The notes beneath the pieces were generated by a model. The model was not told where the DNA came from and did no database searches. It worked only from the letters and a program-made list of their open reading frames with translations. From the NCBI GenBank assembly GCA_009379915.1, contig WHSV01000020.1:1-45923 (forward strand): 45,923 nt of DNA, in the 5' to 3' direction. This stretch comes from Actinomycetota bacterium. Its GTDB lineage: Bacteria; Actinomycetota; CADDZG01; WHSQ01. Both the position numbers and the translations under genes were made by a program. This document shows, in pieces, positions 1 to 45,923 of the stretch. Within the stretch, counting starts at the first letter, position 1; every line of letters starts with the position of its first letter.

Positions 1-1
1 G

Positions 2-1192
2 CTAAGAGGTGAGAGCCCGCGCGATGACCATGCGCTGGATCTCGCTGGTGCCCTCGAACAAGGTGTAGATCTTCGAGTCCCGGTACCACTTCTCGACGGG
101 GAAGTCCTTGATGTAGCCGTAGCCGCCGAGCACCTGCACCGCCTGCTCGGTCACTCTGACGGCGACCTCGCCGGCCTTGAGCTTGCTCATCGAGCCCTCG
201 GCCTTGTTGAAGGGGTGTCCGTTCGCCGCCAGCCACGCCGCGCGGTGCACCAGCAGCCGAGCGCATTCGATCTCCATGGCCATGTCGGCGAGATGGTTCT
301 GGATGCTCTGGTGCTGAGCGATCGGCACGCCGAACGCCTTGCGGTCCTTGGCGTAGTCGAGTGAGAACTCGAGCGCGGCACGGGCGATACCTACGGCCTG
401 CGCGCCGACCGCGGGGCGGGTGACCTCGAAGGTCCGAAGAGCGCCCGAGGAGCGTCCGCTCGACTCGCCCTTACGGGCCTTGCCGAGCTTCTCATCGAGC
501 CGGTCGAGTCCGCCGAGGACTCGGTCACCGGGTATGTGGCAGTCCTCGAGCAGCACCTCGGAGGTGTCGGAGGCGCGGATGCCGAGCTTCTTCTCCTTCT
601 TTCCCGGGCGGATGCCGGGGTCGTCACGGTGGACGATGAAGGTGGCCTGGCCGCGGTGGCCGAGCTCGGAGTCGACCGTCGCGACGACGACGTAGACCTC
701 CGCGTGCTGGCCGTTGGTGATGAAGACCTTCTGGCCGTTGAGCACCCAGTCGTCGCCCTCGCGCTTCGCTTTGGTGCGGAGGTTGCGAACGTCGGAACCC
801 GCCTGCGGCTCGGTCACCGCAAAGGCTCCGACCTTGGGGTCGTCGGGCGTGCCGAACATCTTGGGGGCCCACTCGAAGAGTTGCTCCGAGGTTCCGACGG
901 CAGCGAGTGCGCTCAGAGGCAGACCGGTACCGAAGATCGCCAGCCCTATGCCGGCGCAGCCCCAGAAGACCTCCTCCATGAGCAGCGGCAGGGTGAGTCC
1001 GGTCGGGTCCTGCTGGGCCTGAAGGTAGATGTCCACCGAGTAGAGGCCCGCGGCGGCCGCCTTGGAGAGGACCTCCCACGGAAACTCCTCGGACTCGTCG
1101 TAGCGGGCGGCGACGGGCCGAATCTCCTTCTCGGCGAACTCGTGCGCCCACTTCTGCAGTTCGACCTGCTCTTCGCTGAGAGCGAAATCCAT
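2..1192 (-). CDS. acyl-CoA dehydrogenase (FadE-type)
   Basis: FAD-dependent alpha,beta-dehydrogenation of acyl-CoA thioesters in fatty acid or branched-chain catabolism, cytoplasmic. The 396-residue protein has the full ACAD layout: an N-terminal helical domain, a middle beta domain with the signature VTEPQAGSDV, and a C-terminal helical domain ending in LFEGTSEIQRM, whose Glu is at the usual catalytic-base position. An insertion of about 20 residues around ARKGESSGRSSG, before the third domain, is longer than in textbook short-chain ACADs. The ATG start is supported by AAGGAGG eight bases upstream. The gene is divergent from a second ACAD across a 172 bp gap holding a dyad operator. The acyl chain specificity cannot be read from the sequence. 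Confidence 0.93.
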   Translation of the reverse strand: MDFALSEEQVELQKWAHEFAEKEIRPVAARYDESEEFPWEVLSKAAAAGLYSVDIYLQAQQDPTGLTLPLLMEEVFWGCAGIGLAIFGTGLPLSALAAVGTSEQLFEWAPKMFGTPDDPKVGAFAVTEPQAGSDVRNLRTKAKREGDDWVLNGQKVFITNGQHAEVYVVVATVDSELGHRGQATFIVHRDDPGIRPGKKEKKLGIRASDTSEVLLEDCHIPGDRVLGGLDRLDEKLGKARKGESSGRSSGALRTFEVTRPAVGAQAVGIARAALEFSLDYAKDRKAFGVPIAQHQSIQNHLADMAMEIECARLLVHRAAWLAANGHPFNKAEGSMSKLKAGEVAVRVTEQAVQVLGGYGYIKDFPVEKWYRDSKIYTLFEGTSEIQRMVIARALTS

Positions 1193-1268
1193 GCCGGCAT
1201 CCTCCTTGGCCGTTGGTCTGCGCTCGGCCCCCAGCCGGGCCGCAACACTCGTGGACGGATCAAATCCT

Positions 1269-1288
1269 ACTTGACCGTAGGGTCAAGT
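1269..1288. promoter_or_regulatory. perfect 8-bp inverted repeat, candidate operator
   Basis: ACTTGACC, a 4-nt spacer, then GGTCAAGT: a perfect dyad in the gap between two divergent acyl-CoA dehydrogenase genes. A TAGGAT hexamer on the minus strand (1269..1264) abuts it. Dyads of this size are typical TetR- or MerR-family sites, and such regulators often control acyl-CoA catabolism; the regulator itself is not in the window. Operator role is inferred from position and symmetry. Confidence 0.55.
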
Positions 1289-1351
1289 TTCGACGTTAGG
1301 GGCGAGAAACCTTCCGGCAAGGTTTGGGGTGGGAGCCGGCCCGCCTGAGGC

Positions 1352-1357
1352 TAATCT
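1352..1357 (+). promoter_or_regulatory. candidate -10 (TAATCT), leaderless
   Basis: TAATCT ends 7 nt before the ATG at 1365, so transcription would start at or next to the start codon. No good Shine-Dalgarno sequence precedes this ATG, which fits a leaderless mRNA. The -35 is not recognisable. Confidence 0.45.
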
Positions 1358-1364
1358 CTAGCCC

Positions 1365-2519
1365 ATGGACTTCGATCTGGCTCCCGAGCAGCGGGAGTTC
1401 ACCAGGACCGTCGAGGCGTTCGTCGACGACGTGATCCGGCCCCACGCCGAGCGCTGGGACGAGGAGGCTGAGCTTCCGATGGACGCCGTCAAACAGATGG
1501 CGGAGCTCGGTCTGTTCGGCCTCCCTTTTCCCGAGGAGTACGGGGGCATGGGAGGGGATTTTCTCACCCTGTGCCTCGCGATCGAGGCCATCGCCCGGGT
1601 GGACTCGTCGCTCGCCATCACGCTCGAGGCGGCGGTCGGCCTGGGGGCCATGCCGATCTGGCACTTCGGGACCGAGGAGCAAAAGCAGCGCTGGCTGCCA
1701 CAACTGGCCCGGGGGGAGAAGCTGGCGGGGTTCGGCCTGACCGAGCCGGGCGGGGGCTCGGATGCCGGGGCGACCAGAACCACTGCGAAGCTGGTCGCCG
1801 GTGAGTGGGTCATAAACGGTTCGAAGTCGTTCATCACCAACTCGGGGACGTCGGTCACCGAGTTCGTGACGATCACGGCGGTCACGGACGACAATAACGG
1901 GAAGAAAGAGATCACGGCGATCATCGTGCCCAATGGAACCGAGGGCTTCGAGGTCGGGAAGCCCTACCGCAAGATGGGCTGGCATCACTCCGACACGCAC
2001 GAGCTGAGCTTCAACGACGTGCGCGTTCCGGAGGCCAACCAGTTGGGCCTGCGCGGCGAGGGCTTCAAGAACTTCCTCAAGATCCTGGACGACGGACGTA
2101 TCGCGATCGCAGCCCTCGCGGTCGGGCTCGCTCAGGGCTGTGTCGACGAGTCGATCGGGTACGCCAGGGAACGCACCGCTTTCGGTCACGCGATCGGAGA
2201 TTTCCAGGCGATCCAGTTCAAGATCGCGGACATGGCGATGAAGACCGAGCTCGCACGAACGGCGTACCACAAGGCCGCGTGGCTGAAGGAGCTCGGGCGT
2301 CCGTACAAGATGGAGGCAGCGATGGCGAAACTGTACGCGTCCGAGATCGCCGTCGACGTGGCGCGCGACGCGGTGCAGATCCACGGTGGATACGGCTACA
2401 TCGAGGAGTTCCCCGTGTGCCGGCACTTCCGCGATTCGAAGATTCTCGAGATAGGAGAGGGGACGTCCGAGGTGATGCGCATCCTCATCGCGCGCGAGCT
2501 CGGACTGGCGCAGGCTTGA
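1365..2519 (+). CDS. acyl-CoA dehydrogenase
   Basis: Second ACAD, 384 residues, transcribed away from the first. It begins MDFDLAPEQREF and has the FAD/substrate signature LTEPGGGSDAGA near residue 126 and the C-terminal stretch EIGEGTSEVMRI, whose Glu is at the catalytic position. The motif YGYIEEFPVCRHFRD is typical of the short/branched-chain and isovaleryl-type clade, though this does not fix the substrate. It is not a recent duplicate of the upstream ACAD, since the two diverge over most of their length. The stop overlaps the start of the RNase D gene by 4 bp, indicating translational coupling. Confidence 0.93.
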   Translation: MDFDLAPEQREFTRTVEAFVDDVIRPHAERWDEEAELPMDAVKQMAELGLFGLPFPEEYGGMGGDFLTLCLAIEAIARVDSSLAITLEAAVGLGAMPIWHFGTEEQKQRWLPQLARGEKLAGFGLTEPGGGSDAGATRTTAKLVAGEWVINGSKSFITNSGTSVTEFVTITAVTDDNNGKKEITAIIVPNGTEGFEVGKPYRKMGWHHSDTHELSFNDVRVPEANQLGLRGEGFKNFLKILDDGRIAIAALAVGLAQGCVDESIGYARERTAFGHAIGDFQAIQFKIADMAMKTELARTAYHKAAWLKELGRPYKMEAAMAKLYASEIAVDVARDAVQIHGGYGYIEEFPVCRHFRDSKILEIGEGTSEVMRILIARELGLAQA

Positions 2520-3712
2520 CGGCCGACCGCGACGTTCTCATAACGAGCCCCTCCGAACTGGACGAGGTTGTCTCCAGCTCTCGATCCGCGCGCTCGATCG
2601 GGATGGATACGGAATTTCTGCGTGAGAAGACCTACAGGGCGAAGTTGTGTCTCGTTCAGATTGCCACCGAAGACGAGATCTATCTCATCGACCCACTTCA
2701 GGGACTCGATCTCGGTGTGGTTGCCGGTCTCATCGGAGATCCCGAGATCGAAGTCATCGTTCACGCGGGCAAGCAGGACTTCGAGCTCTTCTACGAGGAC
2801 TATGGGGTCGTACCCACCAACGTCTTCGACGTTCAGCTCGGGGCGGCTTTTGCGGGATACGGATCCTCTCTGCCGTACGGACGACTCGTGTCGGAGCTCG
2901 GCGGAGTGCAGCTCGTCAAGGGGGAGTCGTACACGGACTGGTGCCGCCGCCCACTCACGTCTTCGCAGACGCGCTACGCGGCCGATGACGTCCGTTATCT
3001 GGGAGCGATAGGGGCTCGTTTGAAGAAGGAGCTCGAGTCGCTCGGCCGCGTCGAGTGGGCGATGGAAGAGATGAGACGGCAGTTCGAGGACAAAGAGTCG
3101 TATCGCTTCGATCCTTCTTCGGCGTGGCGCAAGGTATCGGGCCGCGGATCCCTCTCCTCTCGCCAGCTCGCAATTCTGAGGGAGGTGGCGCGCTGGCGAG
3201 AGGAAACCGCATCCAACCGCAACGTTCCCAGAGGTTGGCTGGTCAAGGATCCGTCTTTGATCGAGATCGCCCGGCGGGGTCCGTCGTCACCAGCCGAGTT
3301 GAAAGGGATTCGCGGGTTCAATGCCCGTGAAGCGGATCGGAGCGCGCGCGCCATCGTCGCGGCCGTCGATGCGGGGCGACGGGGGGAGGCGATCGAATCA
3401 ATTCCCACTCCACCAAAGAGCGCTCAGGCTCGAGCGCGGATGTTGTCCGGCCTGGCCGACGCGGTCGTGCGGGCTCGATGCGAGGAAGCCAAGATCGCCA
3501 CCGAGCTCGTCACCAATCGCACCGAGCTAGAGGGTCTTCTCGCCGAAGTAGTAAACGGGAGCCTCGAGCCGTCCCGTCACCGGATCCTGAACGGATGGCG
3601 CCGGGATCTGGCGGGGGACGCGGTCCTCGATCTGGCGCGGGGGCGCATTGCCCTGAAGGCGATCGACCGCGTACCGTACATTCAGGAAGTCCCTTTGGAC
3701 GACGAGCGATAG
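2516..3712 (+). CDS. rnd: ribonuclease D
   Basis: 3'-5' exoribonuclease of the DEDD superfamily, acting in tRNA/stable RNA 3' maturation. From the TTG at 2516 (TTGA overlap with the upstream stop) the protein has 398 residues. Exo I is MDTEF (Asp31, Glu33), Exo II is HAGKQDFELF (Asp88), and Exo III is YAADDVRYL (Tyr154, Asp158), giving the DEDDy set. An HRDC domain follows at about residues 215-290 (SSRQLAILREVARWR ... GFNAREADR), and a C-terminal helical region completes the usual length. The reading frame is open further upstream, but those earlier codons lie inside the ACAD gene, so TTG 2516 is the sensible start. Confidence 0.92.
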   Translation: MTADRDVLITSPSELDEVVSSSRSARSIGMDTEFLREKTYRAKLCLVQIATEDEIYLIDPLQGLDLGVVAGLIGDPEIEVIVHAGKQDFELFYEDYGVVPTNVFDVQLGAAFAGYGSSLPYGRLVSELGGVQLVKGESYTDWCRRPLTSSQTRYAADDVRYLGAIGARLKKELESLGRVEWAMEEMRRQFEDKESYRFDPSSAWRKVSGRGSLSSRQLAILREVARWREETASNRNVPRGWLVKDPSLIEIARRGPSSPAELKGIRGFNAREADRSARAIVAAVDAGRRGEAIESIPTPPKSAQARARMLSGLADAVVRARCEEAKIATELVTNRTELEGLLAEVVNGSLEPSRHRILNGWRRDLAGDAVLDLARGRIALKAIDRVPYIQEVPLDDER

Positions 3713-3722
3713 AGGAAGGCCC

Positions 3723-4754
3723 GTGGCCGAAGAAGAAGAACGCATAGCCCTGTATCTGGACTTCGAGAATCTCGCGCTCGGCGCGCGCGACCGGGGTGAG
3801 AAGCTCGACATGGCGGTCATCACCGACGCGTTGTCGGAGCGAGGGCGGGTCGTCACGCGGCGCGCCTACGCCGACTGGAATTTGTTTGCCGAGCACCGAC
3901 AGGGTCTCGTGTCTCAACGGATCGAGATGATCGAGATCCCGCAACGAACGGGAATGGTCAGAAAGAACGCGGCGGACATCAAACTGGCCGTGGACGCGCT
4001 CGAACTTGCGCTGGAACGCGAGTACATCACCACATTCGTCATCGGCTCCGGCGACAGCGACTTCACTCCTCTCGTGCTCAAGCTCCGAGAGCTCAACAAA
4101 CGCGTCATCGGCGTCGGGGTCGAGGGCTCGACCTCCGAGCTGCTCCCGGGTGCGTGTGACGAGTTTCTGTTCTATGAGCGACTCGCCGGGCCGGGCACCG
4201 TCGAGGCTGCTCCGAAGCGCCGCCGGCGCAAGAGGGAGAACGGCGACGAGGAGGAGACGACGTCGGATACGGCGGAGGTCTCGCGCCTGGTAGCGACGAC
4301 GCTGAGCGGTTTGCAGCGCTCGACCGACGGACCGATCCTGTCCTCGATGGTCAAGCGGGTCATCCTTCGAAAGGACCCGACCTTCACCGAGAACGACTAC
4401 GGATTCAGGGCGTGGGGCGAGCTCATGCGTCACCTCGCAGGGCTCGGCGTCATCGAGTTGAAGGAGGGCAGCGCCGGGGGAGACCCCGTGGTCGACTTTC
4501 CGGCCGACGGCGGGGGCGAGGCCAAGGCGTTCGATTTGCTGCGCGACGTCGTCGGGAGCCTCGAGAAGAAGAACGGTCCGCCGCCCCTGTCCAGCTTGAA
4601 GAACGAGCTGCGCAAACGCCAGAAGGGCTTCAGCGAGAAGAACTACGGCTACGGAGGCTTCCTTCAGTTCGTCAAGGCCGCCGCCGCACGCGGCATAGTC
4701 GACATGGCCTGGAGAGACGACGACGAGGACTACTACCTCTCGACCGTGAAGTAA
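3723..4754 (+). CDS. NYN-domain nuclease-like protein with two LOTUS/OST-HTH domains
   Basis: GTG start preceded by GAGGAAGG. Of 343 residues, 1-155 form a NYN/LabA (DUF88) PIN-like domain: YLDFENL (Asp13, Asn16), NAADIKLAVD (Asp85, Asp91) and IGSGDSDF (Asp111, Asp113) are the acidic cluster expected to bind a metal. A basic linker (KRRRRKRE) leads to two tandem OST-HTH/LOTUS modules at about 185-250 and 270-335, each with an F-x-E-x-x-YG-like core (FTENDYGF, FSEKNYGY). NYN proteins are predicted RNases, and LOTUS domains bind RNA, including G-quadruplex RNA in characterised cases. It sits 10 bp after RNase D, which supports a role in RNA metabolism. The target is unknown. Confidence 0.88.
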   Translation: MAEEEERIALYLDFENLALGARDRGEKLDMAVITDALSERGRVVTRRAYADWNLFAEHRQGLVSQRIEMIEIPQRTGMVRKNAADIKLAVDALELALEREYITTFVIGSGDSDFTPLVLKLRELNKRVIGVGVEGSTSELLPGACDEFLFYERLAGPGTVEAAPKRRRRKRENGDEEETTSDTAEVSRLVATTLSGLQRSTDGPILSSMVKRVILRKDPTFTENDYGFRAWGELMRHLAGLGVIELKEGSAGGDPVVDFPADGGGEAKAFDLLRDVVGSLEKKNGPPPLSSLKNELRKRQKGFSEKNYGYGGFLQFVKAAAARGIVDMAWRDDDEDYYLSTVK

Positions 4755-4827
4755 CTCCGGGCCCACGCACTCTCAGGAGCCTTGGCCCCGCCCCGCGAAG
4801 TCAAATCTCCAAAGGCAGCCCGGCGGG

Positions 4828-5805
4828 TCAGCCGCCCGTCAGGCTCGGGTCCGTGGCCGGGATGTCTCCCAGGATCTCGTCGATGCGCTCGAATACCGCG
4901 GGGTCGAGCCTCAGGCCCGAGGCCTTCACGTTCTCTCTTACCTGCTCCGGCTTGGTTGCGCCGATGATCGCAGCCGCAACGTTGTCGTTGTTCAGCACCC
5001 ATGCGAGCGCCAGCGTGGCCATCGAGATGCCGAGGTCGTCGGCGACCGGCCTCAGGTTCTGGACGGCGGCAAGGGTCGGGTCACTCAGGTAGTCCCTTCT
5101 GATTCCGCTTCCATGTGCTCCGCGCGAACCTTCGGGGCGTCTCTCGCCCGGCTTGTACTTACCGGTGAGAACGCCCATCGCCAGCGGAGACCACACGATC
5201 TGGCCGATGCCCTCGCGCCGGCAGAGCGGAATAACCTCGGCCTCCGGTACGCGCCATAGCATCGAGTACTGCGGTTGCGAGGAGATGATCCGGTCGAAGC
5301 CCATCTCGTCCGCGATGGTGAGCGCTTCGGAGATCTGCCCCGCGGTCCACTCGCTCACTCCGATGTACAGGGTCTTGCCCTGACGAACGAGATCCTCGAA
5401 CGCTTGCAACGTCTCCTCGAGCCGAACCTCGGAGTCGAACCGGTGCGCCTGATAGATGTCGAGGTAGTCGGTCTGAAGCCGCTCGAGCGAGGCATGACAG
5501 GCCTCGATGATGTGCTTGCGCGACAGACCGCGGTCGTTGGCGGTGTCGCCCGTCGACCAGAACACCTTCGTAGCCAGGACGTAGGACGAGCGACGGACGC
5601 CTTTGAGGATCTCACCCAGCACCGCTTCGGCCCGTCCCCGCTCGTAGACGTCGGCCGTGTCGAAGAAATTGATCCCCTCGTCGAAGGCGGCCTCGACACA
5701 CGAGCGAGCGGCGTCGTCGCCGACCTGGCCCCCGTGGGTGATCCAATTGCCGAGTGCTATTTCGCTGACCTTTACCCCCGCCGCTCCGAGACTTCTGTAG
5801 TCCAT
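4828..5805 (-). CDS. aldo/keto reductase
   Basis: NADPH-dependent carbonyl reductase of the AKR superfamily (TIM barrel), 325 residues, closest in style to the Kv-beta/YghZ-like group. The catalytic tetrad is visible as Asp49 and Tyr54 (FFDTADVYERG), Lys80 (ATKVF) and His121 (IYQAHRFD). The cofactor region near residue 210 (SPLAMGVLTGKY) and the C-terminal stretch IIGATKPEQVREN are typical. It is transcribed alone with a candidate leaderless promoter. The physiological substrate is unknown. Convergent with the NYN-LOTUS gene, with 73 bp between them and no obvious terminator. Confidence 0.9.
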   Translation of the reverse strand: MDYRSLGAAGVKVSEIALGNWITHGGQVGDDAARSCVEAAFDEGINFFDTADVYERGRAEAVLGEILKGVRRSSYVLATKVFWSTGDTANDRGLSRKHIIEACHASLERLQTDYLDIYQAHRFDSEVRLEETLQAFEDLVRQGKTLYIGVSEWTAGQISEALTIADEMGFDRIISSQPQYSMLWRVPEAEVIPLCRREGIGQIVWSPLAMGVLTGKYKPGERRPEGSRGAHGSGIRRDYLSDPTLAAVQNLRPVADDLGISMATLALAWVLNNDNVAAAIIGATKPEQVRENVKASGLRLDPAVFERIDEILGDIPATDPSLTGG

Positions 5806-5812
5806 GGCAGCA

Positions 5813-5818
5813 ACCTTA
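5813..5818 (-). promoter_or_regulatory. candidate -10 (TAAGGT), leaderless
   Basis: On the minus strand TAAGGT is followed by 7 nt and then the ATG of the aldo/keto reductase gene, with no ribosome binding site in between. Same geometry as several other genes in the window. Confidence 0.45.
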
Positions 5819-5882
5819 GCCCCAAGGTGGGAGGACCCGACGAGGGCTGATTACCAAGTGGATCGAGATGGAGGCGGGGAAG

Positions 5883-6920
5883 CTAACGAAGCCAGGTGCG
5901 CATGATGGCCTTGCTGAATCCCCACGCGTAGCGGAAGGTCGTCGGTTTCTTGCTCGTGCCCGAGGCGCGGGCTCGGATCGTGATGGGCACCTCGACCACG
6001 TTCATTCCCTTACGCGACGCGTCGAGGATCAACTCGGAGACGTAGAACTGGTCCTGGCGGAGGTCGAGCCGCTTGAGCGCGCTCGCCGTCATCGCCCGGT
6101 AGCCGGTCGAGGGGTCGGTTATCCGCGTGCTCCCCAGGAGTGTCAAGAGCAACGCGAAGACCCGGACGCCGTACTTGCGGGCTTTCGACTCGACCTCGAA
6201 GTCGCCCAGAATCCGAGACCCCTGCACCATGTCGACATCGTTCGAGAGAAGCGGCTTCACGAGTTGCTCCATCTCACCCGGGTCGTGCTGCCCGTCGGCG
6301 TCGAGGGTGACGATGACGCGCGCTCCACCTTCGAGGGCTGCCTTGTAACCGAGTCGAACCGCCGCGCCCGAGCCCCGCCGGAGGTCCCGTCGGATGACGG
6401 TCGCCCCCAAGTTACGAGCGGTGGTCTCGGTTACGTCGGTTGATCCATCCGCGATCACGATCGGCTGAACGCGGAGCCCCCCGACCTCATCCGGCATCTC
6501 GGTGAGCACGCTCGGTAGGTTGTCGGCCTCGTTGTACGCGGGAATCACGACGGCGGCTGCACCTCTGAGCTCGGGGTGTCCCTCGTCCAACAACCTGCGA
6601 AGCGCAACGTAGTCGACGAGATCGCCGATCTCGGTCGAGAGCGTGTCGTCGCGGGTGAACCCCCGAAAGACGAGGGCGAGAGTGAACAGATTCGAGAGGA
6701 CGAGCAAACCGATGATGCGACGCTCCCGGCCCGCTTCGAAGCCAAGCGCGGACAGCACCGGGTCGAGGAGGTTGGGGGCGACCGCCGCCACCGTCAGGGC
6801 GGTCGAAACGGCTGCGATGAGTAGAGACTCACCGCGTCGAAGCTGCCCCTTGCGATAGCGAGCGATTGCGAATGCTGCGAGCAGGACGGCGACGATCGCG
6901 CCGAAAATCCGAAGCCCCAT
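5883..6920 (-). CDS. DUF2304-GT2 fusion, membrane glycosyltransferase
   Basis: 345 residues. Residues 1-115 contain three hydrophobic segments (about 4-20, 32-50, 68-88) in the pattern of DUF2304, normally a separate small membrane protein next to GT2 genes. Residues 120-345 are a GT-A fold family 2 transferase: VVIPAYNEADN, IADGSTD, the DxD motif TLDADGQHD (Asp207, Asp209) and a Dpm1/GtrB-like end (DPSTGYRAM). It probably moves a sugar from a nucleotide donor onto polyprenyl phosphate or a related membrane acceptor. The start has GGGAGG eight bases upstream. The in-frame fusion suggests that DUF2304 anchors or regulates the transferase. Confidence 0.88.
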   Translation of the reverse strand: MGLRIFGAIVAVLLAAFAIARYRKGQLRRGESLLIAAVSTALTVAAVAPNLLDPVLSALGFEAGRERRIIGLLVLSNLFTLALVFRGFTRDDTLSTEIGDLVDYVALRRLLDEGHPELRGAAAVVIPAYNEADNLPSVLTEMPDEVGGLRVQPIVIADGSTDVTETTARNLGATVIRRDLRRGSGAAVRLGYKAALEGGARVIVTLDADGQHDPGEMEQLVKPLLSNDVDMVQGSRILGDFEVESKARKYGVRVFALLLTLLGSTRITDPSTGYRAMTASALKRLDLRQDQFYVSELILDASRKGMNVVEVPITIRARASGTSKKPTTFRYAWGFSKAIMRTWLR

Positions 6921-7017
6921 ACGGGAAAGCCTCCCACATCTGTAAACAGCGGGCGGCCCGAAGTCGTTAGGAGGCCAGCAGGGTCGATTGCCGTTCCTGG
7001 GGATGCCGTCGCGGCGA

Positions 7018-7769
7018 TCAGGGGCTCAGGTAGGGACGCTTCGGCCTCTCGACCGCAACGATGTCGCTCGCATCCACGATGACGTCGCGCCCCAAGGGAT
7101 AGAACTTGCCGGACACCCGGACCCAGTCGTCTGCTTTGAATCGGCCGGGTGGGGCGCCCACGACCCGAACGTTCACGCTGGGCGCGTCGGCGACGCAACA
7201 GCTCACGAGGAACCGAGTGAGAAGGAACTCATCGGCCGGCGCGCCGGGGTCTTTGGTCACAAAACCCGTGAAGTCCACTTCCTCTCCCGCGCGCTCGGAC
7301 AGAGCCGCACCCCCATCGCTTGAGCGCAGTCCTCCGGCGACGTCCGGGAGAGAGAGGTCCCCGGACGTGATATCCCCGGCGGACGCAACGATCCCACCAC
7401 TGCTGAAGGTCGAACGTCGTGAAGCCGCGTAGGACCCGAGGGAGGCCGGCGGCAGCGCGAGCACGGTGATGACCGGCAGAACGATCAGACCGACCCCCCA
7501 GGCCGAGCGCGCCGTGATGGGCTGGGCTCCTCGGTACGAACCGACAGCAGGCGGCCGAGCAGCCCCACGGCCAGAAGGATCGCTCCCGCAGGGACGACCC
7601 AGGCGGTGCGCGTCGACAGGAACAACGACGTGCGGTCTGCGATCAACAGCCACCAGAAGACTCCCGCCCAAGAGCCGAGCGCCGGGCAGTCGAGGACGCG
7701 CGCCGAGCAGGTGGACTCGGCCGCTCGCTCGCGCGGCTGAAGTCCCTCGGAGGTCCTGACGGCGCTCAT
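7018..7769 (-). pseudogene. TIGR03943-type permease-associated protein, frameshifted
   Basis: An ATG at 7769, just after the permease stop, opens MSAVRTSEGLQ and encodes two membrane helices (GVFWWLLIADRTS, AWVVPAGAILLAVGLLG). The rest of the family (LIVLPVITVLALPPASLGSY, then the C-terminal domain with TGFV ... LTRFLVSCCVADA ... WVRVSGKFY) continues in another frame, with the shift near 7521-7532. TIGR03943 proteins are paired with DUF318 permeases and carry this conserved Cys-Cys motif. Joining the two frames gives a full-length protein, so the locus is either recently inactivated or carries a sequencing indel. Confidence 0.72.
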
Positions 7770-7779
7770 CCTGTGGCTC

Positions 7780-8764
7780 TCATCCGAACAGAACCTCGAG
7801 CCACAGACAGCCCACGAGGGTGCAGGCCGTGACGACGACCACGACGTACGGAAGAAGCCCTGACGGAAGGTGGCGCCATAGAGGATGCCGAGCTTGGTGT
7901 CCACCATCGGTCCGAACACGAGGAACGCGAGCTGACCACCGACCCCGAACTGCACGAAGGACGCGGCCACGAACGCATCGGACTCCGAGCACAGAGACAG
8001 CAGGAACGCCAGCGCCATCATGGCGAGAATGCTGATCACCGGGGTGTTGGCGACGCCACCGATGATCGACTGAGGGACGAAGGTTTGAAGCGCCGCCGCC
8101 ACCATCGCGCCGATGACCAGGAAGCGGCCCATGAAGACGAAGTCACTGGAGAGAGGCCGAAGATCGCCCTGGATTTGGGCTCCGGCTCGTGGTGATGATC
8201 GTGCTCGTGCACGACGACTCTCGACCTTCCCGAGCGACGCCGTAGCAACTGCTCCTTGGACTCGTCGCTGACTGCGTAGCCGCCGGCCATCGCGACCAGG
8301 AACCCGAGGCCCGCGCGGCCGAGAACCATCGGCCAGAAGATGTCGCGGCCCCGATAGGCACTGCGGTCGAGGCGATGACGATGGGGTTGAGCACGGGCGC
8401 CGCCAGCATGAAGGTCACCGCGCTTCACGATGAGCCGCCGGGCGACCGGCACGGAGCCGCACTCGCATACGGGAAAGGCCGCGCCGGCGAGGCCCGATAC
8501 CGGAAGCTGCAGCGGCTTCGGCAGAAGCGCCAGCTTCTCGAAGGCCGGCACCGGGACGAAGACCTCGATCGCGGCGGACACCAGGGCGCCGAGGAGGATG
8601 AAGGGGATCGCCTCGATGAGAAGGCTTCCGAACACCAAAAAGAAGTTCTGGACTCCGGCGACGTTCGCCGGATCGAAGGCGTAGAGGGACGCTCCGAAAG
8701 CAACCAGGGCAAGCGCCACGAACCCCGCATGGCGGTAACCTAGCCGGGCAGCGGGCGCTTGCAT
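7780..8764 (-). pseudogene. DUF318/ArsP-like permease, multiply frameshifted
   Basis: Starting at the ATG at 8764 (GAGG upstream), pieces of one polytopic permease can be followed through successive frames: FFLVFGSLLIEAIPFILLGA, FPVCECGSVPVARRL, then FMLAAPVLNPIVIAST, then WPMVLGRAGLGFLVAMAGGY with a His-rich linker HEHDHHHEPEP, then FLVIGAMVAAALQTFVPQ to VFGPMVDTKLGILYG, and finally PYVVVVVTACTLVGCL. Frame changes fall near 8419, 8360, 8150 and 7850; the first also seems to have lost a few codons. The CECG motif and His-rich loop suggest metal or metalloid export. No single frame encodes a working protein. Confidence 0.75.
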
Positions 8765-8768
8765 TTAG

Positions 8769-9209
8769 CAATACCTCGCAAAGGTCACGGCGATTGCGGG
8801 GAAGACTTCTGCGAAGAGGTCGCCCGCCCGGCCCCCGCAAGCGCCCGAGCTCCTCGATGACGAGGTCCTCGGATAACTCGAGCTCGGTGAGGCCGCACTC
8901 GGGATCGGCGAAGGCACCGCCCTGAACCTGACTGGGTTTGTCTCGGCCACCAACGGTCCGAACAAGTTCACGCTCACTCGCTTCTACGTTTCGTGCTGTG
9001 CGGCGGATGCGGTCCCGTACTCGGTGAGGGTGCTGGGACCGGGGGGCGATTATCCGGACAACACCTGGCTTCGGGTGGACGGAGTGCTCGAGAGCGATGG
9101 CGACCAGCTCAAGCTGGCGGCGGGAGCAATAGAGGAGGTCGACGAACCCGATAGCCCTACCTCAACTGAGCGGGACATCCCGGCGCCCCTGTTGGGTGAC
9201 CTGTACTAG
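8769..9209 (+). pseudogene. truncated second TIGR03943 copy, inverted
   Basis: The plus-strand frame ending at the TAG at 9209 encodes LNLTGFVSATNGPNKFTLTR and FYVSCCAADAVPYSVRVLG, then TWLRVDGVLE. This matches the C-terminal domain of the minus-strand protein (TGFVTKDPG ... LTRFLVSCCVADAPSVNVRV ... WVRVSG). The N-terminal membrane helices are absent and a TAA at 8874 interrupts the frame. A GTG at 9024 would leave only 61 residues. It lies head to head with the permease start at 8764, so it looks like the relic of a duplicated or rearranged permease operon. Confidence 0.65.
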
Positions 9210-9330
9210 TCTCCGTTCTCGGGCCAACCTCTCTGAGGATCCGATCGTCCATGCGGTCGCCGCCGTTTGAGTCCTACGGGGCCGAGCCTGGTTGGACACC
9301 GCCGGAGCGAAGTATGAAAGGGATCGAGCT

Positions 9331-11076
9331 TTGACCAAACGCGTCCTCGTTATCGTGGCCGTGGCGACGATCGTCGCGGTCGCCGCCTATGCACTCGGCG
9401 CGTCCTCCGGAGAGCCCGGCGAAACGCCGACTCAGGACGAGATGGCCACGTCGATTGGCGCTCCCGTCATGGAGCATGTGTTTAGGGGACATGTCCCGGG
9501 TCGCTCGGGCGAGATCATGCTCGTGCCGAAACCCAACAACTATCTCCTCGGTGATTGGGATCTCAGGACGCTGGGAACCGACACCCCGCAATCGTCGACC
9601 TCGCATCCGAACCCTTGGGACTACCTGACGCGCGTGCCGATCATTGCCGGCGGTTCAGACATCGAGCCCGGCGCAACCAACGACGACGTTACCGACGTCG
9701 CTGCGCTTGCACCAACGTACGCGGCCATCCTGGGGATGGATTTCGACTCCGACGCAGAGCCTCTCGCCGAGATAGTCGAGGGCGCCGGTGAGCAACCGAA
9801 GCTGATCTTCACGGTGGTCATCGACGGAGGGGGCTGGAACACCCTCCAACAGCATCCCGAGTCGTGGCCGTTCATCCGGTCCCTGCGGGACTCCGGTGTT
9901 ACCTACACGAATGCGAACATCGGCTCGGCCCCCTCGATCACGGGGGCCCTGCACGCAACGATGGGAACGGGCGTCTATCCCAACAAGCACGGGATCCCCG
10001 GCAACCAGATGCGCGGCCCCGACGGTGCCAACACGGATACGTGGCAGCAGAACGCCGACCCCGCCTATCTCCAGGTTCCTACGGTGTCCGAGCTGTGGGA
10101 TGAGGCCAACGGCAACGAGCCGGTCGTCGGAACGGTGAGCTACGAGGGCTGGCATCTAGGGATGATCGGTCACGGCGCGCAGCGCGAGGGCGCGGATAAA
10201 GATATTGCGGTGTTGTGGGAGGCCGCCGATCCGGGCACGGACGAGCCGCTCAACGAGTGGTGGGTCAACGAGGACTTCTACGAGCTTCCGAGCTATCTTG
10301 CCGAAACGGACCTGGCGACGCTCGAGTCGTACGAGGCTGAGCTCGATGCGCGCGACGGCATCGTCGACGACCTGTGGTTCGGCAAGACGCTCGAGGACCT
10401 ACAGGCACCGCTGACACGCCCCGGAACTCCCGCGTTCGTCGAGTTCACCGGCGATGCGGTGGTTGATGTGATCCGCAACGAGGAGCTCGGCCGGGACGAC
10501 ATCACCGACCTCTTCTGGGTGGAGATGAAGATGCCCGACTACGCGGGCCACGCATGGAACATGAACGGGCCCGAGCAGGCCGACGTGCTCCGTGAGACCG
10601 ACAGGCAGATGCGCCGAATGAAGGCCACCCTCGACCGTCAGGTCGGTGAGGACAACTACATCTTCGTTGTCTCGGCCGATCACGGCCAGCAACCACTCGC
10701 GGAGTACACCGGGGGCTGGCGCATCAACAACAAAGAGCTCGAGAGGGACATTGTTGCGGAGTTCGGCGAGGGTGTGCTCGAAAAGGCGACCCCGGTGGAC
10801 ATCTACCTCGACATGGACGTCGTCGAATCCGAGGGCGTCGAAGCCGGAGACATAGCGGAATGGCTCGGCAACTATACGGTCGCCGACAACATTCCCGACC
10901 AGGCGCCGGGCAGTGACCGCGTGGCGGAGGCAGTTCTCGGCGAGACCGTGTTCGCGGGAGCGTTCAGCTTCGACTACCTGCAGGATCTCGCGCCCGAGGA
11001 CATCGAGTCGTTCGGCGAAGGGGACTATCCCGAGGGCCGTATCTTCGACCCGCCGAGTGAGCGAACCGAGGGATAG
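9331..11076 (+). CDS. AP-superfamily phosphoesterase with apparent circular permutation
   Basis: Likely extracytoplasmic metal-dependent phosphomonoesterase/diesterase. The TTG at 9331 has AAAGGG upstream and starts a signal anchor (VLVIVAVATIVAVAAYALG); a TTG at 9292 is an alternative. 581 residues. The bimetallic site can be assigned as Asp165 (VVIDGGGWN), Thr204 nucleophile (PSITGALHATMGTG), Asp403/His407 (MPDYAGHAW) and Asp450/His451 (SADHGQQ). The last Zn-ligand His, normally C-terminal in a stretch like RSGDI...THGSPYDYDTHVPL, appears instead at His92 in RSGEIMLV...SHPNPWDYLTRVPI, before the core, and no His follows ADHG. This is the signature of a circular permutation. Its paralogue two genes downstream has the same order. 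First gene of a three-gene operon; the substrate is unknown. Confidence 0.85.
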   Translation: MTKRVLVIVAVATIVAVAAYALGASSGEPGETPTQDEMATSIGAPVMEHVFRGHVPGRSGEIMLVPKPNNYLLGDWDLRTLGTDTPQSSTSHPNPWDYLTRVPIIAGGSDIEPGATNDDVTDVAALAPTYAAILGMDFDSDAEPLAEIVEGAGEQPKLIFTVVIDGGGWNTLQQHPESWPFIRSLRDSGVTYTNANIGSAPSITGALHATMGTGVYPNKHGIPGNQMRGPDGANTDTWQQNADPAYLQVPTVSELWDEANGNEPVVGTVSYEGWHLGMIGHGAQREGADKDIAVLWEAADPGTDEPLNEWWVNEDFYELPSYLAETDLATLESYEAELDARDGIVDDLWFGKTLEDLQAPLTRPGTPAFVEFTGDAVVDVIRNEELGRDDITDLFWVEMKMPDYAGHAWNMNGPEQADVLRETDRQMRRMKATLDRQVGEDNYIFVVSADHGQQPLAEYTGGWRINNKELERDIVAEFGEGVLEKATPVDIYLDMDVVESEGVEAGDIAEWLGNYTVADNIPDQAPGSDRVAEAVLGETVFAGAFSFDYLQDLAPEDIESFGEGDYPEGRIFDPPSERTEG

Positions 11077-11084
11077 AGATATCC

Positions 11085-12374
11085 GTGAACGCAGTCAAGC
11101 GAGGTCTCGCGCTCATTCTGAAGAAGCCCGACTTCCGGAACCTGATGAGCGCCCAGCTCCTGGCGCAGGCGGGCGACGGAATCGTCCAGACCGCGCTGGC
11201 CAAGTTCATCGTGTTCGGAGGCCAGGAGGGATTCGACCTGGAGGGTGCGCGCGATCCTCAGGAGTTGTTGCGCATCGCGCTCTATCTCTTCGTGCCCTAC
11301 ACGATCCTCAGTCCGTTCCTCGGCGTGGTCATCGACCGCTGGGACCGGAGACGCCTGTTGTGGCTTGCCAACGGGCTGCGCGCCGTCGTCATCCTGCTCA
11401 TTGGTTTGGTGACGATCGATCGGCTACCCGACTTCGTGGTGTTTCTTGCGTTTCTTCTCACCCTGACGTCGACGCGTATCGTGCTCGCCACCAAGGCCGC
11501 GGCCATTCCGGCAACGGTCGGCGAGACCGACCTGGTCGACGCAAACGCCGTGTCGCAGCTGGGCGGCGCGCTCTTCCAGCTCGGCGGCGCGGGCGTGGCC
11601 TTCGTCGCGGCGGAGTACGTCGAACCCGATCCGATCGCGATCGCCGGAGCCCTCGTCTACGGGATCGGTGCGATATTCGCCCTGAAGATTCGGCACGCGG
11701 GAGAAGCGCGCGCGAAGCTGACCTTCGGCCAGGAGCTGGGCCGCGTTGTCGGCAACATCGCCGACGGTTTGCGAGAGGTGGGCCGGACGCCCAAGGCGGG
11801 TGCCGCCATCACGACCTACTTCTGGCTGCGCTTGCTGTGGAGCTTCTCCATCGTCTCGATCGGTTTCGTGGCGCGCGAGCTGCTGGGGAACGAGGAGATG
11901 ACGATCCTCGTCATCACGGGCGGGGCGGGTGCAATCGGCGCCGTGCTCGGCTTCGTGCTCGCTCCGCGACTCGTCGAACGGGTGAAAACCACCGGAACTC
12001 TCGTGCTGGGGGCATCGCTCGTCGCGGGCGCGGCCATCATGGTGTTCGGAGCAATCGAGATGAACGTTGCTCTGGCGATCATGACCTTCTGGCTCGGTTT
12101 CGGGTTCTTCCTTGCGAAGATCACACTCGACTCCATGGTGCAAGAGGCCCTCGGCGACGACTTCCGAGGCCGGGCCTTCTCCCTGTACGACATCGCTTAC
12201 AACCTCGCCTGGGTGATCGCCGCCGGCGGACTCAAGGTGTTCTATTCCCCCGATATCCAGGGTCTCCTCATAGCCGCGATGGGGGCCGTGTTCCTGGTCG
12301 GTGTCGCCGGCATCGCCGCGTGGTATCGCAACGCGGGGCTTCTCAGCGCGGTTGCGCCAAGAAGCGTGCGGTGA
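11085..12374 (+). CDS. MFS transporter
   Basis: Polytopic inner-membrane protein of 429 residues with about 12 hydrophobic segments in two six-helix halves. The cytoplasmic loop motif VVIDRWDRRRLLW after helix 2 matches the MFS motif A region (G-x-x-x-D-R-x-x-R-R). The N-terminal stretch resembles the MFS_3/enterobactin-exporter-like group. GTG start 8 bp after the first phosphoesterase, and GTGA overlap with the second, so it is translationally coupled on the downstream side. Its position between two related extracytoplasmic phosphoesterases suggests import or export of a phosphorylated compound or its product; substrate not predictable. Confidence 0.85.
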   Translation: MNAVKRGLALILKKPDFRNLMSAQLLAQAGDGIVQTALAKFIVFGGQEGFDLEGARDPQELLRIALYLFVPYTILSPFLGVVIDRWDRRRLLWLANGLRAVVILLIGLVTIDRLPDFVVFLAFLLTLTSTRIVLATKAAAIPATVGETDLVDANAVSQLGGALFQLGGAGVAFVAAEYVEPDPIAIAGALVYGIGAIFALKIRHAGEARAKLTFGQELGRVVGNIADGLREVGRTPKAGAAITTYFWLRLLWSFSIVSIGFVARELLGNEEMTILVITGGAGAIGAVLGFVLAPRLVERVKTTGTLVLGASLVAGAAIMVFGAIEMNVALAIMTFWLGFGFFLAKITLDSMVQEALGDDFRGRAFSLYDIAYNLAWVIAAGGLKVFYSPDIQGLLIAAMGAVFLVGVAGIAAWYRNAGLLSAVAPRSVR

Positions 12375-14008
12375 CGCGCCTGCTGGCGGACAGGAGGATG
12401 CTCACGATGGTGCTGCTCGCCCTCGTGCTCGTGCTCATTGCCGTTTTCGGTTTCGCAGCTGCAAATCGCCCGCCGCGCGAGGTCGTTCCGTCGTTCGAGC
12501 AACAGGCGTGTGGGCTCAACTCCGAGTGGCTGCTCCGCACGCAGCGCGGCTACTTCGAAGAGCGATCCGGTCAGATCGCGCTGCTCCCACGGACACCCGC
12601 CTATATGGCGTCGGGGGGCGGGGGCTGGAGTCACTCGGGCCCGTGGCCGTATCTCCAGGATGTCCCCCTCGTGTTCTACGGACCCGGGATCATCGACGAG
12701 GGCATCACCTCGGACCGGCCGGTCACGACGGCCGACATCGCCCCCACGATTGCGGGCCTGCTCAAAGGACGGCTGGGCGAGAGCGACGGCGAGGCCCTGC
12801 CCGAGGTCATCGGATCCGAGGCGCAGTCGATCGAGAGGCCGGCACCAAAGCTCATCCTTACGATCGTGTGGGACGGGGGTGGCTGGAACACGCTCGATCT
12901 CTGGGACGAGTCATGGCCCAATCTCGAGCAGTTGATGAACGAGGGGGTCTCCTTCAGCGAAGCGACGGTCGGGTCGAATCCCTCGGTTACGCCCGCGGTG
13001 CACAGCACCATCGGGACCGGAGTCTTCCCCGACACCCACGGCATCACCGGCGTTCCGGTGCGCGATGAGCAGGGTGAGGTCGTGGACTCGTTCTTGGAGG
13101 GTGAGTCGTCGCACTTTCTCCAGGTTCCCGCTCTCGCCGAGCTGTGGGACGAGCGGAACGGCAACCGCGCCGAGATCGGCATGTTCGGCTACGAGCCGTG
13201 GCACCTCGGGATGATCGGCCAGGGGGCCGAGAGAGCGGGGGGAGACAAGGACGACGCGCTGTGGCTCGATACGGAGACGAACGAGTGGATCACCAACGAA
13301 GAGCACTACATTTTGCCGAGCTCGGTTCCTGCCACGGATGGACTCGAGGCGCACATAGAGGAACTCGACTCCGCGGACGGCGAGGCCGACGACACCTGGC
13401 GCGACGACGTGCCCCTCGACGATCCCGGACGCACCGAGGAAACCCCCGCCTTCGTGAGCCATCATGTCGACGCGATGCTCCAGATGATCGAAGCAGAGGG
13501 GTACGGCGAGGACGAGGTCACCGACCTCTTGTTCACCAACTTCAAGCAGATCGATCGAGTTGGTCACTACTACAACATGGACTCCGAATACGTGAACGAC
13601 GTCCTCGTTCGAACCGACGAGGAGCTCGGCCGGATCATCGACGAGTTGGATCGAATCGTGGGACCAGGCGAATGGGTCATCGCGCTGACCGCAGACCACG
13701 GCCAGCAGCCCGACGCCGAGGACATCGACGCGTACGGAGTAAACCCGCGCGCCGTCGAGGCTGCGATCAGGCAGGAGTTCGGAGACGTCGTTCGCGCGGT
13801 TTGGCCGACCGAGGTGTTCTTGCTCGAGCAGGCCATGGAGGAACAGGACGTGACGGTCGAAGAGATCGCTCGTTTTCTCGGCGGACATACGCTGTCGGAC
13901 AACCTTCGGTTCTCGGAGGGGGAACCGTTCACCGGCCAGTTCGAGTCACAAAACCGCCTCTTCGACCTGGCCGTTCCGGCCGACATGCTGTCCGAGGCCG
14001 AGTGCTGA
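12371..14008 (+). CDS. AP-superfamily phosphoesterase paralogue, same permuted order
   Basis: The GTG at 12371 overlaps the MFS stop by 4 bp. 545 residues with an N-terminal signal anchor (MVLLALVLVLIAVFGFAAA). The order of elements repeats the first paralogue: RSGQIALLP and SHSGPWPYLQDVPLVFYGPG with His88 come first, followed by DIAPTIAGLL, normally the end of this fold. Only then come Asp168 (IVWDGGGWN), Thr207 (PSVTPAVHSTIGTG), Asp395/His399 (QIDRVGHYY) and Asp442/His443 (TADHGQQ). A later His (FLGGH) is Tyr in the paralogue, so it is an unlikely ligand. Acts outside the membrane by inference. The two copies are well diverged, so the duplication is old. Confidence 0.85.
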   Translation: MTRLLADRRMLTMVLLALVLVLIAVFGFAAANRPPREVVPSFEQQACGLNSEWLLRTQRGYFEERSGQIALLPRTPAYMASGGGGWSHSGPWPYLQDVPLVFYGPGIIDEGITSDRPVTTADIAPTIAGLLKGRLGESDGEALPEVIGSEAQSIERPAPKLILTIVWDGGGWNTLDLWDESWPNLEQLMNEGVSFSEATVGSNPSVTPAVHSTIGTGVFPDTHGITGVPVRDEQGEVVDSFLEGESSHFLQVPALAELWDERNGNRAEIGMFGYEPWHLGMIGQGAERAGGDKDDALWLDTETNEWITNEEHYILPSSVPATDGLEAHIEELDSADGEADDTWRDDVPLDDPGRTEETPAFVSHHVDAMLQMIEAEGYGEDEVTDLLFTNFKQIDRVGHYYNMDSEYVNDVLVRTDEELGRIIDELDRIVGPGEWVIALTADHGQQPDAEDIDAYGVNPRAVEAAIRQEFGDVVRAVWPTEVFLLEQAMEEQDVTVEEIARFLGGHTLSDNLRFSEGEPFTGQFESQNRLFDLAVPADMLSEAEC

Positions 14009-14102
14009 CATGAGTCGTGCGTCGCTTGACTCAAAGGCGAAAACCGGCAGTTACGAGGGCGATGGGGCGCCGGGCCCCCGTTTCCGTGCCCGCTTCGCTT
14101 CT

Positions 14103-14150
14103 GACCGGGAACGATTCGACCATTAGCGACGCCTGGCGTCGTTCCCGGTC
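14103..14150. repeat. perfect 12-bp inverted repeat with nested alternative hairpin
   Basis: GACCGGGAACGA (14103-14114) is the exact reverse complement of TCGTTCCCGGTC (14139-14150). Inside the loop CGACGC (14127-14132) pairs with GCGTCG (14136-14141), sharing three bases with the outer right arm, so the two stems are mutually exclusive. It lies 95 nt after the phosphoesterase operon. It could end transcription, but no T tract follows. Confidence 0.7.
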
Positions 14151-14235
14151 GAAACTACGTCTCAAGCGCAGTTGTATGCCTGTCCGCTCCTTCCTTCGCG
14201 CACCATGGTCGAATAGCGACTAAATCGGCAAAGAG
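14147..14235 (+). repeat. dispersed intergenic repeat, copy A
   Basis: Begins GGTCGAAACT and ends in a block around CCATGGTCGAATAGCGAC and ATCGGCAAAGAG (14201-14235). The same two blocks occur in the same order and orientation at 27335-27405, with the spacer 18 nt shorter there. Across the 35-bp second block only about four positions differ. Confidence 0.65.
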
Positions 14236-14378
14236 AAGCCCGCATTCACCAGAAGCGACACTCTCAAACCGAGCCGCCCGCCCATCGATCCCCCAAACTG
14301 CCGCTTTTTTGGTTCTTGCCAGGGCCACAACCGACCCGGTGCGGTGACTCCCAGCTTTCATCCCGGTATCGCAGTGGA

Positions 14379-14384
14379 TATCGT
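14379..14384 (+). promoter_or_regulatory. candidate -10 (TATCGT), leaderless
   Basis: TATCGT ends 6 nt before the GTG at 14391, which is directly followed by an in-frame ATG at 14394. No ribosome binding site is seen, so a leaderless start at the GTG is likely. Confidence 0.4.
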
Positions 14385-14390
14385 GATCGC

Positions 14391-14825
14391 GTGATGAGCG
14401 CAATGGGGCGGAACATCCGAACGGTCGCGACGGCCACGATCGTCGTGCTGCTCCTGCTCGGAACCTTCTGGGGGCAGGACGACCATTTCCCCCTCGGTCC
14501 TTTTCGGATGTACTCGACCAGAAACTCTCTCGAAGGGCGCGTCAATGCAGCCCGGCTCGAGCTCAGCTTCGCCAACGGTGACGTGGTTGAAACCGGGATC
14601 TCCCCGAGATCCGTGGGTCTTCGCCGGGCCGAGATCGAGGGTCAACAGGATCGCTTCGAGGCCCGCCCGCAACTGCTGAGGCACCTCGCCGATGCCTACG
14701 AGAGCCTTCATCCCGAGGCGCCCCCGATCGTTGGGGTCCGGATGCTCGACGTGATCGTGCAGCTGAGAGACGGCCGGCCGTCGGGGGAACCCGTCGAACA
14801 GACACTCGCCACATGGCAACGCTGA
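14391..14825 (+). CDS. small membrane-anchored protein, partner of HTTM protein
   Basis: Not recognised as a named family. 144 residues from the GTG, or 143 from the ATG at 14394. One N-terminal membrane segment (TVATATIVVLLLLGTFWG) is followed by a conserved-looking HFPLGPFRMYSTRN and a soluble domain of about 100 residues expected outside the membrane. Its last codons overlap the start of the HTTM gene, so the two products are probably made together. A single-pass partner for the HTTM protein is the simplest reading. Nothing in it suggests a catalytic site. Confidence 0.7.
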   Translation: MMSAMGRNIRTVATATIVVLLLLGTFWGQDDHFPLGPFRMYSTRNSLEGRVNAARLELSFANGDVVETGISPRSVGLRRAEIEGQQDRFEARPQLLRHLADAYESLHPEAPPIVGVRMLDVIVQLRDGRPSGEPVEQTLATWQR

Positions 14826-15667
14826 TGGTGGACACCGCCCGGCGCTGGTGGTTCGCACCTCTTCCCGTCGCGCGCATCGCCTGGCTCAGGACCTTCATCT
14901 ACCTTTTCATCTTCGTCGACGTGTTCCTGACCACGGCCTGGGTGAAGCGTCACGGGCAGGTATCGACCGAGCTCTACGACCCGCTCTTCATCGGGCGGAC
15001 GCTCCCTCTGCCGGACCCCACCAGCGCAGTCGTTTTCACCACTTGCATCGCCCTGCTCTTGGGGGCGGGCGTGGCCGCGACGGGCCACTGGCCGCGCCTC
15101 GCCGGAACGGCGGTCGCCTTGCTCTACCTCGAGTGGATGGTGATCGCCTTCTCGTACGGGAAGGTCGACCACGACCGGTTCGCGTTCCTGGTGGCGCTGT
15201 TCGTGCTGCCTACGGTGGGTCGCGCCCATTGGAGACAAGAGGATTCCAGCGAGGCCGCCGGGTGGGCCATTCGCTGCATCCAGGTGAGCGTCGTGCTCAC
15301 CTATTTCCTGGCGACTTTCGCCAAGTTGCGGTTCGGAGGCCTCAACTGGGCGACGGGAGCGACGCTGGCGCGAGCGGTCGTGCGCCGCGGCACCGGGTTG
15401 GCCGATTGGCTAACCGATGTACCCGCGCTCCTGCGCGCCACCCAGTTCGGAATAATCGTTTTCGAGTTGTCGTCACCGCTGCTACTCGTGCGCGGCCGCG
15501 TGGGCCACACCTTCTTGACCCTTGCGGTTCTCTTTCACGTCGTGACGTTCTTGACCATCTCGATCATCTTCCTGCCGCACGTCGTGTGCCTGCTCGCATT
15601 CCTGCCCCTGGAGCGACTCGGTCGTGCCCCCGCTCTGGGTCTTCGACGAGCGTCCGTCGCGGGATAG
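14813..15667 (+). CDS. HTTM-domain membrane protein
   Basis: 284 residues with about seven to eight hydrophobic segments in the pattern of HTTM (horizontally transferred transmembrane, vitamin-K-dependent-carboxylase-like) proteins. Typical elements are RIAWLRTFIYLFIFVDVF at the start, a W-x-x-x-x-F-S-Y-G-K-x-D-H-D-x-F-like stretch (IAFSYGKVDHDRFAF), and TYFLATFAKLRFGG in the middle. Bacterial HTTM proteins have no established general function; those related to gamma-glutamyl carboxylase keep only part of its active site. The start may instead be the ATG at 14825, which overlaps the upstream stop as TGATG. Confidence 0.8.
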   Translation: MATLMVDTARRWWFAPLPVARIAWLRTFIYLFIFVDVFLTTAWVKRHGQVSTELYDPLFIGRTLPLPDPTSAVVFTTCIALLLGAGVAATGHWPRLAGTAVALLYLEWMVIAFSYGKVDHDRFAFLVALFVLPTVGRAHWRQEDSSEAAGWAIRCIQVSVVLTYFLATFAKLRFGGLNWATGATLARAVVRRGTGLADWLTDVPALLRATQFGIIVFELSSPLLLVRGRVGHTFLTLAVLFHVVTFLTISIIFLPHVVCLLAFLPLERLGRAPALGLRRASVAG

Positions 15668-15670
15668 GCT
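15665..15670 (+). promoter_or_regulatory. candidate -10 (TAGGCT)
   Basis: TAGGCT overlaps the HTTM stop codon and ends 9 nt before the ATG at 15680, which lacks a good ribosome binding site. It could give the downstream gene its own short-leader or leaderless transcript. Confidence 0.3.
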
Positions 15671-15679
15671 GCCCGCGCG

Positions 15680-16081
15680 ATGAAGACGGAGGTTCACACC
15701 TACGACACGAGCGCCTCACCCATTCTCGATATCACCACCGACGTGCAGCAGTTCCTGGGTGGTGCGAGCGAGGGCCTCCTGAACGTCTTCGTTCCTCATG
15801 CGACCGCCGGTGTGGCGGTCATGGAGACCGGGGCCGGGTCGGAGTCCGATCTCGAGGCGACACTCGACCGTCTTCTGCCGCGCGACGACCGGTGGACCCA
15901 TCGACACGGTTCGCCCGGGCACGGCGCGGATCACCTGCTGCCGGCCTTCATCTCTCCGTCGGTTTCGATCCCGATTTTGGACGGGCACATGCAGCTCGGC
16001 ACGTGGCAGAGCATCGTGCTCGTGGATCTCAACCGCGACAACCCGCAGCGAAAGGTGCGGTTCTCCCTCCTGGAGGGGTGA
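15680..16081 (+). CDS. yjbQ: YjbQ/UPF0047 family protein
   Basis: 133 residues covering the complete UPF0047 fold. Diagnostic motifs are FVPHATAGVAVME, the His-rich GHGADHLLPAFISPSVSIPI and LGTWQSIVLVDLN. The conserved His residues form a metal/phosphate-like pocket in family structures. YjbQ has been reported to have thiamine-phosphate synthase activity that can suppress thiE defects, but its main role is uncertain. The stop overlaps the GTG of the chromate transporter gene. No thiamine gene lies nearby. Confidence 0.9.
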   Translation: MKTEVHTYDTSASPILDITTDVQQFLGGASEGLLNVFVPHATAGVAVMETGAGSESDLEATLDRLLPRDDRWTHRHGSPGHGADHLLPAFISPSVSIPILDGHMQLGTWQSIVLVDLNRDNPQRKVRFSLLEG

Positions 16082-17205
16082 GCGAGACCTCCCTGAGGGA
16101 GCTCGCGCAACTCTTCCTCAAGCTTGGAAGCATCGCGTTCGGTGGCCCCGCGGCGCACATCGCGATGATGCAGGACGAGGTCGTGGACCGACGCAGGTGG
16201 TTCAGCCGACAGCGCTTTCTCGATCTGGTGGGGGCGACCAACCTGATTCCCGGCCCCAACTCGACCGAGCTTGCGATCCACATTGGGTACGAGCGAGCCG
16301 GCTGGGCCGGGCTGCTCGCGGCCGGTTCGAGCTTCATCCTGCCGGCGATGTTCATCGTCATGGCCTTCGCCTGGGCTTACGTCGAGTACGGCTCGACGCC
16401 GGCGGGCCAAGCGCTTCTCTACGGAGTGCAGCCGGTGGTGATTGCGATCGTGGCGCACGCTCTGGCGAAACTCGCGCCCACCGCGGCTAAGGACTGGCTG
16501 CTGCGCGGGATCGTCGTCGCATCGATCGCACTCTTTCTCGCAGGCGTGAACGAGATTCTGATCCTGTTCGGCTTGGGGGTTCTCGTCATGTTGGTGAGAA
16601 GGGTCGCGTCGCTCGAGCCCGGTGGGATCCAGATACTCTCGCCTCTGCCCCTCATTCTGTTGGCCCGGGATGCGAGCGCTCCCGTAACTCTGGACCGGCT
16701 CTTCTTCACCTTTCTCAAGATCGGGGCGGTCCTCTACGGCGGCGGTTACGTGATCCTCGCGTTCCTGCAGAACGACTTCGTAGGGCGTCTCGGTTGGCTC
16801 ACGCAACAGCAGCTCATCGACGCCGTCTCCGTCGGGCAAGTAACTCCGGGGCCCGTCTTCACTACGGCGACGTTCATCGGCTACGTGCTGAAGGGTGTGC
16901 CGGGGGCCTTGCTCGCGACGCTCGCCATCTTCCTTCCATCCTTCATCTTCGTCGCGGTCTCGCACCGCTACATCGAACGGATGCGCGCGTCGAAGTGGTT
17001 CTCTGGCTTGCTGGATGGGGTCAATGCGGCCGCCGTCGGCCTGATGGCGGGCGTGACCATTGAGCTCGCGCGCGAGGCTATCGTCGACATCACGACCATT
17101 GTCATAGCAGTGGTGGCCTTGAGCTTGCTCGTCGTTGCGAGGGTCAATTCGGCGTGGCTCATCCTGGCGGGGGGAGCGATCGGACTCCTCGTCGACATGA
17201 TGTAG
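16078..17205 (+). CDS. chrA: chromate transporter ChrA (two-domain)
   Basis: CHR-family inner-membrane transporter of 375 residues with two homologous halves. The first begins LFLKLGSIAFGGPAAHIAMM, with LIPGPNSTELAIHIG. The second begins FFTFLKIGAVLYGGGYVILA, with VGQVTPGPVFTTATFIGY. The paired FGGP/YGGG and PGP motifs define the long-chain ChrA group, which exports chromate in characterised members. The GTG at 16078 overlaps the yjbQ stop by 4 bp; the GGAGGG before it is unusually close. Other oxyanions are possible substrates. A repeat begins at its stop codon. Confidence 0.9.
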   Translation: MSETSLRELAQLFLKLGSIAFGGPAAHIAMMQDEVVDRRRWFSRQRFLDLVGATNLIPGPNSTELAIHIGYERAGWAGLLAAGSSFILPAMFIVMAFAWAYVEYGSTPAGQALLYGVQPVVIAIVAHALAKLAPTAAKDWLLRGIVVASIALFLAGVNEILILFGLGVLVMLVRRVASLEPGGIQILSPLPLILLARDASAPVTLDRLFFTFLKIGAVLYGGGYVILAFLQNDFVGRLGWLTQQQLIDAVSVGQVTPGPVFTTATFIGYVLKGVPGALLATLAIFLPSFIFVAVSHRYIERMRASKWFSGLLDGVNAAAVGLMAGVTIELAREAIVDITTIVIAVVALSLLVVARVNSAWLILAGGAIGLLVDMM

Positions 17206-17303
17206 CGGGGTCGGCTCGGCGAGACCGCAGAGGCACAAGCGGGGTCGGCTCGGCGAGACCGCAGAGGTATGGGCAGGATTCCAACAAGGCTGGTCGAGGA
17301 GTC
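17204..17303. repeat. GC-rich repeat family: tandem pair plus extended arm
   Basis: Two tandem copies with a 34-bp period, each containing GCGGGGTCGGCTCGGCGAGA then CCGCAGAGG. After the second copy the sequence continues (GGATTCCAACAAGGCTGGTC, then GAGGAG). That continuation recurs almost unchanged at 18731-18783 on the far side of the DUF222 gene. The same core (CTCGGC, 2 nt, GACCGCAG) occurs three times at 31981-32058. Confidence 0.8.
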
Positions 17304-17435
17304 TCCCTATAACCCTGCTCGGCCATTTTCTCGCGGGGAGACTCATTACGGGCTACCTCCCTGCAGCTCGATATGAGGATCTTCTAGCTCGTGTCGCTAA
17401 GGCTCCGGTTCCAGACCGCGGCGCCGATCATGTCG

Positions 17436-18575
17436 TCACGGCGGTGCCCGCTTCGCGCCGGGAGGCGGCGGCGTGAGTTTGCCCGCCTTTCGGTCCCGTT
17501 CGGTCTTTGCCTGGTGGCATGTCCAGCAGCGAGGCCTCAGGTTGCCGGTCGACGCGGGACCGTACGCAGTATGGGGTTCGACGTGGTCGTTTTCGTTCCC
17601 GAAGCGGTTGCCGCAGTCCACACAACTAATCCCGTCGAAATCGGGGGGTGGACCGAGCTGCAGGGCGATTCTGACCTCGACCGGGGTGTTGCGGGTCCAG
17701 CGGCGAAAGTGGCGGAGGTCTACTCCGTCGTAGAACACGCCGGAAAGAAACGCATCGGCGGCGGTCTTTCTGACGACTTGGGGGAGACCGGGCCGACCCC
17801 GGGTATCTTGCAAACCTCGCCGTCTTTGACGTCGGTCCAGCCCCGCTGGGTGACCTCGTGGCTGACCACGACGACGAGTTCGGGGCGAGGGGGGCGTCTT
17901 TTGCCTCTCCGGGACCCATTCAGCAACCCGGCATAGGCGTCGGCGAGATGGCGCTCCAAAGGGTTCTTGGGTGCCGTCCCTTTTCGCTTTGCGGTACAGA
18001 CGCCCCGCCTCGGCTTCGGCCCGGTTCACGATCGCGGTCCCGACATGGGGCTCGAATGCGAGGTGGATGTGGACCAAGCCGAGCTCGTCGTTGTAGGTGC
18101 GGGCGCTGCGGGCCGCGTGCTGGCGAGCGAACAGGTCCCCACCCTGCTCGGATTCGAGCTTGATCTTGCGGGCTTTGTCTTTGAGCACGTGAAACGCCTC
18201 GGTCTCGACGACCTCCAACAACTCCGGCGCCGACCCGGGACGGGCTTGTTCGGCCCGGACGATCTCGGTTGCTTGATCGAGTGAGATGGCGCCGCCCGCG
18301 AAGGCGTCACGAACATCGTCGGCATCTTTAAGGGCCTTGCCGGTCTCGACAGTCTGTTTGGCCTTGCCGATGGAGGTCCCCGTCACGCGCGCGATCTCGG
18401 ACGTATCGTCGATCTTGCGAGCGAGGACGGCCTTTCCGAACGCCGCGAGCTTCTCGGCCCGGGCATATTCGGCGAGCAGCGCGCGGGCCGCTTCCGCAGA
18501 CATGAGCCCGGGTTCGAGATTCGCGTTGGCCTTTTCGAGCAACGTCACCGCGTCATGAAGGATGTTTGATTCCAT
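17436..18575 (-). pseudogene. DUF222 (13E12-like) HNH endonuclease, double frameshift
   Basis: The N-terminal two thirds, from MESNILHDAVTLL at 18575, show the DUF222 region (TGTSIGKAKQTVETGKAL, GAISLDQATEIV). The C-terminus has an HNH nuclease motif: DGISCVDCGNRF, ENDHVEPH, then LRPRCWTCHQAK. Between about 17960 and 17782 the true protein lies in another frame (ERHLADAYAGLL, ELVVVVSHEVTQRGW, KIPGVGPVS). The two shifts compensate: an extra base in the AAA/GGG run at 17958-17963 and a missing base in the G run at 17780-17784. A single open frame survives with about 60 nonsense residues. Members are multicopy and mobile-like in actinobacteria. Repeats flank the gene. Confidence 0.8.
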
Positions 18576-18730
18576 GCCCTGATCATGGCAAGGAGGTGTG
18601 ACAACTTTCCTTCTCGCGGAGCCCGTCCGAGAAATTGCTCGGACTTTTTCTGTTGACGAACCACTTGCCTGCAAACTAGACGCGAGCTGCAACGACTTAA
18701 GCTCTTAACGAGGAGACGACCGTCACTGCA

Positions 18731-18783
18731 CTCGGCGCGACCGCAGAGGCATAAGGAGGATTCAACACGGCCGGTCGAGGAGA
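18731..18783. repeat. right-hand copy of the repeat flanking DUF222
   Basis: CTCGGCGCGACCGCAGAGG, then AGGAGGATTCAACACGGCCG and GTCGAGGAG. It aligns with 17249-17303 over about 54 bp with only a handful of differences and in the same orientation, so the two copies bracket the DUF222 gene as direct repeats. Confidence 0.78.
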
Positions 18784-18789
18784 CGTCTC

Positions 18790-19485
18790 GTGAGGTCCTT
18801 GCAACACCCCACAGAGCCCCCGCCGGAGGGGCCCTCGTGGAGCGCGGGGAAAGACATCACGTTCGGCGGGCTGAGCGACAGGGGCACGGGATACATGGCC
18901 TACTCCGAACGAGTCGGCCCGAGCGTTCTGCTTCTGCACGACGCCTACGGTCTGCTGCCGTCCGTGCGCTCGCTGACGGACCGGTTCGTGGCTGCGGGGT
19001 TCACGGCACTCGCCGTGGATCTCTACGAGGGCAGGACCGCGGAGAACGCCGACGCCGCCGGTGCACTGGCGGCCGGGCTCGATATGGCAGACACGATGAA
19101 ACGTCTCTCGGCCGCGGCCGAGCATCTCTCTGGAAACTGGCACCCCCGGCTCGGGGTGGTCGGTTTCTCGACCGGGGCGTCTCTCGCCACGATGCTGGCG
19201 CGCGAGGTCGAGGTCGATTCGACCGTCGTCTACTACGGGGGAGGAGCCGGACTGGAGCGCTCTTGGGACGCGCGGCCGCTGCTCGGGCACTTCGCGCGGC
19301 GAGACGACTTCGGGCCCGCGTCTTCGGCGCTCAGGGCCATCGCTTCGCTGGCGGAGGCCGAGGCATTTTCCTACGACGCGGCACACGGGTTCGCCAACGA
19401 GGATCTCAGCGATCGCTATCAGCAGTCGGCAGCGGAGCTGGCCCTCGAGCGCACGCTCGAGGAGCTTCACTATCAGCTCTCCTGA
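18790..19485 (+). CDS. dienelactone hydrolase-like alpha/beta hydrolase
   Basis: 231 residues in the DLH fold. VLLLHDAYGLLPSVRSLTDR followed by AAGFTALAVDLYEG is the typical oxyanion and entry region. The nucleophile elbow is GVVGFSTGAS, with Ser where classical dienelactone hydrolase has Cys. The likely acid is Asp in ARRDDFGP and the base His in DAAHGFAN. Cytoplasmic esterase/hydrolase of unknown substrate. The GTG start is preceded by GAGGAG. The gene begins right after the repeat at 18731-18783 and overlaps the convergent sulfotransferase gene by 13 bp. Confidence 0.85.
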   Translation: MRSLQHPTEPPPEGPSWSAGKDITFGGLSDRGTGYMAYSERVGPSVLLLHDAYGLLPSVRSLTDRFVAAGFTALAVDLYEGRTAENADAAGALAAGLDMADTMKRLSAAAEHLSGNWHPRLGVVGFSTGASLATMLAREVEVDSTVVYYGGGAGLERSWDARPLLGHFARRDDFGPASSALRAIASLAEAEAFSYDAAHGFANEDLSDRYQQSAAELALERTLEELHYQLS

Positions 19486-20387
19486 GCGCCGCCTGCGGTT
19501 CGTTTCGCCAACCGACCGACAGGCAGGCCGGCCCGCCCCGCGAGCGAGGCCAATCGTGCTCCCAGACCGGGGGCCGGGAAGAGGCGCTCGTAGCCGAGCT
19601 CGGAGAGGGTGTCTCCCGCAATGGCTTCGAACACCTCGACCTGGGACTTTGGCATCTGCTCGTCCCACGAGCGGGTCTTCGTGATGGGTCTGGTGACGTT
19701 CGGGTTGTAGAGACGCGCCCGGTCGAGGACCTCGGAGCGCGCCTGCTCCGAGTAGTCGAGCATCGCGGGATCGAAGTCCAGGTCGAGGAAGGCACACAGA
19801 GATTCAATCTCCTCACGGGGGCTCTCCAGGAGGCGTTCGTAGCGCAATTCCACGTAGCGCTCGGAACCCAGCGGGCGGCCCTGCTTCATGCCGAGCGAGA
19901 CCCGCTCCCTCCAGAGCGCGGCCGCTTTCGCAACGGTGTTGGGGCCGAACGGGACGTCGGCGTAGCTCAGCGCAACCTCCCTGCCGTCGCGCACCAGATG
20001 CACGAACCTCGCGTCGGGCCAGAGCCGGGCCAGCAATGGGAGATGCTCGATGTAGCGCGGGGTCTTGTCGCCGTAGCGTTTCTTGTTGCGGCTCAGGGCG
20101 AAGGCCATATAGGCCGCCTCGATCGCCTCGGGATAGGGCACGGTCGACATCCCCGCGAGCCGGGCGCGCACGTCCTCGATCGGCGTGTCCCAGGAGATCC
20201 AGCGCCGGTGGGATCCAAGGCGGGACAGGAAGTCATCCACACGCACCTCGTCCGAGCTGTAAAGCTCGACGACGAAGCGCGACTCGGGCGGAACGGCTAC
20301 CTCGGGATGCGCGTTGAGCATCATGCGCAGCAGAGTTGTGCCCGAGCGAGCCGATCCGACGATGAAGAACATCCCGGACGTACTCAA
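19473..20387 (-). CDS. sulfotransferase family protein
   Basis: PAPS-dependent sulfotransferase fold, 304 residues. The 5'-phosphosulfate loop is FIVGSARSGTTLLRMML near the N-terminus, and the 3'-phosphate motif is VHLVRDGREVALSYAD in mid-protein. RYGDKTPRYIEHLP is typical of the bacterial Sulfotransfer_3 group. The TTG at 20387 has GAGGA five bases upstream; an ATG at 20372 would remove part of the lead-in to the phosphosulfate loop. It lies beside the glycan export genes, and a second sulfotransferase follows 6 kb on, so a sulfated surface glycan is the likely product. The acceptor is unknown. Confidence 0.87.
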   Translation of the reverse strand: MSTSGMFFIVGSARSGTTLLRMMLNAHPEVAVPPESRFVVELYSSDEVRVDDFLSRLGSHRRWISWDTPIEDVRARLAGMSTVPYPEAIEAAYMAFALSRNKKRYGDKTPRYIEHLPLLARLWPDARFVHLVRDGREVALSYADVPFGPNTVAKAAALWRERVSLGMKQGRPLGSERYVELRYERLLESPREEIESLCAFLDLDFDPAMLDYSEQARSEVLDRARLYNPNVTRPITKTRSWDEQMPKSQVEVFEAIAGDTLSELGYERLFPAPGLGARLASLAGRAGLPVGRLAKRTAGGAQES

Positions 20388-20526
20388 CAGGTCCTCATTG
20401 TTAGGGCGGTCGGTGAGTTTGTCAGTGTAGTGGGTCGGGATTCAGCGACTTCCCGGGCTGGTTGCTGATGCCAACCTCGGTCCTTTGCGAGTTCCAGAGT
20501 CCGCCATTGCCCTCCTATGGGGAAGG

Positions 20527-20532
20527 TAGAAT
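20527..20532 (+). promoter_or_regulatory. candidate -10 (TAGAAT), leaderless
   Basis: TAGAAT ends 9 nt before the ATG at 20542, and no Shine-Dalgarno sequence intervenes. It would drive the run of glycan-assembly genes from 20.5 to 27 kb. A weak TTGCCC lies upstream, but its spacing is too short for a standard -35. Confidence 0.45.
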
Positions 20533-20541
20533 CCCGCATCC

Positions 20542-22599
20542 ATGAGCTCAACCACCGAAACTAACCGCGCCCCGGAGGGGCCAACCGAGCTACCCGAGGC
20601 GAACACTCCGATTCAGCGGATTCTTGGTTCGCCGGCTGCGTTTATCGCCACAGCGGTGATCCTGCTGGCCCTATTCGGAGGAACGTTTCTCGCCAACCCG
20701 GACCGCGTCGCGCCTACCAGGGACCCCGCGTACTACACCTGGCGGACCGAGCTCATTACCACCGAGACACCTCAGACGCTTCTCGACATAAAAGGTCCCT
20801 ACCAGTACTTCGGTTCCGGATATCGAGTGACGGAGCCAATATCGGGAGCTCTGTTGCGCGCGATTCCGGGAGTGGCCGAGCTACACATCACGGTTGTCCT
20901 CATGGTCTTGCTCCCGGTGCTCACCTCCTTGCTTCTCGCGAGCTTCGCCTACAGGCATCGACGGGACCCGTTGTTGTGGCACGCGGTTGCCTTCTTTTCT
21001 GCGAGTCTCTATCTCACGCCGCCGTTCGTCGGTTACCTCGACAACGTGCTCTGTTTGTTTTTCCTGGTCGCATCGTTGAGTTTCCTGACGGAGGCGCGCA
21101 CCTCTTGGCCCGCGCGCATCGCGTTCGCGGGCTTCCTGCTTGCTGCGGGTCTCACCCACCCGACGACTCTCGTGTTCTTTGGCTTATCACTCGGGTTGAT
21201 GTCGCTCGCCAAGTTGGTGTTCCGCAGCTTCGACCTACGAGCGGTATTGCGCGAGGACTTGCCGATGCTACTGAGTGCTCTGACCGCCGCAATCGTTACG
21301 ATCGCCATCTGGACCGTGGGCATCTGGGGAGAGTCGGCGCCGCTGACGGATGCTGCGCTTGCACCTCCTTACGACGACGATTTCTTCCTGACCCGCATGG
21401 GGGCGTGGATCGAGGCGATGAGACCGTGGCTCAACGGGCCGCTGCTCGTCGTGGGTGTGGTTGGGATCCTGGCGGCGGGCAAACGCTGGGTCGACGAGGA
21501 CCTGGCGCGCGTCTCGATCCTGTGGCTTGCCCCGCTTGCCGGTCTGGTCGGGTTCATCGGGGGCCTCACCTATCCCTACTACCGGTTCTTCAACACGACC
21601 GTGGCCTGGCTGCTGCTCGTCGGCCTGGGCGCGTACTTCCTGATTCGCTTCTTGATGTCCAAGTCGATGGTTGCGGCCGGCGCCGGTCTCGTGCTTCTCG
21701 GTCTCCTCGTCGCGACTAACTTCACCACCGGCTTCGAGCTCACCGGTTGGAACGACGCGCAGCGTGGCTGGATCAACGCTCAGGCACGCACCGATCTCGA
21801 GACACTCGAGGCGCGCCTCGCCGGGGTCGACGAAGATACCCCGGTCATCTTCGCGATCGATCAAGAGGATCGAAGCCAGCAGATCTGGGGCTACACCAAG
21901 CTGTCGGGCAACATCTCTCGTTACGGACTGCCCGGAGGAATGATCGACCAGGGATACATGTATCTGGGCTCGCTCGAAAACCTGTTACAGGACTCACCAA
22001 CGAATCCCGAGGGTGAGGCCATCGAGCAGGGCTCGTGCGACCCCGACGAGGCCGAGGAAGCGCTCTCCGGCGATGTCTACACGGCCCTTTCGCGGGAAAC
22101 GTTGTGCGACGTGCAGAACAACGCGACCGGCGCGCCCATCATCGTCGTCGCCCGGGCCTTCAACGCAACCGGGTTCAACGCGGAGATCGCCTCGGGCGCG
22201 CTCGAGGGAGCCCCGGACATAGCCGGCGTGGGAGAGGTTTGGGCGGTCGCCGAAGGCGAGGTCACAAACGTCCTTGGTGGCGAGCCACCCGCCGCCGAGC
22301 CACCGGACGACGATGCATCGGCCCTGCACCTGTTGCGGGTCGTGATCGGATTTCTCCTGCTGCTCCTTCCAGGGGCGCTGGCGTTTCGCTTCTTTCTCCC
22401 CGACGGTCATCCGGTCGCCGAATCACTGGGCATGGCGCCGGCGCTCAGCCTTCTTGCGTTGTCGCTCGTGGGAATGGTGCTGGTCGCCGTGATCCGGGCA
22501 CCGTTCGACTCACCCGTGGCCTGGACGACCCTGGCGATCACGACGCTGCTTTGCGCAGGACTCCTTGTGCTTGGCCGGCGGCGCCCACACTTGGCATGA
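20542..22599 (+). CDS. polytopic membrane protein, GT-C-like
   Basis: 685 residues with roughly 12-13 membrane segments: one near residue 35, many between 115 and 410, and two or three at the C-terminus after a hydrophilic extracellular domain (about 415-590). After the first helix comes a long loop with DPAYYTWRTELITTE, resembling the acidic first loop of GT-C glycosyltransferases that use lipid-phosphate sugars. The family is not recognised with certainty. The extracellular domain (PVIFAIDQEDRSQQIWGYTK) has no clear homology I can name. First of a co-directional glycan gene set; a role as polymerase or glycosyltransferase is inference. Confidence 0.7.
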   Translation: MSSTTETNRAPEGPTELPEANTPIQRILGSPAAFIATAVILLALFGGTFLANPDRVAPTRDPAYYTWRTELITTETPQTLLDIKGPYQYFGSGYRVTEPISGALLRAIPGVAELHITVVLMVLLPVLTSLLLASFAYRHRRDPLLWHAVAFFSASLYLTPPFVGYLDNVLCLFFLVASLSFLTEARTSWPARIAFAGFLLAAGLTHPTTLVFFGLSLGLMSLAKLVFRSFDLRAVLREDLPMLLSALTAAIVTIAIWTVGIWGESAPLTDAALAPPYDDDFFLTRMGAWIEAMRPWLNGPLLVVGVVGILAAGKRWVDEDLARVSILWLAPLAGLVGFIGGLTYPYYRFFNTTVAWLLLVGLGAYFLIRFLMSKSMVAAGAGLVLLGLLVATNFTTGFELTGWNDAQRGWINAQARTDLETLEARLAGVDEDTPVIFAIDQEDRSQQIWGYTKLSGNISRYGLPGGMIDQGYMYLGSLENLLQDSPTNPEGEAIEQGSCDPDEAEEALSGDVYTALSRETLCDVQNNATGAPIIVVARAFNATGFNAEIASGALEGAPDIAGVGEVWAVAEGEVTNVLGGEPPAAEPPDDDASALHLLRVVIGFLLLLLPGALAFRFFLPDGHPVAESLGMAPALSLLALSLVGMVLVAVIRAPFDSPVAWTTLAITTLLCAGLLVLGRRRPHLA

Positions 22600-22647
22600 A
22601 GGTCGCGCGAGGCCAGTTGGAGGCGCCGCGCAAGACACGTCGAACCA

Positions 22648-22685
22648 TCGACATTCAGCCACCGTTTCGGTGGGCTGTTTGTCGA
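22648..22685. repeat. strong interrupted hairpin
   Basis: TCGACA-TT-CAGCC-ACCG, loop TTT, CGGT-G-GGCTG-TT-TGTCGA. Fifteen base pairs form, with one TT/TT internal loop and one bulged G. GTCGAACC occurs at 22639 and again at 22681 as a direct repeat around the left side. It lies between the GT-C-like gene and the flippase gene. No T run follows, so it is not a classical terminator. Confidence 0.65.
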
Positions 22686-22821
22686 ACCTTCGCCGGGATC
22701 GGCGGCGAGCTGGCCACGGTGACGGCAAATTAGCCCCGAGGAGGGTTTTCGGGAGCAGGGGCTGACCGAAGCTCAGCGCGAAGACGTTGCCACCGTTGCG
22801 CGCGGAGGCGCGATTCAGATC

Positions 22822-24330
22822 GTGGGGCAGATCTCGCAACGCGTTCTCAGCTACGGCTTTACCTTCATTGCGTTTCGCATCCTCGGACGGTTGTCGTTCG
22901 GTCTCTACCGCCAGGTCGTACAGATCCTTACGATCGGCGCCCAACTTGGGCTGATCGGCTACAACTACGCAGCAATGCGGTGGGTGGCGCGAGCGCGCGC
23001 GGCCGAGGACCACGGAGGAGTGAAAGGAGCCGCGCGGGTTGCGCTCACCTGCGCGGGCGGAGCTTCGATCGTCGTCGTCCTCATCGTTCTGCTACTCGCC
23101 GAACCGATTGCATCGGTCTTCGGCGACGATGCATCCGAGGTCGATAGTCTGGCTTTCTTGTTGCGTGTGGGGGTGCTGTACGTCCCGCTGTTTGCGATGA
23201 TGCAGGTTCTTCGCTATTGCACGCAGGGCTACAAGACGATGGGGCCCTCGGTCATCGCCGGCAACATCGTTCAGCCCTCAGCTCGGTTCCTCATCGGCGT
23301 AACGGCTCTCGGAGTTGGCTACTTCGTACTCGACGCGCAGAGCGATGATCTTCTCGTTGCGGCGGTGGCCACCTTGATAGTCAGCGCGGGCCTGGGCATG
23401 GTCACTGCGGGCTGGTACCTGCGGCGCATGCTCACGGCGGAGGAGCGCCGCGCCGAGGCCGTGACCGAATACGGACCGATGACCCGCTTCGCCCTTCCAC
23501 AGGCGGGAGCTTCACTCCTGGGGGTGCAGTCCATCGGCCTGGGTGTTCTCGTCCTCGGAGCTTTCGGATCCTCTTCCGACGTCGGGCTGTTTGCCATAGC
23601 CGTGTCGCTGCAGGGGCCGGGCACCGTCTTTCTCAGTGGGATCGTGAACATCTGGGCTCCCGTGGTCTCGGATCTCCACGAGAAGGGGGAGATCGAACGC
23701 CTGGGCTCGCTCTACCAAACGATCAACCGCTGGGTGGCGACCTTCTCGTTCCCGGTCTTCGCTGCACTGCTGATCGTCCCCGAGCTGTTCGTCCGGTTGT
23801 TTGCCGGACCGGAGGGCCAGGGCGCCGAGGACGTGGTGGCCATTCTCGTCATCGGAAACCTCTTCTACACGGGTACGGGGCCGACGGGTTACGTGATCTC
23901 GATGACGGGCCGCCCCGGCCTCAACTTCATCAACTCGATCGTATCGGTGGTCCTGTACATCGCACTGGGAGCGTGGCTCGTGCCGATGGACGGTCCGCTG
24001 GGAGGAGTCGTCGGTATGGCGATAACCGACTCGATCGTCACCGCGCTGATCAACAGCGCGCGCGTGATCCAGGCCAAGATCCTGGTTGGTGTTCAACCCT
24101 TCGGCAGGACCTTCTACAAACCGGTCGTCGCGACCCTCGCGGGGGCGGCAGTGCTCGGTGCGTTCAAGCTCGTGTTCGGATCGTCGATCCCGAGCGAGCT
24201 CGCCGGTCTCGCGGTTGGTGCAGTGGTGTATCTCGTGACGCTAAGAGCGATGGGACTCGACGCGGAAGAGCGCATGGTGATCGACCGAGTCAAGGCGCGA
24301 GCCTTCAAGAACCGAGGGAAGTCCAAATGA
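22822..24330 (+). CDS. polysaccharide flippase (MOP/Wzx-like)
   Basis: 502 residues and about 12-14 membrane segments of the MOP exporter superfamily. The N-terminal half has SYGFTFIAFRILGRLSFGLY, the middle has TRFALPQAGASLLGVQSIGL, and GNLFYTGTGPTGYVISMTG resembles late helices of Wzx-type flippases. It should move lipid-linked oligosaccharide across the membrane. The start is uncertain: the frame is open back to 22723 and upstream codons read VATVARGGAIQIVG, the usual Wzx N-terminus, yet no ATG, GTG or TTG lies there in frame. The GTG at 22822 is the first standard start; the true N-terminus may have been lost to an indel or may use a rare start. Confidence 0.83.
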   Translation: MGQISQRVLSYGFTFIAFRILGRLSFGLYRQVVQILTIGAQLGLIGYNYAAMRWVARARAAEDHGGVKGAARVALTCAGGASIVVVLIVLLLAEPIASVFGDDASEVDSLAFLLRVGVLYVPLFAMMQVLRYCTQGYKTMGPSVIAGNIVQPSARFLIGVTALGVGYFVLDAQSDDLLVAAVATLIVSAGLGMVTAGWYLRRMLTAEERRAEAVTEYGPMTRFALPQAGASLLGVQSIGLGVLVLGAFGSSSDVGLFAIAVSLQGPGTVFLSGIVNIWAPVVSDLHEKGEIERLGSLYQTINRWVATFSFPVFAALLIVPELFVRLFAGPEGQGAEDVVAILVIGNLFYTGTGPTGYVISMTGRPGLNFINSIVSVVLYIALGAWLVPMDGPLGGVVGMAITDSIVTALINSARVIQAKILVGVQPFGRTFYKPVVATLAGAAVLGAFKLVFGSSIPSELAGLAVGAVVYLVTLRAMGLDAEERMVIDRVKARAFKNRGKSK

Positions 24331-24355
24331 TCCATTGGATGGAGGCCAACGTAGG

Positions 24356-26107
24356 ATGCCCGCGGTGAAGACCGATCGCGGGTTTCAGATGATCGATCGG
24401 CTGCCGGCTGGTGACCCAGGAGACAGATCCCGTTTGTTGTGGCTGGGGGCCGGCGCGTCCCTGGCCTTCGGGTTGGTCGCATGGGGAACCGGCACCCTGG
24501 CCGGAGGCGTCCTCGCGTGGTGGGCGCTCATGTTCACCGCCGTCCTGGTTGCTTTCGTTCTGCCCCTGCCTCTCGCGCTCGTCTCTCCTCTCTTTCTCGG
24601 ACTCTTCGGGTGGCTGGTGGACATGCTGCCGACGATCATCCTGGTCGGTTGGTCCGCCGTGGTGCTGAGGTGGGCCCTGATGCTGTGGCGCGAGCGAAGG
24701 TGGCCCCGCTGTGGCCGCTGGATGTGGCTGCTCCTGGGACTGGTGGCGTGGACCATGCTGGGCGTCGCGGTGGTGCCCGCGGCCGACCTTCGCCACTTTC
24801 TGTTGCTGGTGGCGATCCAGGGCCTGATCAGCGGCCTGATGCTCGCGGTCGTAGACACGCTCAGATCCCTGGACGATCGCGTTCAGGTGGTTTCGGCGCT
24901 GACGGTGTTTGTCGTGGTTCTGTCCGTTGGTGTGCTCTTCGAATGGGTGGGACTTCCGGTCGAAGACATGCAGAACCGAGAGGTGAGCACCCGCGTGGAG
25001 GAGGCCTACGGACTCGACGTCTTCCCGAATGCAATTGGCATGACCAACTACGTGCGAGCTAAGAATGCAGGAGCCGCGGAGTTGCGCAGGAGAGTCGATC
25101 GATTGGCCGAGCGCACGCCGGGGCTGCCCGCCGCCGCGGTCTACGCCCCGCCATTCACTGCGTTCGACACCAGCATCGTCGTGAGATTCGAAGGATCGGC
25201 GCGCGCGTTCGAGGATGTGCTGCGGGGCCTCGACATCGAACTTCTCTACGACAACGCGGGCCTGGCCCCCATGGTGACGGTGCCCCGGCTGCGGTCCTTT
25301 CCACGCAACGCTCTTACCTATGCAGGTGTGTGCGTGGCGCTTTTTCCGCTCGCTTTCTTCCTTGTCTGGACGGGGGACAGCCGGAGGCGCCTTCTGGGAT
25401 GGGCGGGGGTCGTCTCGTGCCTCTTCGGAGCCGGATTCTCCCTGGCCCGTGGAGCGTGGATCGCGATCTTGATAGCGATCCTCTACCTGCTGGTGGACGG
25501 ACGCCTATCGTGGCGCCGCAAGGGTCAGATGCTCGGCGTCTTTGTGGCCGCCGCCGTAATGGTCACCGCCTTCTTCGTGGCGCGCTACGGGGTCGATCCC
25601 GCGACCGGTAGAGCGGGGGCTCCGGGAAGCATCGGCACGCGTACGACCGTCTATGAGGAGACCGTCGGCGTCCTTCGGGGCAAGCATTTCCTTCTCGGCT
25701 ACGGAACGACGACATCGCGTGCGGAGGAGGGAAGCAGGGAGCGCGGCCGGTACGTTCCCCGTGCGGGCACTCACTCCACCTACCTCAACTACCTGTTCCG
25801 CGCGGGGCTCATCGGCGGGCTCGGCATCGTCGCGTTGTACGCGATCTCGTGGCTTCATGCTCGCGCGGGTGCCTACGCCATGGAGGGACGCGAGCGACTC
25901 TTCCGCACCCTTCTCGCCGGATCCATATTCAGCCTGGCCGCTCACGCCGCCATCCTCAGTCTCTACGTCGAACCGACATACACGCTGACGGTGTCGTTGC
26001 TGCTTGCACTCGGTGTGGCGGGTGCGACCGAGCTGCCCACATCGGTTCTTCCGTGGCGCAAGGCGCGCGCCAAGGCGGAGTCGCGGGTCTCGGCCGGCAC
26101 CTCGTAG
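24356..26107 (+). CDS. O-antigen ligase/polymerase-like membrane protein
   Basis: 583 residues from the ATG at 24356, with GGAGG about 11 bases upstream. About 12 membrane segments. The C-terminal half has the Wzy/WaaL hallmark: a periplasmic loop with GSIGTRTTVYEETV ... LLGYGTTTS ... GTHSTYLNYLFRAGLIGG, in which the H-S/N-x-Y-L-x-x-L-x-x-x-G-L-like pattern is conserved. Unusually, a soluble segment of about 100 residues (from VEDMQNREVSTRVEEAYG to VTVPRLRSF) is inserted before the second set of helices. Probably polymerises or attaches the glycan outside the membrane. Confidence 0.82.
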   Translation: MPAVKTDRGFQMIDRLPAGDPGDRSRLLWLGAGASLAFGLVAWGTGTLAGGVLAWWALMFTAVLVAFVLPLPLALVSPLFLGLFGWLVDMLPTIILVGWSAVVLRWALMLWRERRWPRCGRWMWLLLGLVAWTMLGVAVVPAADLRHFLLLVAIQGLISGLMLAVVDTLRSLDDRVQVVSALTVFVVVLSVGVLFEWVGLPVEDMQNREVSTRVEEAYGLDVFPNAIGMTNYVRAKNAGAAELRRRVDRLAERTPGLPAAAVYAPPFTAFDTSIVVRFEGSARAFEDVLRGLDIELLYDNAGLAPMVTVPRLRSFPRNALTYAGVCVALFPLAFFLVWTGDSRRRLLGWAGVVSCLFGAGFSLARGAWIAILIAILYLLVDGRLSWRRKGQMLGVFVAAAVMVTAFFVARYGVDPATGRAGAPGSIGTRTTVYEETVGVLRGKHFLLGYGTTTSRAEEGSRERGRYVPRAGTHSTYLNYLFRAGLIGGLGIVALYAISWLHARAGAYAMEGRERLFRTLLAGSIFSLAAHAAILSLYVEPTYTLTVSLLLALGVAGATELPTSVLPWRKARAKAESRVSAGTS

Positions 26108-26115
26108 GAGCGCGC

Positions 26116-27063
26116 GTGGCCACCCGGCGAGAGATTCAAAAGAGCCTGAGGACTACGTTCGAACCCGGCCCCCGTTGGTGGGCCAAGCGAGGTCTGCTGC
26201 GGGCGAGACAGGCATTGCACGTTCCGACATTGCTCGGTGGCGCGCGCTTGCACAAACCCGTGTTCATCGTCGGGGCGCCCCGGTCCGGAACGTCGCTGCT
26301 TTTCGCGATTCTGCGTTCCTCCGGCCGTCTCGCTCACTGGCCGGGGGAGGCGCACGAAGTGTGGGAGGCCTACTATCATCCGGCGCTGCGCGGCTGGGAT
26401 TCGAACGTGCTCGAAGCAAGCGATGTGACCCCCGAGTCCGCCGCGTACATCCGACGGCAGTTCCTTCTGATCGCGGGCTCGAGACGTCACCTCATCGACA
26501 AGACGCCGCGCAACTCGTTGCGGTTCGGATTTCTCGAGGCCGTGTTTCCCGACGCGCGCTACGTCTACCTGCAACGGGACGGCCGCGAGAACGTGAACTC
26601 GTTGATAAACGCGTGGCGAACCCCTCGATACAGAACCTACAAGCTCGAGGAACCTCACTCGATTCCGGGAGTGGACCCCTCGTGGTGGAAGTTCGTCCTC
26701 TACCCGGGGTGGCGCGACGACACCGCGGCGCCGCTGGAGGTCGTGTGCGCCAAGCAATGGGCGATCTGCAACGAGCACGCCCTTGCGGCAGCCAAGACCA
26801 TCCCTTCCGAGCGGTGGACGGAGGTCCGCTACGAGGACCTCGTCGACGATCCCGAACCCGTGATCGGACGGGTGATGGAGGCACTCGAGCTGCCCTACGA
26901 GGAGGGCGTCAGGCGGCGGGCTCGGGCGACCACGACCACTCCGATCAACGTGGTCACCCCGCCCGAACGAGGGAAATGGCGCAAGGAGAACCCGGCGGCC
27001 ATCGAGTCGATCCTGCCGCTGGTCGAGCCGACCATGGAGGCGCTGGGGTATCCCCTGGAGTAG
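26116..27063 (+). CDS. sulfotransferase family protein (second)
   Basis: 315 residues from a GTG with AGGAG five bases upstream. The phosphosulfate loop is FIVGAPRSGTSLLFAIL; the 3'-phosphate region is YVYLQRDGRENVNSLINAW; DKTPRNSLRFGFLEAVFP matches the bacterial Sulfotransfer_3 pattern. WTEVRYEDLVDDPEPVIGRV is the usual C-terminal helix lead-in. It differs clearly from the sulfotransferase at 19.5-20.4 kb, so the two may act at different positions or on different acceptors. Last gene of the co-directional glycan run, 8 bp after the ligase-like gene. Confidence 0.87.
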   Translation: MATRREIQKSLRTTFEPGPRWWAKRGLLRARQALHVPTLLGGARLHKPVFIVGAPRSGTSLLFAILRSSGRLAHWPGEAHEVWEAYYHPALRGWDSNVLEASDVTPESAAYIRRQFLLIAGSRRHLIDKTPRNSLRFGFLEAVFPDARYVYLQRDGRENVNSLINAWRTPRYRTYKLEEPHSIPGVDPSWWKFVLYPGWRDDTAAPLEVVCAKQWAICNEHALAAAKTIPSERWTEVRYEDLVDDPEPVIGRVMEALELPYEEGVRRRARATTTTPINVVTPPERGKWRKENPAAIESILPLVEPTMEALGYPLE

Positions 27064-27557
27064 ATGAGACCTGGACCAGACTAGTGGCAGACTGGGTTCT
27101 GGCTGAAGTCACGACAAGACCGGCATCCACGGGGTCGGGCTGGTGTTGTGGCCGACTTTCGCGGTCCGCTCAGGCCCTGTCGCGGACTTTCGACCACGAA
27201 CGACGCTCAGAGCCTGTCGCACAAACCTGAGATACGTCCGCTTTTGTCCGAAACGCGCGCGATGTTCCAGGCCTGTGACCTGCGCGTTTGCAAACTGCTC
27301 GACTTTTCGCAACAGGTTCCTCAGCGTCGCTAATGGTCGAAACTGTGCCCCGGGCTCGTTTGTTCGCGCGCGCCATGGTCGGATAGCGACCGAATCGGCA
27401 AAGAGTTCGGCCGGAACCCAGCCACAGCGGCAAGAAAAAACCGCATCATCCCAACTCGGCCCCGTTGGCGCCGCCTTGGTTTCTCTCCTTGGTTCGGCTC
27501 GAACTAGGGCCGTATGGCGCTGTCAGCGAGTCCGCGACGGCCGTCCGGGACTCGGAA
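27064..27557. other. intergenic region without a convincing gene
   Basis: 494 bp. It contains copy B of the dispersed repeat (27335-27405), three GACTTTCG-like words between 27150 and 27310, and two CCTGTCGC words near 27175 and 27215. Short frames on both strands lack recognisable motifs and ribosome binding sites. It may be the remains of a decayed gene. Confidence 0.55.
27335..27405 (+). repeat. dispersed intergenic repeat, copy B
   Basis: GGTCGAAACT at 27335-27344 and a block around CCATGGTCGGATAGCGACCG and AATCGGCAAAGAG at 27371-27405 match copy A at 14147-14235. Immediately upstream, GCGTCGCTAATGGTCG is the reverse complement of CGACCATTAGCGACGC in the loop of the 14.1 kb hairpin. Confidence 0.65.
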
Positions 27558-28802
27558 TCAGAGGTAACCCAGATCTTTGAGATGCTTCTCGACGGTGGCC
27601 TCTTCCTCTTGGCTCATCCCCGAGGAGGCCACCGTCGAAGAGGCCACCTCTTCGATGTACTTCTCGAGCTCCCGCGCGACCTCGGGGTGACGTGAGTAGA
27701 GGTTGTGCTTCTCGTCCGGCAGGCCCGCCCCCCCAGGGCCCGTGCCCCCGTTGAGTCTGAAGAGCGCCGGCCTGCCGCCACCCGGCACCAGGAGCTTCCA
27801 GTCCGGCCTCCGGGCCCCCACGATGCGCTTCCCCTCGAGCTTCACCCCGACCGCTTCCATGTAAGCCGGCTCCTCCGGCAGAACGCCACCCTCCATCAGA
27901 GGGCGAACGCTGCGCCCGTCAACCGACTCGGGGACCGGAATCCCCGCGAGGTCGGCGAGGGTCGGCAGGAGGTCGACGTGTCTCACCTGATCGGTGACCA
28001 CCGACGGGCCGATGCCCGGACCGCTGAGGATCAGCGGCACCTTCACCAGGTGCTCGTGCAGGGCAAAGCCGTGCCCCACGGCCTGGGCCGAGAGCTTGCG
28101 ATCGAGGTAGGGGAACCAGCTCTTGGGCTTGAGGACCTTTCGGGCTTTCCTGCTGATTCTGTTCAACAGCACCTCGATTTGGCCATCGGGGTACTCCTCT
28201 CCGTGATCGCCGGACAGCGCCACGATGGTGTTGCCGGGCAGGGCGTCGAGAACCGGCCGGAGGCCTTCGTCGCTCGCGGCGACCACTGCCTCGTAGCCGG
28301 CCCGGTCCCACTGCTTCGTGTAATTCGGAGGCGGGCGGAACGGCCGGTGCACCTCCCAGATATGGAGCAGCATGAGCCACGGCTCCGAGTACTCCGACAT
28401 GCGTCGGAGCACCTCGTCTCTCCAACCGAAGAAGGGGGCCCGGTAGCCCTCGCGGTGGTGCACCTCGTCGAAGCCGCGCAGCACGCCCGTCTCGGGGAGG
28501 AGAGGGCCGGTCACCTCGGCGTAGGTTCGGTATCCGGCCGATCCGAACGCCTCCGCAATCGTCGTGACTTCGGGTGACAGCCGGTAGCCCTGCAGACCAC
28601 GTACGCCGTGCTTCGGCGGGTAGCAGCCGGTGAGGATCGACGAGAACGACGGGGTCGTGGTGGTCGCGGTGCAAACGGCCTCCTGGAAGTCAACTCCCCG
28701 CGCGGCATAGGAGTCAAAGGTGGGAGTGGGGATGCGATCATCGAGGATCGCATCCGCCCGCAGCGAGTCGACGAACAACATGAAAACGTTAGGAGTGGTC
28801 AC
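27558..28802 (-). CDS. sulfatase-fold (AP-superfamily) hydrolase or transferase
   Basis: 414 residues from a GTG with GGGGAG upstream. Metal ligand Asp is in MLFVDSLRAD; the nucleophile region is TATTTTPSFSSILTG, with Thr and no C/S-x-P-x-R formylglycine signature; then SGDHGEEYPDG, and finally VGHGFALHEHLVKVPLILSG with the C-terminal ligand His residues in the canonical order. The absent sulfatase signature argues for phosphodiesterase or phosphotransferase rather than sulfatase chemistry. No signal peptide is seen. The tail EEEATVEKHLKDLGYL matches the ends of the two AP proteins at 32.7-36 kb. Next to the UDP-galactopyranose mutase gene. Confidence 0.82.
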   Translation of the reverse strand: MTTPNVFMLFVDSLRADAILDDRIPTPTFDSYAARGVDFQEAVCTATTTTPSFSSILTGCYPPKHGVRGLQGYRLSPEVTTIAEAFGSAGYRTYAEVTGPLLPETGVLRGFDEVHHREGYRAPFFGWRDEVLRRMSEYSEPWLMLLHIWEVHRPFRPPPNYTKQWDRAGYEAVVAASDEGLRPVLDALPGNTIVALSGDHGEEYPDGQIEVLLNRISRKARKVLKPKSWFPYLDRKLSAQAVGHGFALHEHLVKVPLILSGPGIGPSVVTDQVRHVDLLPTLADLAGIPVPESVDGRSVRPLMEGGVLPEEPAYMEAVGVKLEGKRIVGARRPDWKLLVPGGGRPALFRLNGGTGPGGAGLPDEKHNLYSRHPEVARELEKYIEEVASSTVASSGMSQEEEATVEKHLKDLGYL

Positions 28803-28841
28803 CGTGACTCCCCTGTCCTGTCTTCTGAGCCGGCGCGCATC

Positions 28842-30200
28842 CTACGCATCGTTGCTGGGCCAGATTTCCTCGGGGGTTTTCTCGACGATCAAACGAGCAG
28901 TGTCGATGCCCATCTTCACCGCATGGTCCATGTTGCCGATCTCGTAACGCCAGGAGCCGAACCGGCCGCGCGAGTAGATGTCGTGGTGCATCAACCACGG
29001 TTGGATGACCTCGAGGGCTGCGTCGCGCTTGAGGGTCGGCACGGGATAGGCGTAAGCGGCATCCTCGATGTGCATCGACGCGACCTCGGGTAACCCCTCG
29101 ATGACACCGGCGCGACGCAGAGACTCCTCGACGTGTTCGGCGAGGCCTTCCTTCGACACGGGCTTGTAGCGCGAGTAAGCGATCTCGGTCATGTAGGAGC
29201 AGTAGCGTCCCGTGTCGGCGTCCGGCACGTTTGCCGACGAGTACTTGGCGAAGTTCGTCGCCCGATAAAACGGGATGTCCTCGGCGGGAAAGTACATCCA
29301 GGATTTGTCGTCCTTGAGCGGCGACTCGTAGCCGATTCCGACGACGAGAACTCCGTTGTGCTCGAGGTCCTCGGCCGCGCGCCGCACGCTGTCCGGGCAG
29401 TGCACCAGCTTCGAGACGAGGACGTCGATCGGCATGGTCGACACGAGCTTGTCGTAGGTCTCCTCGGTTCCGTCCGCCATCGCGACGGTCTTACGCTCGG
29501 GGTCGACGGAGGCGATCTCCCTGTTGTACTGGATCTGATCGCTGAGCTTGACTGCGAGCCTCCGATAGATCTCGGCCGTCCCTCCTACTGCCGGGAAGGT
29601 GAACATGTTGTTCGGCCCCCACGCGGCATCGTCCTCTTGGAAGGTGAGGCTCCTCAGCGCTCGTTTGTAGTCGATGACGCTGACGCGTTCTGCGATCCAG
29701 TTGGAGGCCATGCGCTCTGGCGGGGTGGCCCACACCTTGAAGTTGTATGGACGCATGAAGTGGTGGGTGATGCCGCCGCCGAACGTCGCCTCCATCCACA
29801 GCGCGAAATCCTGGCTGGAGTCGCCCCCCGGCGCCTCGATGAGCCCCAGAATGCACTCGTAAGCGGGCTCGGGTGGGAGGTGGCGCAGGTTGTTCTGGAA
29901 CGGGTAGGGGACCCAGTTGTTCCCGAAGCGGATGTACGACGACCTCTCGTGTTGGTAGACCTCGTCTCCCATGGTCTCTTCGAGCAGCGTGTCGAACTCG
30001 CCGTAGTGACTGAAGACGACATGCCCCCCGAAGTCCCAGGTGAATCCCTGAGGGTCGATCACCGAGCCGGCGTGTCCCCCGGCGACATCCTGCTGTTCGG
30101 CCAGCAGCCAGTTGACGTGACCGAGACGCCTGAGCTCGCGGGCGCACCCAAGACCACAGGGCCCTGCTCCAATGATCACAACGCGCGGGGTATCGGTCAT
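28842..30200 (-). CDS. glf: UDP-galactopyranose mutase-like flavoprotein, eukaryotic type
   Basis: 452 residues. An N-terminal FAD-binding Rossmann motif (VVIIGAGPCGLGCARELRRL) is followed by FTWDFGGHVVFSHYGEFD, HFMRPYNFKVWATPPERM and PAEDIPFYRATNFAKYSSAN. These closely follow the conserved blocks of the eukaryotic-type mutases (Aspergillus, Leishmania) rather than the E. coli/Mycobacterium Glf type. The enzyme would convert UDP-galactopyranose to UDP-galactofuranose in the cytoplasm. Divergent from wecG with a promoter region of 47 bp between them. A related NAD(P)/FAD amine-oxidase-like desaturase is the alternative, but the match is specific. Confidence 0.78.
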   Translation of the reverse strand: MTDTPRVVIIGAGPCGLGCARELRRLGHVNWLLAEQQDVAGGHAGSVIDPQGFTWDFGGHVVFSHYGEFDTLLEETMGDEVYQHERSSYIRFGNNWVPYPFQNNLRHLPPEPAYECILGLIEAPGGDSSQDFALWMEATFGGGITHHFMRPYNFKVWATPPERMASNWIAERVSVIDYKRALRSLTFQEDDAAWGPNNMFTFPAVGGTAEIYRRLAVKLSDQIQYNREIASVDPERKTVAMADGTEETYDKLVSTMPIDVLVSKLVHCPDSVRRAAEDLEHNGVLVVGIGYESPLKDDKSWMYFPAEDIPFYRATNFAKYSSANVPDADTGRYCSYMTEIAYSRYKPVSKEGLAEHVEESLRRAGVIEGLPEVASMHIEDAAYAYPVPTLKRDAALEVIQPWLMHHDIYSRGRFGSWRYEIGNMDHAVKMGIDTARLIVEKTPEEIWPSNDA

Positions 30201-30233
30201 CGTTCTCTTTTCTCTCCGATCTATGGGGACACC

Positions 30234-30239
30234 TATAAT
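30234..30239 (+). promoter_or_regulatory. consensus -10 (TATAAT), leaderless
   Basis: A perfect TATAAT ends 8 nt before the GTG at 30248, with no ribosome binding site, in the divergent gap between the mutase and wecG-like genes. It predicts a leaderless transcript for the five-gene run to 34.3 kb. The -35 is weak. Confidence 0.6.
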
Positions 30240-30247
30240 GCTGCCCC

Positions 30248-31015
30248 GTGAGGAATCAACTCTCCACGTCCGAGGTCCTCGGCGTTCCGATCGCTCGACT
30301 GGATCCCGGGTCGGCCCTTGACGAGACGCAAAGGTTATACGAAGATGCCGCCCCGGCCATGCTGACGTATGTCAACGCGCATACGTTGAACTTGGCGGCC
30401 TCCGATTCGTCCTACGCGGAGTTATTGAGGAGCGCCGAACTCGTCCTCAACGACGGGAAGGGTGTTCTGCTCGCCGGGCTGATTCTGGGCCGCCGCTTTC
30501 CGGCGGACCTCAACGGAAACTTCTTCACACCGCTGCTGCTCGACCATGCGGCCGCGTCCGGATGGTCCATCTACATTCTCGGTGCAAGGCCCGGAGTCGC
30601 GGAGCGGGTCGCCGACGTGTTGAAGGCCAAGCATCCCGGTTTGACCATCGCCGGAACGATGCACGGTCACTTCTCGGCCGACGACGAGGACGACGTCGTC
30701 ACCCGGATCAGGGCTGCGAACCCCGGCCTGCTGCTCGTGGGAATGGGCAATCCTCTGCAGGAGCGATTCCTCGCCCGCCGGCTGAAGGAGTCGGGCGCGC
30801 GCGTCGGTCTCGGTGTCGGTGCCTACCTCGACTTTCAGGTCGGCGAGGCAACGCGTGCTCCTGCGTGGATGAACCGCATCGGGATCGAGTGGCTTCATCG
30901 ACTGACCCAGGAGCCGCGCCGGATGTGGCGCCGCTACCTGCTCGGCAACCCGCTGTTCGTCTGGCGCGTGCTGAGGACTCGCCTTCGCCGCGGTATACGC
31001 TCGAAGACCTCATGA
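30248..31015 (+). CDS. WecG/TagA/CpsF-family glycosyltransferase
   Basis: GT26 family, 255 residues. Signature blocks are LTYVNAHTLNLAASD, VLNDGKGVLLAGLILG (the D-G-x-G core), NGNFFTPLLLDHA, SIYILGARPGVAERVADVLK, then PGLLLVGMGNPLQERFLA and VGAYLDFQVGEATRAPAWM. Members add a ManNAc-type sugar (teichoic acid TagA, enterobacterial WecG) or glucose to a polyprenyl-linked primer at the inner membrane. This is the second or a later step after the sugar transferase at 39.5 kb. GTG start, apparently leaderless. It overlaps the next gene by 4 bp (ATGA). Confidence 0.9.
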   Translation: MRNQLSTSEVLGVPIARLDPGSALDETQRLYEDAAPAMLTYVNAHTLNLAASDSSYAELLRSAELVLNDGKGVLLAGLILGRRFPADLNGNFFTPLLLDHAAASGWSIYILGARPGVAERVADVLKAKHPGLTIAGTMHGHFSADDEDDVVTRIRAANPGLLLVGMGNPLQERFLARRLKESGARVGLGVGAYLDFQVGEATRAPAWMNRIGIEWLHRLTQEPRRMWRRYLLGNPLFVWRVLRTRLRRGIRSKTS

Positions 31016-31962
31016 ACGACAGACCCTCGAACTCCTCTTTCATCATCGCGACGCGCAACCGTTCCGACGAGCTCGTCGTCACCGTCAGAAGCCTCGTCGA
31101 GCAGACCGTGCTCCCGCGCGAGCTCTGCATCGTCGACTCGAGCGAGGAGACCCCGGCGCGCGTGGAGATCGAGGAGCTGTGCGACAAGGTCGGCCTCCCG
31201 CTCGATTACCACCACCCCGCGCCGAAGGGACTCACCGTTCAGCGCAACGTCGGTATCGACCGGGTCGGCGGCGACATCCTGTTCTTCATCGACGATGACG
31301 TCTATCTGGCCCCCGACTGCCACGAGGAGATCCTCAGGGAGTACGACCGATGGGGGCCGGAGCTCGGGGGAGTTCGCGCGACGAACCCGGACCCGGCTCG
31401 TCCCCCGATGATCTCGATTCTGTGGCGCAAGCTGTTCGGAATCGGCGGTTGGTGGCCCGAGGCTAGCGGCAGGATGCGGCCTGGATTCTGGGTCGAGGGC
31501 ATCTCGGACTCCGCGGGCGTCCGCAAGGTCGAGTACATGACCGGCTGGTTCATGTCGTTCAAGCGCGAGGTGCTCGAACACGAACGCTTCGACGAAGCCC
31601 TTTCGGGATACGCGCACAAAGAGGACGTCGACATGACGTACCGGGTATCGCGCCGCTACACGTTGCTCCAGACGCCGAGAGCCAAGTGCGAGCACTTTCA
31701 GACCATCACATCGAGACTCTCGTCGCACCAACTGATGAGAATGAACCTCGCCAACCAGTTCTATCTCCACCGCAAGAACATGCCCCAGACGTTCAAGTAC
31801 CGGTTCGCCCTGTGGTGGGGCCTGCTGGGGTTGTTCGTTCTCAACGTGGGGCGGGCGACTTTCAAGAGCGATCCGGGGCTCGTCACGGGCATGATCGTGG
31901 GCGCGTGGGAGCAGGGCCGCGGCCGTGGCCTGGTCGACCCGGCGCTCGAGGAAGGCTCGTAG
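31012..31962 (+). CDS. GT2 glycosyltransferase
   Basis: 316 residues, GT-A fold. SSFIIATRNRSDELVVTVRS opens the nucleotide-binding region, the metal-binding DxD equivalent is FFIDDDVYLAPD, and the acceptor-side acidic motif is GYAHKEDVDMTYRVSRRY, close to the ED-x-D pattern of rhamnosyl- and galactofuranosyl-type GT2 enzymes. A C-terminal hydrophobic stretch (ALWWGLLGLFVLNVG) suggests membrane association. ATG start overlapping the WecG-like stop. With a mutase making UDP-galactofuranose nearby, a galactofuranosyltransferase role is possible but not shown. Confidence 0.87.
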   Translation: MNDRPSNSSFIIATRNRSDELVVTVRSLVEQTVLPRELCIVDSSEETPARVEIEELCDKVGLPLDYHHPAPKGLTVQRNVGIDRVGGDILFFIDDDVYLAPDCHEEILREYDRWGPELGGVRATNPDPARPPMISILWRKLFGIGGWWPEASGRMRPGFWVEGISDSAGVRKVEYMTGWFMSFKREVLEHERFDEALSGYAHKEDVDMTYRVSRRYTLLQTPRAKCEHFQTITSRLSSHQLMRMNLANQFYLHRKNMPQTFKYRFALWWGLLGLFVLNVGRATFKSDPGLVTGMIVGAWEQGRGRGLVDPALEEGS

Positions 31963-32709
31963 GTGGGCGAGCGCGGGGCGGGCTCGGCCGGACCGCAGGG
32001 CCGCGGGGCGGGCTCGGCCGGACCGCAGGGCGACGGGGCGGGCTCGGCCGGACCGCAGGGCGACGGCGGCATCACCGCGCACGGAGCCAAGCCGCGCGAC
32101 TACTGGTGGACCGTGCTTGCGGTGGACCCAGTCGCGCTCCCCGTCGTGCGCCTGCTTGCGCGGAAAGGGTGGCTGACGCCCGACCAGGTCTCGTTTCTCT
32201 CGTTGGTGATCGGATTGGCGGTCGGACCGGTGTTCGCGACCGCGACGCGCGCCGGGTTGATCGCAGGCGCGGTGCTGTTCTACCTGTCGTTCTTGTTCGA
32301 CTGCGTCGACGGGAAGCTGGCGCGCGCCACCGGAATATCGAGTCCCAAGGGGGTGTTGCTCGACCGAATCGGAGACGGAGCGCGCCGGGCGAGCGCCGGC
32401 ATCGGGCTGACCTACTACCTGTGGCGGACGGGAGACAACGGTGACTGGTTGTGGGCCGCGGTGTTCGCCATCCTCGCCGCGTACTTCATGGAGGTCTCGG
32501 GTGGTGCGGAGCGCGGGGAGCCGGCGGGGTCAATCGCACAAGCTCTTGCCCGGCGACGGCTGCTGCCGAATCCGGGGATGCCGGACGTGGCCGCGATCGT
32601 GTACGTGATCGGACCGCTCACGCCCTGGGTCGTTCCCGCACTGTGGATAGGTATCGTCTTGGTCGTGATCGGAATTGCTCGGGTGCTGCTCAAAGCGATA
32701 ACCGCATGA
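31963..32709 (+). CDS. CDP-alcohol phosphatidyltransferase with repeat-encoded N-terminus
   Basis: 248 residues from the GTG directly after the preceding stop. The catalytic signature D-G-x2-A-R-x8-G-x3-D-x3-D is intact: DCVDGKLARATGISSPK followed by GVLLDRIGD. About six membrane helices. It would transfer a phospho-alcohol group between a CDP-alcohol and a second alcohol. The first 35 residues are three copies of GAGSAGPQG plus linkers, encoded by the tandem repeat at 31974-32070. No other start codon occurs before the conserved DYWWTVLAVDP, so the repeats must be translated. Stop overlaps the next gene by 4 bp. Confidence 0.87.
   Translation: MGERGAGSAGPQGRGAGSAGPQGDGAGSAGPQGDGGITAHGAKPRDYWWTVLAVDPVALPVVRLLARKGWLTPDQVSFLSLVIGLAVGPVFATATRAGLIAGAVLFYLSFLFDCVDGKLARATGISSPKGVLLDRIGDGARRASAGIGLTYYLWRTGDNGDWLWAAVFAILAAYFMEVSGGAERGEPAGSIAQALARRRLLPNPGMPDVAAIVYVIGPLTPWVVPALWIGIVLVVIGIARVLLKAITA
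31974..32070. repeat. 30-bp tandem repeat, three copies, inside a coding sequence
   Basis: Units begin at 31981, 32011 and 32041, each GGCTCGGCCGGACCGCAGGG plus 10 nt, nearly identical. The period is a multiple of three, so copy number can change without breaking the frame. The core matches the repeats at 17204-17268 and 18731 (CTCGGC, 2 nt, GACCGCAG). Confidence 0.88.
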
Positions 32710-34310
32710 ACAGAACACTCCTGTTGGGGCTCGACGGAGTCGCGTTCTCGATGCTGGATCCGGCGTTCGAAGCCGGCCACATGCCCAACTTGAAGGCTCT
32801 GCTGGAGCGCGGGACGTCGGGTGTGCTCACCTCCACGGTGCCGCCCTACACACCCCCCGGGTGGACGTCGATCTTCACCGGCGTCAATCCCGGCAAGCAC
32901 GGGATCTTCGGATTCACCCTCGGCAACGTGCAGCGAAACGAGGGGTTGGTGCGACTCGACCGGGTGCAGGCCCCCGCGATCTGGAATGCGGCCAACGCTC
33001 AGGACGCCCGCGTCGGGTTGTTCAACATCCCCATGACCTTCCCGCCCCCGGTCGTCGACGGGTGGTCGGTCTCCGGGATGCTCACGCCCGAGGGAGGCGG
33101 TGGGACCCCACAGGACTACACGTATCCCGAATCGATCGCCAAGCGGATCGCGGACGTGGTGGGGTCCTACGAGATCGACATCGAGGTCAACTACGACGAG
33201 GACTGGAAGTCGACCGCGATCACCGAGCGCCTGTCGCGCAACCTGGACCTCAAGCGACGGGCGTTGAACGCGCTGCTCGAATCCGACGGCGACGTTCCCC
33301 TTCTGTTCGCGGTCTTCGAGGCTCCCGACCGGTTGATGCACGTCCACTACAAGTACATCGATCCGCGCTGCGAGCACTTCACGCGTCCCGAGGCCGGACC
33401 CATTCGCGAGCGCGCGTGGTCGTTCTTCGACGAGATGGACGCGGCGATGGGCGATCTCATCGAGTGGGCGGGACCCGACGGTCATGTCCTGACGATGTCC
33501 GACCACGGCTTCGGCCCCAAGGACAAGGCGGTGAACGTGAACCGGGCCCTGCACGAATGGGGGCTGCTCGGCATCGCGGGAGCCGGTTCCATAGGGCAGT
33601 CCGCGTCGTTGAGGAAGATCGCGCGCAGAGTGAAGAAGGTCGCTCCGAAGTCGTTGTGGAAGAAGGCCAAGGGGGCGGCTCATTCCACGATCAACTGGTC
33701 CCAGACGAAGGCGTTCTCGGCCCCCAACCCGCAGCAGGGGATCTACGTCAACCTCGAGGAGCGCGAACCTCACGGCATCGTGCCTCCGGGCGACTACGAC
33801 AAGGTGCGGGACGAGATCATCGAGCGTTTCGGCGAGCTCGTCGATCCGGACGACGGAAGGCCCGTGCTGGATCACATCCACAAGCGAGAGGACGTGATTC
33901 ACGGACCACTCGCCGAGAGCGCGCCGGACCTGTTCCCGGTCTGTCGTGACTACTCCTACGAGTTGTCCGACGGCTTGTTCTCGCCGTCGGTCCTGACCGA
34001 CTACAGGGACCTTCCCCGCGGGTTCCACCACATGGACGGAATCTTCGGCATCGCCGGACCCGATGCAAGGATGCAGTCGGGTGCGCGCGCGTCGCTCTAC
34101 GACATAGCGCCCACCGCGCTGCACCTCGCCGGGCTCAAGATCCCGCGCATGGACGGTCGGGTGCTCGGGGAGTTCCTGACCGGCGATCGCCCGCCGGTTA
34201 TCGAGGACATGGAGCTCCCGCTCGCGGGCGAGGGGGCCGAGGCCGCCCCCTACTCGGCCGAGGAGGAGGCCCAGATCGAGGAGTCGCTCCGCAACCTCGG
34301 CTACCTCTGA
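32706..34310 (+). CDS. AP-superfamily phosphodiesterase-like protein
   Basis: 534 residues of the type I phosphodiesterase/nucleotide pyrophosphatase group in canonical order: LLGLDGVAF (Asp near 10), TVPPYTPPGWTSIFTG (nucleophile Thr), FEAPDRLMHVHYKY (Asp and His), MSDHGFGP (Asp266, His267), and last GFHHMDGIFGIAG (His441/442) with SLYDIAPTALHLAGL. No signal peptide is visible, so cytoplasmic action or non-classical location is likely. ATG start overlaps the CDP-alcohol transferase stop. The tail EEEAQIEESLRNLGYL is shared with two other AP proteins here. Paralogous to the next, convergent gene. Nucleotide-sugar or phospholipid head-group hydrolysis are possible functions. Confidence 0.85.
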   Translation: MNRTLLLGLDGVAFSMLDPAFEAGHMPNLKALLERGTSGVLTSTVPPYTPPGWTSIFTGVNPGKHGIFGFTLGNVQRNEGLVRLDRVQAPAIWNAANAQDARVGLFNIPMTFPPPVVDGWSVSGMLTPEGGGGTPQDYTYPESIAKRIADVVGSYEIDIEVNYDEDWKSTAITERLSRNLDLKRRALNALLESDGDVPLLFAVFEAPDRLMHVHYKYIDPRCEHFTRPEAGPIRERAWSFFDEMDAAMGDLIEWAGPDGHVLTMSDHGFGPKDKAVNVNRALHEWGLLGIAGAGSIGQSASLRKIARRVKKVAPKSLWKKAKGAAHSTINWSQTKAFSAPNPQQGIYVNLEEREPHGIVPPGDYDKVRDEIIERFGELVDPDDGRPVLDHIHKREDVIHGPLAESAPDLFPVCRDYSYELSDGLFSPSVLTDYRDLPRGFHHMDGIFGIAGPDARMQSGARASLYDIAPTALHLAGLKIPRMDGRVLGEFLTGDRPPVIEDMELPLAGEGAEAAPYSAEEEAQIEESLRNLGYL

Positions 34311-34312
34311 GA

Positions 34313-34328
34313 CTCCCCGCGGGGCGAG
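34313..34328. terminator. short palindrome between convergent genes
   Basis: CTCCCCGCGGGGCGAG, with CCCCGCGGGG as a perfect 10-bp palindrome, fills most of the 20 bp gap between two convergent genes. Without T runs it is a weak candidate for a shared bidirectional terminator. Confidence 0.35.
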
Positions 34329-34330
34329 AC

Positions 34331-35950
34331 TTAGATGTAGCCCAGACCCCGCAGGGATTCCTCTATCTGCTTCTCCTCGTCCTCCGAGTAGGGAGAGCCC
34401 TCGTCGCGCGGTCCCGAGGTGGGCGGCGCGGTGCCGCGGGGAGGACGCTGCGAGATGGCGCGGTCCTCGAACGCGTCCGCCAGCACGGAGCCGTCCAATC
34501 CGTCGGGTATCGCGAAATCGCCCAGGTACAGCATGGTCGGCGTGACGTCCATGACCGAGCCCTTGAGCTCTGACGTTTGCTTCACACCCGGCCCCCGTAC
34601 GACTACGATTCCGTCGGGGTGGTGAACCCCGCGCGGCAGATGGCTGAGGTCCGTGATCGGCTGCTTGTGGAAGAGCTCGTCGTCAAGCTCGAAGCGATGG
34701 TCTCGCATCACGGGGAGTAGGTCCGGCGCGCCGTCGAGAGCATTTCCCTCGAACACATCCTCGGCCAGGTGCACCCGATCGGTGACCGGCAGCCCGTCTG
34801 GCCCGCGCAGCTCCTCGAAGTCGCGTTTGATCTCCTCTTTCAAGCCTTGAAGGTCATCCGGCTCGACAACTCCGAACCGCTCCCTGCCCTTGAGATTGAT
34901 GAAGACGCCCTGTTGCGGAATGGGCGAAGCGAAGGCCCGAGTCCTGCTCCAGTCGACCGCAGCGAAAGTGCGATTCTTGGCCTCTCTTGCAACGCGCGCC
35001 GGAAGTATTCGCTTGGCGAGGGGAACGGCCTTACGAGCGGCTGAGGTTTGCATGAGGCGCGCGCCGGCTTTCAGTTTCAGGTAGCCCCACTGCTGCAGCA
35101 GCGTGTTGGTGTGCACGCTCGATTCCCACGCGGTGAATCCGTGATCCGAGCACACGACCGCTCCGCCGCCGTCCGCGTAGTCGTCGAGCAAGCCCACGAT
35201 GCGGTCCATGGCCTCGTAGCACGCGATCACCTGCGGCCTCAGCGCGCGTCCGGCCTCGGTGTCGTACAGAGAATCCGCGGGGTCGAGATAGCGGTAGTAG
35301 ACGTGCTGGAGTCGGTCGGGTGTCTCGATAACCGTAAAGAGCAGGTCCGGTGGGTCGAGCTGGATGAGCCGGTCCAGCACGGTGTAGCGCTGCTGAAGGA
35401 TGGCCAGAGCTCGTTCGGCGAGCGCGACATCGCGCCAATCCCGTTCCCAGTCGGCGCTCATGTCCACGGCGTAGTCGGGTACCCACTTGAGAATGCGGGC
35501 CTCGAGATCGGCGGAGCCCTTGTCCCACGACGTGAACCCCCGCTGTCGTTCGCCCCAGCCCGGGGTCATCATGCCGGAGACCATCCAGCCATCGAGCTCG
35601 CGCGGTGGGTAGGTCAGAGGAAGGTTGTAGATCCCCGAACGCAGGCCCTGGGCTTTGGCCATCTCCCAGATGGTCGGGGACTCGATCCGGCCCGAATGCA
35701 CGAGCTCGTGCCGTTCGTTCTGGGCGTGGCCCTCGACGAACCCATAGATTCCGTGACGCCCCGGGTTCACGCCGGTGACCGCCGAGGTCCATGCCGGAGG
35801 GGTGTAGGTGGGCACCGTCGACTCCAATACTCCCCAGGCCCCCGCGCGCCTCAGCGACGCCAAGCGGGGCATGTGACCGCTTTCGATGAGAGGGTCGAGG
35901 ATGCGCCAGGTGACGCCATCCAAACCGATTACTACCGACCGTTGAATCAT
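34331..35950 (-). CDS. AP-superfamily phosphodiesterase-like protein (paralogue)
   Basis: 539 residues, homologous along its full length to the convergent neighbour: VIGLDGVTWRILDPL, TVPTYTPPAWTSAVTG with nucleophile Thr, VIETPDRLQHVYYRY, CSDHGFTAW, and finally RGVHHPDGIVVVRGPG with VMDVTPTMLYLGDF. The ligand order is canonical. The tail EEKQIEESLRGLGYI is conserved with the other copies. The two genes face each other tail to tail, so they are an inverted duplication that has since diverged. Candidate leaderless promoter at 35958-35963. Substrate unknown. Confidence 0.85.
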   Translation of the reverse strand: MIQRSVVIGLDGVTWRILDPLIESGHMPRLASLRRAGAWGVLESTVPTYTPPAWTSAVTGVNPGRHGIYGFVEGHAQNERHELVHSGRIESPTIWEMAKAQGLRSGIYNLPLTYPPRELDGWMVSGMMTPGWGERQRGFTSWDKGSADLEARILKWVPDYAVDMSADWERDWRDVALAERALAILQQRYTVLDRLIQLDPPDLLFTVIETPDRLQHVYYRYLDPADSLYDTEAGRALRPQVIACYEAMDRIVGLLDDYADGGGAVVCSDHGFTAWESSVHTNTLLQQWGYLKLKAGARLMQTSAARKAVPLAKRILPARVAREAKNRTFAAVDWSRTRAFASPIPQQGVFINLKGRERFGVVEPDDLQGLKEEIKRDFEELRGPDGLPVTDRVHLAEDVFEGNALDGAPDLLPVMRDHRFELDDELFHKQPITDLSHLPRGVHHPDGIVVVRGPGVKQTSELKGSVMDVTPTMLYLGDFAIPDGLDGSVLADAFEDRAISQRPPRGTAPPTSGPRDEGSPYSEDEEKQIEESLRGLGYI

Positions 35951-35957
35951 GCGGTGA

Positions 35958-35963
35958 ACCCTA
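35958..35963 (-). promoter_or_regulatory. candidate -10 (TAGGGT), leaderless
   Basis: On the minus strand TAGGGT is followed by 7 nt and the ATG at 35950. No ribosome binding site is present. Confidence 0.42.
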
Positions 35964-35986
35964 AATGGTTTGCGAAGCGCAGGGTC

Positions 35987-36556
35987 TCACTGCACCGGGA
36001 TGCGGAATGTCTGGCGCGGATACGTGATGATCGCGCGCCTGATCCGATAACGCATGATTCCTCTCTTCAACTCGAGGTCACGAGCCGCGAAGATCCTCTC
36101 CCACCGGTCCAGCAACCGCCCGACTCTTGCTGCGTTGGGACCTCCCTCCCATTGCACGTTCACGCCGCCCACCCAGGCCCTGGTTCTTTCACCCAGCGCC
36201 GCCCAGAGGGAATCCGCTCGCCCCACCTGGTAGGCCAGGTCGGCGGTGGCGCGCGTCTCGGGGCGCCATGCGACATCGGTGGGGCTGATGCACAACCGCA
36301 GGACGTCGCGGACGAAGCACACCGGCTCGCTGTTGAGGATCTGCGCTCGTATCGCAAGCTCGTCCTGCAACTCGGTGAGAGACAAGCCTCCGACGTCGTG
36401 GCCGGCTACCGTGACACCGGGGTGAACTCTTCCGGCACTGAAACCGAACTCGACGATGAGAAGAAAGATCAGAGATCCGATGATGGCTCCCGACACCAGG
36501 AGGGTTTTGGTCGACGAGGGCACACGGCGCGGGAGGGAGGAGTGGGCAGCCTGCAT
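35987..36556 (-). CDS. membrane-anchored PG_binding_4-like protein, short
   Basis: 189 residues from the ATG at 36556. One N-terminal membrane helix (LLVSGAIIGSLIFLLIVEFG) is followed by VHPGVTVAGHDVGGLSLTEL, the start of a PG_binding_4 domain as found in VanW/YkuD-type cell wall proteins, with two Cys residues (EPVCFVRDVLRLCIS) that could form a disulfide. The usual VanW or L,D-transpeptidase domain is absent, and the protein ends after RQTFRIPVQ, so it is either a stand-alone module or a truncation. Eleven bases downstream of the Ppm1-like gene, in one transcription unit. Expected outside the membrane near peptidoglycan. Confidence 0.68.
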   Translation of the reverse strand: MQAAHSSLPRRVPSSTKTLLVSGAIIGSLIFLLIVEFGFSAGRVHPGVTVAGHDVGGLSLTELQDELAIRAQILNSEPVCFVRDVLRLCISPTDVAWRPETRATADLAYQVGRADSLWAALGERTRAWVGGVNVQWEGGPNAARVGRLLDRWERIFAARDLELKRGIMRYRIRRAIITYPRQTFRIPVQ

Positions 36557-36567
36557 GCGCGGAAAGG

Positions 36568-37326
36568 CTACATCCGCTCTCTTATCAAGCGCAGCGAATC
36601 CCGGAACCCCCACACCGTGACGTTGATCAGCGCCTCGAGGACGATTCTTGAACTCATCTTGGAGTCGCCACCCGCCCTCTCGACGAAGGAGATGGGAACC
36701 TCGGTCACGCGTCGGCCCGACCTCACCAATCGCCGAGTCATCTCTATCTGGAACCCGTAACCCTCCGATCGCATGGTAGAGATGTCGAGCGCCTGCACGG
36801 TCTCGGTGCGAAAAGCCCGGAAGCCAGAGGTTGCGTCCCTCACTCCGAGGCGAAGCCAGAGTCTCACGTAGACGTTTGCGTAGCGAGAGAGGAGACGGCG
36901 GGTGAGCCCCCAGTTTGCGACCCCTCCTCCCGGCACGTAGCGCGAGCCGATCACGAGATCCGCATCCTTCAGTGCTTCTACGAGACGCGGGATCTGTGCG
37001 GGGTCGTGACTCAGATCGGCGTCCATCTCGCAGAGGATCTCGTAACCCCGAGCCCCTCCCCAACCGAAGCCCGCGATGTAGGCGGAGCCCAGTCCCATCT
37101 TGTGGGGCCGAACCAGGAGGTGGACGCGGTCGTTCGAAACCACCAGTGGCTCCACGACATCGCGGGTTCCGTCTGGAGACGAGTCGTCCACGACCAGGAC
37201 GTCGGCCTGGGTGGATTCGAGCAGCGAGGCGACGACCTGGAGGATGTTGTCCCGCTCGTTGAAGGTGGGAACGACCACCAGTGTGCGCCGCTGGGCGTCC
37301 GTCGCCTCCGACCCCTGGCCTGCCAC
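36568..37326 (-). CDS. polyprenol-phosphate mannose synthase-like GT2
   Basis: 252 residues, soluble GT2 of the Dpm1/Ppm1 type. LVVVPTFNERDNI, LVVDDSSPDGT, HKMGLGSAYIAGF, the DxD motif EMDADLSHDP, then VIGSRYVPGGGV and DATSGFRAFR are all present. It transfers mannose (or glucose) from a GDP/UDP donor to polyprenyl phosphate at the cytoplasmic face, feeding GT-C enzymes outside the membrane, which fits the GT-C-like protein at 20.5 kb. The GTG start is preceded by a TACCCT hexamer 7 nt away rather than a ribosome binding site. No membrane domain is fused to it, as in archaeal and some actinobacterial short forms. Confidence 0.9.
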   Translation of the reverse strand: MAGQGSEATDAQRRTLVVVPTFNERDNILQVVASLLESTQADVLVVDDSSPDGTRDVVEPLVVSNDRVHLLVRPHKMGLGSAYIAGFGWGGARGYEILCEMDADLSHDPAQIPRLVEALKDADLVIGSRYVPGGGVANWGLTRRLLSRYANVYVRLWLRLGVRDATSGFRAFRTETVQALDISTMRSEGYGFQIEMTRRLVRSGRRVTEVPISFVERAGGDSKMSSRIVLEALINVTVWGFRDSLRLIRERM

Positions 37327-37333
37327 CTAAAGG

Positions 37334-37339
37334 AGGGTA
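37334..37339 (-). promoter_or_regulatory. candidate -10 (TACCCT), leaderless
   Basis: On the minus strand TACCCT is followed by 7 nt and the GTG at 37326, the same geometry as the other leaderless candidates in the window. Confidence 0.38.
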
Positions 37340-37451
37340 CCCGGATCGGCGCGTCCTCTGCTCAGACCTACGGATAGATCCGTGTGGGTTTGAGGCTTTC
37401 AGGTATACAACTCGTCAGAAGCAGTCTCGTAGGGTGAAAGGGGACGGAGAA

Positions 37452-37880
37452 ATGTCGACCGCACGTCGGGCTGCGGGTGCGGCCAAGACTCCCGGTCAGT
37501 TGTTCGGCCTGGTCTTCGGGGCGGTTTACGTCCTCGTGGGGATCTTGGGGTTTATCGATCCACTGGTCGGCGACGACGACAGGCTTCTCGGTATCTTCGG
37601 GATCACGCCGCTTCACAACGTCGCGCACCTCGCCGTCGGTGCTCTGCTGCTGTTCGGTTCGCGCGCTCCTGATACTGCCAGAATCGTGAACCTGGTGGTC
37701 GGAATCGTGTACCTGTTACTCGGGGTTCTTGGCCTCTTCGGCTTTCTCATCGAGGATGGCCAGGCCATCGACCTGAACAACAACGCTGCAGGCACGGTCT
37801 TGCACTTCGCGACCGCGGCCTTGGCTCTTTATTTTGGGACCGCAGGGTCCGGCGATGATCGGACCACGAGCACTGCCTAG
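37452..37880 (+). CDS. DUF4383 membrane protein
   Basis: 142 residues with four membrane helices (about 18-36, 56-70, 80-98, 112-128) in the DUF4383 pattern: LFGLVFGAVYVLVGILGF, the conserved ITPLHNVAHLAVGALLL, and a final HFATAALALYFG. DUF4383 proteins are common in actinobacteria and have no established function. ATG with AAGGGGACGGAG upstream, a strong ribosome binding site. A strong terminator follows, so it is monocistronic. Confidence 0.87.
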   Translation: MSTARRAAGAAKTPGQLFGLVFGAVYVLVGILGFIDPLVGDDDRLLGIFGITPLHNVAHLAVGALLLFGSRAPDTARIVNLVVGIVYLLLGVLGLFGFLIEDGQAIDLNNNAAGTVLHFATAALALYFGTAGSGDDRTTSTA

Positions 37881-37899
37881 CGACTTCACAACCGGGAGA

Positions 37900-37928
37900 G
37901 GGGCCACCGTTGGGTGCCCCCCCTTTTT
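37900..37928 (+). terminator. intrinsic terminator
   Basis: GGGG-c-CACC, loop GTTG, GGTG-CCCC, then CCC and TTTTT (37924-37928). The GC-rich stem and U tract are classical, 20 bp after the DUF4383 stop. Confidence 0.85.
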
Positions 37929-37939
37929 CTTGTTGCTGG

Positions 37940-38317
37940 CTACGCTCTTGTCGCGGCCTCGAGGTTGTCGACCGCAAAGATGAGCTCGGTCTCGCCGCCG
38001 TTCCGGTGGGCGAGGTAGACCGAAGAGATCGAGACGCCCGCCTTGGACAATCTTCGGCAGTAATGTCCCAACTCACCGGGTCGATCGTCGAGGGTAACGG
38101 TGAGAACCGGTCTGGCCCCCTCGACCTTGAAGCCGCTAGAGGCGAGGATCTCGGCGGCCTCGTCCCCGTCATCGACAACGAGATGAATCACACTTCGGTC
38201 GTCGCGACTAGAGGCTGCAAGCGTCTCGATGTTGACGCTGTGCTGCCCCAACAGCTCTCCTAGCTCAGCCAGGAGGCCGGGACGATCGTCAATGGTGACG
38301 ATTATTTCCTCCAGCAT
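37940..38317 (-). CDS. tandem ACT-domain protein
   Basis: 125 residues forming two ACT domains: IIVTIDDRPGLLAELGELLG at 5-24 and VLTVTLDDRPGELGHYCRRL near 71-90. Each carries the DRPG-L turn that contacts small-molecule ligands, usually amino acids, at dimer interfaces. No catalytic domain is attached, so it is probably a small regulatory sensor. Candidate leaderless promoter at 38324-38329. Similar stand-alone tandem ACT proteins are widespread in actinobacteria; the ligand is unknown. Confidence 0.87.
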   Translation of the reverse strand: MLEEIIVTIDDRPGLLAELGELLGQHSVNIETLAASSRDDRSVIHLVVDDGDEAAEILASSGFKVEGARPVLTVTLDDRPGELGHYCRRLSKAGVSISSVYLAHRNGGETELIFAVDNLEAATRA

Positions 38318-38323
38318 GAGCCA

Positions 38324-38329
38324 AGCGTA
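38324..38329 (-). promoter_or_regulatory. candidate -10 (TACGCT), leaderless
   Basis: On the minus strand TACGCT is followed by 6 nt and the ATG at 38317; no Shine-Dalgarno sequence lies between. Confidence 0.38.
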
Positions 38330-38357
38330 TTACTTCGGGCTGCGAGGCGCGCCGGCG

Positions 38358-38819
38358 TTACCAGCCGTCGCCGGTCGGCCGGCCCCTGAAGGTGTCCACT
38401 CGGGAGGGCGGACGCCAGTCGGGGGGCCAGGTGAGCTCCTCCCGGGAGAAGTCCTTCAGGATCTCGAGCTCGGTGAGGTTCCCCTCGTCCCGCAGAACGG
38501 CGGCACAGACGAAGTCGCCCGACTGGTCGCGACTTTCGAAGGCGATCTCCACCTGCAGGCCCGTTGCGAGGGCGATGCGTTCCATCGTGAAGAGACTGGG
38601 AAGCTGATGGCCGCACTCCCATCGAGAGATAGTCGATTGCGTCGTGCCGAGATACTCCGCCAGCTTGGCCTGGCTGAGGCGGGCGTACATCCGGGCCCGG
38701 CAGATAAGGTAGCCGACCCCACGGGTGCGATTGATCCACTCCCTGTGCTCTCGCCGTCGTTGCCTGAGGTTCTTGAGCTCCGCCGCCTCGTGCGCTTGTT
38801 TGAAACGCTCTCTGTCCAT
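38358..38819 (-). CDS. XRE-family transcriptional regulator
   Basis: 153 residues. A Cro/CI-type helix-turn-helix lies at about 38-92: ICRARMYARLSQAKLAEYLG, TTQSTISRWECGHQLPSL, FTMERIALATGL. The N-terminal 35 residues are charged and helical. The C-terminal 60 residues (FVCAAVLRDEGNLTELEIL ... WPPDWRPPSRVD) are not recognised and may form a dimer or sensor part. Its upstream region is the repeat-rich 38820-39496 gap, where copies of an ATGAAGCATGCG word could be its own operators; that link is inferred from position. Confidence 0.87.
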   Translation of the reverse strand: MDRERFKQAHEAAELKNLRQRRREHREWINRTRGVGYLICRARMYARLSQAKLAEYLGTTQSTISRWECGHQLPSLFTMERIALATGLQVEIAFESRDQSGDFVCAAVLRDEGNLTELEILKDFSREELTWPPDWRPPSRVDTFRGRPTGDGW

Positions 38820-38910
38820 GGCCTCATTCTGGCAACGGCACGGCGTCGCCCGCTGTGACCCGCGTCACACTTCCGAAGCGATAGGTTGCGTTCCGCCCCA
38901 TTCCCTGGAG

Positions 38911-39157
38911 GCATGCTTCATCGCTTTCTTGCAATGGGGATAGCGGTCAAGAGATATGCCGCTCATATCGAGACGCCCTGAACCATGCGGTCGATCGCCA
39001 TTTAGGTATGAAGCATGCGCCTATCGCAGAGCTGGAATGAAGCATGCGCCGCATCTCGGGAATGCGATGAAGTATGCGGGCTATGCAGTCGAGGATGAGG
39101 GACGATAGCAAGAGAGCTCGGATCGTGGCCGATAGCAAGAGAGCGATGAAGCATTCA
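38911..39157. repeat. ATGAAGCATGCG word, five dispersed copies
   Basis: Forward copies start at 39008, 39037, 39067 (one change, GTATGCG) and 39146 (ends GCATTC). One inverted copy, GCATGCTTCAT, is at 38911. The first three forward copies are 29-30 bp apart, about three helical turns, and each carries the palindrome GCATGC or a variant. This spacing suits cooperative protein binding. Confidence 0.7.
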
Positions 39158-39215
39158 GATAGCGCATTGAAGCGATGGAACATTTGCGCAGGGAATGTCG
39201 CTTGGGAGAGGCTCA

Positions 39216-39413
39216 GGGCGGGCCACAGGGGCGGTCGCCCCGGCGAGGCACATGGCGGGCCAGTTGGGCGGGTCACTGAGACGGGCCACACGGGGAGCCC
39301 ACTTGGGCAGGCCACAGGGGGCCACACGGACGGCCCACACGAACCGGCCCATAGGGGACCGGCCACACGGACGGGCCACAGGGGCGGCACACGGACGGGC
39401 CAGACGGACGGGC
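39216..39413. repeat. degenerate GC-rich minisatellite
   Basis: About a dozen imperfect copies of a CGGGCCACACGGA-like unit of 12-20 bp, with clear examples at 39217, 39281 and 39361-39411. Unit length and sequence vary too much for a recent expansion. No conserved protein is encoded in any frame. Confidence 0.75.
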
Positions 39414-39496
39414 ATATATGCGGGCCGGGTTTGCGCGCTTGCGTGCTCCGTGGGCCGAGGGATCGGGTTCCTCAGCTTCGGGGGAGCCGAGAGCCC

Positions 39497-40969
39497 TCAG
39501 TGAGCTCCCTCGGTGGAGAGGACCGCTCTGAACGTGCGCCATAGGATCCAGAGGTCGAGGCTCAACGACCAGTTCTGGATGTAGAAGAGGTCGTAGCGGA
39601 TGTAGTCGGCGAAGCTCGTCTCGGCGCGGCCGCTTATCTGCCACAGGCCCGTCATTCCCGGCTTGACTCGAAGGCGGTTGCGCACCCAGTCGTCGTACTG
39701 CTCGACCTCGGACGGCAGCGCCGGTCGCGGGCCAACGAGGCTCATCTCGCCCCGAAGGACGTTCATCAGCTGCCCCAGCTCGTCGAGGGAGTAACGCCGC
39801 AACCACTTGCCGGTCTTCGTGACCCGCGGGTCCTCCTTCAGCTTGAACAACAGACCGGGTCCCTCCGAGAGATGCTCGAGCTCGGGAAGTTGCTGCTCCG
39901 CGTCGGCGACCATCGTCCGAAACTTCCAACACACGAACGGTTTGCCGTCACGGCCCGCCCTCATCTGCTTGAAGATTGCCGGTCCCTTGGAATCGGTCCG
40001 GATCCACAGCGCGATGCCGATCAACAACGGGGATAGCAGCGCGATGAGAACGAGTGAGCCGGCGAAGTCCATCGCCCGCTTCATCGTTTGCTGCAGCGCG
40101 CTGATGCCCGTTCGGCGCACGTAGAGCAACGGGACTCCCGCGACGGACTGCACCGTCATCCGGGAGGCGAGAAGGTCGACGGTCCCCGACGTGATCTGCA
40201 GATCGACGTCGCAGTCCTGTAGTTCCCAAAAGAGCTTGTTGAGGCGAGTCGCCTCGAAGGCCGTGGCCGCAATGAGCACGAGATTGACGTCGCGCTGGGC
40301 GATCACTTTCTTCACGTCGGCGACCGGACCAAGAACTTTGTGGCTCTCGTCGATCTTCTCGTCCGAGGGCAGGTCGTCATCCAGGAAGCCGACGATCTCG
40401 TAGCCCAACCATCCCTCGCGCTCCAAGGTATTCGCCACGGTGCGACCCTCGTGGTTTGCGCCGAGCACCAGCGTTCGAGTCGTGTCGCCCCCTCTTCGGC
40501 GCAGGAAGTGCAGCGACTTTCGGACGGCAAGGCGCTCTCCTCCGAGGACGACGAACCCGCAAAACATCGCCAGAAGCGCCCATCCGCGGGCAAGGTTCAG
40601 GCGCAGCACGGAGTCGCTTATCAACAGCACAACGGTTCCGGCGACGACACCGTGAAACACCTGCTTGAACTCATTGACGGGGCTCAGGACCTGCCGGGGC
40701 TCGTAGAGCCCGTAGAGCCAGAACAGAGAGAGCCAGACCGGCACGCACACAAGGGTCAGAAGCGGATAGCTCCAGCCATCCCTGAGCGCCGGCGATTCGC
40801 CCATGATCTCGAATCGGATGATGGACGCGCTGAAGAGAGCGACCATCACTGCCATCGCGTCGATGAGAACGCGCAGAGCGATTCGCTTTGCGCTGTGGAG
40901 CTTGGTCGTTCGCCGTTCCTCGACCTCTTGGCTCTCGGGAGCTACCTCGGTTGTTCGCATGGCTTTCAC
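39497..40969 (-). CDS. polyprenyl-phosphate sugar-1-phosphate transferase (WbaP/WcaJ-like)
   Basis: Initiating enzyme of lipid-linked glycan assembly, moving a sugar-1-phosphate to undecaprenyl/polyprenyl phosphate. 490 residues: about four to five N-terminal helices (30-150), a CoA-binding-like Rossmann region ([28 protein letters not shown]), then the PGT catalytic domain from [20 protein letters not shown]. The catalytic region includes [33 protein letters not shown] and [14 protein letters not shown], with [14 protein letters not shown] near the end. GTG at 40969 or ATG at 40960; a TATCAT hexamer a few bases before favours the ATG. Sets the glycan identity for the whole locus. Confidence 0.93.
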
Positions 40970-41025
40970 CAGATGATAGGCGGGAGGTGCCTCGAGCGGG
41001 GCGGTTTCGGGGTCCGGATGAGGGC

Positions 41026-42072
41026 TCAGGTGCCCCAGATCGAGGCGACGAGCTCGTGGGCCTTCGTCTCGTCGAGGTCGGCGTCCTCGATGATTGTGAA
41101 TCTCCCGGGACGAGTCTCGGGGGCCTCGAGAAGCACCCTCACCGTGTCGGTGGCCGAGAGGCTCAGCTGCCGCGGGTGGCTGGGGAGCCCGACACGCTCG
41201 AGCTGGCGCCTGAAGGCGGCGTGGTCTTCGCCGTAGAGAGCGACCGAGATGATGCAGCCGAACGCCACCTGGGCCCCGTGGTGCGCCCGGCCCCCGAAGA
41301 TCGCGTCGATAGCGTGGCTTACCTCATGCTCGCCGCCCGACGCGGGCCGCGAGGTGCCAGAGAGGATCATCGACATGCCCGACAGGACGAGCGCGTCGGC
41401 GAGATGACGGAGGAAGGCGGGGTCGCCGGCCACTTCGGCGGCATCTCCCGTGAGGTAGCCCTGGACGATCTCAAAGGACCGAGCCGACAGGTCCCAGGCC
41501 GGCTGGTCGATGGTGGCGAGCCCCCGTCCGGCGGCAAGTGCCCAGTCGCGCAACGCGAGCGGGTTCGCCATGAGGTCACCCAGCCCGGCTCTCACCGATT
41601 CGACGGGCGCTCGTTTGAGCGTCGGCATCGAGAAGTACACGAAGCGCGGAGCGATCGCGCCCAGACTCTGCGTGAGCCCCGACTCGTCGGGGACGACCGC
41701 AACCGGAGAACAGATGCCATCGTGACTCAACTGCGTGGGAACGGCGATGACCGTAAGCCCTGCGCGTGCGGCCGCCAGCTTTGCGACGTCGAGCACCCGG
41801 CCGCCGCCAACGGCAACTACCGCGTCGGCTCCGGATCGCCGGATGCGCGATCCCAACTCGGTAGCGAAGTGCGTGGACGCGCCCGGCGGGGGAGTGATCG
41901 GCGGAACGGCAGGATCGAGCTGAGCCGCGAGTCTCATTCCGTGAATCGAACCCACGACGAAGGGCGTCGACACACCTAGCCGGCGTACGTTTGCGGCAAG
42001 GTCGTCGGCGGCGTCTCGCTCGTCCTCGGTTGCCTCGAAGACGAAAACTTGCGGAGAATCGAGCGACGCCAC
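41026..42072 (-). CDS. sn-glycerol-1-phosphate dehydrogenase-like protein
   Basis: 348 residues of the iron-containing/DHQS-like alcohol dehydrogenase superfamily, G1PDH branch (archaeal EgsA, Bacillus AraM). NAD(P) binding is VGGGRVLDVAKLAA; the diagnostic VIAVPTQLSHDGICSPVAV follows; metal ligands are Asp in AGLGDLMANP and His in SGGEHEVSHAID and GRAHHGAQVAFG. It would reduce dihydroxyacetone phosphate to sn-glycerol-1-phosphate, the enantiomer used in archaeal lipids and rare in bacteria. GTG start. It follows a nucleotidyltransferase gene on the same strand, 70 bp away with an inverted repeat between them. Confidence 0.85.
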   Translation of the reverse strand: MASLDSPQVFVFEATEDERDAADDLAANVRRLGVSTPFVVGSIHGMRLAAQLDPAVPPITPPPGASTHFATELGSRIRRSGADAVVAVGGGRVLDVAKLAAARAGLTVIAVPTQLSHDGICSPVAVVPDESGLTQSLGAIAPRFVYFSMPTLKRAPVESVRAGLGDLMANPLALRDWALAAGRGLATIDQPAWDLSARSFEIVQGYLTGDAAEVAGDPAFLRHLADALVLSGMSMILSGTSRPASGGEHEVSHAIDAIFGGRAHHGAQVAFGCIISVALYGEDHAAFRRQLERVGLPSHPRQLSLSATDTVRVLLEAPETRPGRFTIIEDADLDETKAHELVASIWGT

Positions 42073-42075
42073 CTA

Positions 42076-42141
42076 GTGGTCCGCCCCATGGGCGCAGCTT
42101 TCTCGCCGCCAAAACGCATGTGTATTTGTGGGGCGGGCCAC
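42076..42141. repeat. 13-bp inverted repeat between two genes
   Basis: GTGGTCCGCCCCA (42076-42088) and TGGGGCGGGCCAC (42129-42141) pair at every position but one, a G-T wobble in one strand sense, with a 40-nt loop. It fills the gap between the nucleotidyltransferase stop and the dehydrogenase GTG, reaching within 3 bp of that start. It could control translation or mRNA processing; no T tract supports termination. Confidence 0.65.
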
Positions 42142-42142
42142 C

Positions 42143-42898
42143 TTAGGCTGGCTGCTGCTCGCCGTCGAAGGCGCCCCGATGGCGTTCGATGACTTCGATC
42201 GCCGCCTTGATGTCCTCGGGAGTGTCCACCTCGGCGTACTCGCCCGGCCGCACCTCGGCCGCGCGCGCATCGACGCGTTCGAGCATGCGCCTGTACACAT
42301 CCTCGTAGTAGATCTGCGACGACCGTTCCCATTCGACCGCGGTTGCCACATCGCGGTAGGCGGTGTGGGCGGTTTCGCGCAGGAGCGAAACGCCACAGAA
42401 CTCTCCCGCGCTGAACTGCATCTCGAGATCCTTCCCGATGTCCATCACCCGCTTGCCCTGCAGTCTTACGCGCATGTCCTCGGCGTCCAGCCCGTAACGC
42501 TCCTCAACGGCGAGGACGAGATCCCCCGGGCTCTCCGCTACGCGCGTGAAGACTCCGGGATGCACGACGATGTCGCTGTTGACGATCATGAGATCGAAGC
42601 CCGGAGACTGATCCAGAGCCATGCGTGCGGAATGGAAGTTGCCCCACGACGCATAGCGGGTGTTTCGCACGTAGCTAACCCCCTCGTCGCCCCAGTGTTC
42701 TGTCACGAAGGAGGCAATGGCTTGCGGCATGAATCCCGTCACCACGATCAGGTCGTCGACCCCGGCCTGCTTGAGACCTTTGAGTATGAAGTGGAGCAGG
42801 GGCTCGTGGTCGTCCAGCGTCATGATCGTCTTCGGCTTGGCCCCACCCATACGCACGCCACGCCCCGCAGCCAGAACGGCTGCCCTTAGCTTCGCCAC
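42143..42898 (-). CDS. small-molecule nucleotidyltransferase (LicC/Cj1416-like)
   Basis: 251 residues, NTP_transferase fold. The nucleotide-binding loop is LAAGRGVRMGGAKPKTIM; YVRNTRYASWGNFHSARMAL resembles the acceptor loop of phosphocholine and related cytidylyltransferases; metal-binding Asp is in VNSDIVVHPG, and the second acidic site is AEVDTPEDIKAA. It would make a CDP- or other NDP-activated small molecule. Next to a glycerol-1-phosphate dehydrogenase and with a CDP-alcohol transferase in the locus, CTP:glycerol-1-phosphate cytidylyltransferase is an attractive inference. The start overlaps the upstream DUF4012 gene by 13 bp. Confidence 0.83.
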   Translation of the reverse strand: MAKLRAAVLAAGRGVRMGGAKPKTIMTLDDHEPLLHFILKGLKQAGVDDLIVVTGFMPQAIASFVTEHWGDEGVSYVRNTRYASWGNFHSARMALDQSPGFDLMIVNSDIVVHPGVFTRVAESPGDLVLAVEERYGLDAEDMRVRLQGKRVMDIGKDLEMQFSAGEFCGVSLLRETAHTAYRDVATAVEWERSSQIYYEDVYRRMLERVDARAAEVRPGEYAEVDTPEDIKAAIEVIERHRGAFDGEQQPA

Positions 42899-44901
42899 GA
42901 AACCTCCAGTACGGTGTCCGACATCAGCCGACGGTCGACCGTCAGCCTGCGCCCGTCTTTCTTGAAACCCGGCGCCTGGATGTCGGAGGCGCCGGCGGGC
43001 AGCTTGAGTTGTACCAGAAGTCGCTCTGGGTGGAACTTTGCCTGGCGCTGAACCATCAAGCGATAGACGTTGCGGCCCTCACGCTCGACCACCGCGTTCG
43101 GGGCCAGGTACTCCGCATCGAACGAGCCGGTTTCATCGGGAGGAATCTGCAGGGTCCCCGACCACACCTTCTTGCCCCCCTCCGAGTGTTCCGGAGGAGT
43201 TCCACCGGTCCACGTCGCGAGTCCTGGCGGCGCGTCGATCCTCCCGTTGCATCGGCGGTCGAGCGGACCGGGGCACAGCTCGCCCGCGTCGGCGGAGATC
43301 AGTTCCGCGTCGGGAGGAACGTAGAGGTTCAGCATCGGTCTGTGAGCCGCCTTCGAGTCTCCGAGGAACCAGCGCGGCTGAGGCAGCACGACGTTGTTTC
43401 CCACCTCGATCGAGGTCGAATGACGTGCGTCGCGCCCGTCGATCGAAATGTTCATCCTGTTGACTTGGGCCGCAAAGTAGTCGAGCTTGTTGCCGCCGAC
43501 GTTTTGCTCGACGACCTGAAAGTAGTCCCCCGAGTCGGCGCGTGCGATCGAGCCGTCCCACTTCATGCGTTCGACGAACGCCTGCTCGGCGGGGTCGGCC
43601 ATGTTGATCTGCATGTTCTTGTTGCCGAGCGACCTGCCCATAGCCTGGACCAACTCGGTGGGTCGCTCCGGGTCGAACATCTTCTCGAAGAACTTCGAGA
43701 CGAAGCGTCCCAGATAGCCGCGGCGCTCGAACGGAAGCGGGAAGCGCGCGTAGGCCTTGTTGAGCAGGGTGTCGACGACCGTGCTGCGCTTGATGAAGAA
43801 GGCACCCTGCGCGTAGGGACCGATACCCGGCAGCAGGTTCCGGACCACCACCGGGTCGATGGCCAGCACGCCGTCGAGGTGCGGGAACTCGGGGCATGCG
43901 TTGTCGCCCCTCGTCACGCACCGCTCGGCGCTCGCCCGGCCGTAGTCGACCGCAAGCCGGGCCGACAGAGGCCAGTCGGGAGACCAGTTCGAGTTTCCGA
44001 ACCTCTGAGCGTCCTCGATCCCCGCGACGTACCAGGCGTCGTCCGGCAATGGGATGTCGATCGTCTGCCTCTTCCGGTCGAGCTTGTAGATCGATCCGGT
44101 TTCCTCGGCCAGCTCCGCTTTGCCGTTGTCGATCGTAAGGAACTCGAACTGCAGCATGGCGCCACCCGAGCCCCGGAGCTCGGCCGAGTTCTGGAAGCCC
44201 AGCATGTAGGTACGGGGGCCGTTCCCCCCAAGAATCCCGGGTAGCAGCTCGAAGCCCGCTTCGGCGTCGGCCAGGACCTCGTCGGTCTCGCGCGCCTGCT
44301 CGATTCCGTCTCTGATGTCCTCGTGAACGCGCTTGGGCAATCTGGCAAGGTCGATTGCGGCGAACTCGTCACCCGCGGCGTTGATGTCGCGACGGACCTC
44401 GGCCACGACCCCGCCGAGCTCCTCGATGCGATCCAAAAGAATGATCGAGCCGTCGCCGTCGGGGTCCGGCCCGATGATCCGGTCCGGGCCCCTGAGAGCG
44501 CTCAGCCCGATCTCGAGTGTTCCCGAGGCGGCTTCGGTGGCGTGGGACGCCCCCGCCAGGACGTGATCCAGCTCGCCCATCGCGTCGTTCACCTGCGGAA
44601 CCAGGGTGACCAGATCCATCAGGGGGCTGTTCGAGTCGAAGCCCTCCCGGGCCTTGGCGGCTCCCGCCTTCGCGGCGAAGGTCTGATAGACCGCCGGGCG
44701 GAACCTACCCTCCGAGAGCGTCTGCTGGGCGTCGTCCAGGTGCGAGCTCGCCTCGAGGAGCCCGGTGCCGAGCTTCACCGGACCCGACAGCATGACGAGC
44801 CACAACAGAACGCCGCCCAGGGTCAGCAGCAGCGCGGCCGCGCCGACGAGCCCTGAGGACGAGTCGCTAGAGAGTTCTTCTTGGGAGGACATCCGAACCA
44901 T
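42886..44901 (-). CDS. DUF4012 envelope protein
   Basis: 671 residues from the ATG at 44901 (ATG at 44892 also possible). A single N-terminal helix (LVGAAALLLTLGGVLLWLVM) puts the rest outside the membrane. A coiled-coil-rich part (about 40-200) precedes the DUF4012 core: RTYMLGFQNSAELRGSGGAM, FGNSNWSPDWPLSARLAVDY, LDGVLAIDPVVVRNLLPGIG. The family is frequent beside exopolysaccharide genes in actinobacteria and shares the RNxxELRxxGG-type start and DPxxL motif with LytR-CpsA-Psr-neighbouring proteins; function unknown. Same strand and adjacent to the nucleotidyltransferase and dehydrogenase, so probably one transcription unit. Confidence 0.85.
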   Translation of the reverse strand: MVRMSSQEELSSDSSSGLVGAAALLLTLGGVLLWLVMLSGPVKLGTGLLEASSHLDDAQQTLSEGRFRPAVYQTFAAKAGAAKAREGFDSNSPLMDLVTLVPQVNDAMGELDHVLAGASHATEAASGTLEIGLSALRGPDRIIGPDPDGDGSIILLDRIEELGGVVAEVRRDINAAGDEFAAIDLARLPKRVHEDIRDGIEQARETDEVLADAEAGFELLPGILGGNGPRTYMLGFQNSAELRGSGGAMLQFEFLTIDNGKAELAEETGSIYKLDRKRQTIDIPLPDDAWYVAGIEDAQRFGNSNWSPDWPLSARLAVDYGRASAERCVTRGDNACPEFPHLDGVLAIDPVVVRNLLPGIGPYAQGAFFIKRSTVVDTLLNKAYARFPLPFERRGYLGRFVSKFFEKMFDPERPTELVQAMGRSLGNKNMQINMADPAEQAFVERMKWDGSIARADSGDYFQVVEQNVGGNKLDYFAAQVNRMNISIDGRDARHSTSIEVGNNVVLPQPRWFLGDSKAAHRPMLNLYVPPDAELISADAGELCPGPLDRRCNGRIDAPPGLATWTGGTPPEHSEGGKKVWSGTLQIPPDETGSFDAEYLAPNAVVEREGRNVYRLMVQRQAKFHPERLLVQLKLPAGASDIQAPGFKKDGRRLTVDRRLMSDTVLEVSWRS

Positions 44902-45018
44902 TGTGGCCCACGCCTGGGTTAGAGACGTAGACTCGCGGGCATGTAGCGACCTCACCCTCCCACGCGCCCGAGGGCATCCCGGGCTCCAACCTTTCTCAAG
45001 TCGTCTCGAGGGGTAGTC

Positions 45019-45923
45019 GTGTCTCTTCGTTCCTCCGTCCCGCCGGCCGTGCTCACGGCCAAATCAGTCTCCAAGAGCTTCGCGGCGCGCACCGTGCTGA
45101 AGCGCGTGTCCGTGACAGTCGCCCCGCAGCAGCGAGTCGGCGTCGTCGGCCCGAACGGAGCGGGCAAGTCCACACTGCTGAAGATCCTCGCGGGACTCGA
45201 GGAGCCGTCGTCGGGCCACATCGAGCCGTCGAACACCACCATGACCGTCGGCTATCTGCCACAGGAAACGACCGTAGAGAGCGACGCGGTGTTACTCGAC
45301 TGGCTCGCGGCGCGCACCGGCGTGGCCGAAGCGTCTCGCACCATGGAGGAGCGCGCCCGGGCCATGGAGGACGCGGTGGCGGCATCCGGCGAGTCGAGTC
45401 GATCCCTGCCGGCGATCGAGGCCTACACCGAGAGCGTCGAGCATTACTCGTCTCTGGGCGGCGAGGACCTCGAAGCGCGCGCCGCCGCGGTTCTGCACCG
45501 CCTGGGGCTCGAGGGCTCGGCCCTGGCCCGGCCGATCGGGTCTCTTTCGGGAGGGCAGCGGGCGCGGGCTGCTCTGGCCGGTCTGTTGCTGGCCCGCTTC
45601 GACGTCTTCCTGTTGGACGAGCCGACCAACGATCTCGACTTCGCCGGTCTCGATCTGCTCGAGCAGTTCGTCGATGCTTCTACGGCCGGGATGATGGTCG
45701 TCAGTCACGACCGGGCATTCCTCGAGCGTTGCGTGACGAGTGTGCTCGAGCTCGACGGCGTAACCGGCGCGGCCGCTGAGTTCGCGGGTGGGTACGGGGC
45801 CTACCTGCGGGAACGACGGGCGGCACGGAGCGCCCAATGGGCTTCCTACGAGCGGTACCAAAACGAGCGCAAACGCCTTCTCGAAGCGGCGCGTCGCCGC
45901 AAGACGTGGGCGGCGTCGGGTGC
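45019..45923 (+). CDS. ABC-F family ATPase, 3' end outside window
   Basis: GTG at 45019 with GAGGGG upstream; 301 codons are visible and the gene continues past the window. The first nucleotide-binding domain is complete: Walker A GVVGPNGAGKSTLLKILAGL (45136-45195), signature LSGGQRARAAL (45544-45576), and Walker B with the D-loop, VFLLDEPTNDLDF (45604-45642). The switch His is in VVSHDRAFLERC. A charged linker (RERRAARSAQWASYERYQNE) starts just before the window ends, as in ABC-F proteins with two domains and no membrane part. These act on the ribosome as translation factors or antibiotic-resistance factors; which one applies cannot be decided here. Confidence 0.9.
   Translation, partial: MSLRSSVPPAVLTAKSVSKSFAARTVLKRVSVTVAPQQRVGVVGPNGAGKSTLLKILAGLEEPSSGHIEPSNTTMTVGYLPQETTVESDAVLLDWLAARTGVAEASRTMEERARAMEDAVAASGESSRSLPAIEAYTESVEHYSSLGGEDLEARAAAVLHRLGLEGSALARPIGSLSGGQRARAALAGLLLARFDVFLLDEPTNDLDFAGLDLLEQFVDASTAGMMVVSHDRAFLERCVTSVLELDGVTGAAAEFAGGYGAYLRERRAARSAQWASYERYQNERKRLLEAARRRKTWAASG

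Follow-up and report, generated by a model that had tools for sequence, protein, structure and literature searches.

Short palindromic repeats dispersed between and within genes of an uncultured, GC-rich actinobacterium

Rickettsia palindromic elements (RPEs; Ogata et al., 2000, 2002) are, according to a review, repeats of around 150 bp that fuse in frame with genes (PMC10969869). Two of them, RPE-4 and RPE-6, have been classed with the shorter REPs (PMC3733652). Intragenic REPs of the GTAG and CGTC superfamilies hit DnaE2 and repair genes, where some provide TAG stop codons, and CGTC REPs occur without a dedicated transposase (PMC3733652). The PARCEL elements are palindromic coding sequences found in tandem within open reading frames, where they encode amphipathic domains; most of their hosts are membrane proteins without an assigned function (PMC2996958).

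The repeat family analyzed here resembles the RPEs in being palindromic, in its dispersal both within and between genes, in its in-frame presence in unrelated housekeeping genes and in having no known mobilizer (PMC10969869). It enters genes that are uninterrupted in relatives (DnaE2, TrpC and an M24 peptidase) as an in-frame palindrome, it is free of stop codons, and the peptide it encodes is biased to one frame (11/15 internal copies). The likeness is drawn from behavior; our unit is 33 bp long, forms direct tandem arrays and is found in GC-rich actinobacterial genomes. It also has the properties of a REP, namely a stem-loop of 20–40 bp at high copy number, as singletons and groups, with some copies intragenic; the double insertion in a DnaE2 gene described below (L023) parallels the REPs seen in DnaE2 genes of other bacteria. 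However, the hairpin bears no GTAG or CGTC tag, the consensus ending in C-GCGG and CCGC-AGRAACAA; the genome has no RAYT/Y1 gene; and the units form direct tandem arrays, whose period within genes is a multiple of three. Since both the tags and a RAYT gene are missing, we do not place the family in the GTAG/CGTC superfamilies. Like PARCEL it consists of palindromic coding repeats in tandem within open reading frames, but it supplies short G/A/S/P-rich peptides to ordinary enzymes. The mycobacterial MIRUs are short actinobacterial tandem repeats at gene junctions that overlap stop and start codons and vary in copy number; they are longer than 33 bp and essentially intergenic. By description, the present unit differs in lying also within conserved domains. 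The fixed-length target-site duplication of a MITE derived from a DDE transposon was not found among 67 arrays. On this analysis the family works like RPEs and intragenic REPs and is best called a variant of the protein-coding palindromic repeats. The first-pass annotation of this DNA had considered an element of this kind unusual; given these counterparts, it is less unprecedented than was claimed.

The window, meaning the whole 45,923-nucleotide stretch analyzed, corresponds to C142, one of the 158 contigs in a 3.39-Mb assembly (genome G000). A pattern search of this whole genome with up to two mismatches gave 89 matches to GGNNGGCTCGGCNNGACCGCAG and 3 to the reversed control, so the copies in the window are not a product of chance. 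In total there are around 80 copies at about 50 sites, as singletons or tandem arrays of two to four units. A genome from another genus of the same family (G012) gave 74 matches against 1 for the control, and numbers were at background in nearly all of the other genomes. A longer pattern matched 81 times in G000 (reversed control 0); across 16 genomes of the family it also matched 65 times in G012, three times in G015 and twice in G011, with at most two weak matches elsewhere. In an exact pattern scan of 84,980 species, a set from which the window's own genome may be missing, the only matches were in G011, G012, G015 and one further genome, all of them actinobacterial MAGs. The match in this further genome of the GTDB scan, JAHWKL (L129), is a lone copy and was treated as chance. 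Among the 84,980 species, the family is close to absent outside G000 and one other genus, where it is abundant. A phage origin was rejected, the exact pattern being present in 0 of 2.9 million viral contigs. In a tree of DnaE2 and TrpC, with weak support for the deeper branches, G012 groups with G011 (96% support) and apart from G000. The two bursts of the repeat, in G000 and G012, thus seem to belong to different branches, a distribution that requires transfer or loss. Three arrays (L022, L029 and L067) end in assembly N gaps, so real copy numbers are probably above our count. The ftsW/murG junction carries repeat-like sequence in both G000 (L029) and G012 (reverse strand of L112, near 2661); the G012 sequence is degenerate, and the two possibly represent one common ancestral copy.

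The consensus unit from 48 arrays, C-GCGGGGNNGGCTCGGCNNGACCGCAG-RAACAA, is 33 bp or exactly 11 codons long, is stop-free in all six frames and consists of a 24-nt hairpin with a short A-rich tail. As a single strand it folds as ((((..(((......)))..)))), with energies of -12.7 to -18.3 kcal/mol as RNA. These energies are unexceptional when compared with shuffled sequences (z about -0.6 to -2.7), and the support for the hairpin comes instead from covariation. The NN dinucleotides of the stem vary together as TC/GA, CC/GG and CG/CG, with G-U intermediates, and are paired in 94.6% of cases compared to 70.1% after shuffling, a level reached in 0 of 10,000 shuffles. Strong conservation is also seen in the GG/GA internal loop and in the GCTCGG loop. 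Within most arrays the linkers are the same, but from array to array they differ, as expected if units duplicate locally in tandem. Two congeneric species carry the repeat at the same site, the start of nuoF, with two units in G011 (L119) and three in G015 (L120). The linker identity and this difference in copy number both indicate the proneness to slippage that had been suggested for the window copies. In L119 the left and right flanks have an exact 8-bp stretch in common.

The gene model and the insertions inside genes were called by a home-built codon score, analysis of open reading frames and reading of alignments, and the hosts were assigned by Pfam. Copies lie within DnaE2 (at two sites), the indole-glycerol phosphate synthase TrpC (IGPS), the M24 peptidase, the ATP synthase epsilon subunit, PdxH, a PIG-V-type mannosyltransferase, a maleylpyruvate-isomerase-like protein, a VanW protein, a DUF4388 protein and others, with one antisense copy in a MiaB-type radical SAM protein. 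Further copies provide tails to CarB, LeuA, hydantoinase B, FxsA, a ferredoxin-type protein read as NuoI and an ABC permease, and N-terminal extensions to NuoD and the transferase in the window. Many copies stand at gene ends in apparent operons (nuoC/nuoD, ftsW/murG and leuA/leuC). Alignment with orthologues identifies empty sites for several of these insertions. DnaE2 has gained 11 residues, GLDGPRSGV[RGAGSAGPQEQ]SEDNEVG compared with GLDGPRSGV-GADNEVG; TrpC has gained 12, ALEGP-QTRGAGSAGPQT-GVAVIAEIKR compared with ALRGP-GIAIIAEIKR; and the M24 peptidase has 11 additional residues ahead of GFFHALGHGVGLE. The frame is kept in each, and these precise empty sites in orthologous genes demonstrate the dispersal expected of the mobile element that the first-pass annotation had envisaged. 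One DnaE2-type polymerase (L023, on contig C32 of G000) carries two independent insertions, one of them a four-copy array. The DnaE2, TrpC and transferase sites are occupied in G000 and empty in G012; the insertion histories of the two element-rich genera therefore differ. The copy in PdxH lies at a loop where human PNPO likewise has additional residues.

The preferred frame of the unit within genes is R-GAGSAGPQ-EQ. The GAGSAGPQ frame is used by 11/15 internal copies (p = 2e-6 against an expectation of 1/6) and the sense orientation by 14/15 (p = 5e-4); these p-values are only indicative, as we selected the internal set manually, starting from a simple codon model. Other frames are read in the CarB tail (+0), in PdxH and LeuA (+1) and in the MiaB-type protein (antisense). 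In L087 an arginine-rich +1 frame falls in a basic Lys/Arg linker, and this exception and that in PdxH fit their context. The period of coding arrays, 30 or 33 bp, is a multiple of three in 10/10 cases, compared with 0/5 of the clear intergenic arrays, where it is 32 or 34 bp (p = 3e-4, or 0.011 when doubtful arrays are counted as intergenic). We infer that selection on the reading frame produces this pattern, as would be expected of it.

All six copies of the core CTCGGC-NN-GACCGCAGRG first reported in the window, two at 17.2 kb, one at 18.7 kb and three at 32 kb, are present without mismatch on the + strand, at 17215, 17249, 18731, 31983, 32013 and 32043. The GCGGGG lead-in attributed to the arrays precedes both 17.2-kb cores (from 17205 and 17239) and two of those at 32 kb (from 31973 and 32003). 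In the third 32-kb copy it reads ACGGGG, and the 18.7-kb copy is without it. The coding array consists of units at 31973..31998 (GCGGGGCGGGCTCGGCCGGACCGCAG, translating to GAGSAGPQ), 32003..32028 and 32033..32058, the last with A as its first base, all on the + strand. Its 30-bp period, correctly described as in frame, is a local variant of the 33-bp unit found across the family. The array lies in an open reading frame for a CDP-alcohol phosphatidyltransferase (PF01066; 31963..32709, + strand), whose N-terminus reads VGER-GAGSAGPQGR-GAGSAGPQGD-GAGSAGPQGD. A Shine-Dalgarno-like AGGAAGG (31949..31955, + strand) ends 7 nt before the GTG at 31963. Within this reading frame it is the sole ATG, GTG or TTG ahead of the conserved GAKxRDYW(W/F)TV segment; the next possible GTG comes only after that segment. 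Judged from these signals, the array is almost certainly translated, as an N-terminal addition of around 30 residues relative to the orthologues; a start at an unusual codon downstream of the array, such as ATC, is possible. The orthologues do not have these extra residues and show heterogeneous sequence ahead of GAKxRDYW. The reported extension of the N-terminus with the frame unbroken is borne out by this comparison, in which no unrelated N-termini of equal length and composition were seen.

The 17.2-kb array is intergenic, with two units of the same sequence (GCGGGGTCGGCTCGGCGAGACCGCAG, the TC..GA hairpin variant) at 17205..17230 and 17239..17264 on the + strand; their period of 34 bp is not a multiple of three. 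In unit 1 the first G (17205) doubles as the last base of a TAG stop codon (17203-17205), which ends a gene for a chromate transporter (PF02417); the 32-kb array begins 10 nt past the TAG at 31960-31962. The earlier observation that arrays start at or after a TAG stop is thus accurate for these two, but is not a general feature of the family.

We propose, with a probability of roughly 0.8, that these dispersed, tiny palindromic repeats are selfish DNA tolerated in proteins, as are intragenic REPs and the Rickettsia elements. The 33-bp unit has been copied to about 50 sites, as the genome-wide copies and empty orthologous sites show, and the stem covariation suggests that a trans-acting activity recognizes the hairpin. 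An inserted copy would often grow to two to four tandem units via slippage or unequal recombination; such local expansion is indicated by array-specific linkers and by the two and three copies at one orthologous site. Since the unit is 11 codons long and stop-free in all frames, insertions within genes keep the frame. Purifying selection would mostly retain copies at termini or variable loops that are read as RGAGSAGPQEQ, probably a small flexible peptide. In the window, the 32-kb array would extend the transferase by about 30 residues at its N-terminus, and the 17.2-kb array is intergenic. We further infer that the family is mobile in the present day.

The alternative to which we give most weight, though we regard it as improbable, is that the unit is a functional RNA element, such as a transcript-stabilizing hairpin, an attenuator or a protein-binding site, spread and held by regulatory selection, with the copies inside genes as by-products. 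A stem that covaries and tolerates G-U pairs, the sense orientation of 14/15 internal copies and the many copies at gene ends in apparent operons are all consistent with this. Nevertheless, the host genes are unrelated, the compared sites are not common to both element-rich genomes, most genomes of the family have no copies, and copies deep within coding sequence have no obvious regulatory logic; there are also no matches to Rfam in the window at gathering score. It is far less probable still that slippage of GC-rich sequence produced local, VNTR-like arrays without any dispersal. Identical linkers within arrays and the two versus three nuoF copies in G011 and G015 do point to slippage, but it does not explain why the same 26-bp core and covarying stem recur across about 50 loci that are unrelated, with a single copy at many of these, nor does it account for the empty orthologous sites.

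The G/A/S/P-rich composition and the position of insertions in loops and tails might suggest convergent protein linkers, with GAGSAGPQ-like peptides arising from GC-rich codons. We consider this extremely unlikely, as copies also occur between genes and in other frames, and the covarying pairs alter amino acids (A/G to V/R), which implies that what is conserved, across frames, is the DNA and not the protein. Equally unlikely is an assembly or binning artefact of the metagenome-assembled genome, for which the three arrays that run into N gaps could be cited; the same repeats are found at other loci in other genomes of the family, and the insertions within conserved genes are in frame.

With selfish, tolerated repeats as the preferred reading, we considered candidates for a mobilizer. 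RAYT/Y1 was rejected, as PF01797 gave 0 matches in G000 (95% complete) and in the genomes of the family searched, where controls matched. DUF222/HNH genes are spread over the relatives irrespective of repeat number, and neither reverse transcriptase nor IS110 tracks repeat number in searches run without G011, G012 and G015. Comparison of the flanks of 67 arrays gave no consistent fixed-length target-site duplication, with matches of at least 8 bp in only 4; the mean flank match was 4.03 compared to 3.67 after shuffling, an excess carried by about four loci. The matches are striking at L070, L110, L071 and L119 but are not general. A bolder and rather doubtful proposal is a minimal mobile element of 33 bp and 11 codons that moves by a mechanism other than IS200/RAYT, possibly on or through RNA, and serves the lineage as a continual source of flexible in-frame linkers and tails. 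The near-exclusive sense bias in genes, the G-U-tolerant covariation of the stem and the lack of target-site duplications lead us to speculate on a role for RNA.

With these repeats, the range of protein-coding palindromic elements, of which those of Rickettsia are the best known, widens to include uncultured, GC-rich Actinomycetota. The unit is so short that hairpin and codon constraints are cleanly separable, and dozens of natural insertions of one 11-residue peptide into conserved enzymes form a data set on insertion-tolerant loops and termini. In gene calls and alignments for this lineage, repeat peptides will appear as lineage-specific insertions.

The 18.7-kb copy (18731..18748, + strand) is decayed, with only the core, and lies upstream of an open reading frame starting at 18790. 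It is part of a 52-53 bp direct repeat that includes the core, with a left copy at 17249..17301 (+ strand) and a right copy at 18731-18782 that are 85% identical. The two copies flank an open reading frame for an HNH endonuclease (17436..18692, - strand), the middle of which looks frame-shifted; they may have been left behind by an insertion or duplication at this locus. Homing by this HNH gene, which we considered and rejected, would account only for the local 52-bp direct repeat; the reading frame gives no sign of mobilizing the repeat family. Elsewhere in the window, positions 39216-39413 hold a GC-rich degenerate tandem repeat identified by a tandem repeat finder, with a period of 13, around 15 copies and an overlapping period of 28; by eye, it bears no relation to the 33-bp family.
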